Positions 1-33,039 of a stretch of 33,039 nucleotides of DNA are shown here, in pieces. Source of the stretch: Lachnospiraceae bacterium (GTDB lineage: Bacteria; Bacillota; Clostridia; Lachnospirales; Lachnospiraceae); assembly GCA_017521605.1 (NCBI GenBank), contig JAFXCD010000010.1, forward strand, positions 1 to 33,039, read 5' to 3'. The first letter of the stretch is position 1. Each line of letters opens with the position of its first letter. The notes under the pieces are model-generated. The model made no database searches and was not told where the DNA came from. It worked only from the letters and a program-made list of their open reading frames with translations. The translations under genes and the position numbers were made by a program.

Positions 1-1
1 G

Positions 2-1366
2 AAGAAGTGGAGAGGTTCGCTGATCATGATTACTCATGACCGATATTTCCTGGATAGCGTGACCAATCGAATCATCGAGATTGACAAAGGACTCATTTAT
101 AGTTATGAAACAAATTATTCGGGATATTTGGAACTGAAAACTCAGCGTCTGCAAATGGAACAGGCCAGTGAGCGAAAACGTCAGTCTATACTGCGTGTAG
201 AATTGGAATGGATGCAAAGAGGAGCAAGAGCTCGTTCCACAAAACAGAAAGCACACATCCAGCGTTACGAGGAGCTTAGAGATCGTCAGGCTCCCGTACA
301 GGATTCGCAGGTAGAATTAAGTTCTGCATCCACAAGATTGGGAAGAACCACCGTGGAGCTGGAACATATCTGTAAGTCTTATGGGGAGAAAAAACTGATT
401 GATGATTTTTCCTATATCTTTTTAAAGGGAGACAGGGTTGGATTTATTGGACCGAACGGATGTGGAAAATCTACGTTAATGAAAATCATTGCAGGCATTA
501 TACCACAGGACTCCGGTAATGTAATTGTCGGGCAGACTGTAAAAATAGGATACTATGCACAGGAAATAGCTTCTGAAAAAACAGGTGATGGAACAGAGAT
601 TGATTTATCTTACATGGATCCGAAACAACGAGTGATTGATTACGTGAAGGATACGGCTGAGTATATCCAGACCGCAGATGGCATGATATCTGCATCAACC
701 ATGCTGGAAAGATTTTTATTCCCGCCGGATAAACAATACAGTCCTATTGGTAAATTGTCAGGCGGAGAGAAAAAACGATTAAACCTGCTTCGGGTGCTTG
801 CTACTTGCCCCAATCTTCTGGTACTTGACGAACCGAGCAACTGTCTCGACATAGCCACATTGACAATACTGGAAGATTACCTGGATCGCTTCGAGGGGAT
901 TGTTGTGACCATATCTCATGACCGTTATTTTTTGGACAGAACCATGAAACGCATATTTGCTTTTGAGGGGGATGGAAAACTCAAACAGTATGAAGGTGGA
1001 TATACAGATTACACCATAAGAAAAATGGCAGAGCAAGAACAAGCAGAAGCAGAGCAAGTAAAGAAAAATAGCAATGTTTTGAAGAATGATGCTAATAGTT
1101 CTGAAAAAGGACAGCGTACTCGTGGTCCTCAGAAACTGAAGTTTACTTATCAGGAACAGAGGGATTACGAAACAATTGAAAATGATATCGCTCAGTTGGA
1201 AGAAAAAATAGAATTACTGGAAAGCCAAATGACAGAAGCTGCAACAGATTTTGTAAAACTGAATCAGCTAATGGCAGAAAAAGAAGAGGCCGAAAGTAAA
1301 CTGGAAGAAAAGATGGACAGATGGATGTACCTGGAGGAACTGGCTGCAAGGATTGCGGAACAATAG
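2..1366 (+). CDS. ABC-F family ATPase, Uup-like, 5' partial
   Basis: The reading frame is open to the window edge, so the ATG at 26 is internal and the gene starts upstream. What remains is the H-loop end of the first ABC domain (ITHDRYFLD), the charged inter-domain linker (about residues 40-95 from the first visible Met) and a complete second ABC domain. That domain has Walker A GPNGCGKST, signature LSGGEKKR, Walker B LLVLDEPSNCLD and an H-loop SHDRYFLD. A coiled-coil C-terminal tail rich in Glu, Lys and Leu follows, as in Uup. There are no membrane segments. ABC-F proteins are soluble ATPases that act on the ribosome (translation factors or antibiotic protection) or, for Uup, also influence DNA transactions. 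A strong terminator follows, so this is the end of a unit separate from the downstream genes. It is probably a host gene, but could belong to the element. Confidence 0.93.
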   Translation, partial: KKWRGSLIMITHDRYFLDSVTNRIIEIDKGLIYSYETNYSGYLELKTQRLQMEQASERKRQSILRVELEWMQRGARARSTKQKAHIQRYEELRDRQAPVQDSQVELSSASTRLGRTTVELEHICKSYGEKKLIDDFSYIFLKGDRVGFIGPNGCGKSTLMKIIAGIIPQDSGNVIVGQTVKIGYYAQEIASEKTGDGTEIDLSYMDPKQRVIDYVKDTAEYIQTADGMISASTMLERFLFPPDKQYSPIGKLSGGEKKRLNLLRVLATCPNLLVLDEPSNCLDIATLTILEDYLDRFEGIVVTISHDRYFLDRTMKRIFAFEGDGKLKQYEGGYTDYTIRKMAEQEQAEAEQVKKNSNVLKNDANSSEKGQRTRGPQKLKFTYQEQRDYETIENDIAQLEEKIELLESQMTEAATDFVKLNQLMAEKEEAESKLEEKMDRWMYLEELAARIAEQ

Positions 1367-1375
1367 TGATTGAAG

Positions 1376-1404
1376 AAAGTGATCAAGAAATTGGTCACTT
1401 TTTT
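1376..1404 (+). terminator. Rho-independent terminator after the ABC-F gene
   Basis: A 10-bp stem (AAGTGATCAA at 1377-1386 with TTGGTCACTT at 1391-1400, one G-T pair) closes a GAAA tetraloop. The U-tract runs on from the stem to 1404. It lies 10 bases after the ABC-F stop codon and isolates that gene from the Imm51-like gene. Confidence 0.9.
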
Positions 1405-1436
1405 AATGTAAATAATGTAGGAAAGGATAGTAGTCA

Positions 1437-1892
1437 ATGAATAATAAGCAGCGAATAAAGAAATTTGATAGAGAAAACAAACCGTTTTATATGGTTGACC
1501 ATGAAGATGGTATTTACAGTTTATGTCTTTCTCTCAGTTTTGCAGAGGGTGAGTATAAAGATTTCGGACAGGAGGCATTTAACCAGTATGCCCTTAAAGT
1601 AGGAGAGCCAATACCGGATGGGAGATTTTATACACATGGTTGTGGTTATGAATGGAAAACAGTATTTCAAAAAGCATTTGAAAATGAGGAGAAGCTAGAA
1701 AAGATTACATTCGATTGTGAAGCCGGAGGATTTTACTGTTATTCAAATGATTTCGATATCATTGAGGAATATGGCAGAAGGTTCCGGGAAATCTGTATAA
1801 ATGAACAGGAATTTACAGAACTGGTATACAAAGCCTTGTCAGAGGATGAACAGTTGATGGAAGAGGAAATGATACCTTTTTTTCAGAAATAA
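1437..1892 (+). CDS. Imm51-like immunity protein
   Basis: This is a 151-residue soluble acidic protein without a signal peptide or membrane segment. The central pattern GYEWKTVFQKAF, then ITFDCEAGGFYCYSND and a helix with EEYGRRFREIC, matches what I know of the Imm51 family of polymorphic-toxin immunity proteins (a Gly-Tyr-x-Trp stretch, then Phe-Asp-x-Glu-Ala-Gly-x-Phe). Such proteins neutralise a contact-dependent toxin. No cognate toxin is visible, so it would be an orphan immunity gene. The start follows a weak purine-rich stretch (AGGAAAGGAT). The frame ends just after a run of seven T, where a -1 shift would add 72 residues (see 1883-2101). Family assignment is by motif recall only. Confidence 0.65.
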   Translation: MNNKQRIKKFDRENKPFYMVDHEDGIYSLCLSLSFAEGEYKDFGQEAFNQYALKVGEPIPDGRFYTHGCGYEWKTVFQKAFENEEKLEKITFDCEAGGFYCYSNDFDIIEEYGRRFREICINEQEFTELVYKALSEDEQLMEEEMIPFFQK

Positions 1893-2101
1893 TATCATGG
1901 GCAATACATAGAGGATTTGAAATTGAAAAAGTAGACAGCAAGGTCTTGGTTCTTAGTTTAAATGGAAAATTTGTTGCGATGGTGGGTGAATCCGGAGTGC
2001 TGGCATATCATCCATTTGAGGAGGTTCATGATATTTTGGATGAAATAACAAAAATAAGAAAACGTATTCTATGGGAAGAAGGAATGCAGGGAAATAATTA
2101 A
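1883..2101 (+). pseudogene. Frame -1 continuation or detached small ORF after the Imm51-like gene
   Basis: This open stretch of 72 codons has no convincing start codon. It reads as protein-like sequence (ISWAIHRGFEIEKVD, then VLSLNGKFVAMVGESG and a helix DILDEITKIRKR). It is entered from the Imm51-like frame by slipping back one base in the seven-T run at 1877-1883, which in the zero frame is T TTT TTT. It may be a second domain separated by an indel, a programmed -1 frameshift product, or the remnant of a separate gene. No function is recognised. Ordinary amino-acid composition and a well-placed stop directly before a hairpin favour recent or real coding use. Confidence 0.5.
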
Positions 2102-2146
2102 GGCAGTATTTATTTTTAGTAATGAAATAGATACTGCCATTTTTTA
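2102..2146 (+). promoter_or_regulatory. Hairpin element copy 1, terminator- or attenuator-like
   Basis: An 8-bp stem GGCAGTAT (2102-2109) / ATACTGCC (2131-2138) encloses a 21-base AT-rich loop containing AATGAAAT. A run of six T follows, and then the ribosome site of the next gene. A second copy with the same loop but altered stem lies at 2402-2449. The position between a stop codon and the next Shine-Dalgarno suggests partial termination or attenuation. Confidence 0.65.
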
Positions 2147-2159
2147 TTGGAGGAAAATG

Positions 2160-2399
2160 ATGGAGCAGATAGGAAAAAAGTATTTTTACGAAACAAGGGC
2201 AGGAACTATTAAGCATGCAACACTGGTTCGGACTACAAAAGCGTGGTTCATTTTTGATAATGGAGACTGGATAGAGAAATACCGGCCTCTGTTTGAAACA
2301 GAAGAAGAGCTTGTGAATGTGAACAATATTGTAAAGGCAATGTATGAGAATACATATTGCCCGGAGGTTGTGCATATTCCAAATGCAATGATTCAATAA
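2160..2399 (+). CDS. Small protein of unknown function
   Basis: This encodes a 79-residue protein rich in aromatic residues (KKYFYETRAGTIKHATLV, then KAWFIFDNGDWIEKYRP), probably a small beta-rich soluble domain. It has no signal peptide or membrane helix. Two adjacent ATGs are possible (2157 and 2160). The second is better spaced from the TTGGAGGAAA ribosome site. It sits between the two copies of a hairpin element, so it may be expressed or attenuated separately from its neighbours. I do not recognise a family. Confidence 0.7.
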   Translation: MEQIGKKYFYETRAGTIKHATLVRTTKAWFIFDNGDWIEKYRPLFETEEELVNVNNIVKAMYENTYCPEVVHIPNAMIQ

Positions 2400-2401
2400 G
2401 T

Positions 2402-2449
2402 AGAGGCGGTATTTATTTTAGGAATGAAATATGTATCGCCTCTTTTTTT
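2402..2449 (+). promoter_or_regulatory. Hairpin element copy 2, terminator- or attenuator-like
   Basis: An 11-bp stem AGAGGCGGTAT (2402-2412) / GTATCGCCTCT (2433-2443) with two G-T pairs is followed by seven T and the ribosome site of the gene at 2465. The loop nearly repeats that of copy 1 (ATTTATTTT, then GAATGAAATA). One stem position changes from A-T in copy 1 to G-C here, so pairing is preserved although the bases differ. Confidence 0.65.
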
Positions 2450-2464
2450 ATGGAGGAAATCAAC

Positions 2465-3076
2465 ATGTCAAAATATTTTTGTTTAAGCCCGGAGCTGCGG
2501 AGGCTGGAGAAACAGATGCAACAGCCGCCTGGTTACAGACCAAGAGGATATGGTCTCCATATCATGGAGGGATTGGACTGGAGGAACAGGGGAAATTATT
2601 CAGAGATTGTAGATGGCGTCATCTGCAGAATGCAGCTTGAAGATCTAAAGAAGAGAGTAGATGAGATTTTTAGTGAGACAGAGGAAGAAATTATCTTCCG
2701 AAGTAAAAAACACAGAACTGCTTTTTTTTCAAGGATGACAGGAAAAAGAGCAAAGACCTTATATATATCATCCGGCTATGCCGCGGCTGTATTTCTTTTG
2801 TCTGCGGATGAAGGACTTTGGGATAGAGTCAGCAGAAATGTATTGGATACCGAAATCTATTTTGACCGTATCAGGCTGGGTAGTGTGACTCTTGAGCAAT
2901 ATATTCTGTTTCATGCTGCTAGGGATGTATATCAGGGGACTAAACATATTCGGCTCTCAGAGCTGGCAGACCGGGAACTGATACCGGATGCAATACTGAA
3001 ACTGATTGTGAATGCGTTTGTGATTGAGAAATGTGGTATGGAAATGATAAAGCAGGAGGTATGGGATGCGTATTAA
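2465..3076 (+). CDS. Hypothetical protein, 203 residues
   Basis: The start at 2465 (MSKYFCLSPELRRL) is chosen because ATGGAGGAAATCAAC supplies a ribosome site; a longer frame back to 2357 would run through the upstream hairpin. The protein is soluble and mixed alpha-helical, with a basic patch (FRSKKHRT, MTGKRAKT). The C-terminal half is helical (LFHAARDVYQGTKHIRLSELADRELI) and looks like an all-helical binding domain. It overlaps the next gene by 11 bases, which implies translational coupling to the ArdA-like protein. No family is recognised. Confidence 0.8.
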   Translation: MSKYFCLSPELRRLEKQMQQPPGYRPRGYGLHIMEGLDWRNRGNYSEIVDGVICRMQLEDLKKRVDEIFSETEEEIIFRSKKHRTAFFSRMTGKRAKTLYISSGYAAAVFLLSADEGLWDRVSRNVLDTEIYFDRIRLGSVTLEQYILFHAARDVYQGTKHIRLSELADRELIPDAILKLIVNAFVIEKCGMEMIKQEVWDAY

Positions 3077-4697
3077 AGTATTAAATAACCGGCAGAATTT
3101 TTTTAAGTTTCCTATGACAGATGCGGAGCTGAACTTAGAAATGAGAAGGTTGGGAATAAAAGAAACGGTTCCCATGTGTAAAATTGTGGATGTCTTAGAG
3201 GATAACAATCTCATGAATCTGTTAAAAGGGGAGATTGTAAACATGGATGAAGTGAATTTTTTGGCCAGACGCTTGGGAAGCCTGTCTGCCTATGAAAGAA
3301 ATGTCCTATCCATCTATACAGATTCCAATTGCATTGCTACTATGAAGGATTTGATTAATCTGACATACAGTACCCAAGGTCTATCCCTGATCACAGATTT
3401 TTCTGAACCGGAACAGGTTGGAAAACGACTTTACATGGACGAGATGTTGGCAATGTCAGAGGAAGAAGAGAAACATGTAAATTTTATACGGTTTGCAGAA
3501 AAAACGTTTAAGGAAAATCTTCCGGAAGTAATGCCGTATGGTGTTTTTGTGGAACATGGATTTCAACTGCAGGAAGTTTATAATGGGAAAACATTTCCGG
3601 AATATTTTTATTCCGATGTGATTGTTGCAGCCATAGAAGTTCAGAATTCCGCCGGAGATACGGAGTATTTATATTTGCCAACAGATATCTGTTCCATGAA
3701 CAAGGTAAAGGCAAGACTGGGAGTACTTGATTACTGGGAACTGAAAGTTACTGACATACACAATATGAAACTGCCGGATATTCTTGTGCCAGTACCGGAA
3801 GATGTAAAGGAAATCAGTCAGCTAACCCTATTTAATGAAATGTGTCAGGCGGTCAGCAGATTTGATGAAGTTCAGATGAAACAGCTTGCTATGGTGGTAG
3901 AGTTTACCGGTCATGCCAGCTTTACAGAAGTAACAAGCCTTGCAAAGAACCTTGGCGAGTTTGAGGTCAATCCGTTTGTACATAACCATGAGGAGTATGG
4001 AAAATTCTGGGTGAAAGAGTCTGGCTTGTTTGATGTGGATGAATTGTTACTTCCACATATCGATTATGCATCTTTTGCTGCGGATAAAATAGCAGGTACT
4101 TTGGTGGCAAGCGGATATGTTGGAGAAGGATTTGTCGGAGCGACAAGACCATTAGCAGAATATCAGCAGTACGAGGGTGAGTTTGCAGATCCGCTGGAAC
4201 TTGACTATGACTGTTTTGAGGATTTCTGTTTATTCAGTCCCCTTATTGCAAACCTGATGATAGAAGGTGACGATGCGGGAAATCTTTATGGCAGTGACCT
4301 CACACAGTATAAAGAAGTTATTACAGAAGCTATCGAAAAAGAAGAGTGTGTCGGAGAGGAAGTAAGAGGGCTGATGCATTATTTTGACAAAAGCAGGGAA
4401 GTGGCTGCAAAAGTTTTATCGGCACAACCAAAGGTAACAGAAATTAATGGAGAATTATATGGTGTTCTGAAGTGTAAGATTAGTGAGCCGCTGACAGAAG
4501 AAGACATCAATGTGCTCAAAGAATACTGGGCCGGTCAAATGAGTGACGGATGGGGCGAAGGCTTTGAACAGCGTTCTATTGATGTGGATGAAGGAGAAAT
4601 ATATGTTAGCTTCTGGAATAGTGGAAACCATTGGAGTGTCATGACAGAAGAAGAGCTGATGGGTGGACAGGCTCAGGGCATGGACCTTAGATATTGA
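3066..4697 (+). CDS. ArdA-like anti-restriction protein, long form
   Basis: At 543 residues this is much longer than classical ArdA (about 165). The N-terminal part (about 1-110) resembles the ArdA-type modules common in Gram-positive elements: FPMTDAELNLEMRRLGI, then VNFLARRLGSLSAYERNVL. Similar units recur (LTLFNEMCQAVSRFDEVQ, FTEVTSLAKNLGEFEV). ArdA proteins are acidic DNA mimics that block type I restriction enzymes; this protein is also strongly acidic. It would protect element DNA on arrival in a new host. A C-terminal domain (from about 455) ends in ...WNSGNHWSVMTEEEL and a short tail GQAQGMDLRY, related to tails on other genes here. It overlaps the upstream gene, which fits co-translation. 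Family confidence is moderate because assignment is by motif. Confidence 0.75.
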   Translation: MRIKVLNNRQNFFKFPMTDAELNLEMRRLGIKETVPMCKIVDVLEDNNLMNLLKGEIVNMDEVNFLARRLGSLSAYERNVLSIYTDSNCIATMKDLINLTYSTQGLSLITDFSEPEQVGKRLYMDEMLAMSEEEEKHVNFIRFAEKTFKENLPEVMPYGVFVEHGFQLQEVYNGKTFPEYFYSDVIVAAIEVQNSAGDTEYLYLPTDICSMNKVKARLGVLDYWELKVTDIHNMKLPDILVPVPEDVKEISQLTLFNEMCQAVSRFDEVQMKQLAMVVEFTGHASFTEVTSLAKNLGEFEVNPFVHNHEEYGKFWVKESGLFDVDELLLPHIDYASFAADKIAGTLVASGYVGEGFVGATRPLAEYQQYEGEFADPLELDYDCFEDFCLFSPLIANLMIEGDDAGNLYGSDLTQYKEVITEAIEKEECVGEEVRGLMHYFDKSREVAAKVLSAQPKVTEINGELYGVLKCKISEPLTEEDINVLKEYWAGQMSDGWGEGFEQRSIDVDEGEIYVSFWNSGNHWSVMTEEELMGGQAQGMDLRY

Positions 4698-4718
4698 AAT
4701 GGATGGAGGAAACAGATA

Positions 4719-5420
4719 ATGAAAAAATGTATAGTAAATAAAGTTGGTATGTTGCTGAGTGTAATATTTTTGATGTTTGCTTGTTGCGGTTGTGCTGAAA
4801 AAGAGCAGAGTAATGCGGAAGACATTCACATAAAAGACAGTGTAACAGTAAGCGAAAGTCAGAAAGCAGAGACTGCGGTGGTTGAATTAGAAGAAGCTAA
4901 AAACGGGAAAGTTCCTGTAGAAGATATCCATGACGGATATGAAATCGTTAGTATGGAGGAATGGAGAAATGCCAGATGTGTATATACAGATATTATATGT
5001 CCGGCATTCCAGATTAACGCGGAAGAAGCCGATAACATGTCTACACTTGAGTGGATTATGTTTTTTGCCAATAACATGGAACTTACAGAGATTGCGGGTA
5101 CTCAAACCTTTTATGAAAGGGAAGACATAAGATTTGCCAATGCGGATACAGACTTTTGGAAGTCAGTCCTGAAAGATCCGAAAGAGCCAAACTGGGGTAT
5201 CGATATTGATTTTAATTATGGAGAAGAAGGCAATTCTATCTGGATAATTGCAAATGTGGATTATGAAGATGGAATCATGGATTACCGAGGCTTTAATGTA
5301 TTTGCAGAACCCGGTTCCCATTTCTACCTGCGTGATGAAAATGCCCAAAAAGAGGTACGGATAGATGATTTTGCAGCGGCGTTGTTAAGTAAAAATCATA
5401 TGTCAGAGACAGTAGAGTGA
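4719..5420 (+). CDS. Putative lipoprotein
   Basis: A 233-residue protein with a basic N-terminus (MKKCIVNKV), a hydrophobic stretch (about 9-20) and a lipobox-like FACCGC, with the likely lipidated Cys near residue 25. Export and anchoring to the outer face of the membrane are expected. A Glu/Ser-rich linker follows. The mature domain is acidic and aromatic (EEWRNARCVYTDIIC, STLEWIMFFANNMEL, YRGFNVFAEPGSHFYL) and unrecognised. It stands between the ArdA-like and DUF4314 genes with a GGAGG ribosome site. A surface lipoprotein in a conjugative element could act in surface exclusion or mating contact, but nothing in the sequence proves that. Confidence 0.8.
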   Translation: MKKCIVNKVGMLLSVIFLMFACCGCAEKEQSNAEDIHIKDSVTVSESQKAETAVVELEEAKNGKVPVEDIHDGYEIVSMEEWRNARCVYTDIICPAFQINAEEADNMSTLEWIMFFANNMELTEIAGTQTFYEREDIRFANADTDFWKSVLKDPKEPNWGIDIDFNYGEEGNSIWIIANVDYEDGIMDYRGFNVFAEPGSHFYLRDENAQKEVRIDDFAAALLSKNHMSETVE

Positions 5421-5444
5421 TTTATTCCGAAGAAGGAGGAGACG

Positions 5445-6197
5445 ATGTTAAGTAGAAAAGAAATAGAAGAACTGAAAGAGAGGTACCCAAAAGGTACAAG
5501 AGTATGCCTGTATGAAATGGAAGGGGAAACTACAGTGCCGCCGGGTACTAAAGGAACCGTTACCATGGTGGATGATATCGGTCAGATCCATGTGAAATGG
5601 GAGAATGGAAGCTCTCTGGCACTAAATACTGAGGTGGACCAATTTTATGTGATTACTCCGCAAGAAGAACTTTCTGAAAAGAAGGAGCTGGAATTCTTGA
5701 TGAAAGTACGAGAAATCTTTGAAAATGTGGATTTCGAATTGCTACATATATCCTGCAACAGCGATGGCAATTCTTACGCAGCTGAAAAACTGCTTGCCAT
5801 GCATCTGGCTTTTGAGGAAGTGTATGGAGAAGGATATGTAAATGAAAGTTATGGAATGGTTGTGATGCCGGCAGTCATTAAAGGAATCGAATCGGATGTG
5901 CATGCGCTTGCTTTGGTTTCGCTGGATTTGCAATCATCAGGAGAACATTGGGGAACCACATTCTTTTCACCAGTCGGTCCGTTGATGCAGTTAAGTGATA
6001 AACTAACAGAGGCGCAAAAGTGTTTTATTAAAGTAAATTATATGCCTTATGATTACTGGTATACACCACTGGTAGAACGTGATCACCATGTAGATTTTGA
6101 GTCTATGCCAGAATCAGTTGTCGCTATCAGAAAGCTTGTGGAGGAACATCTGGCGTCACAGCAGACACAGAAAATGGAGGGACCGAAACAGTTTTGA
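5445..6197 (+). CDS. DUF4314-domain protein
   Basis: The first 75 residues match the DUF4314 pattern from memory: an opening helix, then RYPKGTRVCLYEM, PPGTKGTVTMVDDIGQIHV and KWENGSSLALN. This is a small SH3-like beta barrel frequent in Gram-positive mobile elements. The C-terminal 170 residues form a second acidic alpha/beta domain (FFSPVGPLMQLSDKLTEAQK) that I do not recognise. There is no signal or membrane segment. A good AAGGAGGAG site precedes the start. A role in element maintenance is only inferred from context. Confidence 0.82.
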   Translation: MLSRKEIEELKERYPKGTRVCLYEMEGETTVPPGTKGTVTMVDDIGQIHVKWENGSSLALNTEVDQFYVITPQEELSEKKELEFLMKVREIFENVDFELLHISCNSDGNSYAAEKLLAMHLAFEEVYGEGYVNESYGMVVMPAVIKGIESDVHALALVSLDLQSSGEHWGTTFFSPVGPLMQLSDKLTEAQKCFIKVNYMPYDYWYTPLVERDHHVDFESMPESVVAIRKLVEEHLASQQTQKMEGPKQF

Positions 6198-6214
6198 AGG
6201 AAGGAGAATTATAA

Positions 6215-7219
6215 TTGAACAGTATCATCAGTTGGGTTGGCGGTAAGAAGGCACTCCGTGATCTGATTTACCTGCGAATGCCAAAACAATATGACCGCTA
6301 CATAGAAGTATTCGGCGGAGGCGGCTGGGTTTTGTTTGGAAAACCACCGGATAAGTGTATGGAGGTTTACAATGATTTTAATTCCAATCTTGCAAACCTC
6401 TTTTATTGTGTAAAGGAAAGGCCTATGGCTCTGATCCGGGAACTGTCTTTCCTGCCCTTAAATTCCAGGGATGAGTTTTTCACACTCCGTAAGTTCCTTA
6501 CCATGGAGGAATTTAAAAGTGAGCATCTATCAGAGGAACTGGAAATCGCAAACCACTTTTTAAAAGAGCCGGAGGCGGCGGAGATATGCAATATTTTAAA
6601 GGAAAGGGCAGAAGTAGGTGATGTGAAAAGGGCGGCAGCCTTTTATAAGATCATCCGGTACAGTTATGGAAGTGGATGTACCTCTTACGGATGCCAGCCT
6701 TTTGACATCCGCAAGACTTTTACTATTCTTTGGGAAGCAAACCGCAGATTAAAGGACACGGTCATCGAGAATAAAGATTTTGAGGCACTCATCCGTCAGT
6801 ATGACAGACCGAATGCCTTTTTTTATTGTGATCCACCGTATTTTGAAACAGAAGGACATTATGAAGTGGTGTTCAAAAAAGAGGATCACGTGAGACTTCG
6901 TGATACGCTGGCATCCATTCAGGGGAAATTTATGGTTTCCTACAATGATTGTGCGTATATCAGGGAATTGTATCAGGATTTTCATATCGAAGCAGTCACA
7001 CGTATTAACAATCTGGCACAGCGTTATGACAACGGAAGCGAGTTTCCGGAGGTGCTGATTGCCAACTATGACATGGAGGAAAGAAGAAACAGCCTGCCAA
7101 TGCAGATGAATCTGTTTGAAATGTTAAATAACCAGAAAACATCGGTGTGGTATGGCAGTAATAAAAAAGAGGAGGACGAAAATGGTTCAGTTAGTGGAGA
7201 TGACAGGAATACTGAATGA
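6215..7219 (+). CDS. DNA adenine N6-methyltransferase, Dam/D12 class
   Basis: 334 residues. It contains the AdoMet motif WVGGKKALR with YIEVFGGGGWVLF (residues about 7-43) and the catalytic DPPY motif (FFYCDPPYF, about 203-211), in the order expected for alpha-class D12 enzymes. It should transfer a methyl group from AdoMet to adenine N6 in a short target. No restriction enzyme is adjacent, so it is a solitary methylase that probably protects element DNA or marks it for regulation. The start is TTG at 6215, set by AAGGAGAA 7 bases upstream and by the N-terminal motif. It overlaps the next gene by 38 bases. Confidence 0.9.
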   Translation: MNSIISWVGGKKALRDLIYLRMPKQYDRYIEVFGGGGWVLFGKPPDKCMEVYNDFNSNLANLFYCVKERPMALIRELSFLPLNSRDEFFTLRKFLTMEEFKSEHLSEELEIANHFLKEPEAAEICNILKERAEVGDVKRAAAFYKIIRYSYGSGCTSYGCQPFDIRKTFTILWEANRRLKDTVIENKDFEALIRQYDRPNAFFYCDPPYFETEGHYEVVFKKEDHVRLRDTLASIQGKFMVSYNDCAYIRELYQDFHIEAVTRINNLAQRYDNGSEFPEVLIANYDMEERRNSLPMQMNLFEMLNNQKTSVWYGSNKKEEDENGSVSGDDRNTE

Positions 7220-7631
7220 GAAAGGCTGTATTGAGATTCCCATTGTGTTGTTAGCACAGACCGGTATCCGTACCGGGGATGAGGTGAATCTGGTATACAT
7301 TGCTGCAGGGGAAGGGGATTACCGGAATGAATCCAGGGAATTTATTTTAAAGAAAGCAGGGGAAGATCCCATGGAGGAGCTTAAGAGTGGGGAGGCAGAA
7401 CTGAAACTGCCGCCACAACTGCTTGCGGATGCACACATTCCCGTGGATGCAGATTTGGATATTGTGTGCAGGGACAGAATGATTGTGATCCTGCCTGCCG
7501 GGGAAGAGGAATCCGAGGAGGTTCCCAAGGAGCTTTTAGATATCTGTGCTGATCTCGGCATACCAAAGGAAAAGGTAAACATTGTGTTACGGATGACGGA
7601 GGAGGAAGAAAATGGCAAAGCCGGTATATAA
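7182..7631 (+). CDS. SpoVT/AbrB-like protein
   Basis: The ATG at 7182 follows GAGGAGGACGAAA and gives 149 residues; a longer frame from 7152 lacks a ribosome site. The N-terminus (VEMTGILNEKGCIEIPIVLL, then TGIRTGDEVNLVYI) has the layout of a SpoVT/AbrB swapped-hairpin DNA-binding domain. A second beta unit (LPPQLLADAHIPVDADLDIV) suggests a tandem arrangement. The C-terminal helix is acidic. Such proteins are dimeric transition-state or antitoxin-like regulators. It overlaps the Dam gene upstream and the smaller AbrB-like gene downstream by 20 bases, so the three are probably co-translated. Confidence 0.75.
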   Translation: MVQLVEMTGILNEKGCIEIPIVLLAQTGIRTGDEVNLVYIAAGEGDYRNESREFILKKAGEDPMEELKSGEAELKLPPQLLADAHIPVDADLDIVCRDRMIVILPAGEEESEEVPKELLDICADLGIPKEKVNIVLRMTEEEENGKAGI

Positions 7632-7899
7632 GCTGTTGGATGAGAAAGGCAGGGTGCTGATACCGTTTGACATGCGCCAGAAAGCGGAGATGGAAAAGGG
7701 AGATATCGTAAAAGTCACCATAAACTCCGGAAAGATTGTGATATCCAAGGTGGACATTGTGGAAGCCGGAAAGCAGGATACTGAAATGGTAGAGGCTTAT
7801 GTCCATGCAGCCGTAAAAACCATGAGCCACGAAAAACAGGTGGCACTGGCGGCAAAACTCCTAAAACTGGTACAGCAGGAAAGCGAAACCAATGGATAA
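7612..7899 (+). CDS. AbrB/MazE-type regulator
   Basis: A 95-residue protein with a textbook SpoVT/AbrB N-terminus (YKLLDEKGRVLIPFDMRQK, then MEKGDIVKVTINSGKIVISKV), about residues 6-48, followed by a helix (MVEAYVHAAVKTMSHEKQ). AbrB-fold dimers bind AT-rich promoter DNA. There is no partner toxin, so it is more likely a regulator than an antitoxin. It starts inside the preceding AbrB-like gene with GGAGGAAGAA just upstream. The pair may form heterodimers; that is inference. Confidence 0.88.
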   Translation: MAKPVYKLLDEKGRVLIPFDMRQKAEMEKGDIVKVTINSGKIVISKVDIVEAGKQDTEMVEAYVHAAVKTMSHEKQVALAAKLLKLVQQESETNG

Positions 7900-7945
7900 G
7901 CGTAAATAAAGGAAAACGTAACCGTGAGAGTGCAAAGAGGGCAGT

Positions 7946-8467
7946 ATGAAGAAAATATATTTTTCTAATGGGATCCTGAACTACTATGGAAATCCGGCAG
8001 GGTATCTGACCGATGGAAAGGTGGTGCTGGATTCCATTTTTAATAAAAAGGCGATCATTGACTATCTGTCTGAGAAAGAACTGGCAGTGGAAATACGGTC
8101 TGGGGTATATGACCGTCTGTCAGATGGTGGAGGGATGGATTTTGCAGGGGAAGAAACTAGGGGAAGGAGGATACGAATCTATCAATTAAAACAGGACAGT
8201 CCCATTCTGATGCGGTTTGTCAGTCTTGCAGAAAGAAAAAGAAGAGGCTTTGCTCAGCCGCAGAAGCAGGAATATGTTCTTGTTTATGAGGGAGAGGTGG
8301 AGGATTTCCAGCTGGAAAAGGTCTGGGAAAAATTTGGCAGGAAGGTTCCGGATGATTTTAGGGGACATGCCCTGTCCATTTCGGATGTGATGGAATTTTC
8401 AGATGGGGAGGCAAGCCTCTTTTTCTATGTAGAGCCGAAAGGCTTTGCAAACATTGAATTTCAGTAA
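7946..8467 (+). CDS. YodL-domain protein
   Basis: 173 residues. The C-terminal 60 residues (VPDDFRGHALSISDVMEF, then LFFYVEPKGFANI) match the YodL domain as I know it (Asp-x-x-Gly-His-Ser/Ala-Leu-Ser-x-Ser-Asp-Val). This domain recurs in accessory proteins of Clostridia mobile elements and its biochemical role is unknown to me. The N-terminal part (IYFSNGILNYYGNPAGYL) looks like a separate small beta domain. There is no signal peptide. The gene follows a 46-base gap after the AbrB pair, with AAAGAGGGCAGT as a weak ribosome site. Confidence 0.8.
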   Translation: MKKIYFSNGILNYYGNPAGYLTDGKVVLDSIFNKKAIIDYLSEKELAVEIRSGVYDRLSDGGGMDFAGEETRGRRIRIYQLKQDSPILMRFVSLAERKRRGFAQPQKQEYVLVYEGEVEDFQLEKVWEKFGRKVPDDFRGHALSISDVMEFSDGEASLFFYVEPKGFANIEFQ

Positions 8468-8492
8468 GAGCCGAAAGGCGGAAAGGAAGAAC

Positions 8493-8903
8493 ATGGCAGA
8501 AAAAGTAAACAGTAATGGAAAACAGAAAGCACAGGGAGAGGTGCAGCCACAGCAGACAAAACAGTCACAGCCCCTTGATTTTGAGGTGCGCATTCAGTCT
8601 ATCAAACCGAATGAAACTATCAAAGGTACCGTGAGCATTAACATCAACGGTGCATTTGCCATCAGAGGAGTGAAAATCGTTGAGGGAAGCAGTGGTCTGT
8701 TTGTATCCATGCCAAGCTACAAGGTGGGAAGTGAGTATAGGGATATCTGTTTTCCTATTACACCTGAATGCAGGAAACAGTTAAATGATGCGGTCATTGG
8801 TGCCTATGAGCAGGCACTTATGCAGAGCCAGAACAGTATGGCAAAGCATCATGAAATGAAACAGGCACCGGATGGTCAGGCAATGGATACCACTGGTATG
8901 TAA
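8493..8903 (+). CDS. SpoVG-like protein 1
   Basis: Start at 8493 after AAAGGAAGAAC; the frame is open further back to 8445 but only through the YodL gene. After a Gln-rich leader (residues 1-30) comes a SpoVG-like core: DFEVRIQSIK, GTVSININGAFAIRGVKIVE, SSGLFVSMPSYK, YRDICFPITPECRKQLNDAV. SpoVG proteins are small nucleic-acid-binding regulators in Firmicutes. The family's usual length is about 85-100 residues; here 136 because of both extensions. The C-terminus ends QAMDTTGM, a variant of the Met-rich tail seen on other genes. It directly precedes the pilin-like gene and has a paralogue on its other side. Confidence 0.8.
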   Translation: MAEKVNSNGKQKAQGEVQPQQTKQSQPLDFEVRIQSIKPNETIKGTVSININGAFAIRGVKIVEGSSGLFVSMPSYKVGSEYRDICFPITPECRKQLNDAVIGAYEQALMQSQNSMAKHHEMKQAPDGQAMDTTGM

Positions 8904-8945
8904 GGAAAAAAGACAATAAAAAGTGATGATATGGAGGAAAAATCA

Positions 8946-9176
8946 ATGAGAAAAATAATGAATAAGGTAGCAGAAAGCATGAAGGCAACCGCAGGGAAAG
9001 CAGTACATCTGTTAAAGGATAAAAAAGGAGAGAACTACGTGGATTCCGCAGTGAAGATTTTGATTGCGGTAGTGATTGGAGCTCTTCTGTTGGCTGGCTT
9101 GTATGCCCTTTTCAATGATGTGGTAATGCCTACCCTGACTACCAAGATTCAGACAATGTTTAACTATGCGGGCTAA
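8946..9176 (+). CDS. Flp/Tad pilin-like protein (DUF6133-like)
   Basis: ATG at 8946 is preferred because the in-frame ATG at 8931 overlaps the GGAGGAAA ribosome site. The 76-residue product has a basic amphipathic leader ending in DKKG, then ENYVDSAVKILIAVVIGALLL, a single membrane helix and a short tail. This is type IV prepilin architecture: leader, Gly before the cut, an acidic residue at +5 (Asp here, Glu in most pilins) and a hydrophobic stalk. The A24 peptidase encoded 424 bases downstream is the likely processing enzyme. It is probably the major fibre subunit. I associate it from memory with DUF6133, known mainly from conjugative elements. Confidence 0.75.
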   Translation: MRKIMNKVAESMKATAGKAVHLLKDKKGENYVDSAVKILIAVVIGALLLAGLYALFNDVVMPTLTTKIQTMFNYAG

Positions 9177-9203
9177 AATTAAAAATGATCGGAGGAAATT
9201 CAT

Positions 9204-9596
9204 ATGCCAAGAAATGCAGCAACACAGGTAACAGAAGAAAATAATCAGACCATGGAACAGCAAGTTCCTTTTGAGGTAACCATCAAAGAACATAATCCGG
9301 AAAGGGGTGTACTTGCCACTGCCGATGTAATGGTGGCAGGGGTTATGACCATCCGCAATGTAAAGATCAAGGAGGATGACTATGGCATTACAGTGACCAT
9401 GCCTCGTACCAAGATGCCACACACAGACGAGTATAAGGATTCTGTATATTTTGCAGACAAGAACATGAAACAATTGTTTGACCAGACTGTGGAGAATGCC
9501 TACCAGCAGAGTATGCTTGCACCGGTACTCGATCAGGAAGAAATGGAAGAGGATATGGATCCGGAAGAAGAAGCTGGCTTGAGCATGGAAATGTAG
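9204..9596 (+). CDS. SpoVG-like protein 2 with acidic Met-rich tail
   Basis: 130 residues. The core resembles the paralogue at 8493: FEVTIKEHNPERGVLATADV, VAGVMTIRNVKIKED, YGITVTMPRTK, DSVYFADKNMKQLFDQTVENAY. After residue 110 the chain becomes strongly acidic (EEMEEDMDPEEEAG) and ends LSMEM, matching the tail type found on several unrelated proteins of this element. It is probably a nucleic-acid-binding regulator. The two SpoVG-like genes flank the pilin-like gene, and the prepilin peptidase begins 3 bases after this stop. Confidence 0.75.
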   Translation: MPRNAATQVTEENNQTMEQQVPFEVTIKEHNPERGVLATADVMVAGVMTIRNVKIKEDDYGITVTMPRTKMPHTDEYKDSVYFADKNMKQLFDQTVENAYQQSMLAPVLDQEEMEEDMDPEEEAGLSMEM

Positions 9597-9599
9597 GAG

Positions 9600-10022
9600 A
9601 TGGAAGGAATAATAAGACCGGTCTTGTTTTTTTGGGTTCTGTCTTTGGCGGCAGTATCTGACTTAAGAACAAGGAACATTCCGGATTGGATGCCCCTTAT
9701 GATTGCAGGTATAAGTTTGATTTCCCCGCAACCAGTGTATCTGACCGGTCTGCTTGCAGCTTTGCCCCTGTTGATAACAGGGGTAACTGCAGGTGGCATC
9801 GGTGGGGGAGATATCAAGCTGGCAGGTGCCTGTGGACTGGTGCTTGGATTTGAAAGAACCCTTGCCGGCCTTATCATGGCCCTGTGTCTTTTGTTACTGT
9901 ACCATGGAATCGGCCAGTGCATAAGAAAAATCAGAAAAGAAAAGTGTGAAGCAGGAAAGGAACAGGCATACCCGTTGGTTCCTTTCTTACTGCTGGGGAT
10001 GCTTTTGGGCATCCGGATATAA
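9600..10022 (+). CDS. A24 prepilin peptidase, TadV/CpaA type
   Basis: 140 residues with several hydrophobic membrane segments. Both catalytic aspartates of the family are present: Asp21 in SDLRTRNIPD and Asp71 in GGGDIKLAG (the GxGD signature). It lacks the N-terminal methylase domain, as is normal for TadV/CpaA. It should cleave the leader of the pilin-like proteins at 8946, 14838 and perhaps 15239 on the cytoplasmic face of the membrane. It begins 3 bases after the preceding stop and in the same frame, with AGGAG touching the ATG, so translation by re-initiation is likely; an internal start is possible but would remove little. Confidence 0.92.
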   Translation: MEGIIRPVLFFWVLSLAAVSDLRTRNIPDWMPLMIAGISLISPQPVYLTGLLAALPLLITGVTAGGIGGGDIKLAGACGLVLGFERTLAGLIMALCLLLLYHGIGQCIRKIRKEKCEAGKEQAYPLVPFLLLGMLLGIRI

Positions 10023-10049
10023 GATGATTGATAAGGAGGAAATCACAGA

Positions 10050-10835
10050 ATGAAAGTGTTTAAGAACAGGACGATGCTTGGGATCTTCTGCATTGCAGTA
10101 TCCCTAGTCATCTGCTTTGTTATTACCCCTCTTGTGAATGCAGGATTATCGAAGAAAACTACCATAGTCCGTTTTACCAGGCAGGTCCATGCAGGGGAAG
10201 AGATCACAAAGGATATGGTGGATGAGGTGGAAGTAGGTAACCATAACCTGCCCCCAAATGTGATAAGAAACATTGCAGAGGTGGAAGGAAAATATCTGAA
10301 GGCAGATGTGTATCCGGGGGATTATATCCTGACAGATAAGATCTCATCAGAACCTGCCGCAGAGAACAGATACCTTTACAGCTTAAATGGAGAAAAGCAG
10401 GCCATGTCCATTACCATCAATACCTTTGCGGAAGGGTTATCCGGCAAATTGAAGAGTGGAGATATTGTCTCTGTTATTGCACCGGATTATCTGGGCAGCG
10501 GAGAAACCATTATCCCGGCAGAACTTAAATATGTGGAAGTCATTGCAGTGACTGCCAAGTCCGGCAATGATGCCAACACCGGGGAAAAGCTGACAGAGGA
10601 GAAAGAAAAGGAGCTGCCCTCTACGGTGACCATGCTGGTAAAACCGGAGCAGAGTAAACTCCTGGCCAGACTGGAAGCGGAGGGAGAGATCCATTTGTCT
10701 TTGGTGTTTCGGGGAGAGGCAGAGAAAGCTTCGGAATTTATCAAAGCACAGGACCAGGTGTTGGAGGAATTGAAAGCCATGGAAGAGGCATCCATAGAAG
10801 AAAATGCAGAAACTGAGACAGATGGGGAGGAATAG
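10050..10835 (+). CDS. cpaB: CpaB/RcpC-like Flp pilus assembly protein (SAF domain)
   Basis: 261 residues. One N-terminal membrane helix (about 9-32) is followed by an SAF domain (VRFTRQVHAGEEITKDMVDEVEV, then KADVYPGDYILTDKI). After this comes the CpaB domain with KLKSGDIVSVIAP and a beta-rich section ending in TVTMLVKPEQSKLLARLEAEGEIHLSLV. In Tad systems CpaB sits outside the membrane and supports the fibre or secretin. A Gram-positive host lacks the secretin, so here it probably bridges membrane and wall. The C-terminus is acidic. It is next to the peptidase and ATPase genes, in the usual Tad order. Confidence 0.88.
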   Translation: MKVFKNRTMLGIFCIAVSLVICFVITPLVNAGLSKKTTIVRFTRQVHAGEEITKDMVDEVEVGNHNLPPNVIRNIAEVEGKYLKADVYPGDYILTDKISSEPAAENRYLYSLNGEKQAMSITINTFAEGLSGKLKSGDIVSVIAPDYLGSGETIIPAELKYVEVIAVTAKSGNDANTGEKLTEEKEKELPSTVTMLVKPEQSKLLARLEAEGEIHLSLVFRGEAEKASEFIKAQDQVLEELKAMEEASIEENAETETDGEE

Positions 10836-10838
10836 CAG

Positions 10839-11645
10839 GTGAATTTTAAACAGAACTCTCTGTTTACGAGAAAGAACGGATTCCAGGAGGAGGCAACGGA
10901 GGAACAGGGTGGTGTGCTTGCCGTATGGGGAAGTCCCTCTTCCGGCAAGACAACGGTTTCTGTCAAGCTGGCAGAGCATCTGGCCAGAAAGAAGAAAAAT
11001 GTACTATTGATCTTTGCAGACATGACCACGCCGCCCCTGCCATGTATCTGTGCATCCGGAGATCTGGAAGGAGAAAGATCCCTGGGGAGCATTCTTGCAG
11101 CAACCCATGTGACAGAAAATCTGATCCGGAAGAACTGTATGTTTTATAAAAAGAATGATTACCTGGGCTTGATCGGGATGTTAAAAGGGGAGAATGTGTT
11201 CACCTATCCATCCTATGACCAGACACAGGCAGTGGAGCTGATCGAACAGGCAAGACAGGTGGCACCTTTTGTGATCATTGACTGCACCAGCACCATTGCA
11301 TCGGATGTGCTTTCAGCGGTAGCTCTGATGGAGGCAGATACGGTACTGCGACTGGTAAACTGTGATTTAAAGTCCATCAGCTACCTGTCTTCACAGTTGC
11401 CCCTGCTTCGTGACCATAAATGGGATGCAGATAAACAGCTCAAGGTGGCATCCAATGTAAAACCCCAGGAGGCAGACTGCCACATGGAACAGGTGCTTGG
11501 TTCGGTTTCCTTTCAGATCCCCCACAGCAGGGAAGTGGAAACCCAGTATCTGGAAGGAAATATGTTAGAGGAGCTGGGACTGAAAGAAAGCAGGGCGTTC
11601 CGCAAAGAGATCGAAAAGATCTGTAAGGAGGTGTTCGGCACATGA
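10839..11645 (+). CDS. CpaE/TadZ-like P-loop ATPase
   Basis: 268 residues starting at GTG 10839 (GGGGAGG eight bases upstream). It has a Walker A of the deviant MinD/ParA kind (WGSPSSGKTTVS, about 30-41), a switch-like FADMTT, and a Walker B-like FVIIDCTSTIASD. It lacks the N-terminal receiver domain of classical CpaE. TadZ/CpaE proteins place the Tad machine in the cell, usually at the pole. The last two codons overlap the CpaF start as ATGA, which indicates translational coupling. Confidence 0.85.
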   Translation: MNFKQNSLFTRKNGFQEEATEEQGGVLAVWGSPSSGKTTVSVKLAEHLARKKKNVLLIFADMTTPPLPCICASGDLEGERSLGSILAATHVTENLIRKNCMFYKKNDYLGLIGMLKGENVFTYPSYDQTQAVELIEQARQVAPFVIIDCTSTIASDVLSAVALMEADTVLRLVNCDLKSISYLSSQLPLLRDHKWDADKQLKVASNVKPQEADCHMEQVLGSVSFQIPHSREVETQYLEGNMLEELGLKESRAFRKEIEKICKEVFGT

Positions 11646-12991
11646 TGGGAAACAACCAGAGTTTATTTTTTGCACCGGAGGATAAGACAAGAGTATTTTC
11701 CGATGTGCTAAAGGAAGTGCAGGAGTATATCTCCGGCAAATATTCCACACTGATGGTGGAGGGTGGAAATGAAGAGGTAAAACAGCAGGTCAAGCGATAC
11801 ATATCCAAGTACATCGCAGACTACCGTATTACCGTAAAAGGAAAGACAAGGGAAGAACTGGTAAATGACCTTTATACGGAAATGGCGGAGTTTTCCTTTC
11901 TGACAAAATATATTTTCGGTACCGGCATTGAAGAGATTGATATCAACTCCTGGAAGGATATCGAAGTGCAGTACAGCGATGGGAGATGCGAAAAGCTGGA
12001 GGAACATTTTGAGTCCCCGGACCATGCCATCAACGTGATCCGCCGCATGCTTCATGTGTCCGGCATGGTGCTTGATAATGCATCCCCGGCAGTATTAGGG
12101 CATCTTAGCAAAAATATCCGTATTGCGGTGTTAAAGACACCTCTTGTGGATGAGGATGTGGGGATCGCAGCTTCCATCCGAATCGTTAATCCACAGAGCA
12201 TGAAGAAAAGTGATTTTGTGGATGGAGGAACCGCTACAGAGGAAATGCTGGATTTTCTGGCAGAATGTCTGCGGTATGGGATCAGTATCTGTGTGGCCGG
12301 TGCCACCAGCTCCGGTAAGACCACACTGGCAGGGTGGCTTTTAACTACCATTCCCGATAACAAGCGTATTTTTACCATTGAAAACGGAAGCAGGGAGCTG
12401 GCACTGGTCCGGGAAAAGGATGGAAAGGTAACAAACAGTGTGATCCATACCCTGACCAGATTTAGTGAAAACGAGAAGCAGAACATCGATCAGGATATGC
12501 TTCTGGATATGGCACTGCGTTTTAATCCGGAGATCATCTGTGTGGGAGAGATGAGAAGCTCGGAAGCCTATACCGCACAGGAGTCAGCAAGAACCGGGCA
12601 TACGGTGTTAACGACCATTCACAGTAACAGCTGTGAATCCACGTACAGCCGAATGAGAACCCTGTGCAAGAGAAAGTACGACATGGACGATGGGGTATTA
12701 ATGGATCTGGTGACGGAAGCCTTTCCCATCGTAGTGTTTGCCAAGCAACTGGAGAACAAAAAAAGAAGACTGATGGAGATCATGGAGTGTGAGATCACAC
12801 CCGATGGAAAGAGGCATTTTAATTCGCTGTTCCGTTATGAGATCACGGAGAACCGCATGGAAGGGGACCGTTTTATCATTAACGGGATCCACAAAAAGGT
12901 GTGCAACATTTCAGAGAGCTTACAGAAGAGGCTTTTGGAAAACGGGATGCCGTTGGATGTTTTGGAGAAGTTTCAGAAGGGAGGTGCGTAA
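11642..12991 (+). CDS. cpaF: CpaF/TadA secretion ATPase
   Basis: 449 residues, normal for the family. The N-terminal domain (1-150) precedes a RecA-like core with Walker A VAGATSSGKTTLAGW (about 218-232), an Asp box region near FTIENGSRELALV, Walker B EIICVGEMRSSEAY and a His box HTVLTTIHSNSC. It is a hexameric ATPase on the inner face that powers Tad pilus assembly, and in this family sometimes retraction. It is also a distant relative of VirB11, so in this element it might serve the T4SS too; no separate VirB11 is seen. It is coupled to CpaE upstream. Confidence 0.95.
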   Translation: MMGNNQSLFFAPEDKTRVFSDVLKEVQEYISGKYSTLMVEGGNEEVKQQVKRYISKYIADYRITVKGKTREELVNDLYTEMAEFSFLTKYIFGTGIEEIDINSWKDIEVQYSDGRCEKLEEHFESPDHAINVIRRMLHVSGMVLDNASPAVLGHLSKNIRIAVLKTPLVDEDVGIAASIRIVNPQSMKKSDFVDGGTATEEMLDFLAECLRYGISICVAGATSSGKTTLAGWLLTTIPDNKRIFTIENGSRELALVREKDGKVTNSVIHTLTRFSENEKQNIDQDMLLDMALRFNPEIICVGEMRSSEAYTAQESARTGHTVLTTIHSNSCESTYSRMRTLCKRKYDMDDGVLMDLVTEAFPIVVFAKQLENKKRRLMEIMECEITPDGKRHFNSLFRYEITENRMEGDRFIINGIHKKVCNISESLQKRLLENGMPLDVLEKFQKGGA

Positions 12992-12993
12992 GT

Positions 12994-13923
12994 ATGCTGA
13001 CAATACAGGTCACAGCCTGCATAGGGCTGATCACAGGATGGTTTCTGCTGTTTGGGATTTCTCTTACGGATTTTAGTGGCGGGATCTTTCAAAAGCTCCT
13101 TTCCGGGCCAAGGGGGCTTAGGGAAGAGATTCTGGAACAAACCCAGAGAAAGAAAAAGTCATATTTACGAAGAGAAGTGGAAGAGATACAGAGTATCTTA
13201 AAGGCTACGGACAGGGAAAATACATTCCCGCTTTTATGTACTCTCTCCCTGCTTTTCTTTGCAGCCGGAGCAGCCGGGGCAGCCATGATAGGAAATGTGT
13301 TTCTGATACCCGTTGCTGCAGCGGGATTATTATTTGTGCCTTTCTGGTACATCCGGCTGACGGCATCCCATTTTAAAAAGGATGTGTCTGCAGAACTGGA
13401 AACGGCATTATCTATCATTACCACCGCCTATTTAAGAACGGAGGATATCCTGACCTCCGTGGAAGAAAATCTGGAATACTTAAATTCGCCGATAAAGGGT
13501 ATCTTCCAGGACTTTGTGTCCAGAATACGTCTGATTGATCCGGATTTGGAGGCTGCTTTGGAGGAACTTCGCACGAGGATTGCAGATGATGTGTTTCATG
13601 AATGGGTGGATGCCCTGAAAGCATGCCTCTATGACAGGTCTTTAAAGACAACGCTGACCCCCATTGTGGCGAAGCTGTCGGATATGCGTATTGTGAATGC
13701 AGAACTGGAATATATGGTCATGGAGCCGAGGAAGGAATTTATTACCATGGCAATGCTGGTAGTGGGGAACATTCCCTTGTTATATTTCTTAAACCGGGAC
13801 TGGTACCATACCCTGATGCACACGGTAGCAGGGCAGCTTATGTTAAGCATTGCAGGAATTGTGATCTTTGTATCCACAGCCCATGTAATTAAATTAACAA
13901 AACCCATAGAGTACAGATCGTAA
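12994..13923 (+). CDS. tadB: TadB-like inner-membrane platform protein
   Basis: The start at 12994 is set by GAAGGGAGGTGCGTAAGT; the frame is open further upstream, inside cpaF. The 309-residue product has membrane segments at the N-terminus (ACIGLITGWFLLFGISL), in the middle (FPLLCTLSLLFFAAGAAGAA and VFLIPVAAAGLLFVP) and at the C-terminus, with a helical cytoplasmic domain of the T2SSF fold between. TadB and TadC together form the platform on which the pilus is built. The gene follows cpaF by 2 bases, and tadC follows directly, as in standard tad loci. Confidence 0.87.
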   Translation: MLTIQVTACIGLITGWFLLFGISLTDFSGGIFQKLLSGPRGLREEILEQTQRKKKSYLRREVEEIQSILKATDRENTFPLLCTLSLLFFAAGAAGAAMIGNVFLIPVAAAGLLFVPFWYIRLTASHFKKDVSAELETALSIITTAYLRTEDILTSVEENLEYLNSPIKGIFQDFVSRIRLIDPDLEAALEELRTRIADDVFHEWVDALKACLYDRSLKTTLTPIVAKLSDMRIVNAELEYMVMEPRKEFITMAMLVVGNIPLLYFLNRDWYHTLMHTVAGQLMLSIAGIVIFVSTAHVIKLTKPIEYRS

Positions 13924-13935
13924 AGGAGGAAGACA

Positions 13936-14808
13936 ATGAAACTGATAGTATTTTGTGTGTTTCTTTTTCTTGCATCCGGTCTCTTCCTGCTGCTTTCCGG
14001 TCTTTTACATCTGCCTACTTTAAAGACCAACAGAGTGATGATGGACCGGGGAAAGGATGGAAAACCGTTATCCAGAACTTTGGATGCTTTTTACATGGAT
14101 ACAGCCGTGAAGATGGCAGGGTACATCCGTATCAATGCCCATAAAAAAAGCAGAATGGAAAATGTGCTTCGGGCATCGGGGCTGGAGATGACACCGGAAG
14201 TCTATACTGCGTATGCCTATGTAAAAGCCGGAAGTGTTTTTTTACTGCTCATACCGGCTCTCTATCTGTTTCCGCTGGCAGCTTTATTTGTGATTCTTTT
14301 GGGGATCATGGTGTACTTTAAGGAAATCCGAAAAGCGGATGAGATGTTAAAGGAAAAAAGGGAGAAGATTGAAGGGGAATTATACCGTTTTGTATCCACC
14401 ATCACACAGGAGCTGAAAAACAGCAGGGATGTGCTTTCCATGTTGGAGCATTACAAGGAGAATGCCGGGGCAGATTTTAGAAGGGAGCTGGATATTGTGT
14501 GTGCGGATATGCGTTCCAGCAGCTACGAAGCAGCATTAACCCGTTTTGAGGCAAGACTGAATTCCCCTCAGTTATCAGATGTGGTCAGGGGACTTATTGG
14601 TGTGTTAAGGGGCGATGACGGATCCATCTATTTTCAGATGTTAAGCCATGACTTTAAGCAGGCGGAGCTTCAGAGGTTGAAAGCAAAAGCAGCCAAAATA
14701 CCTCCCAAGATCCGAGTATATTCCTTTGCCATGCTGATGTGTTTTCTAGCAACTTACTTTGTCATCATCATTTATGAGATTATCAAGTCCATGGAAACAT
14801 TGTTTTAA
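13936..14808 (+). CDS. tadC: TadC-like inner-membrane platform protein
   Basis: 290 residues. It has an N-terminal membrane helix (FCVFLFLASGLFLLLSGLL), a helix pair in the centre (VFLLLIPALYLFPLAALFVILL) and one at the C-terminus (FAMLMCFLATYFVIIIYEI). The T2SSF-type cytoplasmic helical bundle includes LYRFVSTITQELKNSRDV. It is the expected partner of the TadB-like protein 12 bases upstream. The ribosome site AAAGGAGGAAG is strong. A TadC identity rests on gene order plus topology, since TadB and TadC are paralogues. Confidence 0.87.
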   Translation: MKLIVFCVFLFLASGLFLLLSGLLHLPTLKTNRVMMDRGKDGKPLSRTLDAFYMDTAVKMAGYIRINAHKKSRMENVLRASGLEMTPEVYTAYAYVKAGSVFLLLIPALYLFPLAALFVILLGIMVYFKEIRKADEMLKEKREKIEGELYRFVSTITQELKNSRDVLSMLEHYKENAGADFRRELDIVCADMRSSSYEAALTRFEARLNSPQLSDVVRGLIGVLRGDDGSIYFQMLSHDFKQAELQRLKAKAAKIPPKIRVYSFAMLMCFLATYFVIIIYEIIKSMETLF

Positions 14809-14837
14809 AAGTCAATGACAGAGAGAAAGGAAACAGA

Positions 14838-15242
14838 ATGAAGAGTATAAGAAAGATCCTGCGTGATAAGAGGGGAGAGGGCTATATGGATGTGGCAGTC
14901 ATGGTGTTATGTGTCATGATGGTCATTGCTCTTGGGGTAAGGCTGTTTCCCATTTTTATCACTAAAATGCAGGTGGATAATTTCGCAGATGAGCTGGTAA
15001 GGGAGGCGGAGATCAGCGGAAGGGTAGGAAGTGAAACGGCTGGCAGACAGAGGGTTTTGGAAGAAAAGACAGGGATCCATCCGTCTGTGCATTGGTCGAA
15101 AACCGGGAAACTGCAGTTAAATGAAGAGGTAACCGTAACGGTTACGGTTCAGGAAAATCTGGGGCTGTTTGGAAATTTTGGCTCCTTTCCCATCACTATC
15201 CGGGCAAGAGCTTCCGGAAAGAGTGAGGTGTACTGGAAATGA
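14838..15242 (+). CDS. DUF4320-like pseudopilin
   Basis: 134 residues. A short basic leader (KSIRKILRDKRG) is followed by EGYMDVAVMVLCVMMVIALGV, again with Asp at +5 after the Gly, then one membrane helix and an extracellular domain (FADELVREAEISGR, then VTVTVTVQENLGLFGNFGSF). This layout matches a TadE-like minor pilin and the DUF4320 family known from conjugative elements. It shares the leader pattern with the major pilin-like gene at 8946, so the same peptidase probably processes both. It overlaps the next gene by 4 bases (ATGA). Confidence 0.82.
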   Translation: MKSIRKILRDKRGEGYMDVAVMVLCVMMVIALGVRLFPIFITKMQVDNFADELVREAEISGRVGSETAGRQRVLEEKTGIHPSVHWSKTGKLQLNEEVTVTVTVQENLGLFGNFGSFPITIRARASGKSEVYWK

Positions 15243-15787
15243 AGAAGTTTGTGAAAAAGACCATGGCTTTGCTAAGAAACAGAAAAGGCAATATGATGCC
15301 CATGATAGTGGCAGTCACTCTTGGCATGCTTTTCATCATTCTCGGAATTTCGGAGTACATGCGTCTGATGATCACTGCTGCAGGGGTAAAGGATGCCATG
15401 GAGTCTGCTATTATATCCACAGTGAATGATAATTATAATGAGGTTTACCACAGTGTAAGGGAAGGATATGCCGCTGGCTATGAACCATATGGGGAATCTT
15501 TTGTGTCTTCCGTGGATTACGGGGATATTTACAGCAGGCTGTGTTTTTTACTGGGACTGGAGGAAGAAGGAGAGGGCTATGTGCGGATGGGAAATGGCGG
15601 AGAGACAGAGTACCGCTTAAGCGGACTTTCCGTATCCATACCAAACACAGCCCTTGGCGGAGGCGGCGGTGCCTATTATGCAGATGCCTCCATTCAGCTG
15701 GAGGTGCCGGTACGGTTTGCGGGAACCCTGATCACGGATATGTCAATAATCATAAAAAACAGGGCAGTGTACCGGGAGAGATTTTAG
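15239..15787 (+). CDS. TadE/TadG-like pseudopilin
   Basis: 182 residues. The basic leader KKFVKKTMALLRNRKG precedes NMMPMIVAVTLGMLFIILGI, one membrane helix, and an outside domain of about 145 residues with a Gly-rich turn (LGGGGGAYY) and beta strands (ASIQLEVPVRFAGTLITDM). The topology fits TadE/TadG minor pilins. The +5 residue is Met rather than an acidic residue, so processing by the peptidase is uncertain. The gene is coupled to the DUF4320-like gene and ends the Tad block; a hairpin flanked by direct repeats follows. Confidence 0.8.
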   Translation: MKKFVKKTMALLRNRKGNMMPMIVAVTLGMLFIILGISEYMRLMITAAGVKDAMESAIISTVNDNYNEVYHSVREGYAAGYEPYGESFVSSVDYGDIYSRLCFLLGLEEEGEGYVRMGNGGETEYRLSGLSVSIPNTALGGGGGAYYADASIQLEVPVRFAGTLITDMSIIIKNRAVYRERF

Positions 15788-15857
15788 TAGGTTGTCACAG
15801 ACTTTGGGGAAAGAAAGATATATCAATAGACTTCCCAAAAGTTCTGTGGTAGGTTGT
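15787..15857 (+). repeat. Hairpin flanked by 9-bp direct repeats, MITE-like
   Basis: A long imperfect inverted repeat (CACAGACTTTGGGGA from 15796, TCCCAAAAGTTCTGTG to 15848, about 14 pairs with two one-base bulges) is bounded by two copies of GTAGGTTGT, 15787-15795 and 15849-15857. Terminal inverted repeats inside an exact direct repeat are the layout of a very small insertion with target duplication. There is no U-tract, so it is not a standard terminator. It may separate the Tad mRNA from the T4SS mRNA by processing. Confidence 0.55.
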
Positions 15858-15891
15858 GGTTGAAAGATAGAAAATCACAGGAGGTAGCACA

Positions 15892-16506
15892 ATGAAGAAT
15901 AAGATGGTAAAAGCACTTTTGATTGCAGGATGCATGACAGTATGCATAACAGCCCTTATGGGGATCCATAAAGTCTGGTATAGAGAGCCACAGCAAAAGC
16001 TGCCTGCAGAAAGCCGGATAGAGGCAGAGCCGGAACTGTTCGTAAAGGTGGAACCGGAGCAGGAAGCAGAAGAGGACATGGAGATGTTTCCCCCTGCGGA
16101 TATCCCAGACCAGAAAGAGAAGGTGCAGGTGGTAGGTACAAAACCGGAGGAACTGTTCCAGCCGGAGGAAGAAGAACAGCTGGTAATCCAGACTGAGCCG
16201 GTAACGGATGTGGAAAGTGGGGTACAGGAGTTACAGCCAGAACCCAAAAAGACAGAGGAAGAAAAACCAGAGGAACCACCGGCACTGAAGGAGAATGCAG
16301 ATATCACCAAACCAGGTACACCACCTACATATGAGAAACCTAAAGAACCGGCTCCCGTAAAAGCGACTCCATCCCATGGAGCCACAAAGGACGGTATGAT
16401 CTACATTGATGGGTTCGGATGGATTCCCAATAAAGGTGGCGGAGGCAGTGGAAGCACTGCAGAGGATATGTACGAAAATGGAAATAAGGTAGGTGCCATG
16501 GGGTAA
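15892..16506 (+). CDS. Proline/glutamate-rich membrane-anchored protein (DUF6550-like)
   Basis: 204 residues. An N-terminal membrane helix (LLIAGCMTVCITALMG) leads into a long outside region rich in Glu, Pro and Lys (for example KKTEEEKPEEPPALKE), probably extended and wall-spanning. It ends in a conserved-looking module: DGMIYIDGFGWIPNKGGGGS, then AEDMYENGNKVGAMG. I recall this C-terminal module from conjugative elements under the name DUF6550. The Pro-rich stalk plus a terminal module suggests a link between the membrane machine and the wall or fibre, similar in shape to TonB or VirB10; that is inference. A CAGGAGGTAGCAC ribosome site precedes it. Confidence 0.75.
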   Translation: MKNKMVKALLIAGCMTVCITALMGIHKVWYREPQQKLPAESRIEAEPELFVKVEPEQEAEEDMEMFPPADIPDQKEKVQVVGTKPEELFQPEEEEQLVIQTEPVTDVESGVQELQPEPKKTEEEKPEEPPALKENADITKPGTPPTYEKPKEPAPVKATPSHGATKDGMIYIDGFGWIPNKGGGGSGSTAEDMYENGNKVGAMG

Positions 16507-16530
16507 GAAATGCAGAAGGAGAAAGACAAA

Positions 16531-16797
16531 ATGCTGATAAAAAAGATCGTGGATGGAGATCATGCAGACTGCCGTTATGCAATAGAAGCGGATGAACAAG
16601 CCAAGGAGCTGGAAGAAGCCTACTATGCCATGATATCCAAGTGTCCGGAAGAGACTCAATTTGATATGGAAAGGGTTATAAATTCATATGCGGAGAGAGT
16701 GATCCAAATTGCATATTTACAGGGAATCAAGGATTTTGCAAACCTCTGCATTACCTTAAAGGAGGATGTTCTCGATATCCTAAAAAAGTGTGAGTGA
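16531..16797 (+). CDS. Small helical protein (possibly DUF6809)
   Basis: The ATG at 16531 is chosen because AAGGAG lies ten bases upstream; an earlier in-frame ATG at 16510 has no ribosome site. The 88-residue product is predicted mostly helical (QAKELEEAYYAMISK, then MERVINSYAERVIQIAYLQGIKDFANL). This pattern resembles small DUF6809-type proteins of Gram-positive mobile elements, from memory. It has no membrane segment. A terminator 26 bases downstream suggests that this is the last gene of its transcript. Confidence 0.6.
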   Translation: MLIKKIVDGDHADCRYAIEADEQAKELEEAYYAMISKCPEETQFDMERVINSYAERVIQIAYLQGIKDFANLCITLKEDVLDILKKCE

Positions 16798-16822
16798 TAT
16801 TAAATTACACGAATATGATTAG

Positions 16823-16850
16823 AAAGCACAGTGAAAGGCTGTGCTTTTTT
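16823..16850 (+). terminator. Rho-independent terminator
   Basis: A 9-bp stem AAAGCACAG (16823-16831) / CTGTGCTTT (16839-16847) with a 7-base loop and a run of T to 16850. It closes the Tad-side transcript before the large secreted-protein gene. Confidence 0.85.
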
Positions 16851-16856
16851 CATGGG

Positions 16857-16886
16857 CAGACTGCTGTTAACAGGCAGTCTGTTTCT
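16857..16886 (+). promoter_or_regulatory. Second hairpin before the secreted-protein gene
   Basis: CAGACTGC (16857-16864) pairs perfectly with GCAGTCTG (16874-16881), with a further inner pairing around TTAA, and is followed by TTTCTTT. It lies 7 bases after the first terminator and ends just before the GGGAGG ribosome site of the next gene. It may be a tandem terminator or a leader structure that controls this gene. No clear promoter is seen between the two hairpins. Confidence 0.55.
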
Positions 16887-16902
16887 TTGGAAGGGAGGCA
16901 AC

Positions 16903-18672
16903 ATGAAACAAATCAAACTGTTTGTTATTACCGTTCTGTTGATCTTGTCTACCTGCGCTCCTCTGGTAGTGTATGCTGCTGGTGAAGGCAACATTGATAC
17001 CGGGGGAGGAGAGTTGGGAGAAGGGACGGATACAAACATATGGAATACTGGAGATGAAGGGGTTCGGGTTACGGTGGTAAATGCATTGGATGGCAGTGCA
17101 GTCACTACCCCCATAGATCTGACGAATAAAAGTCCTGACAATATTCTGGTTCATTTCGGAAAGGTGAGCAAGAGTCAGTACAGGGATGGAACAAGCCTGA
17201 TGCCAGAAACCGGAACCTATACTTACATCAATCCGGCACAGGAAGTGCCGAAGATCATTACCACATCCACCGGCAGTGCAAGTCTGGAAGCCATCAAAAG
17301 CTATTTTACGGATGAGCAGGTCATACGGAGCATTGCAGGGCATGTGGGGATGGATTATGAAACCCTGACAGGAGGAGCATATAAGCTTTTACTGGAGCCA
17401 ATCGCTTATGTGACGTATGAGGGAACCAGAGTGGCATTTACTGCAACGGAAGCAGCCTTATACAATCAGGCAACAGGCGGGATGCTTCGGAAGAAGTTAA
17501 CATCTCTGACGCATAAAAACCTACCCCTGTCCCTGTTCTTGGAAATTCCTGATCTGGGGTATCCGGCATGGGGAGGAGCCAGGGATCAGAAGGTGCCGGA
17601 CCATGAGATCATAGCATCTTTGGGAATTGGTATCGTCAGGTTTAATGAAACTGTTATTCCGGAAGTGATAGAAGCAGACTACGAATACCGGGTGGATACG
17701 GATGTGGTCACAGCCGTAACGGTCAGCGGAGGGGAAAGTAATCCGGACAATCCTGTAAATGTGACCTTTCATATCCTTGGAAGAACCTATACAGTAAACA
17801 ATGTGTATTACCCGGAAGACGGACAGCAGCTTGTGTGGATAAAATGGCACACACCTTCTACAGAACAGCACATCACCATTCAGGTAAGTGCCAGTGGAGG
17901 AGGCAGGGTGGATCAGGGAAGCATTACCGCCAATATCGTAGATTTGAATGAAAATCCTCCACCCAACCCGGTAGCAGATGACAGGAATGATGCTTATAAT
18001 GCAGAAAATGCAGTAATTCCTGCAAATCCGGAGAAAACCTATGCCTCATGGAGTGTGTGGCGGCCATGGTGGAGAGAAAACTGGGTATGGGATAGTGACT
18101 GGAACTGGTATCCAACCCAGCATGGAGAAGAATGTGTTCCGAACTGCACCATTCTCCATGGTTACTGGCAGGATGATGGGGAGTATGTGGATGAAGGCTG
18201 GTGGGAGTTTTCTCTGGACCGGTATGAAGCATCCCTATGGGCAGAAATGGAACTAAGCACCGATGAAAAATCTCCAACTGCTACTGAGACTACCATTAAA
18301 AGTGGATATGGAGTAAATATTCAGGTAAATGCAGAAGGCTCCACAAGCCAGTCCTCGGCAACCACGTCGCCACAGACAGCAGTCAGTTATTTCCCGGAGT
18401 TTTATTATCAGACCTACTGGAGATTGCTGGAAAGGACAAGAGGGGGATACCATGCCGGGTTTGCGTTTAAAAATAATCACTATTCCACCTATAACCGCAG
18501 GACACATTTTACTCCCATATGGATGCCGGATGGTACTTATACGGTGTATACCTATCTGCTGGACTGCTGGACACCGGATGGAATGCTAAGTATGAATTTG
18601 ACAGACAGTGTGGAGATATCAGGGGATTTATGGGAGGACTGGCATATCGCACCACTAAGAGCAGGAGGGTGA
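16903..18672 (+). CDS. Large secreted Trp-rich protein, candidate adhesin or fibre-tip protein
   Basis: The start at 16903 (GGGAGGCAAC upstream) gives 589 residues with a signal peptide (KQIKLFVITVLLILSTCAPL, then VVYAAGE) and no later membrane helix or LPxTG motif. The mature part is mainly beta-like. It holds a Pro/Asn linker (NENPPPNPVADDRND), then a very Trp-rich segment (SVWRPWWRENWVWDSDWNWY) with a close Cys pair (ECVPNC), and a C-terminal region with YFPEFYYQTYWRLL and WMPDGTYTVYTYLLDCWTPD. It is secreted and located between the Tad and T4SS genes. This suggests a contact protein for mating or a minor fibre component. No family is recognised. Confidence 0.8.
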   Translation: MKQIKLFVITVLLILSTCAPLVVYAAGEGNIDTGGGELGEGTDTNIWNTGDEGVRVTVVNALDGSAVTTPIDLTNKSPDNILVHFGKVSKSQYRDGTSLMPETGTYTYINPAQEVPKIITTSTGSASLEAIKSYFTDEQVIRSIAGHVGMDYETLTGGAYKLLLEPIAYVTYEGTRVAFTATEAALYNQATGGMLRKKLTSLTHKNLPLSLFLEIPDLGYPAWGGARDQKVPDHEIIASLGIGIVRFNETVIPEVIEADYEYRVDTDVVTAVTVSGGESNPDNPVNVTFHILGRTYTVNNVYYPEDGQQLVWIKWHTPSTEQHITIQVSASGGGRVDQGSITANIVDLNENPPPNPVADDRNDAYNAENAVIPANPEKTYASWSVWRPWWRENWVWDSDWNWYPTQHGEECVPNCTILHGYWQDDGEYVDEGWWEFSLDRYEASLWAEMELSTDEKSPTATETTIKSGYGVNIQVNAEGSTSQSSATTSPQTAVSYFPEFYYQTYWRLLERTRGGYHAGFAFKNNHYSTYNRRTHFTPIWMPDGTYTVYTYLLDCWTPDGMLSMNLTDSVEISGDLWEDWHIAPLRAGG

Positions 18673-18673
18673 T

Positions 18674-19138
18674 ATGGCATATGAAAGAATTGACAGACCA
18701 AAAGGTCTGCTTTATCACTATACAAAGAAGGGTAATGTGGAGTCCATCTTAAAGGATGGCAGAATTCGGAGATTTCAGGACAGGGAGTGCTGGTTCTGTA
18801 CCTCTTTGGATGATACGTTCCGGCTGATGGAGCTGACGGTGATGCAGGAAGGAAAGGTATACTACGATGTGTATGGTTTTCCAAGGCATTATCCAAAGTT
18901 TGTGCCGGAGGATTATGTGGTGCTGGAACTGGCACCAAGATTTCAGAATGGTGACTGGGTCATTTGGAATCAGGAATTTCCCAAGGAAACACCCAAAGAG
19001 GTATTAAAGCTGGGGGAAGAATTCAGCCATTTGAAAAAGGGATTTCGTGGGGATCTTCGGTTTTATGATAATCCCCAGGTGTATGAGGTGTCAGAATTTA
19101 TAACAGACCAGAGAAAAGAAATTCAGATGGTAATGTAA
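18674..19138 (+). CDS. Hypothetical protein with an ART/DarT-like N-terminal pattern
   Basis: 154 residues, soluble. The N-terminus (GLLYHYTKKGNVESILKDGR, then CWFCTSLDDTFRLME) resembles the opening of ADP-ribosyltransferase-like folds such as DarT (aromatic-His-aromatic-Thr, then Asn-x-x-Ser-Ile-Leu-x-x-Gly). The catalytic glutamate of that fold cannot be assigned by eye, so activity is uncertain. It starts two bases after the preceding stop, with GCAGGAGGG as ribosome site, so it is co-translated with the secreted protein. It ends IQMVM, a weak form of the Met-rich tail. Hypothetical is the safe label. Confidence 0.7.
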   Translation: MAYERIDRPKGLLYHYTKKGNVESILKDGRIRRFQDRECWFCTSLDDTFRLMELTVMQEGKVYYDVYGFPRHYPKFVPEDYVVLELAPRFQNGDWVIWNQEFPKETPKEVLKLGEEFSHLKKGFRGDLRFYDNPQVYEVSEFITDQRKEIQMVM

Positions 19139-19171
19139 CCTAGAAAAAAGTGAAATGGAAAGGAAGAGGAA

Positions 19172-19510
19172 ATGGGAAAAAAGAAATGGATTGTAACGGT
19201 AATGTTAATATTTGTATTGACTGCTACGTGTGGGATGAGCGTATGTGCAGCCGGTACCGGGGATGTAGCGGGTGCCATTCAGGGAACATGGGAAGAAGCA
19301 TCCGGGCAGATCAAGACAGTGGTAAACAAGGTGGTGTTTCCTGCCATTGATCTGATCCTTGCGGTATTTTTCTTCGCCAAACTGGGGACCGCATATTTTG
19401 ATTATCGTAAACATGGCCAGTTTGAATGGGCAGCGCCGGCCATACTGTTCGCCTGTCTGGTCTTTACTCTGACCGCACCGTCTTATATCTGGACTATCCT
19501 TGGAATGTAA
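19172..19510 (+). CDS. VirB2/TrbC-like protein (DUF3852-like)
   Basis: 112 residues: signal peptide (KKWIVTVMLIFVLTATC, cut near VCAAG), a short periplasm-side helix, then two membrane helices (VVFPAIDLILAVFFFAKLG and APAILFACLVFTLTA) separated by a charged loop (DYRKHGQFEW). Signal peptide plus two membrane helices is the topology of VirB2/TrbC pilins. From memory it matches the DUF3852 family of Clostridia conjugative elements. It may form the T4SS channel lining. It lies upstream of the VirB6-like gene, separated by two small soluble proteins. Confidence 0.75.
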   Translation: MGKKKWIVTVMLIFVLTATCGMSVCAAGTGDVAGAIQGTWEEASGQIKTVVNKVVFPAIDLILAVFFFAKLGTAYFDYRKHGQFEWAAPAILFACLVFTLTAPSYIWTILGM

Positions 19511-19525
19511 GAGTGAGGGGGCAAT

Positions 19526-19966
19526 ATGAATTTTTTTGAACAGGAATTAAAAAAGATAATGGCCGGAAGTGCCATACTGAAGGAACAAAAATATGTGGGG
19601 CGCAGCTGTTATGGAGCCATCGGAGAGGATCTGCGTGCAAGAATTGAATTTGTAACCCTCGGTACATGTGATCATTATGCAGGTCTTAAGACAACCATTT
19701 TTAACAGAAAAGAGGGAGTGGTTGACAGTGTGGTTCTGCGATTTACAGATATTTGGGGCAAACCCAAGGTAAATAATCCAAATTTCAGGGATGGAGTAAA
19801 TCCTCATATCTGGACAAATAGTGGAAAAAGCGAATGGTATGTGTTTCAACCGGTATCAAAAGATTATCAGAAGCTTGCAGGCTCTGTGGAGAACTATTTG
19901 TCTGTTTTTCAGGATATGGATATGACACTGGCAAGGCAGGAAAATGCCATGCAGATGAGAACATGA
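19526..19966 (+). CDS. Conserved conjugative-element protein of unknown function
   Basis: 146 residues, soluble, basic alpha/beta. Distinct stretches are MNFFEQELKKIM, YGAIGEDLRARIEFVTLGTC, FTDIWGKPKVNNPNFRDGV and IWTNSGKSEWYVFQP. I recall similar proteins as hypotheticals in ICEs of Clostridia at this position, without a function. No signal or membrane segment. It lies between the VirB2-like and VirB6-like genes, so it may be a cytoplasmic accessory of the T4SS. It ends AMQMRT. A GAGGGGGCAAT site precedes the start. Confidence 0.78.
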   Translation: MNFFEQELKKIMAGSAILKEQKYVGRSCYGAIGEDLRARIEFVTLGTCDHYAGLKTTIFNRKEGVVDSVVLRFTDIWGKPKVNNPNFRDGVNPHIWTNSGKSEWYVFQPVSKDYQKLAGSVENYLSVFQDMDMTLARQENAMQMRT

Positions 19967-19986
19967 TGAAAGCGTAGGAGGTATTA

Positions 19987-20442
19987 ATGGAAGAAAGGAA
20001 TCCATTGATTGAATTAGATAAGCAAATAAGAGAGTTGACGAATGATTTAAGTTATCTGACTCCAGGACCAGGTGGAATTGGCATGGTTATACCGCAACAG
20101 TCTCATGTATACGGGTTCTTGATATATTATGAGCCACAACCGGTTTTAAATGATGTTGTTTTCCCAGAAGAGATTCCGGAATATGTAATCACTGTTGGTG
20201 TACGTTCTACAGAAACGCAAAAAGAGATAAGTATTGACAAACTGCAGGAACAGACATCATCTGCCTGTAATGAAACCGTGGCTATGGAAAACGTGGCTAT
20301 GGCAAGGATGTTAGTAAAACTAAAGGATATCAGGATGACAGTGGCAAGGGAAAGCTGTTTGGAAGCCTTTGGGATATTTGCGGATCGCATCATGAAAGAG
20401 ATGGAAGCGGAAAGTATGGAACTGACAGGGCAGTCCATGTAA
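19987..20442 (+). CDS. Hypothetical protein, 151 residues
   Basis: A soluble alpha/beta protein with no signal or membrane segment. Visible features are an N-terminal helix (LIELDKQIRELTNDL), a Gly/Pro-rich turn (TPGPGGIGMVIP), strand-like sequence (YGFLIYYEP, YVITVGVRS) and a C-terminal helix (GIFADRIMKEMEAES). It ends LTGQSM. No family is recognised. It sits directly before the VirB6-like gene, whose ribosome site AGGAGG begins right after this stop. Confidence 0.7.
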   Translation: MEERNPLIELDKQIRELTNDLSYLTPGPGGIGMVIPQQSHVYGFLIYYEPQPVLNDVVFPEEIPEYVITVGVRSTETQKEISIDKLQEQTSSACNETVAMENVAMARMLVKLKDIRMTVARESCLEAFGIFADRIMKEMEAESMELTGQSM

Positions 20443-20455
20443 CAGGAGGTATGAA

Positions 20456-21313
20456 ATGTTTATATTTGATTTTGTGGCCGAGACGATCATGGACCAGATC
20501 ATTGATTGGATGTATGGGAAAATCGTAAGTTTTTTAAACGACTTCTTTGTGATGATGAATAACATGGGTGTGGAACTGTTCGAACTGCCATGGGTAAGCT
20601 CGGTTACTACATTTTTCAGTTACTTTGGATGGGCATTGTTCGGTGTAGGACTTGTGGTAGGAGCTTTTGAATGTGCCATTGAATATCAGGGAGGTCGGGG
20701 AAGCATTAAGGATACAGCCATAAATTACATAAAAGGGTTTATGGCAGTGAGTCTGTTTACGGTGGTGCCGGTTAACTTGTATTCATTGTGTGTATCCTTG
20801 CAGGGAACCTTTGGAGCAGAGCTTACCGGGATCAGTCATGCAGACAGTATTGGGCAGACCGCACAGCAGACATTAATGACGGTGACTATTTCAGGAGCAG
20901 CAAATCCCTTACTGATGCTCTTTTGTGTTGTTATGATGGGATACGCAGTCATAAAGGTGTTCTTTGCTAACTTGAAGAGAGGCGGTATCTTACTGATCCA
21001 GATCGCAGTGGGGAGTCTTTATATGTTTTCTGTTCCTAGAGGATATATTGATGGATTTATCCAGTGGTGTAAACAGGTGATCGGCATCTGCCTGACTGCC
21101 TTTTTGCAGTCCACAATTCTGACTGCAGGGCTGATGTTGTTCCCAGAGCATACATTGTTAGGCTTGGGACTTATGTTATCCAGCACAGAGGTTCCCCGTA
21201 TAGCAGGACAGTTTGGACTGGATACCAGTACAAAGACCAACCTGATGAGTAGTGTGTATGCAGCCCAGAGTGCCATCAACATGACCAAGACTGTTGTGAA
21301 AGCAGTGGTATAA
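20456..21313 (+). CDS. VirB6/TrbL-like conjugal membrane protein
   Basis: 285 residues with about six hydrophobic segments, including TFFSYFGWALFGVGLVVGAF, FMAVSLFTVVPVNLYSLCV, NPLLMLFCVVMMGYAVIKV and LQSTILTAGLMLFPEHT. The N-terminal helix region (MDQIIDWMYGKIVSFLNDFF) and overall layout match the TrbL/VirB6-type channel proteins of Gram-positive T4SSs. It would form part of the membrane DNA channel. The C-terminal 45 residues are polar and probably cytoplasmic. It is followed by a cytosine methylase rather than by virB3, which is unusual. Confidence 0.85.
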   Translation: MFIFDFVAETIMDQIIDWMYGKIVSFLNDFFVMMNNMGVELFELPWVSSVTTFFSYFGWALFGVGLVVGAFECAIEYQGGRGSIKDTAINYIKGFMAVSLFTVVPVNLYSLCVSLQGTFGAELTGISHADSIGQTAQQTLMTVTISGAANPLLMLFCVVMMGYAVIKVFFANLKRGGILLIQIAVGSLYMFSVPRGYIDGFIQWCKQVIGICLTAFLQSTILTAGLMLFPEHTLLGLGLMLSSTEVPRIAGQFGLDTSTKTNLMSSVYAAQSAINMTKTVVKAVV

Positions 21314-21322
21314 GGTGGTGCG

Positions 21323-22861
21323 ATGACAGAAATGAAATTAGGAAGCCTGTTTGATGGCATTGGCGGATTTCCACTGGCAGCCACCATGAACAACATCCGT
21401 CCGGTGTGGGCCAGTGAGATAGAGCCTTTTCCCATAGCTGTGACCAGATATCGCTTTCCGGATATGAAGCATATGGGGGATATTACAAAGCTCTATGGGG
21501 GAAATCTTCCGGTGGTGGATGTAGTTGCCGGGGGCTCGCCCTGTCAGGATTTATCCGTGGCGGGAAAGAGAGAGGGGCTGTCCGGGGAACGCTCCGGCTT
21601 ATTCATGGAACAGGTACGGATTGTAAAGGAAATGAGAAAACAGGACGAAAGGAGGATGAGAAACCATAGAAGACGGACAGATGAGTTTATTCGACCTCGG
21701 TATATGGTCTGGGAAAATGTGCCGGGAGCCTTCTCCAGCGGAGAACCCCACGGAGCTGATTTCCACAAAGTCCTCGAAGAAATCTGCTGCATCAAGGAGA
21801 CAGGCGTATCTTTACCTGGACCGCCGGGAGGGGCATGGACTCCTGCCGGGATTATTCTGGGAGAGGGATTCTCTGTTGCTTGGAGAGTATTGGACGCTCA
21901 ATTTTGGGGTGTCCCCCAAAGAAGAAATCGAATCTTCCTTGTCGCAGATTTTGGAGGATACAGTGCCGGTGAAATACTATTTGAGTCCGACAGCGTGTGG
22001 AGGCATTATCAGAAGAAGCGAGAAGCGGGGAAAGGTGTTGCCTGCTATTTTAAAACAGGCACTGATGATGCAGGCAGGACAGATCAGGCCGGTCCCAGAA
22101 AAGACTATGTGATCTGCCTGCTGGATCAGGGCGGGGAACGAATGGATGTGTATGATAACAAGTGCGGAACGCTGCTGGCACATGGACATTCCAATCCACC
22201 CATTATCATGGCTACCAGTCAGGGGAATGCGGAAATCGGGATCGGATACTGTCCTACCATTACTGCGGCGGCAGGCATGGCAGGTAATAATAAACCGATT
22301 CTGTTTGACACCCATGGACCGGATACCCGTTATACCGGTCCGGTGGAGGTAGCCCAGACCATTACATCTGCTCTTGGGACCGGGGGAAATAATACCCCTC
22401 TTGCGTTAAATCAAGAACCATTCTGTATTGCCGGAAACATCATAAACCGGAAGGAAAAGAATGGTGGAAACGGATGCGGGTATCAGCAAGGAGTCAGTTA
22501 TACCCTAACTACAGAAGACCGGCATTGTGTGTATAATCCGGAAAACGGGTTGGAGCCATACCAGAAAGTCGTGGGATCATTGTGTGCTGGGGATGAAAAA
22601 ATGGTTGGCAACCAGTATGTGGATCAAAATAAATGTATTGTGGATGCATCCAAGCTTGTAAGGCGGCTGACACCCTTGGAATGCGAAAGGCTGATGGGAT
22701 TTCCGGATTACTGGACAGATATACCGGGAGCCAGTGACAGTGCCAGATACCGGGCATTGGGAAATAGTGTGGCGGTGCCATGTGTGGATTTTATTCTATG
22801 CGGCATCGCCTTTTATTTATCTAAAATGAAGGAGGAAGAGCATGTATATCTATCCAGATAA
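21323..22861 (+). CDS. DNA cytosine-5 methyltransferase inside the T4SS operon
   Basis: 512 residues with the C5 motifs in order: I LFDGIGGFPLA, IV GGSPCQDLS (catalytic Cys near 73), VI ENVPG, VIII QRRNRIFLV and X YRALGNSVAVP. Between VIII and X lies a long variable target-recognition section of about 260 residues with a repeated type of segment (PTITAAAGMAGNNKP, QTITSALGTGGNNTP, YTLTTEDRHCV). It methylates cytosine in a short target and has no restriction partner, so it probably protects transferred DNA. It lies between the VirB6- and VirB3-like genes and overlaps the latter by 20 bases. Codons 120-264 also hold an ORF in the +1 frame. Confidence 0.93.
   Translation: MTEMKLGSLFDGIGGFPLAATMNNIRPVWASEIEPFPIAVTRYRFPDMKHMGDITKLYGGNLPVVDVVAGGSPCQDLSVAGKREGLSGERSGLFMEQVRIVKEMRKQDERRMRNHRRRTDEFIRPRYMVWENVPGAFSSGEPHGADFHKVLEEICCIKETGVSLPGPPGGAWTPAGIILGEGFSVAWRVLDAQFWGVPQRRNRIFLVADFGGYSAGEILFESDSVWRHYQKKREAGKGVACYFKTGTDDAGRTDQAGPRKDYVICLLDQGGERMDVYDNKCGTLLAHGHSNPPIIMATSQGNAEIGIGYCPTITAAAGMAGNNKPILFDTHGPDTRYTGPVEVAQTITSALGTGGNNTPLALNQEPFCIAGNIINRKEKNGGNGCGYQQGVSYTLTTEDRHCVYNPENGLEPYQKVVGSLCAGDEKMVGNQYVDQNKCIVDASKLVRRLTPLECERLMGFPDYWTDIPGASDSARYRALGNSVAVPCVDFILCGIAFYLSKMKEEEHVYLSR
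21681..22112 (+). CDS. ORF overprinted in the +1 frame of the cytosine methylase
   Basis: A 143-residue frame wholly inside the methylase gene. It reads MSLFDLGIWSGKMCREPSPA, a Ser/Lys-rich stretch, YLYLDRREGHGLLPGLFW, GEYWTLNFGVSPKEEIESS, LSQILEDTVPVKYYLSPTAC, GGIIRRSEKRGKVLPAILKQ. From memory, phage and ICE databases hold hypothetical proteins with the same ending (YYLSP-x-AC-x-GI-x-RR, then RGK-x-LP-x-x-L), tied to this kind of methylase. That would mean both frames are conserved. A clear ribosome site is lacking (AAAGGAGG lies 25 bases upstream), so expression is unproven. Confidence 0.5.
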   Translation: MSLFDLGIWSGKMCREPSPAENPTELISTKSSKKSAASRRQAYLYLDRREGHGLLPGLFWERDSLLLGEYWTLNFGVSPKEEIESSLSQILEDTVPVKYYLSPTACGGIIRRSEKRGKVLPAILKQALMMQAGQIRPVPEKTM

Positions 22862-23111
22862 CTTAAAAGCAAAGGCAGTCATGTGGCTGTGGGAACTAAA
22901 AGACCTTGCCATTATCGGCATCATTGTTTTGTTCTCTGTGTTTGCGTTTGCACGTGCAGGGCTTTGGTTTCCGCTGGTCGTTGCCGGAGCTTATGCATTT
23001 TTGACCATACAGGTGGAGGACACCAGCATCATGGATTTTATCCGTTATGCCTGTGCCTATTTTTTTACAGACCAGCAGCACTATGAATGGAGGTATTCGT
23101 CTGATGAGTAA
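22842..23111 (+). CDS. VirB3/PrgI-like small membrane protein
   Basis: 89 residues. A short polar start (YIYPDNLKAKAVMWLWE) leads to two membrane helices (DLAIIGIIVLFSVFAFARAG and FPLVVAGAYAFLTIQ) and a polar C-terminus. The size, two helices, and position directly before the VirB4 genes are those of VirB3/PrgI proteins, which anchor VirB4 at the membrane. The gene begins inside the end of the cytosine methylase (AAGGAGGAAGAGC is the ribosome site) and its stop overlaps the next start. Confidence 0.78.
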   Translation: MYIYPDNLKAKAVMWLWELKDLAIIGIIVLFSVFAFARAGLWFPLVVAGAYAFLTIQVEDTSIMDFIRYACAYFFTDQQHYEWRYSSDE

Positions 23112-23676
23112 GAAAAATATGGAATCCACAAAGGAGCTGATGGGAATCAGGGAAGTGACGGATTACAGTGTAAAAACCTACAAAAACGATGAGCTGGTTT
23201 ATTTTTTGATCCAGCCAAGCAATATTTCTGTACTTTCGCAGGAGAGTCTGTCGGCCAGAATCTATGGACTGATGACAGTGCTTAAGGGAATCACGGAGAT
23301 TGAAATGATGTGCTTAAACTCCAGAGAAAACTTTGAGGATAACAAGCAGTATCTGAAGAAACGCATGGAGGAGGAAAACAATCCTGTAGTACGAAAGTTG
23401 TTAGAAAAGGATGTAAATTACCTGGACCGCATGCAGGTGCAGATGGCTACCGCAAGAGAGTTTTTGTTAATCATCCGTTTGCGGAACCAGAAGGAACATG
23501 AAATATTTCCTTACTTGAACCGGATCGAAAAGATGTTAACAGAGCAGGGATTTAAATCGAAGCGTGCGGAGGAAGGGGATATCAAGAGAATCCTTGGTGT
23601 GTATTTTGAACAGAATGTGACAACGGAAAAGTTTGAGGAATTTGACGGAGAAAGGTGGATTATTTTAAATGAGTGA
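23104..23676 (+). CDS. VirB4-associated soluble T4SS protein
   Basis: The start at 23104 (TGGAGGTATTCGTCTG upstream) gives 190 residues. No membrane segment is present. The middle (YFLIQPSNISVLSQESLSAR, then YGLMTVLKGITEIEMMCLNS) resembles the small N-terminal alpha/beta section found in some TrsE/TraC-type VirB4 relatives. A coiled helix follows (EEENNPVVRKLLEKDVNYLD). It overlaps both neighbours (8 bases each), so VirB3-like, this protein and VirB4 are one translational unit and probably one complex. Its precise family is not certain. Confidence 0.75.
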   Translation: MSKKNMESTKELMGIREVTDYSVKTYKNDELVYFLIQPSNISVLSQESLSARIYGLMTVLKGITEIEMMCLNSRENFEDNKQYLKKRMEEENNPVVRKLLEKDVNYLDRMQVQMATAREFLLIIRLRNQKEHEIFPYLNRIEKMLTEQGFKSKRAEEGDIKRILGVYFEQNVTTEKFEEFDGERWIILNE

Positions 23677-25504
23677 AAACAGAAAGAAAAACAGGACAGC
23701 GGAGTCATCAGGAGAAGTAAAACTGAAAGGGTTTCTGGATATGATTGCACCATCCGTAATCCATTTTTATACGGATCATTATATCTGTGGAAATACATAC
23801 CGCTGTGTTTGGGCGCTCCGGGAGTATCCTACAGCAACGGATGAGCAGGCAATTTTAAGACATCTTGGGGAGAAGGACGGTGTTACTTTGAGGATTTATA
23901 CCAGACAGGTAACACCAGCTGAAGAGAAAAAGATTATCAGCAATGCAGCCAACAAGAACCGTATGAAGCAGGGAAACACAGAAAATCTGCAGGAAACGGT
24001 TACAGCCGCAAGCAACTTGCAGGACGTTGCAACCATTATCGCCACCATGCACAGGAACCGGGAGCCGCTACTTCACACTGCTGTGTTTATTGAACTGTCT
24101 GCCCAGGATATGGAGAAGTTAAAGCTGTTACAGACGGAGGTTATGACGGAGTTGATCCGATCCAAGCTGAATGTAGACCGTCTGTTACTTCGCCAGAAGC
24201 AGGGCTTTGTGTGTGTCCATCCGGCTGGAAGAAATGTGTTTCATGAGCAGTTTGAACGGGCGCTCCCTGCATCCAGCGTGGCGAATCTGTTCCCCTTTAA
24301 CTATTCCGGCAAGACGGACAAGAATGGATTTTATATTGGCAGGGATAAGTTTGGAAGCAACGTGATCGTGGATTTCAATCAGAGAACTGATGACAGGACC
24401 AATGCCAATATCCTGATCCTTGGAAATTCAGGGCAGGGAAAATCATATCTGTTAAAGCTGATACTGACCATTTTCAGGGAATCCGGCATGAAAGTGATCT
24501 GTCTGGATCCAGAAAATGAATACATGGAACTGACACAAAATATGGGAGGATGCTTTGTGGACCTTATGAGTGGTCAGGTTATGATCAATGTGCTGGAACC
24601 GAAAACATGGGATGAAAGCGGCAGTCCGGAGGATATGGAGGCACCGGCAGCTTTCAGATGTTCTTCCAAGCTCAGCCAGCATATTTCTTTTTTAAAGGAT
24701 TTCTTCCGGGCATACAAGAATTTCACAGACAGCCAGCTTGATACCATTGAGATCCTGTTGGGAAAGTTGTACCAGAAGTGGAACATTACAGATGATACAG
24801 ACTTTGAAAGTATGAAACCGGCTGATTATCCAATTCTTTCAGACCTTTATGATCTGATGGAAGAGGAATATAAAGGCTATGATGCCGGTAAGAAGCAACT
24901 GTATACTGCAGAACTGCTGCAGGAAATCTGTTTGGGACTTCACTCCATGTGCAAAGGGGCGGAGTCCAAATTTTTTAACGGACATACCAATATCACAGAC
25001 AGCAGTTTCCTTACTTTCGGTGTGAAAGGATTGCTTCAGGCGAACCGGAGTGTGAAGGATGCCATGCTGTTTAATGTTCTTTCTTACATGTCCAATGAGC
25101 TGCTGACAAATGGAAAGACGGTGGCAAGTATGGATGAATTTTATCTGTTTTTAAGCAATCTGACTGCAGTGGAGTACATCCGAAACTTTATGAAACGTGT
25201 TCGTAAGAAAGACAGTGCGGTGATCCTTGCCAGCCAGAATCTAGAGGACTTTAATATTGACGGAATCAGGGAGTATACAAAACCACTGTTTTCCATTCCT
25301 ACCCATGCCTTTCTGTTTAATGCAGGAAGCATGGATGCAGGTTTTTATATGGATACTTTGCAGTTGGAGAAGAGTGAGTATGATGTGATCCGTTATCCCC
25401 AGAGAGGTGTGTGTCTGTATAAGTGCGGCAATGAAAGATATAACCTGATGGTACATGCGCCGGAGTATAAAGAGAAGCTGTTTGGTTATGGCGGAGGCCG
25501 ATAA
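23669..25504 (+). CDS. virB4: VirB4/TraC-family T4SS ATPase
   Basis: 611 residues. The N-terminal domain (about 25-200) holds HFYTDHYICGNTYRCVWALR. The C-terminal RecA-like motor has Walker A GNSGQGKSYLLKL (about 252-264), LDPENEY after the next strand, Walker B VASMDEFYLFL and an Arg/Gln motif region VILASQNLEDF. VirB4 hexamers energise substrate transfer and channel assembly at the inner face of the membrane. The length is typical for Gram-positive elements. It is the best single marker that this is a conjugation module. It overlaps the preceding gene by 8 bases and is followed two bases later by the amidoligase. Confidence 0.95.
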   Translation: MSENRKKNRTAESSGEVKLKGFLDMIAPSVIHFYTDHYICGNTYRCVWALREYPTATDEQAILRHLGEKDGVTLRIYTRQVTPAEEKKIISNAANKNRMKQGNTENLQETVTAASNLQDVATIIATMHRNREPLLHTAVFIELSAQDMEKLKLLQTEVMTELIRSKLNVDRLLLRQKQGFVCVHPAGRNVFHEQFERALPASSVANLFPFNYSGKTDKNGFYIGRDKFGSNVIVDFNQRTDDRTNANILILGNSGQGKSYLLKLILTIFRESGMKVICLDPENEYMELTQNMGGCFVDLMSGQVMINVLEPKTWDESGSPEDMEAPAAFRCSSKLSQHISFLKDFFRAYKNFTDSQLDTIEILLGKLYQKWNITDDTDFESMKPADYPILSDLYDLMEEEYKGYDAGKKQLYTAELLQEICLGLHSMCKGAESKFFNGHTNITDSSFLTFGVKGLLQANRSVKDAMLFNVLSYMSNELLTNGKTVASMDEFYLFLSNLTAVEYIRNFMKRVRKKDSAVILASQNLEDFNIDGIREYTKPLFSIPTHAFLFNAGSMDAGFYMDTLQLEKSEYDVIRYPQRGVCLYKCGNERYNLMVHAPEYKEKLFGYGGGR

Positions 25505-25506
25505 CT

Positions 25507-26538
25507 ATGGATATGAGGGATCAGAAATTCGGTATTGAAATCGAATTGACCGGTATCACAAGATGTAAGGCCGCATCGATTATTGCAAAATATCTTGGAA
25601 GCACTTCGGAACATTACGGTGGGAGTTATGATGAGTATCGTGTTCATGATAATCGTGGAAGAAAATGGAAACTCGTGAGTGATGCCAGCATTGTGCCAAT
25701 GAAAAAGGATGGAACCAGAGGCGGACAAGAATACAAGGTAGAATTCGTCTCTCCCATCTGTGAGTATGCAGATATTCCGGTAATACAGGAGATTGTAAGG
25801 CAGTTGCGTCATGCAGGAGCCATTGCCGGGGAAACGTGTGGTATTCATGTGCATGTGAATGCAGCACCGCATAATGCCAGGACACTGAGGAATATCACCA
25901 ACATTATGTACAGTAAGGAAGATTTAATCTACAAAGCCTTGAAAGTTGATGTGGCAAGAGAACATAGATATTGCCAAAAGGTAGAAGAGGATTTTTTGCA
26001 GAATCTGAATCGTAAAAAACCTAAAACCTTGGAGGAAGTCAGTAATATCTGGTACAAGGGACGTGACGGAAGCCATGTGCATTATCATGACAGCAGATAC
26101 CACTGCCTGAACCTGCACAGTGTGTTCCAGAAAGGAACCATAGAGTTCCGTCTGTTTAATTCCACAACTCATGCCGGAAAAGTAAAGACTTACATACAAT
26201 TTTGTCTTGCAATATCAGGTCAGGCATTGAATCAGACATGTGCTGCTACCAGAAAGACTACTAGTACCAATGAAAAGTATACCTTCCGTACATGGTTGCT
26301 TCGACTTGGTATGATTGGAGATGAGTTTAAAACAGCGAGAATGTTTTTGTTGGAGAATCTGGAGGGTGGTATTGCATGGAAGGAGCCGGAACAGGCAGAA
26401 AGACAAAAGGAGAGGCTCAGAGCTAAAAAGGAAAAAGAAGAGGCATTACGGTTGGAGCAGTCAGAAACCGTAAGTCCCGGAGAACAACCGGCAGAAGAAC
26501 AGGAATATGAGGAGCAAGGTATGAATTTATCTATGTAG
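25507..26538 (+). CDS. Amidoligase-family enzyme
   Basis: 343 residues. The hallmark segments of the COOH-NH2 ligase amidoligase family are visible: KFGIEIELTGI (8-18), YKVEFVSPI (76-84), CGIHVHVNAA (111-120) and GTIEFRLFNSTTHAGKVKTY (210-229). These are relatives of glutamine synthetase and gamma-glutamylcysteine ligase that form amide or isopeptide bonds with ATP. The C-terminus is a charged coiled coil (KERLRAKKEKEEALRLEQ), an acidic linker and the tail EEQGMNLSM. It directly precedes a gamma-glutamylcyclotransferase-like gene, a pairing noted in published genomic surveys of this family. The substrate, wall peptide or protein, cannot be read from the sequence. Confidence 0.88.
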   Translation: MDMRDQKFGIEIELTGITRCKAASIIAKYLGSTSEHYGGSYDEYRVHDNRGRKWKLVSDASIVPMKKDGTRGGQEYKVEFVSPICEYADIPVIQEIVRQLRHAGAIAGETCGIHVHVNAAPHNARTLRNITNIMYSKEDLIYKALKVDVAREHRYCQKVEEDFLQNLNRKKPKTLEEVSNIWYKGRDGSHVHYHDSRYHCLNLHSVFQKGTIEFRLFNSTTHAGKVKTYIQFCLAISGQALNQTCAATRKTTSTNEKYTFRTWLLRLGMIGDEFKTARMFLLENLEGGIAWKEPEQAERQKERLRAKKEKEEALRLEQSETVSPGEQPAEEQEYEEQGMNLSM

Positions 26539-26557
26539 AAAGCAGGAGGAAGAGAGA

Positions 26558-27064
26558 TTGAAAAAAAGAAAAAAGTATATTGCATATGGTTCGAACCTGA
26601 ATTTAGAACAGATGGCTGAAAGATGTCCCACTGCTAAAGTAGTTGGCAAAGGGGAACTTCAGGATCACGAGCTGCTGTTTCGAGGAAGAAGGCATTGTGC
26701 TTTTGCTACGGTAGAACCGAAAAAAGGAGCAAGCGTACCAGTTCTGATTTGGGAAATTGGACCAGAGGACGAGAGACGTCTGGATATGTACGAAGGATAT
26801 CCTTCCCATTATGGCAAGTCAGAACTGGTAGTAGAAACAAGTAATGGCAAAGAATCCATTATGGCATACGTCATGAGAGGAGGACGAAATATCGGAGAAC
26901 CATCCTCCTATTATCTGGAAACAATCAAAACCGGATATCGGGAGGCCGGTTTCGATGTAGAGTATTTGCTTGAGCGTGTGTCTTATTGCAGTGAGATCAT
27001 GAAGAAAGAGCACGGGCATGAAAGCATGGAGGAACCGGCATGGAACCAACAACTGCTGCAATGA
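26558..27064 (+). CDS. Gamma-glutamylcyclotransferase-like protein
   Basis: 168 residues. The N-terminal YIAYGSNLNLEQM (8-20) is the GGCT substrate-loop signature, and LIWEIGPEDERRLDMYEGYP carries the second conserved block with the LDxYEGYP pattern. These enzymes release 5-oxoproline from gamma-glutamyl amines or peptides. Next to an amidoligase it could reverse or trim gamma-linked products. The start is TTG at 26558, set by GCAGGAGGAAGAGA and by the motif position. The last 25 bases overlap the NlpC/P60 gene. Confidence 0.88.
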   Translation: MKKRKKYIAYGSNLNLEQMAERCPTAKVVGKGELQDHELLFRGRRHCAFATVEPKKGASVPVLIWEIGPEDERRLDMYEGYPSHYGKSELVVETSNGKESIMAYVMRGGRNIGEPSSYYLETIKTGYREAGFDVEYLLERVSYCSEIMKKEHGHESMEEPAWNQQLLQ

Positions 27065-28125
27065 TAGTCAAAGCAGCTATTGCAGCCGGTACCAATAAAA
27101 GGGTCTGGACAGGGATTGGCTCTGTGCTTGCAGGGATATGTATTCCTTTTATCCTTGCCATACTGTGTATCTTAAACCTTGCATCGGCAGCGTCCGATTA
27201 TAACAGGGAAGCGGTCCGGCTTACCTTTCATGGTGGCAACATCCCTATAACCATGTCTGCTGATTATAAGGATTATATCAGGAGAATGCAGCAAAGCTTT
27301 GCACAGATTGATGTGGTCATGGATGAGATAGATAGCGTGGCAGAGGGGGATGTTCAGGACAGATATCTGGTCAAAGCGGTGTTCTACTCTCTGTATTTCG
27401 GCGGGGACCGGGGAACGCTGGAAACGTCTGACTATCATCGGTTTTCGGAGTCCTTTGTGAATTTTGAAGAACGTACCCGGATGGTTACGCAAGAGGATGG
27501 GACCCAGAGCGAGGAAGTATATCAGGTATCCATAGCCATTAAAGACAGGGTAGAACTGTTTGAAAAGATAAAGACCCACTATGGTGTGGAGGCAACTTAC
27601 GAACAGCAGTCCAATGCGGTGAATGTGTGGCATCTGGCAAGATATGATACCACAGCTCCTCAGGAGGGAGATGAGTTTGCTGGCTGGATGAACTGGAATG
27701 GTGCTGTTCATATAACCTGTTATGATCTTCCGGTCGGTGAAGTGGGTGATAAGGTAGTGGAGCTTGCCATGTCCCGGCTGGGACATCCTTACTCCCAAAC
27801 TCACAGGGGGAAGAATACATATGTAGACTGCAGTTATCTGACGCTATGGTGTTACAGGCAGGTGGGGATAATGCTGCCGGGAACTGCCGCAGAGCAGGCA
27901 AGGCATCTTGTAGAAAATAATCTGACCATTGCAAAAGTAGATTTACAGCCGGGAGATTTGGTGTTCTGGAGTTACCGGCCCAACGGGCGGTTTATGAACA
28001 TTACCCATGTGGGTGTCTATGCAGGAGAGGGAAAGGTGGTGGATGCCTCCTCTTCCCAGGGAAAAGTAGTATACAGAAATATGTTTGACGAAGACAAACA
28101 GGTGCTTTATGGCAGACCGCAGTAA
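27040..28125 (+). CDS. NlpC/P60 peptidoglycan hydrolase of the conjugation module
   Basis: 361 residues. A membrane anchor (about 27-50, GSVLAGICIPFILAILCILN) precedes an extracellular section of 190 residues and a C-terminal NlpC/P60 domain with catalytic Cys264 (YVDCSYLTLWCY) and His323 (NITHVGVYAG). It cuts peptide bonds in the cell wall and so opens a path for the transfer channel, like Orf14 of Tn916-type elements. The start at 27040 lies inside the GGCT gene, with GGAGGA seven bases upstream. The middle section has no recognised lytic transglycosylase motif, so it may be a one-activity enzyme. Confidence 0.92.
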   Translation: MEPTTAAMIVKAAIAAGTNKRVWTGIGSVLAGICIPFILAILCILNLASAASDYNREAVRLTFHGGNIPITMSADYKDYIRRMQQSFAQIDVVMDEIDSVAEGDVQDRYLVKAVFYSLYFGGDRGTLETSDYHRFSESFVNFEERTRMVTQEDGTQSEEVYQVSIAIKDRVELFEKIKTHYGVEATYEQQSNAVNVWHLARYDTTAPQEGDEFAGWMNWNGAVHITCYDLPVGEVGDKVVELAMSRLGHPYSQTHRGKNTYVDCSYLTLWCYRQVGIMLPGTAAEQARHLVENNLTIAKVDLQPGDLVFWSYRPNGRFMNITHVGVYAGEGKVVDASSSQGKVVYRNMFDEDKQVLYGRPQ

Positions 28126-28173
28126 GGTTTTTGATGCCAGAGGCATCTGTTTTGTGCTTGGAAGGGAGGAAAT

Positions 28174-28515
28174 GTGAGAGCAGTATTTTTAAGAAAGGAA
28201 CCGGAGATTACAGCGAGTGAGTTCTGTGTGGAAAAAGTCATTACACTGACTGCAGAAGAGTATGCAGCTTTTACGCAGAATCTTATGCATGACTATGATT
28301 TTATCAGGGAGCATGTGAATCTGATGTGTGAAAAAGATGGTGTGTGGCACTGCTTGTTGGTAACCAGCGAGGATATGGAGGAAGGCATTTTAGTGGAGAG
28401 TGAAGGCTCTTCTTATGCAAGATATTCTGCTTTTGTACCGTCCGTGAAGGGGCTGATAGAGCAGTATCAGACAATGCAGGAAACACAGGATGCAGCTATG
28501 GAAATGATAATGTAG
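28174..28515 (+). CDS. Small conserved element protein (possibly DUF6329)
   Basis: 113 residues from GTG 28174, with GAAGGGAGGAAAT as ribosome site. Visible blocks: RAVFLRKEPEITASEFCVEK, ITLTAEEYAAFTQNLMHDYD, GVWHCLLVTSEDMEEGILVE, EGSSYARYSAFVPSVKGLIE. I recall this kind of protein from ICEs of Clostridia, probably under DUF6329, without a known function. It is soluble and acidic. It ends DAAMEMIM, a form of the Met-rich tail. It is co-directional with the DUF6103-like gene 17 bases downstream. Confidence 0.7.
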   Translation: MRAVFLRKEPEITASEFCVEKVITLTAEEYAAFTQNLMHDYDFIREHVNLMCEKDGVWHCLLVTSEDMEEGILVESEGSSYARYSAFVPSVKGLIEQYQTMQETQDAAMEMIM

Positions 28516-28531
28516 ATAACAGGAGGAAGTT

Positions 28532-28882
28532 ATGGCGGAGAAAGAAATTAAAATCACTTTTCCGGAAGTGAAGATGGAAGCACTGGAGTTTTTTTTAAGG
28601 GAACAGAATGCTACCGTGGAAAAAATATTAAAAGAACATCTGGATAAAACATATGAAAAAAGTGTTCCCCAGCAGGTAAGAAAATTTGTGGAAAGTAAGA
28701 TGGAGGAACCGCAGGAAGCTGTGCAGGATGATACTGAACCACAGAGACAGACAAGAGGGCAGGGCAGACGTAGTGCCAGACAGAACGTTGTGCGGGAAGC
28801 TGTTCCCGAACAGGATTCCGGTATGCAGCAGACAGAAGAACAGCAGGACGAACAGGAAACCGGCATGACAATGGAAATGTAG
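28532..28882 (+). CDS. DUF6103-like small protein with Met-rich tail
   Basis: 116 residues. The first 55 residues (KITFPEVKMEALEFFLREQN, TVEKILKEHLDKTYEKSVPQ, QVRKFVESK) match its paralogue at 30781 in length and pattern: strand, helix, helix ending in VPQ-x-VR-x-(F/Y)-(I/V)-E-S. I associate this with DUF6103 from memory. A Gln/Glu-rich linker (about 60-108) with an Arg patch (RGQGRRSARQ) follows, and the chain ends ETGMTMEM. The paralogue lacks both linker and tail. Confidence 0.75.
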   Translation: MAEKEIKITFPEVKMEALEFFLREQNATVEKILKEHLDKTYEKSVPQQVRKFVESKMEEPQEAVQDDTEPQRQTRGQGRRSARQNVVREAVPEQDSGMQQTEEQQDEQETGMTMEM

Positions 28883-28895
28883 GAGGCAATGGACA

Positions 28896-30737
28896 ATGAA
28901 TTTGTATGCAGAGGATATCAAGGAACGGTTGTTTGTAGAGGTATATAATGCCGCAAAAATGGAAGACATCTTAAAAAAAGTTGTGCATGAATGCCGGGAG
29001 GATCTGGCGGTAGTATACCGGCTCAGTGGTTATGATGAACGATTTAAAAGAGGCTGTGAACTGGTGACCAAAGAACAGTTGGCGCACTGGGGTGTGGATG
29101 CCGAAACTTTAAAGCAGGATGCTTGGGCGAATACCATGGCAAAACGTCCCCCTATAATGTTTGAACTTGGGACGGGTGGAACGGTTGATCTAAGTAAAAA
29201 TTATTTAAAAATTGATGAACCGATACCAAGAGGCGCAGCTCCTGAACTGGATATGTTTATCCTTACAAATGGGATAAACAGTAACGGGGCCATATGTATG
29301 TTTGATGAGGAAACCATGCAGAGGGTTACAGAAAAATTAGGTGGTAACTTGATTGTCCTGCCGGCATCTGTACATGAAACCATAGTTTATAGGGAGGCAA
29401 ACGGATTGAATATACGCTATGCAAAGGATCTTGTAAACTCGGTTAATCGGACAGCCTTAAAAGATGGAGAATTTCTATCCGGGGAAATATACCGCTATGA
29501 TAAAGACAATCATACCTTGTCCATCGTGCAGGTACCGGAACATGAAGAAATCATTATGCCTGATAGTATAAGCATGAAGGAGATGTATGCTTACGGATAT
29601 GCATGGGATGGTATGCTGCCTCTTTCTGAAGATAAAGCATTGGAATTACTGGATGCTGATCTGCCAATATACAGATTATATGATGATGGGACAGAAGGAA
29701 TGGTAGAAACTAAAGAGGAAATCTTTTCTCATGATGGGCTCTTTGGTGTGGAACGGGAAACATGGATTGGTCATTTAAGAAAGATGACGGAGGAAACAAA
29801 AATGCAGTTTGATGAATTCATGAAGTATGCGGTAGAGAATATCAAGGCATATCTCCCGCAGGAATACCAGGATGCAAACGTGTTTTTGGGAAAGGGACTT
29901 AAAAACAATACGGTTCCTATGAATGCTTTATGTATTGTGGGGAAGGAGAGAGTGGTACCATCTATTTACTTGGAGCAATTTTATGCGGTGCATCTGTATG
30001 GGATGCCGATTGAGGAGGTCATGCAGCACATGGCAGATATTTATTTAGACAGTCTCAGACCAGACCTTCAATACCTTGTGAATACGTTTGAGTATGAAAA
30101 TGTAAAGGACAGAATCGGTGTGTCTGTATGCAATGCAGTAAAAAACCGAGATATGCTGCAGGATATACCACATGAAGTGAAAGGGGAATTTGCCTTAACT
30201 TATCATGTAAAAGTAAAATTAGATGACGGCTGGGATGGTACAATCTTGATAAATAATGATCGATTGGCAGAGTGGAGGATTGATGAAAAGACACTACGAG
30301 AAACCGCATGGTATAACATGGAGCAGCATTTTCCTTATCAGCTAATGAATGTACATGACATAATAGAAGAGAAATTTGATGTGAGCAGGCTGCCGGGTTA
30401 TGATAGAAATTTTAACGTATATATACTTTCTAATCCCGAAAGATTTCATGGAGCAGTATATATGTTTGACGATAAGGCTATGAGGGGAGTGGCAGAAAAA
30501 TTTGAAACAGATATGCTTTTATTACCAATGTCCGTACATGAGTGTGTTCTCTTCAGACGTGATGAAGTACAGGATTTGGAAGGGCTCAAGGAGGAGATAG
30601 CCTATGTTCAAAGAAACCGGATTCGTCCGGAAGACATTTTGTCGGGGGATATCTTTTTGTTTGATGTCCAGACACAGACACTTTCAAAACTGGATGAGAT
30701 GCAGAGCCAGGAGCAGGGGATGACACAGCAGATGTAA
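28896..30737 (+). CDS. DUF5688-like protein, tandemly duplicated
   Basis: 613 residues, soluble. Two copies of one domain are visible. Copy 1 (about 1-220) has LVTKEQLAHWGVDAETLKQD, MFDEETMQRVTEKLG, VLPASVHETIVYR and FLSGEIYRYDKDNHTLS. Copy 2 (about 385-600) has LINNDRLAEWRIDEKTLRET, MFDDKAMRGVAEKFE, LLPMSVHECVLFR and ILSGDIFLFDVQTQTLS. Between them (about 226-285) lies a distinct segment, AYGYAWDGMLPLSEDKALEL. I link copies to DUF5688 from memory; the function is unknown. It ends MQSQEQGMTQQM, a clear form of the element's tail. A terminator stem overlaps the stop codon. Confidence 0.8.
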   Translation: MNLYAEDIKERLFVEVYNAAKMEDILKKVVHECREDLAVVYRLSGYDERFKRGCELVTKEQLAHWGVDAETLKQDAWANTMAKRPPIMFELGTGGTVDLSKNYLKIDEPIPRGAAPELDMFILTNGINSNGAICMFDEETMQRVTEKLGGNLIVLPASVHETIVYREANGLNIRYAKDLVNSVNRTALKDGEFLSGEIYRYDKDNHTLSIVQVPEHEEIIMPDSISMKEMYAYGYAWDGMLPLSEDKALELLDADLPIYRLYDDGTEGMVETKEEIFSHDGLFGVERETWIGHLRKMTEETKMQFDEFMKYAVENIKAYLPQEYQDANVFLGKGLKNNTVPMNALCIVGKERVVPSIYLEQFYAVHLYGMPIEEVMQHMADIYLDSLRPDLQYLVNTFEYENVKDRIGVSVCNAVKNRDMLQDIPHEVKGEFALTYHVKVKLDDGWDGTILINNDRLAEWRIDEKTLRETAWYNMEQHFPYQLMNVHDIIEEKFDVSRLPGYDRNFNVYILSNPERFHGAVYMFDDKAMRGVAEKFETDMLLLPMSVHECVLFRRDEVQDLEGLKEEIAYVQRNRIRPEDILSGDIFLFDVQTQTLSKLDEMQSQEQGMTQQM

Positions 30738-30755
30738 AGTCATCCAGATTTTTTT
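30718..30755 (+). terminator. Rho-independent terminator overlapping the DUF5688 stop codon
   Basis: GGATGAC (30718-30724) pairs with GTCATCC (30739-30745). The stop codon lies in the 14-base loop and seven T follow (30749-30755). A longer alternative pairing uses CTGGATGA at 30690 with TCATCCAG at 30740. It probably ends the long transfer transcript, with read-through supplying the last small gene. Confidence 0.75.
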
Positions 30756-30780
30756 ATAAGATATTGTGGAGGTTGAGAAC

Positions 30781-31026
30781 ATGAAACAAGCAGTAGTTAC
30801 CATCAAGTATGAAGAGGAAAAACTGAATGCGATTAAGCAGTATATGGGCAAAAAGGATGCGGATTTTGAATCGGAGTTAAATGATGTATTAGGGAAAATG
30901 TATGAGAAATATGTGCCTCAGGCCGTAAGGGAATACATAGAAAGCAGGGGAGATGTACCGGCTGCTATCAAGAAAAGTAATAAAAATGCGGTGCGAAATA
31001 ATGAGGACGTTGGTCAGAGCGAATAA
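30781..31026 (+). CDS. DUF6103-like small protein, tail-less paralogue
   Basis: ATG at 30781 follows TGGAGGTTGAGAAC; the in-frame ATG at 30766 would overlap that ribosome site. The 81-residue product reads MKQAVVTIKYEEEKLNAIKQ, DADFESELNDVLGKMYEKYV, PQAVREYIESRGDVP. It aligns by eye with the first half of the protein at 28532. It ends in a short polar stretch (VGQSE) without the Gln/Glu linker or the GMxxxM tail. It is the last gene before the 489-base non-coding region. Confidence 0.75.
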   Translation: MKQAVVTIKYEEEKLNAIKQYMGKKDADFESELNDVLGKMYEKYVPQAVREYIESRGDVPAAIKKSNKNAVRNNEDVGQSE

Positions 31027-31263
31027 GGACCGAGAAACTTGCAAGGGGAAAAAGGGATGAATTACCCCCTGTGACCGTTCGTGTGCCGATTTGTGCCATT
31101 ATTTAAGACTGGTGGATAAAGTGACCGACCTGCATCTATTCTGCCCTGTGTGAGCCGATTTGAGGAAATATAATCAGCGATACCGGAAAATACAATAAAA
31201 GAGACCAAAAACCGGGAGAAAAGAGGGCTGTAAAATCAGGGTCGAAAATAGTGCAGGTTAAAG
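31027..31263. other. Non-coding region with short direct repeats, candidate oriT part
   Basis: No credible gene. GTGACCG occurs at 31071 and 31121. CCCTGTG occurs at 31067 and 31144, each followed within 19 bases by GCCGATTTG (31085 and 31154), so an imperfect unit repeats 77 or 69 bases apart. A TATAAT at 31169 lacks a matching -35. The combination of short direct repeats followed by hairpins, in an element lacking another long gap, fits an origin of transfer or a site for the nearby ribbon-helix-helix protein. This is inference only. Confidence 0.4.
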
Positions 31264-31322
31264 GGGTTATGCCGCTATCAGGCGGCCTAACCCGATAAAC
31301 ACCCACCGGCAGAGCCGTTGGG
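31264..31322. repeat. Two adjacent stable hairpins
   Basis: Hairpin A: GGGTTATGCCGC (31264-31275) with GCGGCCTAACCC (31282-31293), 11 pairs and one mismatch, 6-base loop. Hairpin B: CCCACCGGC (31302-31310) with GCCGTTGGG (31314-31322), 8 pairs and one mismatch, AGA loop. Neither has a U-tract. GC-rich adjacent hairpins in a non-coding gap of a conjugative element fit an oriT or a structured RNA. Confidence 0.6.
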
Positions 31323-31330
31323 AGCATTGT

Positions 31331-31390
31331 AGCATGACATAACTTTTTCAAAAAATTTTAAAGAAGTTATGCTGCTTTTTATTATTTTTA
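31331..31390 (+). terminator. Hairpin with U-rich tract, terminator-like
   Basis: AGCA-TGA-CATAACTT (31331-31345) pairs with AAGTTATG-C-TGCT (31364-31376): 8 plus 4 pairs around a small internal loop, with an AT-rich 18-base loop. It is followed by a T-rich stretch to 31390. It may stop read-through from the transfer operon. Confidence 0.6.
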
Positions 31391-31396
31391 AGGGTT

Positions 31397-31431
31397 GAAA
31401 GGCATGAAAGAGACTTGTTTTTATGCCTTTC
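31397..31431. repeat. Perfect 9-bp inverted repeat
   Basis: GAAAGGCAT (31397-31405) and ATGCCTTTC (31423-31431) are perfect complements separated by 17 bases. It has no U-tract. It may be a protein site or part of the structured leader of the methylase at 31516. Confidence 0.5.
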
Positions 31432-31461
31432 GCATGAATGTCTGCAGGCAGAAGAAAAAAG

Positions 31462-31518
31462 AAAGGAATAAGTAGTCCCATGGGGTAAGGTGCGCACCGC
31501 TACCGATATGGGACTATG
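31462..31518 (+). promoter_or_regulatory. Hairpin-bridged ribosome binding site of the second cytosine methylase
   Basis: The only Shine-Dalgarno-like sequence before the ATG at 31516 is AAAGGA at 31462-31467, about 48 bases away. Between them TAGTCCCAT (31473-31481) pairs perfectly with ATGGGACTA (31508-31516). Inside are GGTA/TACC and the palindrome GGTGCGCACC. If folded, the effective spacing from AAAGGA to the ATG is about 5-6 bases. The A of the start codon is the last base of the stem. The same palindromes could also be an operator for the methylase. Confidence 0.6.
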
Positions 31519-32178
31519 AGAGTTTTGGAATTATTTGCAGGAACAAGAAGTATCGGGAAAGCATTCGAGTGCAGAGGTCATGAAGTATTCAGTGTGGAGT
31601 GGTCAAAGGATTTTGAAGATATTGATCTGTATGAGGATATCAGTAAAGTAAAAGCAGAAGATATATTAAAGTTGTTTGGAAAGCCGGATGTTATATGGGC
31701 AAGCCCTGACTGCTCCACATTCAGTATCGCAGCCATCAGTCATCACAGAAGAAAAAATCCGGATACCGGAAGCCTGGAGCCGGTTAGTGTCTATGCAAAA
31801 TTCTGTGATATGGTAGATAAGCATGTGTTAAGACTCATTGAAGAGTTGCAGCCGAGATTTTATTTTATTGAAAATCCAAGAGGTGGTATGCGGAAAATGG
31901 ATTGGATGAAAGGATTGCCAAGATACACCGTGACTTATTGTCAATATGGAGATAACCGGATGAAGCCGACTGATATCTGGACGAATCATCCCGAACCAAA
32001 GTTTTTGCCTATGTGCCACAATGGAGATCCGTGTCACGTTGCAGCTCCAAGAGGGAGTAAAACCGGAACACAGGGATTAAAAGGTTCCAGGGAAAGAAGT
32101 ATCATACCACAGAAGTTGTGTGAACATATCGTAACAATCTGCGAGGAATATCTAAAGGAGGATGAGAGTGGCAAGTGA
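31516..32178 (+). CDS. DNA cytosine methyltransferase, short form
   Basis: 220 residues. Motif I LELFAGTRSIGKAFECRG lies at the very N-terminus, which fixes the start. A C5-like catalytic segment follows, ASPDCSTFS (Pro-Asp-Cys in place of the common Pro-Pro-Cys), then FYFIENPRGGMRKM (ENP in place of ENV) and a C-terminal region with MKPTDIWTNHP. Such short C5-like methylases occur in phages and ICEs. It is probably a solitary protecting or regulatory methylase. Translation appears to use a structured leader (31462-31518). The last 11 bases overlap the ribbon-helix-helix gene. Confidence 0.87.
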   Translation: MRVLELFAGTRSIGKAFECRGHEVFSVEWSKDFEDIDLYEDISKVKAEDILKLFGKPDVIWASPDCSTFSIAAISHHRRKNPDTGSLEPVSVYAKFCDMVDKHVLRLIEELQPRFYFIENPRGGMRKMDWMKGLPRYTVTYCQYGDNRMKPTDIWTNHPEPKFLPMCHNGDPCHVAAPRGSKTGTQGLKGSRERSIIPQKLCEHIVTICEEYLKEDESGK

Positions 32179-32578
32179 AGAAAAAGGTAAAGTAAGAAAA
32201 GGGTTTTATATTGAGGAAGATTTGTTGGGGCAGGTGGACAGCCTGCTCCAACAGGCTGATGTGAAATCAAGGAATGAATTTTTAAATCAGGCATTGAAAT
32301 TTTATATTGGTTATCTGACCTCGGAAAAGATTGAGAACTATATGCTCTCCACCATTTCCTCTGTAATGCATGCGACAGTAAAGGATAGTGAGAACCGCAT
32401 GGCTCGTGCTATGTATAAACTGGCCGTGGAAACTTCTAAGCTGTCTCATGTAATTGCATACAGTCACGGTGTGGATGAAGAAACGTTGTTAAAGTTACAG
32501 GGGAAATGTGCAGAAGAGGTTAAGAAGATTAATGGTGCGGTTGTTTTTGAAGAGGCATATAAATATCAAAATGTATAG
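32168..32578 (+). CDS. Ribbon-helix-helix DNA-binding protein
   Basis: GTG at 32168 is preferred to the ATG at 32162 because AAGGAGG (32155-32161) touches the ATG but is six bases from the GTG. The 136-residue product begins with a ribbon-helix-helix motif: KGFYIEEDLLGQVDSLLQQA, then SRNEFLNQALKFYIGYL (about 8-55), as in CopG/ParG/MobC-like proteins. A helical C-terminal domain follows (SENRMARAMYKLAVETSKL). It overlaps the methylase gene. It lies near the repeat- and hairpin-rich gap, so it may act as a relaxosome accessory, partition or repressor protein. Which one cannot be decided here. Confidence 0.82.
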   Translation: MASEEKGKVRKGFYIEEDLLGQVDSLLQQADVKSRNEFLNQALKFYIGYLTSEKIENYMLSTISSVMHATVKDSENRMARAMYKLAVETSKLSHVIAYSHGVDEETLLKLQGKCAEEVKKINGAVVFEEAYKYQNV

Positions 32579-32591
32579 ACTTTGTTATAAG

Positions 32592-32639
32592 AAAACTTGA
32601 AGACAGCTACACACTATCTTCAAGATGATTTTCTTTTTT
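32592..32639. terminator. Terminator between convergent genes
   Basis: CTTGAAGA (32596-32603) pairs with TCTTCAAG (32617-32624), followed on the + strand by a T-rich tract to 32639. A weak A-run lies on the other side. It terminates the + strand ribbon-helix-helix transcript. Its right arm and loop lie within the 3' end of the minus-strand gene, whose stop codon is in the loop. Confidence 0.75.
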
Positions 32640-32837
32640 GTATTCTTCAATCATTCGACGAAGCTCGGTTAATGTTTCTTCGTGAGCTTTTTTAATTTCC
32701 TCCGGAGTATGTTTTCGATAGAAGGATGTTGGAAAAAGCCGGTAACACGTACTGATTGTATATTCATAGATTAAGTCATCAATGGTTGGTTCACGCAGGA
32801 TACCTATTTTTTGTAGCCAGTTTTTTAGTTTGCTCAT
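32607..32837 (-). CDS. Small hypothetical protein on the minus strand
   Basis: 76 residues, soluble and helical: MSKLKNWLQKIGILREPTID, then a helix with YEYTISTCYRLFPTSFYRKH and a charged coiled-coil-like end (EETLTELRRMIEEYKKENH). A strong ribosome site (AAAGGGGAA, 4 bases before the ATG) and a matching promoter upstream support expression. It is the only minus-strand gene of the window, convergent with the ribbon-helix-helix gene and divergent from the gene at the right edge. The family is not recognised; its position suggests a small regulator or immunity-type gene. Confidence 0.75.
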   Translation of the reverse strand: MSKLKNWLQKIGILREPTIDDLIYEYTISTCYRLFPTSFYRKHTPEEIKKAHEETLTELRRMIEEYKKENHLEDSV

Positions 32838-32882
32838 ACAATTCCCCTTTCACATAATGACGCAGTACAGTTATCTAATATG

Positions 32883-32911
32883 ATAGTAGCAAATCATAAA
32901 AAGAATTACAA
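32883..32911 (-). promoter_or_regulatory. Sigma-70-type promoter for the minus-strand gene
   Basis: On the minus strand, TTGTAA (-35; + strand 32906-32911) and TACTAT (-10; 32883-32888) are separated by 17 bases. The -10 is 46 bases from the start codon at 32837. A TTCTA/TAGAA inverted repeat at 32916-32931 lies just upstream. Confidence 0.6.
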
Positions 32912-32914
32912 CTA

Positions 32915-33005
32915 ATTCTAAAGAACTAGAACTTGTTTTGTTGAATATGTTTCTGCAGGGGAGAAAAGGTTATACTTTTATTTAGAACTACTATTCGTTC
33001 TAAAG
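32915..33005. promoter_or_regulatory. Operator-like inverted repeats in a divergent promoter region
   Basis: TTTAGAAC (32981-32988) and GTTCTAAA (32997-33004) form a perfect 8-bp inverted repeat with an 8-base spacer. The same half-sites recur as ATTCTAAAG (32915) and CTAGAAC (32926), forming a shorter inverted repeat. One pair borders the minus-strand promoter; the other overlaps the AAAGGAGG ribosome site at the right edge. A TATACT at 32971 is a possible -10 for the rightward gene, without a good -35. The layout suggests a repressor controlling both directions. Confidence 0.5.
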
Positions 33006-33021
33006 GAGGTGACAAGCCACT

Positions 33022-33039
33022 GTGGATTTACAGGTTATA
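33022..33039 (+). CDS. Start of a gene leaving the window
   Basis: A strong AAAGGAGG (33002-33009) is followed by GTG at 33022, giving only M-D-L-Q-V-I before the window ends. Another GTG at 33009 is too close to the ribosome site. Too little is visible to name a product. The operator-like repeat just upstream suggests a regulated gene. Confidence 0.35.

Follow-up and report, generated by a model that had tools for sequence, protein, structure and literature searches.

Unrelated proteins of an ICE family share a short C-terminal tail that is real, reaches far beyond the window (the whole 33,039-nucleotide stretch of DNA that was analyzed, from a Lachnospiraceae bacterium) and follows the element family. 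The tail is limited to that family, conserved at the protein level and absent from machine parts, and its charge contrasts with that of the coupling protein end. Comparisons of these sequences suggest that it probably recruits its carriers, by their C termini, to the T4SS of this ICE family for export.

Anatomy and frequency of the tail

The tail consists of an acidic, Gln-rich linker of variable sequence followed by a conserved alternating end of approximately [PQ]-[GA]-[MFL]-x-M-x-M. Entropy was about 0.5 bit at each of the last and third-last residues and 2.2 to 3.6 at the linker positions. The sequence-only reading had described a Met-rich tail; the shared end stood, but Met at every place did not, since M, L, or F alternates with S, T, G, or N, and such wider forms (e.g., QMAGL, MGGM, and FTMTM) frequently scored under the profile threshold. 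The acidic or Gln-rich linker that it had noted before the tail was also found, with E, D, Q, and N making up 54% of the residues at positions -20 to -7 versus 22% in chromosomal proteins. In the amidoligases, Glu was more frequent than any other residue at most of the positions between -26 and -9, giving a Glu-rich stretch near the C terminus. The tail occupies the extreme C terminus of several unrelated proteins, at the free carboxyl end where a C-terminal T4SS signal would lie. A single ancestral domain was rejected as its source, as the tails follow unrelated Pfam families. Among 45 termini, the serine at -2 was spelled TCA (11), TCC (7), TCT (6), AGC (4), or TCG (2), and where Leu stood in place of Met at -1, it was spelled by four different codons. 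The use of at least five serine codons indicates that selection acts at the protein level. Gene spacing is tight, and many of the 15 junctions inspected have a purine-rich, Shine-Dalgarno-like stretch after the stop codon.

A profile trained on amidoligase tails alone scored as tailed 85 of the 1446 ICE proteins other than amidoligases, along with 23 of the 650 proteins encoded in further ICE flanks, versus none of 1058 controls (0/236 phage proteins, 0/335 proteins of other T4CP loci, and 0/487 chromosomal proteins). For this count, identical proteins within a group were removed, L001 and L002 (copies of the window) and the relaxase loci L118 to L147 were left out, and L083 and L084, which both carry VirB4, were moved from the phage to the ICE group; the best 80 of 182 VirB4 relatives were used. 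M-x-M at most two residues from the end occurred in 5 of the 40 window genes (0.03 to 0.04 expected, as gauged at internal sites of these proteins) and in 152 of 1499 proteins of 80 related ICE loci (about 4 expected). It was absent from samples of the chromosome of the same genome (0/182), of host genomes (0/305), and of other T4CP-bearing loci (0/343). An additional sample from the same genome contained no tail (0/216); it excluded contig C28 (L332), which likely carries the other half of the element. Four contigs of this genome yielded no genes. The prediction that the tail would be commoner in ICE proteins than in host proteins was thus borne out by the host chromosome samples (0/487 and 0/216). 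With the amidoligase left out, 16 of 493 protein clusters had a tail carrier, and when one random member was drawn per cluster, the count was 4.3/493 versus 0/1058 (Fisher P = 0.01), a much weaker result than the protein-level count. Cluster c26, with ADGYKLLMG ends, matched our first loose pattern but was discarded, as 0/16 of its members were tailed by profile.

Tailed accessory proteins and untailed machine parts

All nine peptides named by the sequence-only reading are present at their genes, and the tails located below, like the VirB4, TrbL/VirB6-like, NlpC/P60-type, and Tad/Flp-type features, lie on the plus strand. The ArdA-like protein (Pfam ArdA; gene 3066-4697) ends in AQGMDLRY (4671..4694), and relatives with 71% and 62% identity end in QGMNMSC and QGMQMSF. 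Two proteins match Pfam SpoVG: SpoVG-like 1 (open reading frame ending at 8903) carries MDTTGM (8883..8900), which is MDMTGM in a 76% identical relative and PTMTM, QMAGL, or MGGM in others, with a few untailed, while SpoVG-like 2 (gene 9204-9596) carries EAGLSMEM (9570..9593), with relatives ending in AGMNMGM, PGMSMGM, and PGMSMVM. Three further carriers have no Pfam match. The 154-amino-acid protein (gene 18674-19138) ends in IQMVM (19121..19135) and its relatives in GMDMTMKL, PAMQMDM, and QSLTM. The 146-amino-acid protein (gene 19526-19966), an additional case absent from the first list, ends in NAMQMRT (ENAMQMRT; 19943..19963); one relative ends in ESPAMTMSM, and most others are more degenerate (e.g., QMGQKMC). 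The LTGQSM end (20422..20439) of the 151-amino-acid protein (gene 19987-20442) is an uncertain tail, its conservation being uninformative because the sole other copy found was identical. The amidoligase (Pfam Amidoligase_2; gene 25507-26538) ends in EEQGMNLSM (26509..26535), and the DUF6329 protein (Pfam DUF6329; gene 28174-28515) ends in DAAMEMIM (28489..28512), with AGMQMNM, AGMKMNL, or PGMTLKL in relatives, some of which are untailed. DUF6103 protein a (Pfam DUF6103; gene 28532-28882) carries ETGMTMEM (28856..28879), with QGMSMSM and PGMTMGM in relatives, and the second DUF6103 protein (30766-31026) has no tail. Finally, the DUF5688 protein (Pfam DUF5688; gene 28896-30737) carries EQGMTQQM (30711..30734), and its relatives end in QGMHLEM, GMTQQM, and QGMKFGM. 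Of the clear and weak forms originally distinguished, homologues bore out the clear ones and several of the weak ones: the amidoligase, DUF6103, DUF5688, SpoVG-like 1 and 2, ArdA, DUF6329, and 18674 families are tailed in many related elements, but not in every copy, and many members of carrier families have a loose tail or none. The DUF3991/Toprim primase-like protein was tailed in 11 of 45 cases.

The proposed split between tailed soluble accessory proteins and untailed machine parts held under profile scoring. No tail was present on the VirB4-type ATPase of the T4SS (23669..25504; NCBIfam NF045975, E value of 3.3e-88, under its curated cutoff) or among its relatives (0/79). The same was true of the protein at 20456..21313, which we take to be a TrbL/VirB6-like membrane protein (0/62), of the NlpC/P60-type cell wall hydrolase (27040..28125; matches under curated cutoffs; 0/70), and of the coupling protein (T4CP; 0/31). 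Tails were likewise missing from the element's Tad/Flp-type pilus genes (9600..16506), a cluster that includes a TadA/VirB11-like ATPase (11642-12991; matches under curated cutoffs) and, presumably, the other parts of such a cluster. In the cluster of the 209-amino-acid protein at 23047, 1 of 72 members was tailed, the carrier being a 254-amino-acid upstream protein joined by clustering.

Homologues ending differently at the same position had been named as a possible refutation. The amidoligases kept the tail inside the ICE family, where all 59 nonidentical copies had the last and third-last places filled by M or L, followed by at most two residues, whereas none of the 17 phage copies read was tailed (two of them nearly identical; the amidoligase of phage contig L092, outside the cluster, was left out). 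The core motif lies 69 to 82 residues from the C terminus in the ICE amidoligases (57 with the motif) versus 25 to 57 in the phage copies. An amidoligase match was present in 94 phage records, and the seven ends read from them were untailed in five phages and tailed in two VirB4-bearing fragments.

A similar contrast was seen for SpoVG, with ICE copies mostly tailed and readable chromosomal-type copies without a tail. By eye, 13 of 16 copies in ICEs and their flanks were tailed (7/16 by score), the untailed copies inside ICEs including L151:2669-3031 and L156:14948-15262; we used 13/16 because this fuller set includes VirB4-linked untailed copies, the nine linked rows seen earlier having all looked tailed. 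Elsewhere, 2 of 21 rows among the matches listed were tailed, both on contigs without a VirB4 match. Loci were taken for 30 hits each of ArdA, SpoVG, and MobL, a part of all matches, and in the first set, open reading frames were wrongly picked or cut in L272, probably in L247, L249, and L250, and in most MobL rows, so the MobL rows were set aside. The tie of the tail to its cognate T4SS is therefore clear for the amidoligase and, for SpoVG, clear on the chromosomal side.

Relaxases and the coupling protein

The MobP3 relaxase of the element has a degenerate form of the tail, with 3 of 67 copies over the threshold. Its last residue was hydrophobic in 76% of copies versus 30% of chromosomal proteins, and its last 20 residues were not acidic (mean charge, +0.9). 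MobP3 is the one substrate that the machine is obliged to export, and its weak tail counts against an export role; because its end is also nonacidic, MobP3 may use another signal. Among relaxases of another family, 1 of 22 was tailed (tail score of 18), a single case. Next to it lie a small gene of mobilization type and a serine recombinase, on a contig without a VirB4 or T4CP match, and its genome holds three copies of the VirB4 of this ICE family; a scan of viral contigs returned no relatives of this mobilizable relaxase.

The last 10 residues of the T4CPs of the ICE family had a mean charge of +2.4 (21 nonredundant proteins, all at least +1) versus -3.2 in other T4CPs (15 from 8 of the same genomes), a post hoc contrast of one clade with several that amounts effectively to one event. 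The tailed proteins averaged -3.7 over 20 residues (n = 167). The end of the likely T4CP of the window reached no more than +1, and values of -1, 0, and -2 were obtained for three further T4CPs encoded in its genome. The two coupling proteins scanned matched CD1115-type VirD4 over its cutoff. Charge complementarity as a general relaxase/T4CP rule was ruled out by the relaxase averages: 22 relaxase open reading frames of other elements averaged +0.1 over 20 residues and +0.5 over 12, and MobP3 averaged +0.9 and -0.8. Of three distant plasmids, two combined a basic relaxase end with an acidic T4CP end, and the third had no annotated relaxase.

Interpretation and comparison with known systems

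In the mechanism that we favor, a flexible acidic, Gln-rich linker would lead into a short hydrophobic strand of alternating pattern that bears the free carboxylate (approximately G/A-M/F/L-x-M-x-M) and is bound by a receptor within the transfer machine. The likeliest receptor would be the VirD4-type coupling protein, which is basic ended in this family. ArdA, SpoVG-type, Toprim primase-like, and Fic proteins, the amidoligase, and several unknown proteins would then enter the recipient with the DNA and might be of benefit there. A broader scheme, which we advance only tentatively, is that one family of Firmicutes conjugative elements exports all of these proteins as a whole establishment kit by one portable tag, via a T4CP with a C terminus charge-inverted to suit acidic cargo, and that separate mobilizable elements borrow the tag to gain access to the machine.

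We consider it rather unlikely that the tail instead works without export, by docking the accessory proteins, in donor or recipient, onto a single hub encoded by the element (a relaxosome or an assembly for replication). Its anatomy does recall SSB, in which an acidic-plus-hydrophobic C-terminal end acts as a docking site, in being element specific, C-terminal, placed after a variable linker, and present on the DNA-related SpoVG, ArdA, and Toprim proteins, although here many tails would share one partner; the weak tail of the element's own relaxase would also be expected if export were not the purpose. However, the Fic, amidoligase, AbiEii, and DUF5688 carriers appear to have no evident joint job in one complex, and the tailed relaxase of a mobilizable element fits export better (n = 1). 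It is improbable that the tail is a degradation signal that holds ICE proteins low until transfer, whether read by a protease of the host or by an adaptor encoded on the element. Hydrophobic C-terminal ends can be degrons, and accessory proteins bear the tail whereas T4SS and Tad parts do not, but a signal read by the host should also turn up among chromosomal proteins or those of other ICEs, and none of the 1058 controls carries it; nor would such a signal explain why the linker is acidic and why the tail is confined to one T4SS clade.

We find it very improbable that the tail is a substrate or recognition site of the neighboring amidoligase and GGACT pair, in a pupylation-like peptide tagging. 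The amidoligase has the most regular tail, and the two genes are adjacent in many loci; in the window, the adjoining GGACT/AIG2 protein (26558..27064, plus strand) ends in NQQLLQ, and its relatives were under the threshold (0/45), a few ending in DGMNM or VPQMEM. Against this idea, the tail did not occur only together with the ligase when each locus was judged between VirB4 and NlpC, where seven tailed loci (L015, L025, L050, L067, L072, L076, and L079) had no amidoligase cluster member, and phage amidoligases with a GGACT gene nearby are untailed. Chance derived from ATG-rich gene ends ahead of ribosome-binding sites, an alternative raised by the sequence-only reading, has a negligible probability: the tight packing and the Shine-Dalgarno-like stretches would suit it, but the varied serine codons at -2, the four leucine codons at -1, and the 0/1058 controls exclude it.

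If the tail is indeed an export signal, a conjugation system of Clostridia would have a protein-export signal readable from sequence. The proteins expected to accompany the DNA into recipients could then be listed, many of them having no known function, and functions could be guessed for DUF6103, DUF5688, DUF6329, YodL, and the ICE amidoligase. Additionally, what conjugative elements send besides DNA would become directly testable, and the tag could be fused to a reporter. Among the literature matches listed for conjugation signals and for shared tails, no paper described this tail, as judged by titles and the openings of abstracts.

Substrates of the Agrobacterium VirB/VirD4 system reportedly carry basic, Arg-rich C-terminal signals; the tail would resemble these in being C-terminal and VirD4 dependent, but it is acidic and the coupling protein end is basic. 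Work on the polyvalent proteins that conjugative elements and phages encode discusses the domains ArdA, YodL, and Toprim primase as effectors accompanying the invading DNA, and no shared terminal tag is named in the 12 of 36 places covered (PMC5512222); here the domains belong to separate proteins that a common tail unites. In F-type conjugation (pED208), SSB, PsiB, ParA, ParB, and host proteins reach the recipient, some by C-terminal signals, and their functions aid establishment; excerpts of these studies describe the signals by charge, hydrophobicity, or position (PMC8406263, PMC11288057), whereas here a recognizable shared peptide marks the proteins and transfer is predicted. According to excerpts on the Dot/Icm T4BSS, substrates have Glu-rich (E-block) C-terminal signals that are bound by DotM, so that, as here, an acidic Glu-rich stretch lies near the C terminus of different proteins, there read by basic patches of the coupling complex (PMC5802825). 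In that system, as excerpted, acidic Glu-rich peptides bind (PMC5802825), whereas the final alternating Met/Leu end is the most conserved part of our tail, and Dot/Icm belongs to a different T4SS class from this conjugative element of Clostridia.

A shared tail on proteins of the element

The window, one entire contig (C67) of the draft genome G000, encodes a portion of an integrative conjugative element (ICE). It carries a pilus cluster of the Tad/Flp type, genes for type IV secretion grouped about a VirB4-type ATPase, and numerous small accessory genes; no relaxase or coupling protein was recognised in it. Contig C28 of the same draft genome carries, at positions 1343-7449 (L332), a MobP3 relaxase (923 aa, ending DDREIMVQTQ) together with a VirD4 coupling protein of the CD1115 type (629 aa, ending VRQTLRTED). 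Since both proteins exceed their NCBIfam cut-offs, C28 probably bears the second half of the element seen in the window. The Tad/Flp-type cluster accompanies the VirB4-type system both in the ICEs (9600-16506 in the window) and in three distant plasmids (L349-L351). All nine tails listed by the sequence-only reading were found in the window, and a tenth, absent from that list, was found on gene 19526-19966. In general form, the tail is an acidic, Gln-rich linker followed by an end that is roughly [PQ]-[GA]-[MFL]-x-M-x-M.

A VirB4 search with one genome per species gave 182 relatives, the best 80 of which were kept along with as much as 10 kb of flanking sequence per side. According to their record titles, these come from Lachnospiraceae, further Clostridia, Desulfosporosinus, Tissierella, and additional taxa, a few being MAGs assigned to other phyla. 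Extra material and controls came from flanking sequence, samples of the chromosomes, and further T4CP-bearing loci in eight of the same genomes; genes were predicted by a simple script based on a codon model. A profile trained solely on the last eight residues of 36 distinct amidoligase ends was then run on all other proteins. A score of at least 6, used as the threshold, was reached by 85 of 1446 non-amidoligase proteins from the 80 loci, the window itself, and a pair of ICE contigs that had been classed as viral, and by 23/650 proteins from further ICE flanks, while none of the 236 phage, 335 other-T4CP-locus, and 487 chromosomal control proteins reached it. The proposal that element proteins share a tail thus held against chromosomal controls (85/1446 versus 0/487), and further proteins, sampled later from G000 itself, likewise gave 0/216. 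At random internal positions in ICE proteins, the background rate of profile matches was 0.18%. The protein-level Fisher value (2e-21) counts related proteins separately and therefore overstates the case; with one random member per cluster, the comparison became 4.3/493 versus 0/1058 controls (p 0.01), with at least one tail carrier in 16 of the 493 clusters.

Families with and without the tail

Family counts at score 6 refer to single-linkage clusters, in which some families were merged. The tail was carried by members of DUF5688 (9/19), the 18674 family (5/12), and the DUF6103 group (32/96), a second DUF6103 paralogue being without it among the copies listed. Other carriers were DUF7768 (8/28), DUF3991/Toprim primase-like proteins (11/45), the cluster holding ArdA, DUF6329, and DUF4314 (20/90), YodL (3/14), Fic (2/23), and the 19526 family (2/30), and a looser M-x-M end was present on one AbiEii and one DUF3849 protein. 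The 209-aa protein at 23047 belongs to a cluster of 72 members, whose single carrier was a 254-aa upstream protein merged in by clustering. As the sequence-only reading had stated, Tad, T4SS machine, and methylase proteins lacked the tail: there were no carriers at score 6 among VirB4 (0/79), TrbL (0/62), NlpC (0/70), the coupling protein (0/31), TadA (0/19), TadB (0/18), TadC (0/29), or the cytosine methylase (0/48). The RHH protein preceding the relaxase (0/70) and GGACT (0/45) also gave none, other hydrophobic ends being frequent in the latter. In many elements, GGACT proteins (relatives of window 26558-27064) lie beside the amidoligase and end in KWW after an acidic or Gln-rich stretch.

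The same proteins inside and outside ICEs

All 59 non-identical ICE amidoligases carried the tail, compared with none of the 17 phage amidoligases read (12 IMG/VR and 5 GenBank sequences, with 293/296 identity between two of the latter). A GDEF-like core motif was present in 57/59 ICE copies, and the distance from this motif to the C-terminal end was 69 to 82 residues in ICE amidoligases versus 25 to 57 in phage ones; the ICE protein therefore consists of core, linker, and tail. MT839541.1 and MT839085.1, two fragments labelled 'Bacteriophage sp.', encode a tailed amidoligase and look like ICE pieces because VirB4-like sequence lies upstream. In all, contigs L083, L084, L323, and L324, filed as viral or 'Bacteriophage sp.', carry VirB4-like sequence together with a tailed amidoligase and look like ICE fragments rather than phages. 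SpoVG from the window and ICE flanks carried the tail in 13 of 16 non-identical proteins by eye and in 7 of 16 by score; the copies at L151:2669-3031 and L156:14948-15262, in ICE flanks, had none, and that at L149:11562-11888 was doubtful. Elsewhere, 21 SpoVG rows comprised 2 tailed proteins (both on contigs without a VirB4 match), 18 untailed ones, and one wrong ORF. Among the 30 ArdA loci listed, the tail was seen by eye in 10 of the 11 distinct proteins encoded no more than 60 kb from VirB4 and in 4/18 rows elsewhere, all four on contigs without a VirB4 match and with a few rows unreliable. Some shorter ArdA relatives in ICE flanks also lacked it.

In 45 non-redundant amidoligase C-termini, variation in the linker (-45 to -11) was 2.2 to 3.6 bits per position, compared with 0.50 bits at position -3 and 0.57 bits at position -1. 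Position -5 was F, M, or L in 42/45, position -7 was P or Q in 38/45, and position -10 was E in 31/45. Serine at -2 was encoded by TCA, TCC, TCT, AGC, and TCG, and the Leu that substitutes for Met at -1 by four codons; it is therefore the amino acids, not the DNA, that are kept. Hydrophobic and small polar residues alternate as far as the carboxylate, a pattern that suggests a strand lying extended in a groove.

Relaxases, coupling proteins, and a putative recruitment signal

The element relaxase is MobP3 (NCBIfam NF041499; MobL in Pfam), and only 3/67 copies were tailed at score 6. Copies often end in QGH..DDHEQ plus, e.g., TMSL, DMKL, or LTIY. Among 34 non-redundant copies, 76% had a hydrophobic last residue, versus 30% of chromosomal proteins, but Met was rare. 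The main evidence that speaks against a simple, universal signal is this weak form of the tail. On relaxases of other elements, the tail was found in 1 of 22 examined, a 324-aa PF03432 protein (L126 1447-2421) ending DEEFEQYHGFSMRM (score 18; closing EQYHGFSMRM), whose best NCBIfam match was SAG1250 (65 bits versus a cut-off of 575). It is preceded by a small gene that weakly matches mobilization proteins and followed by a serine-recombinase-type gene (CcrB-like, below cut-off). Its contig had no VirB4 or T4CP match, and its genome holds three copies of the window-type VirB4. The locus (L126 1447-2421; L352 6155-9373) looks like a mobilizable element that would use the tag.

All 28 full-length coupling proteins of the window's ICE family had a charge of at least +1 over the last 10 residues (average of +2.4 for 21 non-redundant ones); RRKSIIRT, RRPPLRTD, and RQTLRTED are examples of these ends, and 17/31 (from L188-L207 and other loci) had an R-x-[IL]-R-T-like end. 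For 15 other coupling proteins, taken from 8 of the 24 genomes, the average was -3.2, with most ends acidic, and the 167 tailed proteins averaged -3.7 over 20 residues. Within G000, the window's own likely coupling protein was +1, and three others were -1, 0, and -2. Among the genes listed for three distant plasmids with Tad-type genes, no such tail was found; in the two annotated with a MobP3 relaxase, the relaxase end was basic and the coupling-protein end acidic. The charge contrast is a post hoc observation that rests on one clade, and hence a lead rather than a test. Our guess is that the receptor may be the coupling protein or something near it.

The tail is most likely a C-terminal recruitment signal of this ICE family's T4SS, close to the translocation signal that had been proposed. 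Second in likelihood is a tag for docking to some hub other than the channel. As a recruitment signal, the tail would be read at or near the coupling protein, and a set of establishment proteins would be delivered to the recipient along with the DNA. The literature offers parallels: PMC11288057 describes C-terminal or internal signals in host proteins moved by conjugation, PMC5512222 discusses ArdA, YodL, and Toprim primase domains as delivered with invading DNA, and, in the Dot/Icm system, DotM recruits Glu-rich C-termini (PMC5802825). Conjugation systems are known to send establishment-type proteins of this sort; pED208, for instance, sends SSB, PsiB, ParA, and others to the recipient (PMC8406263).
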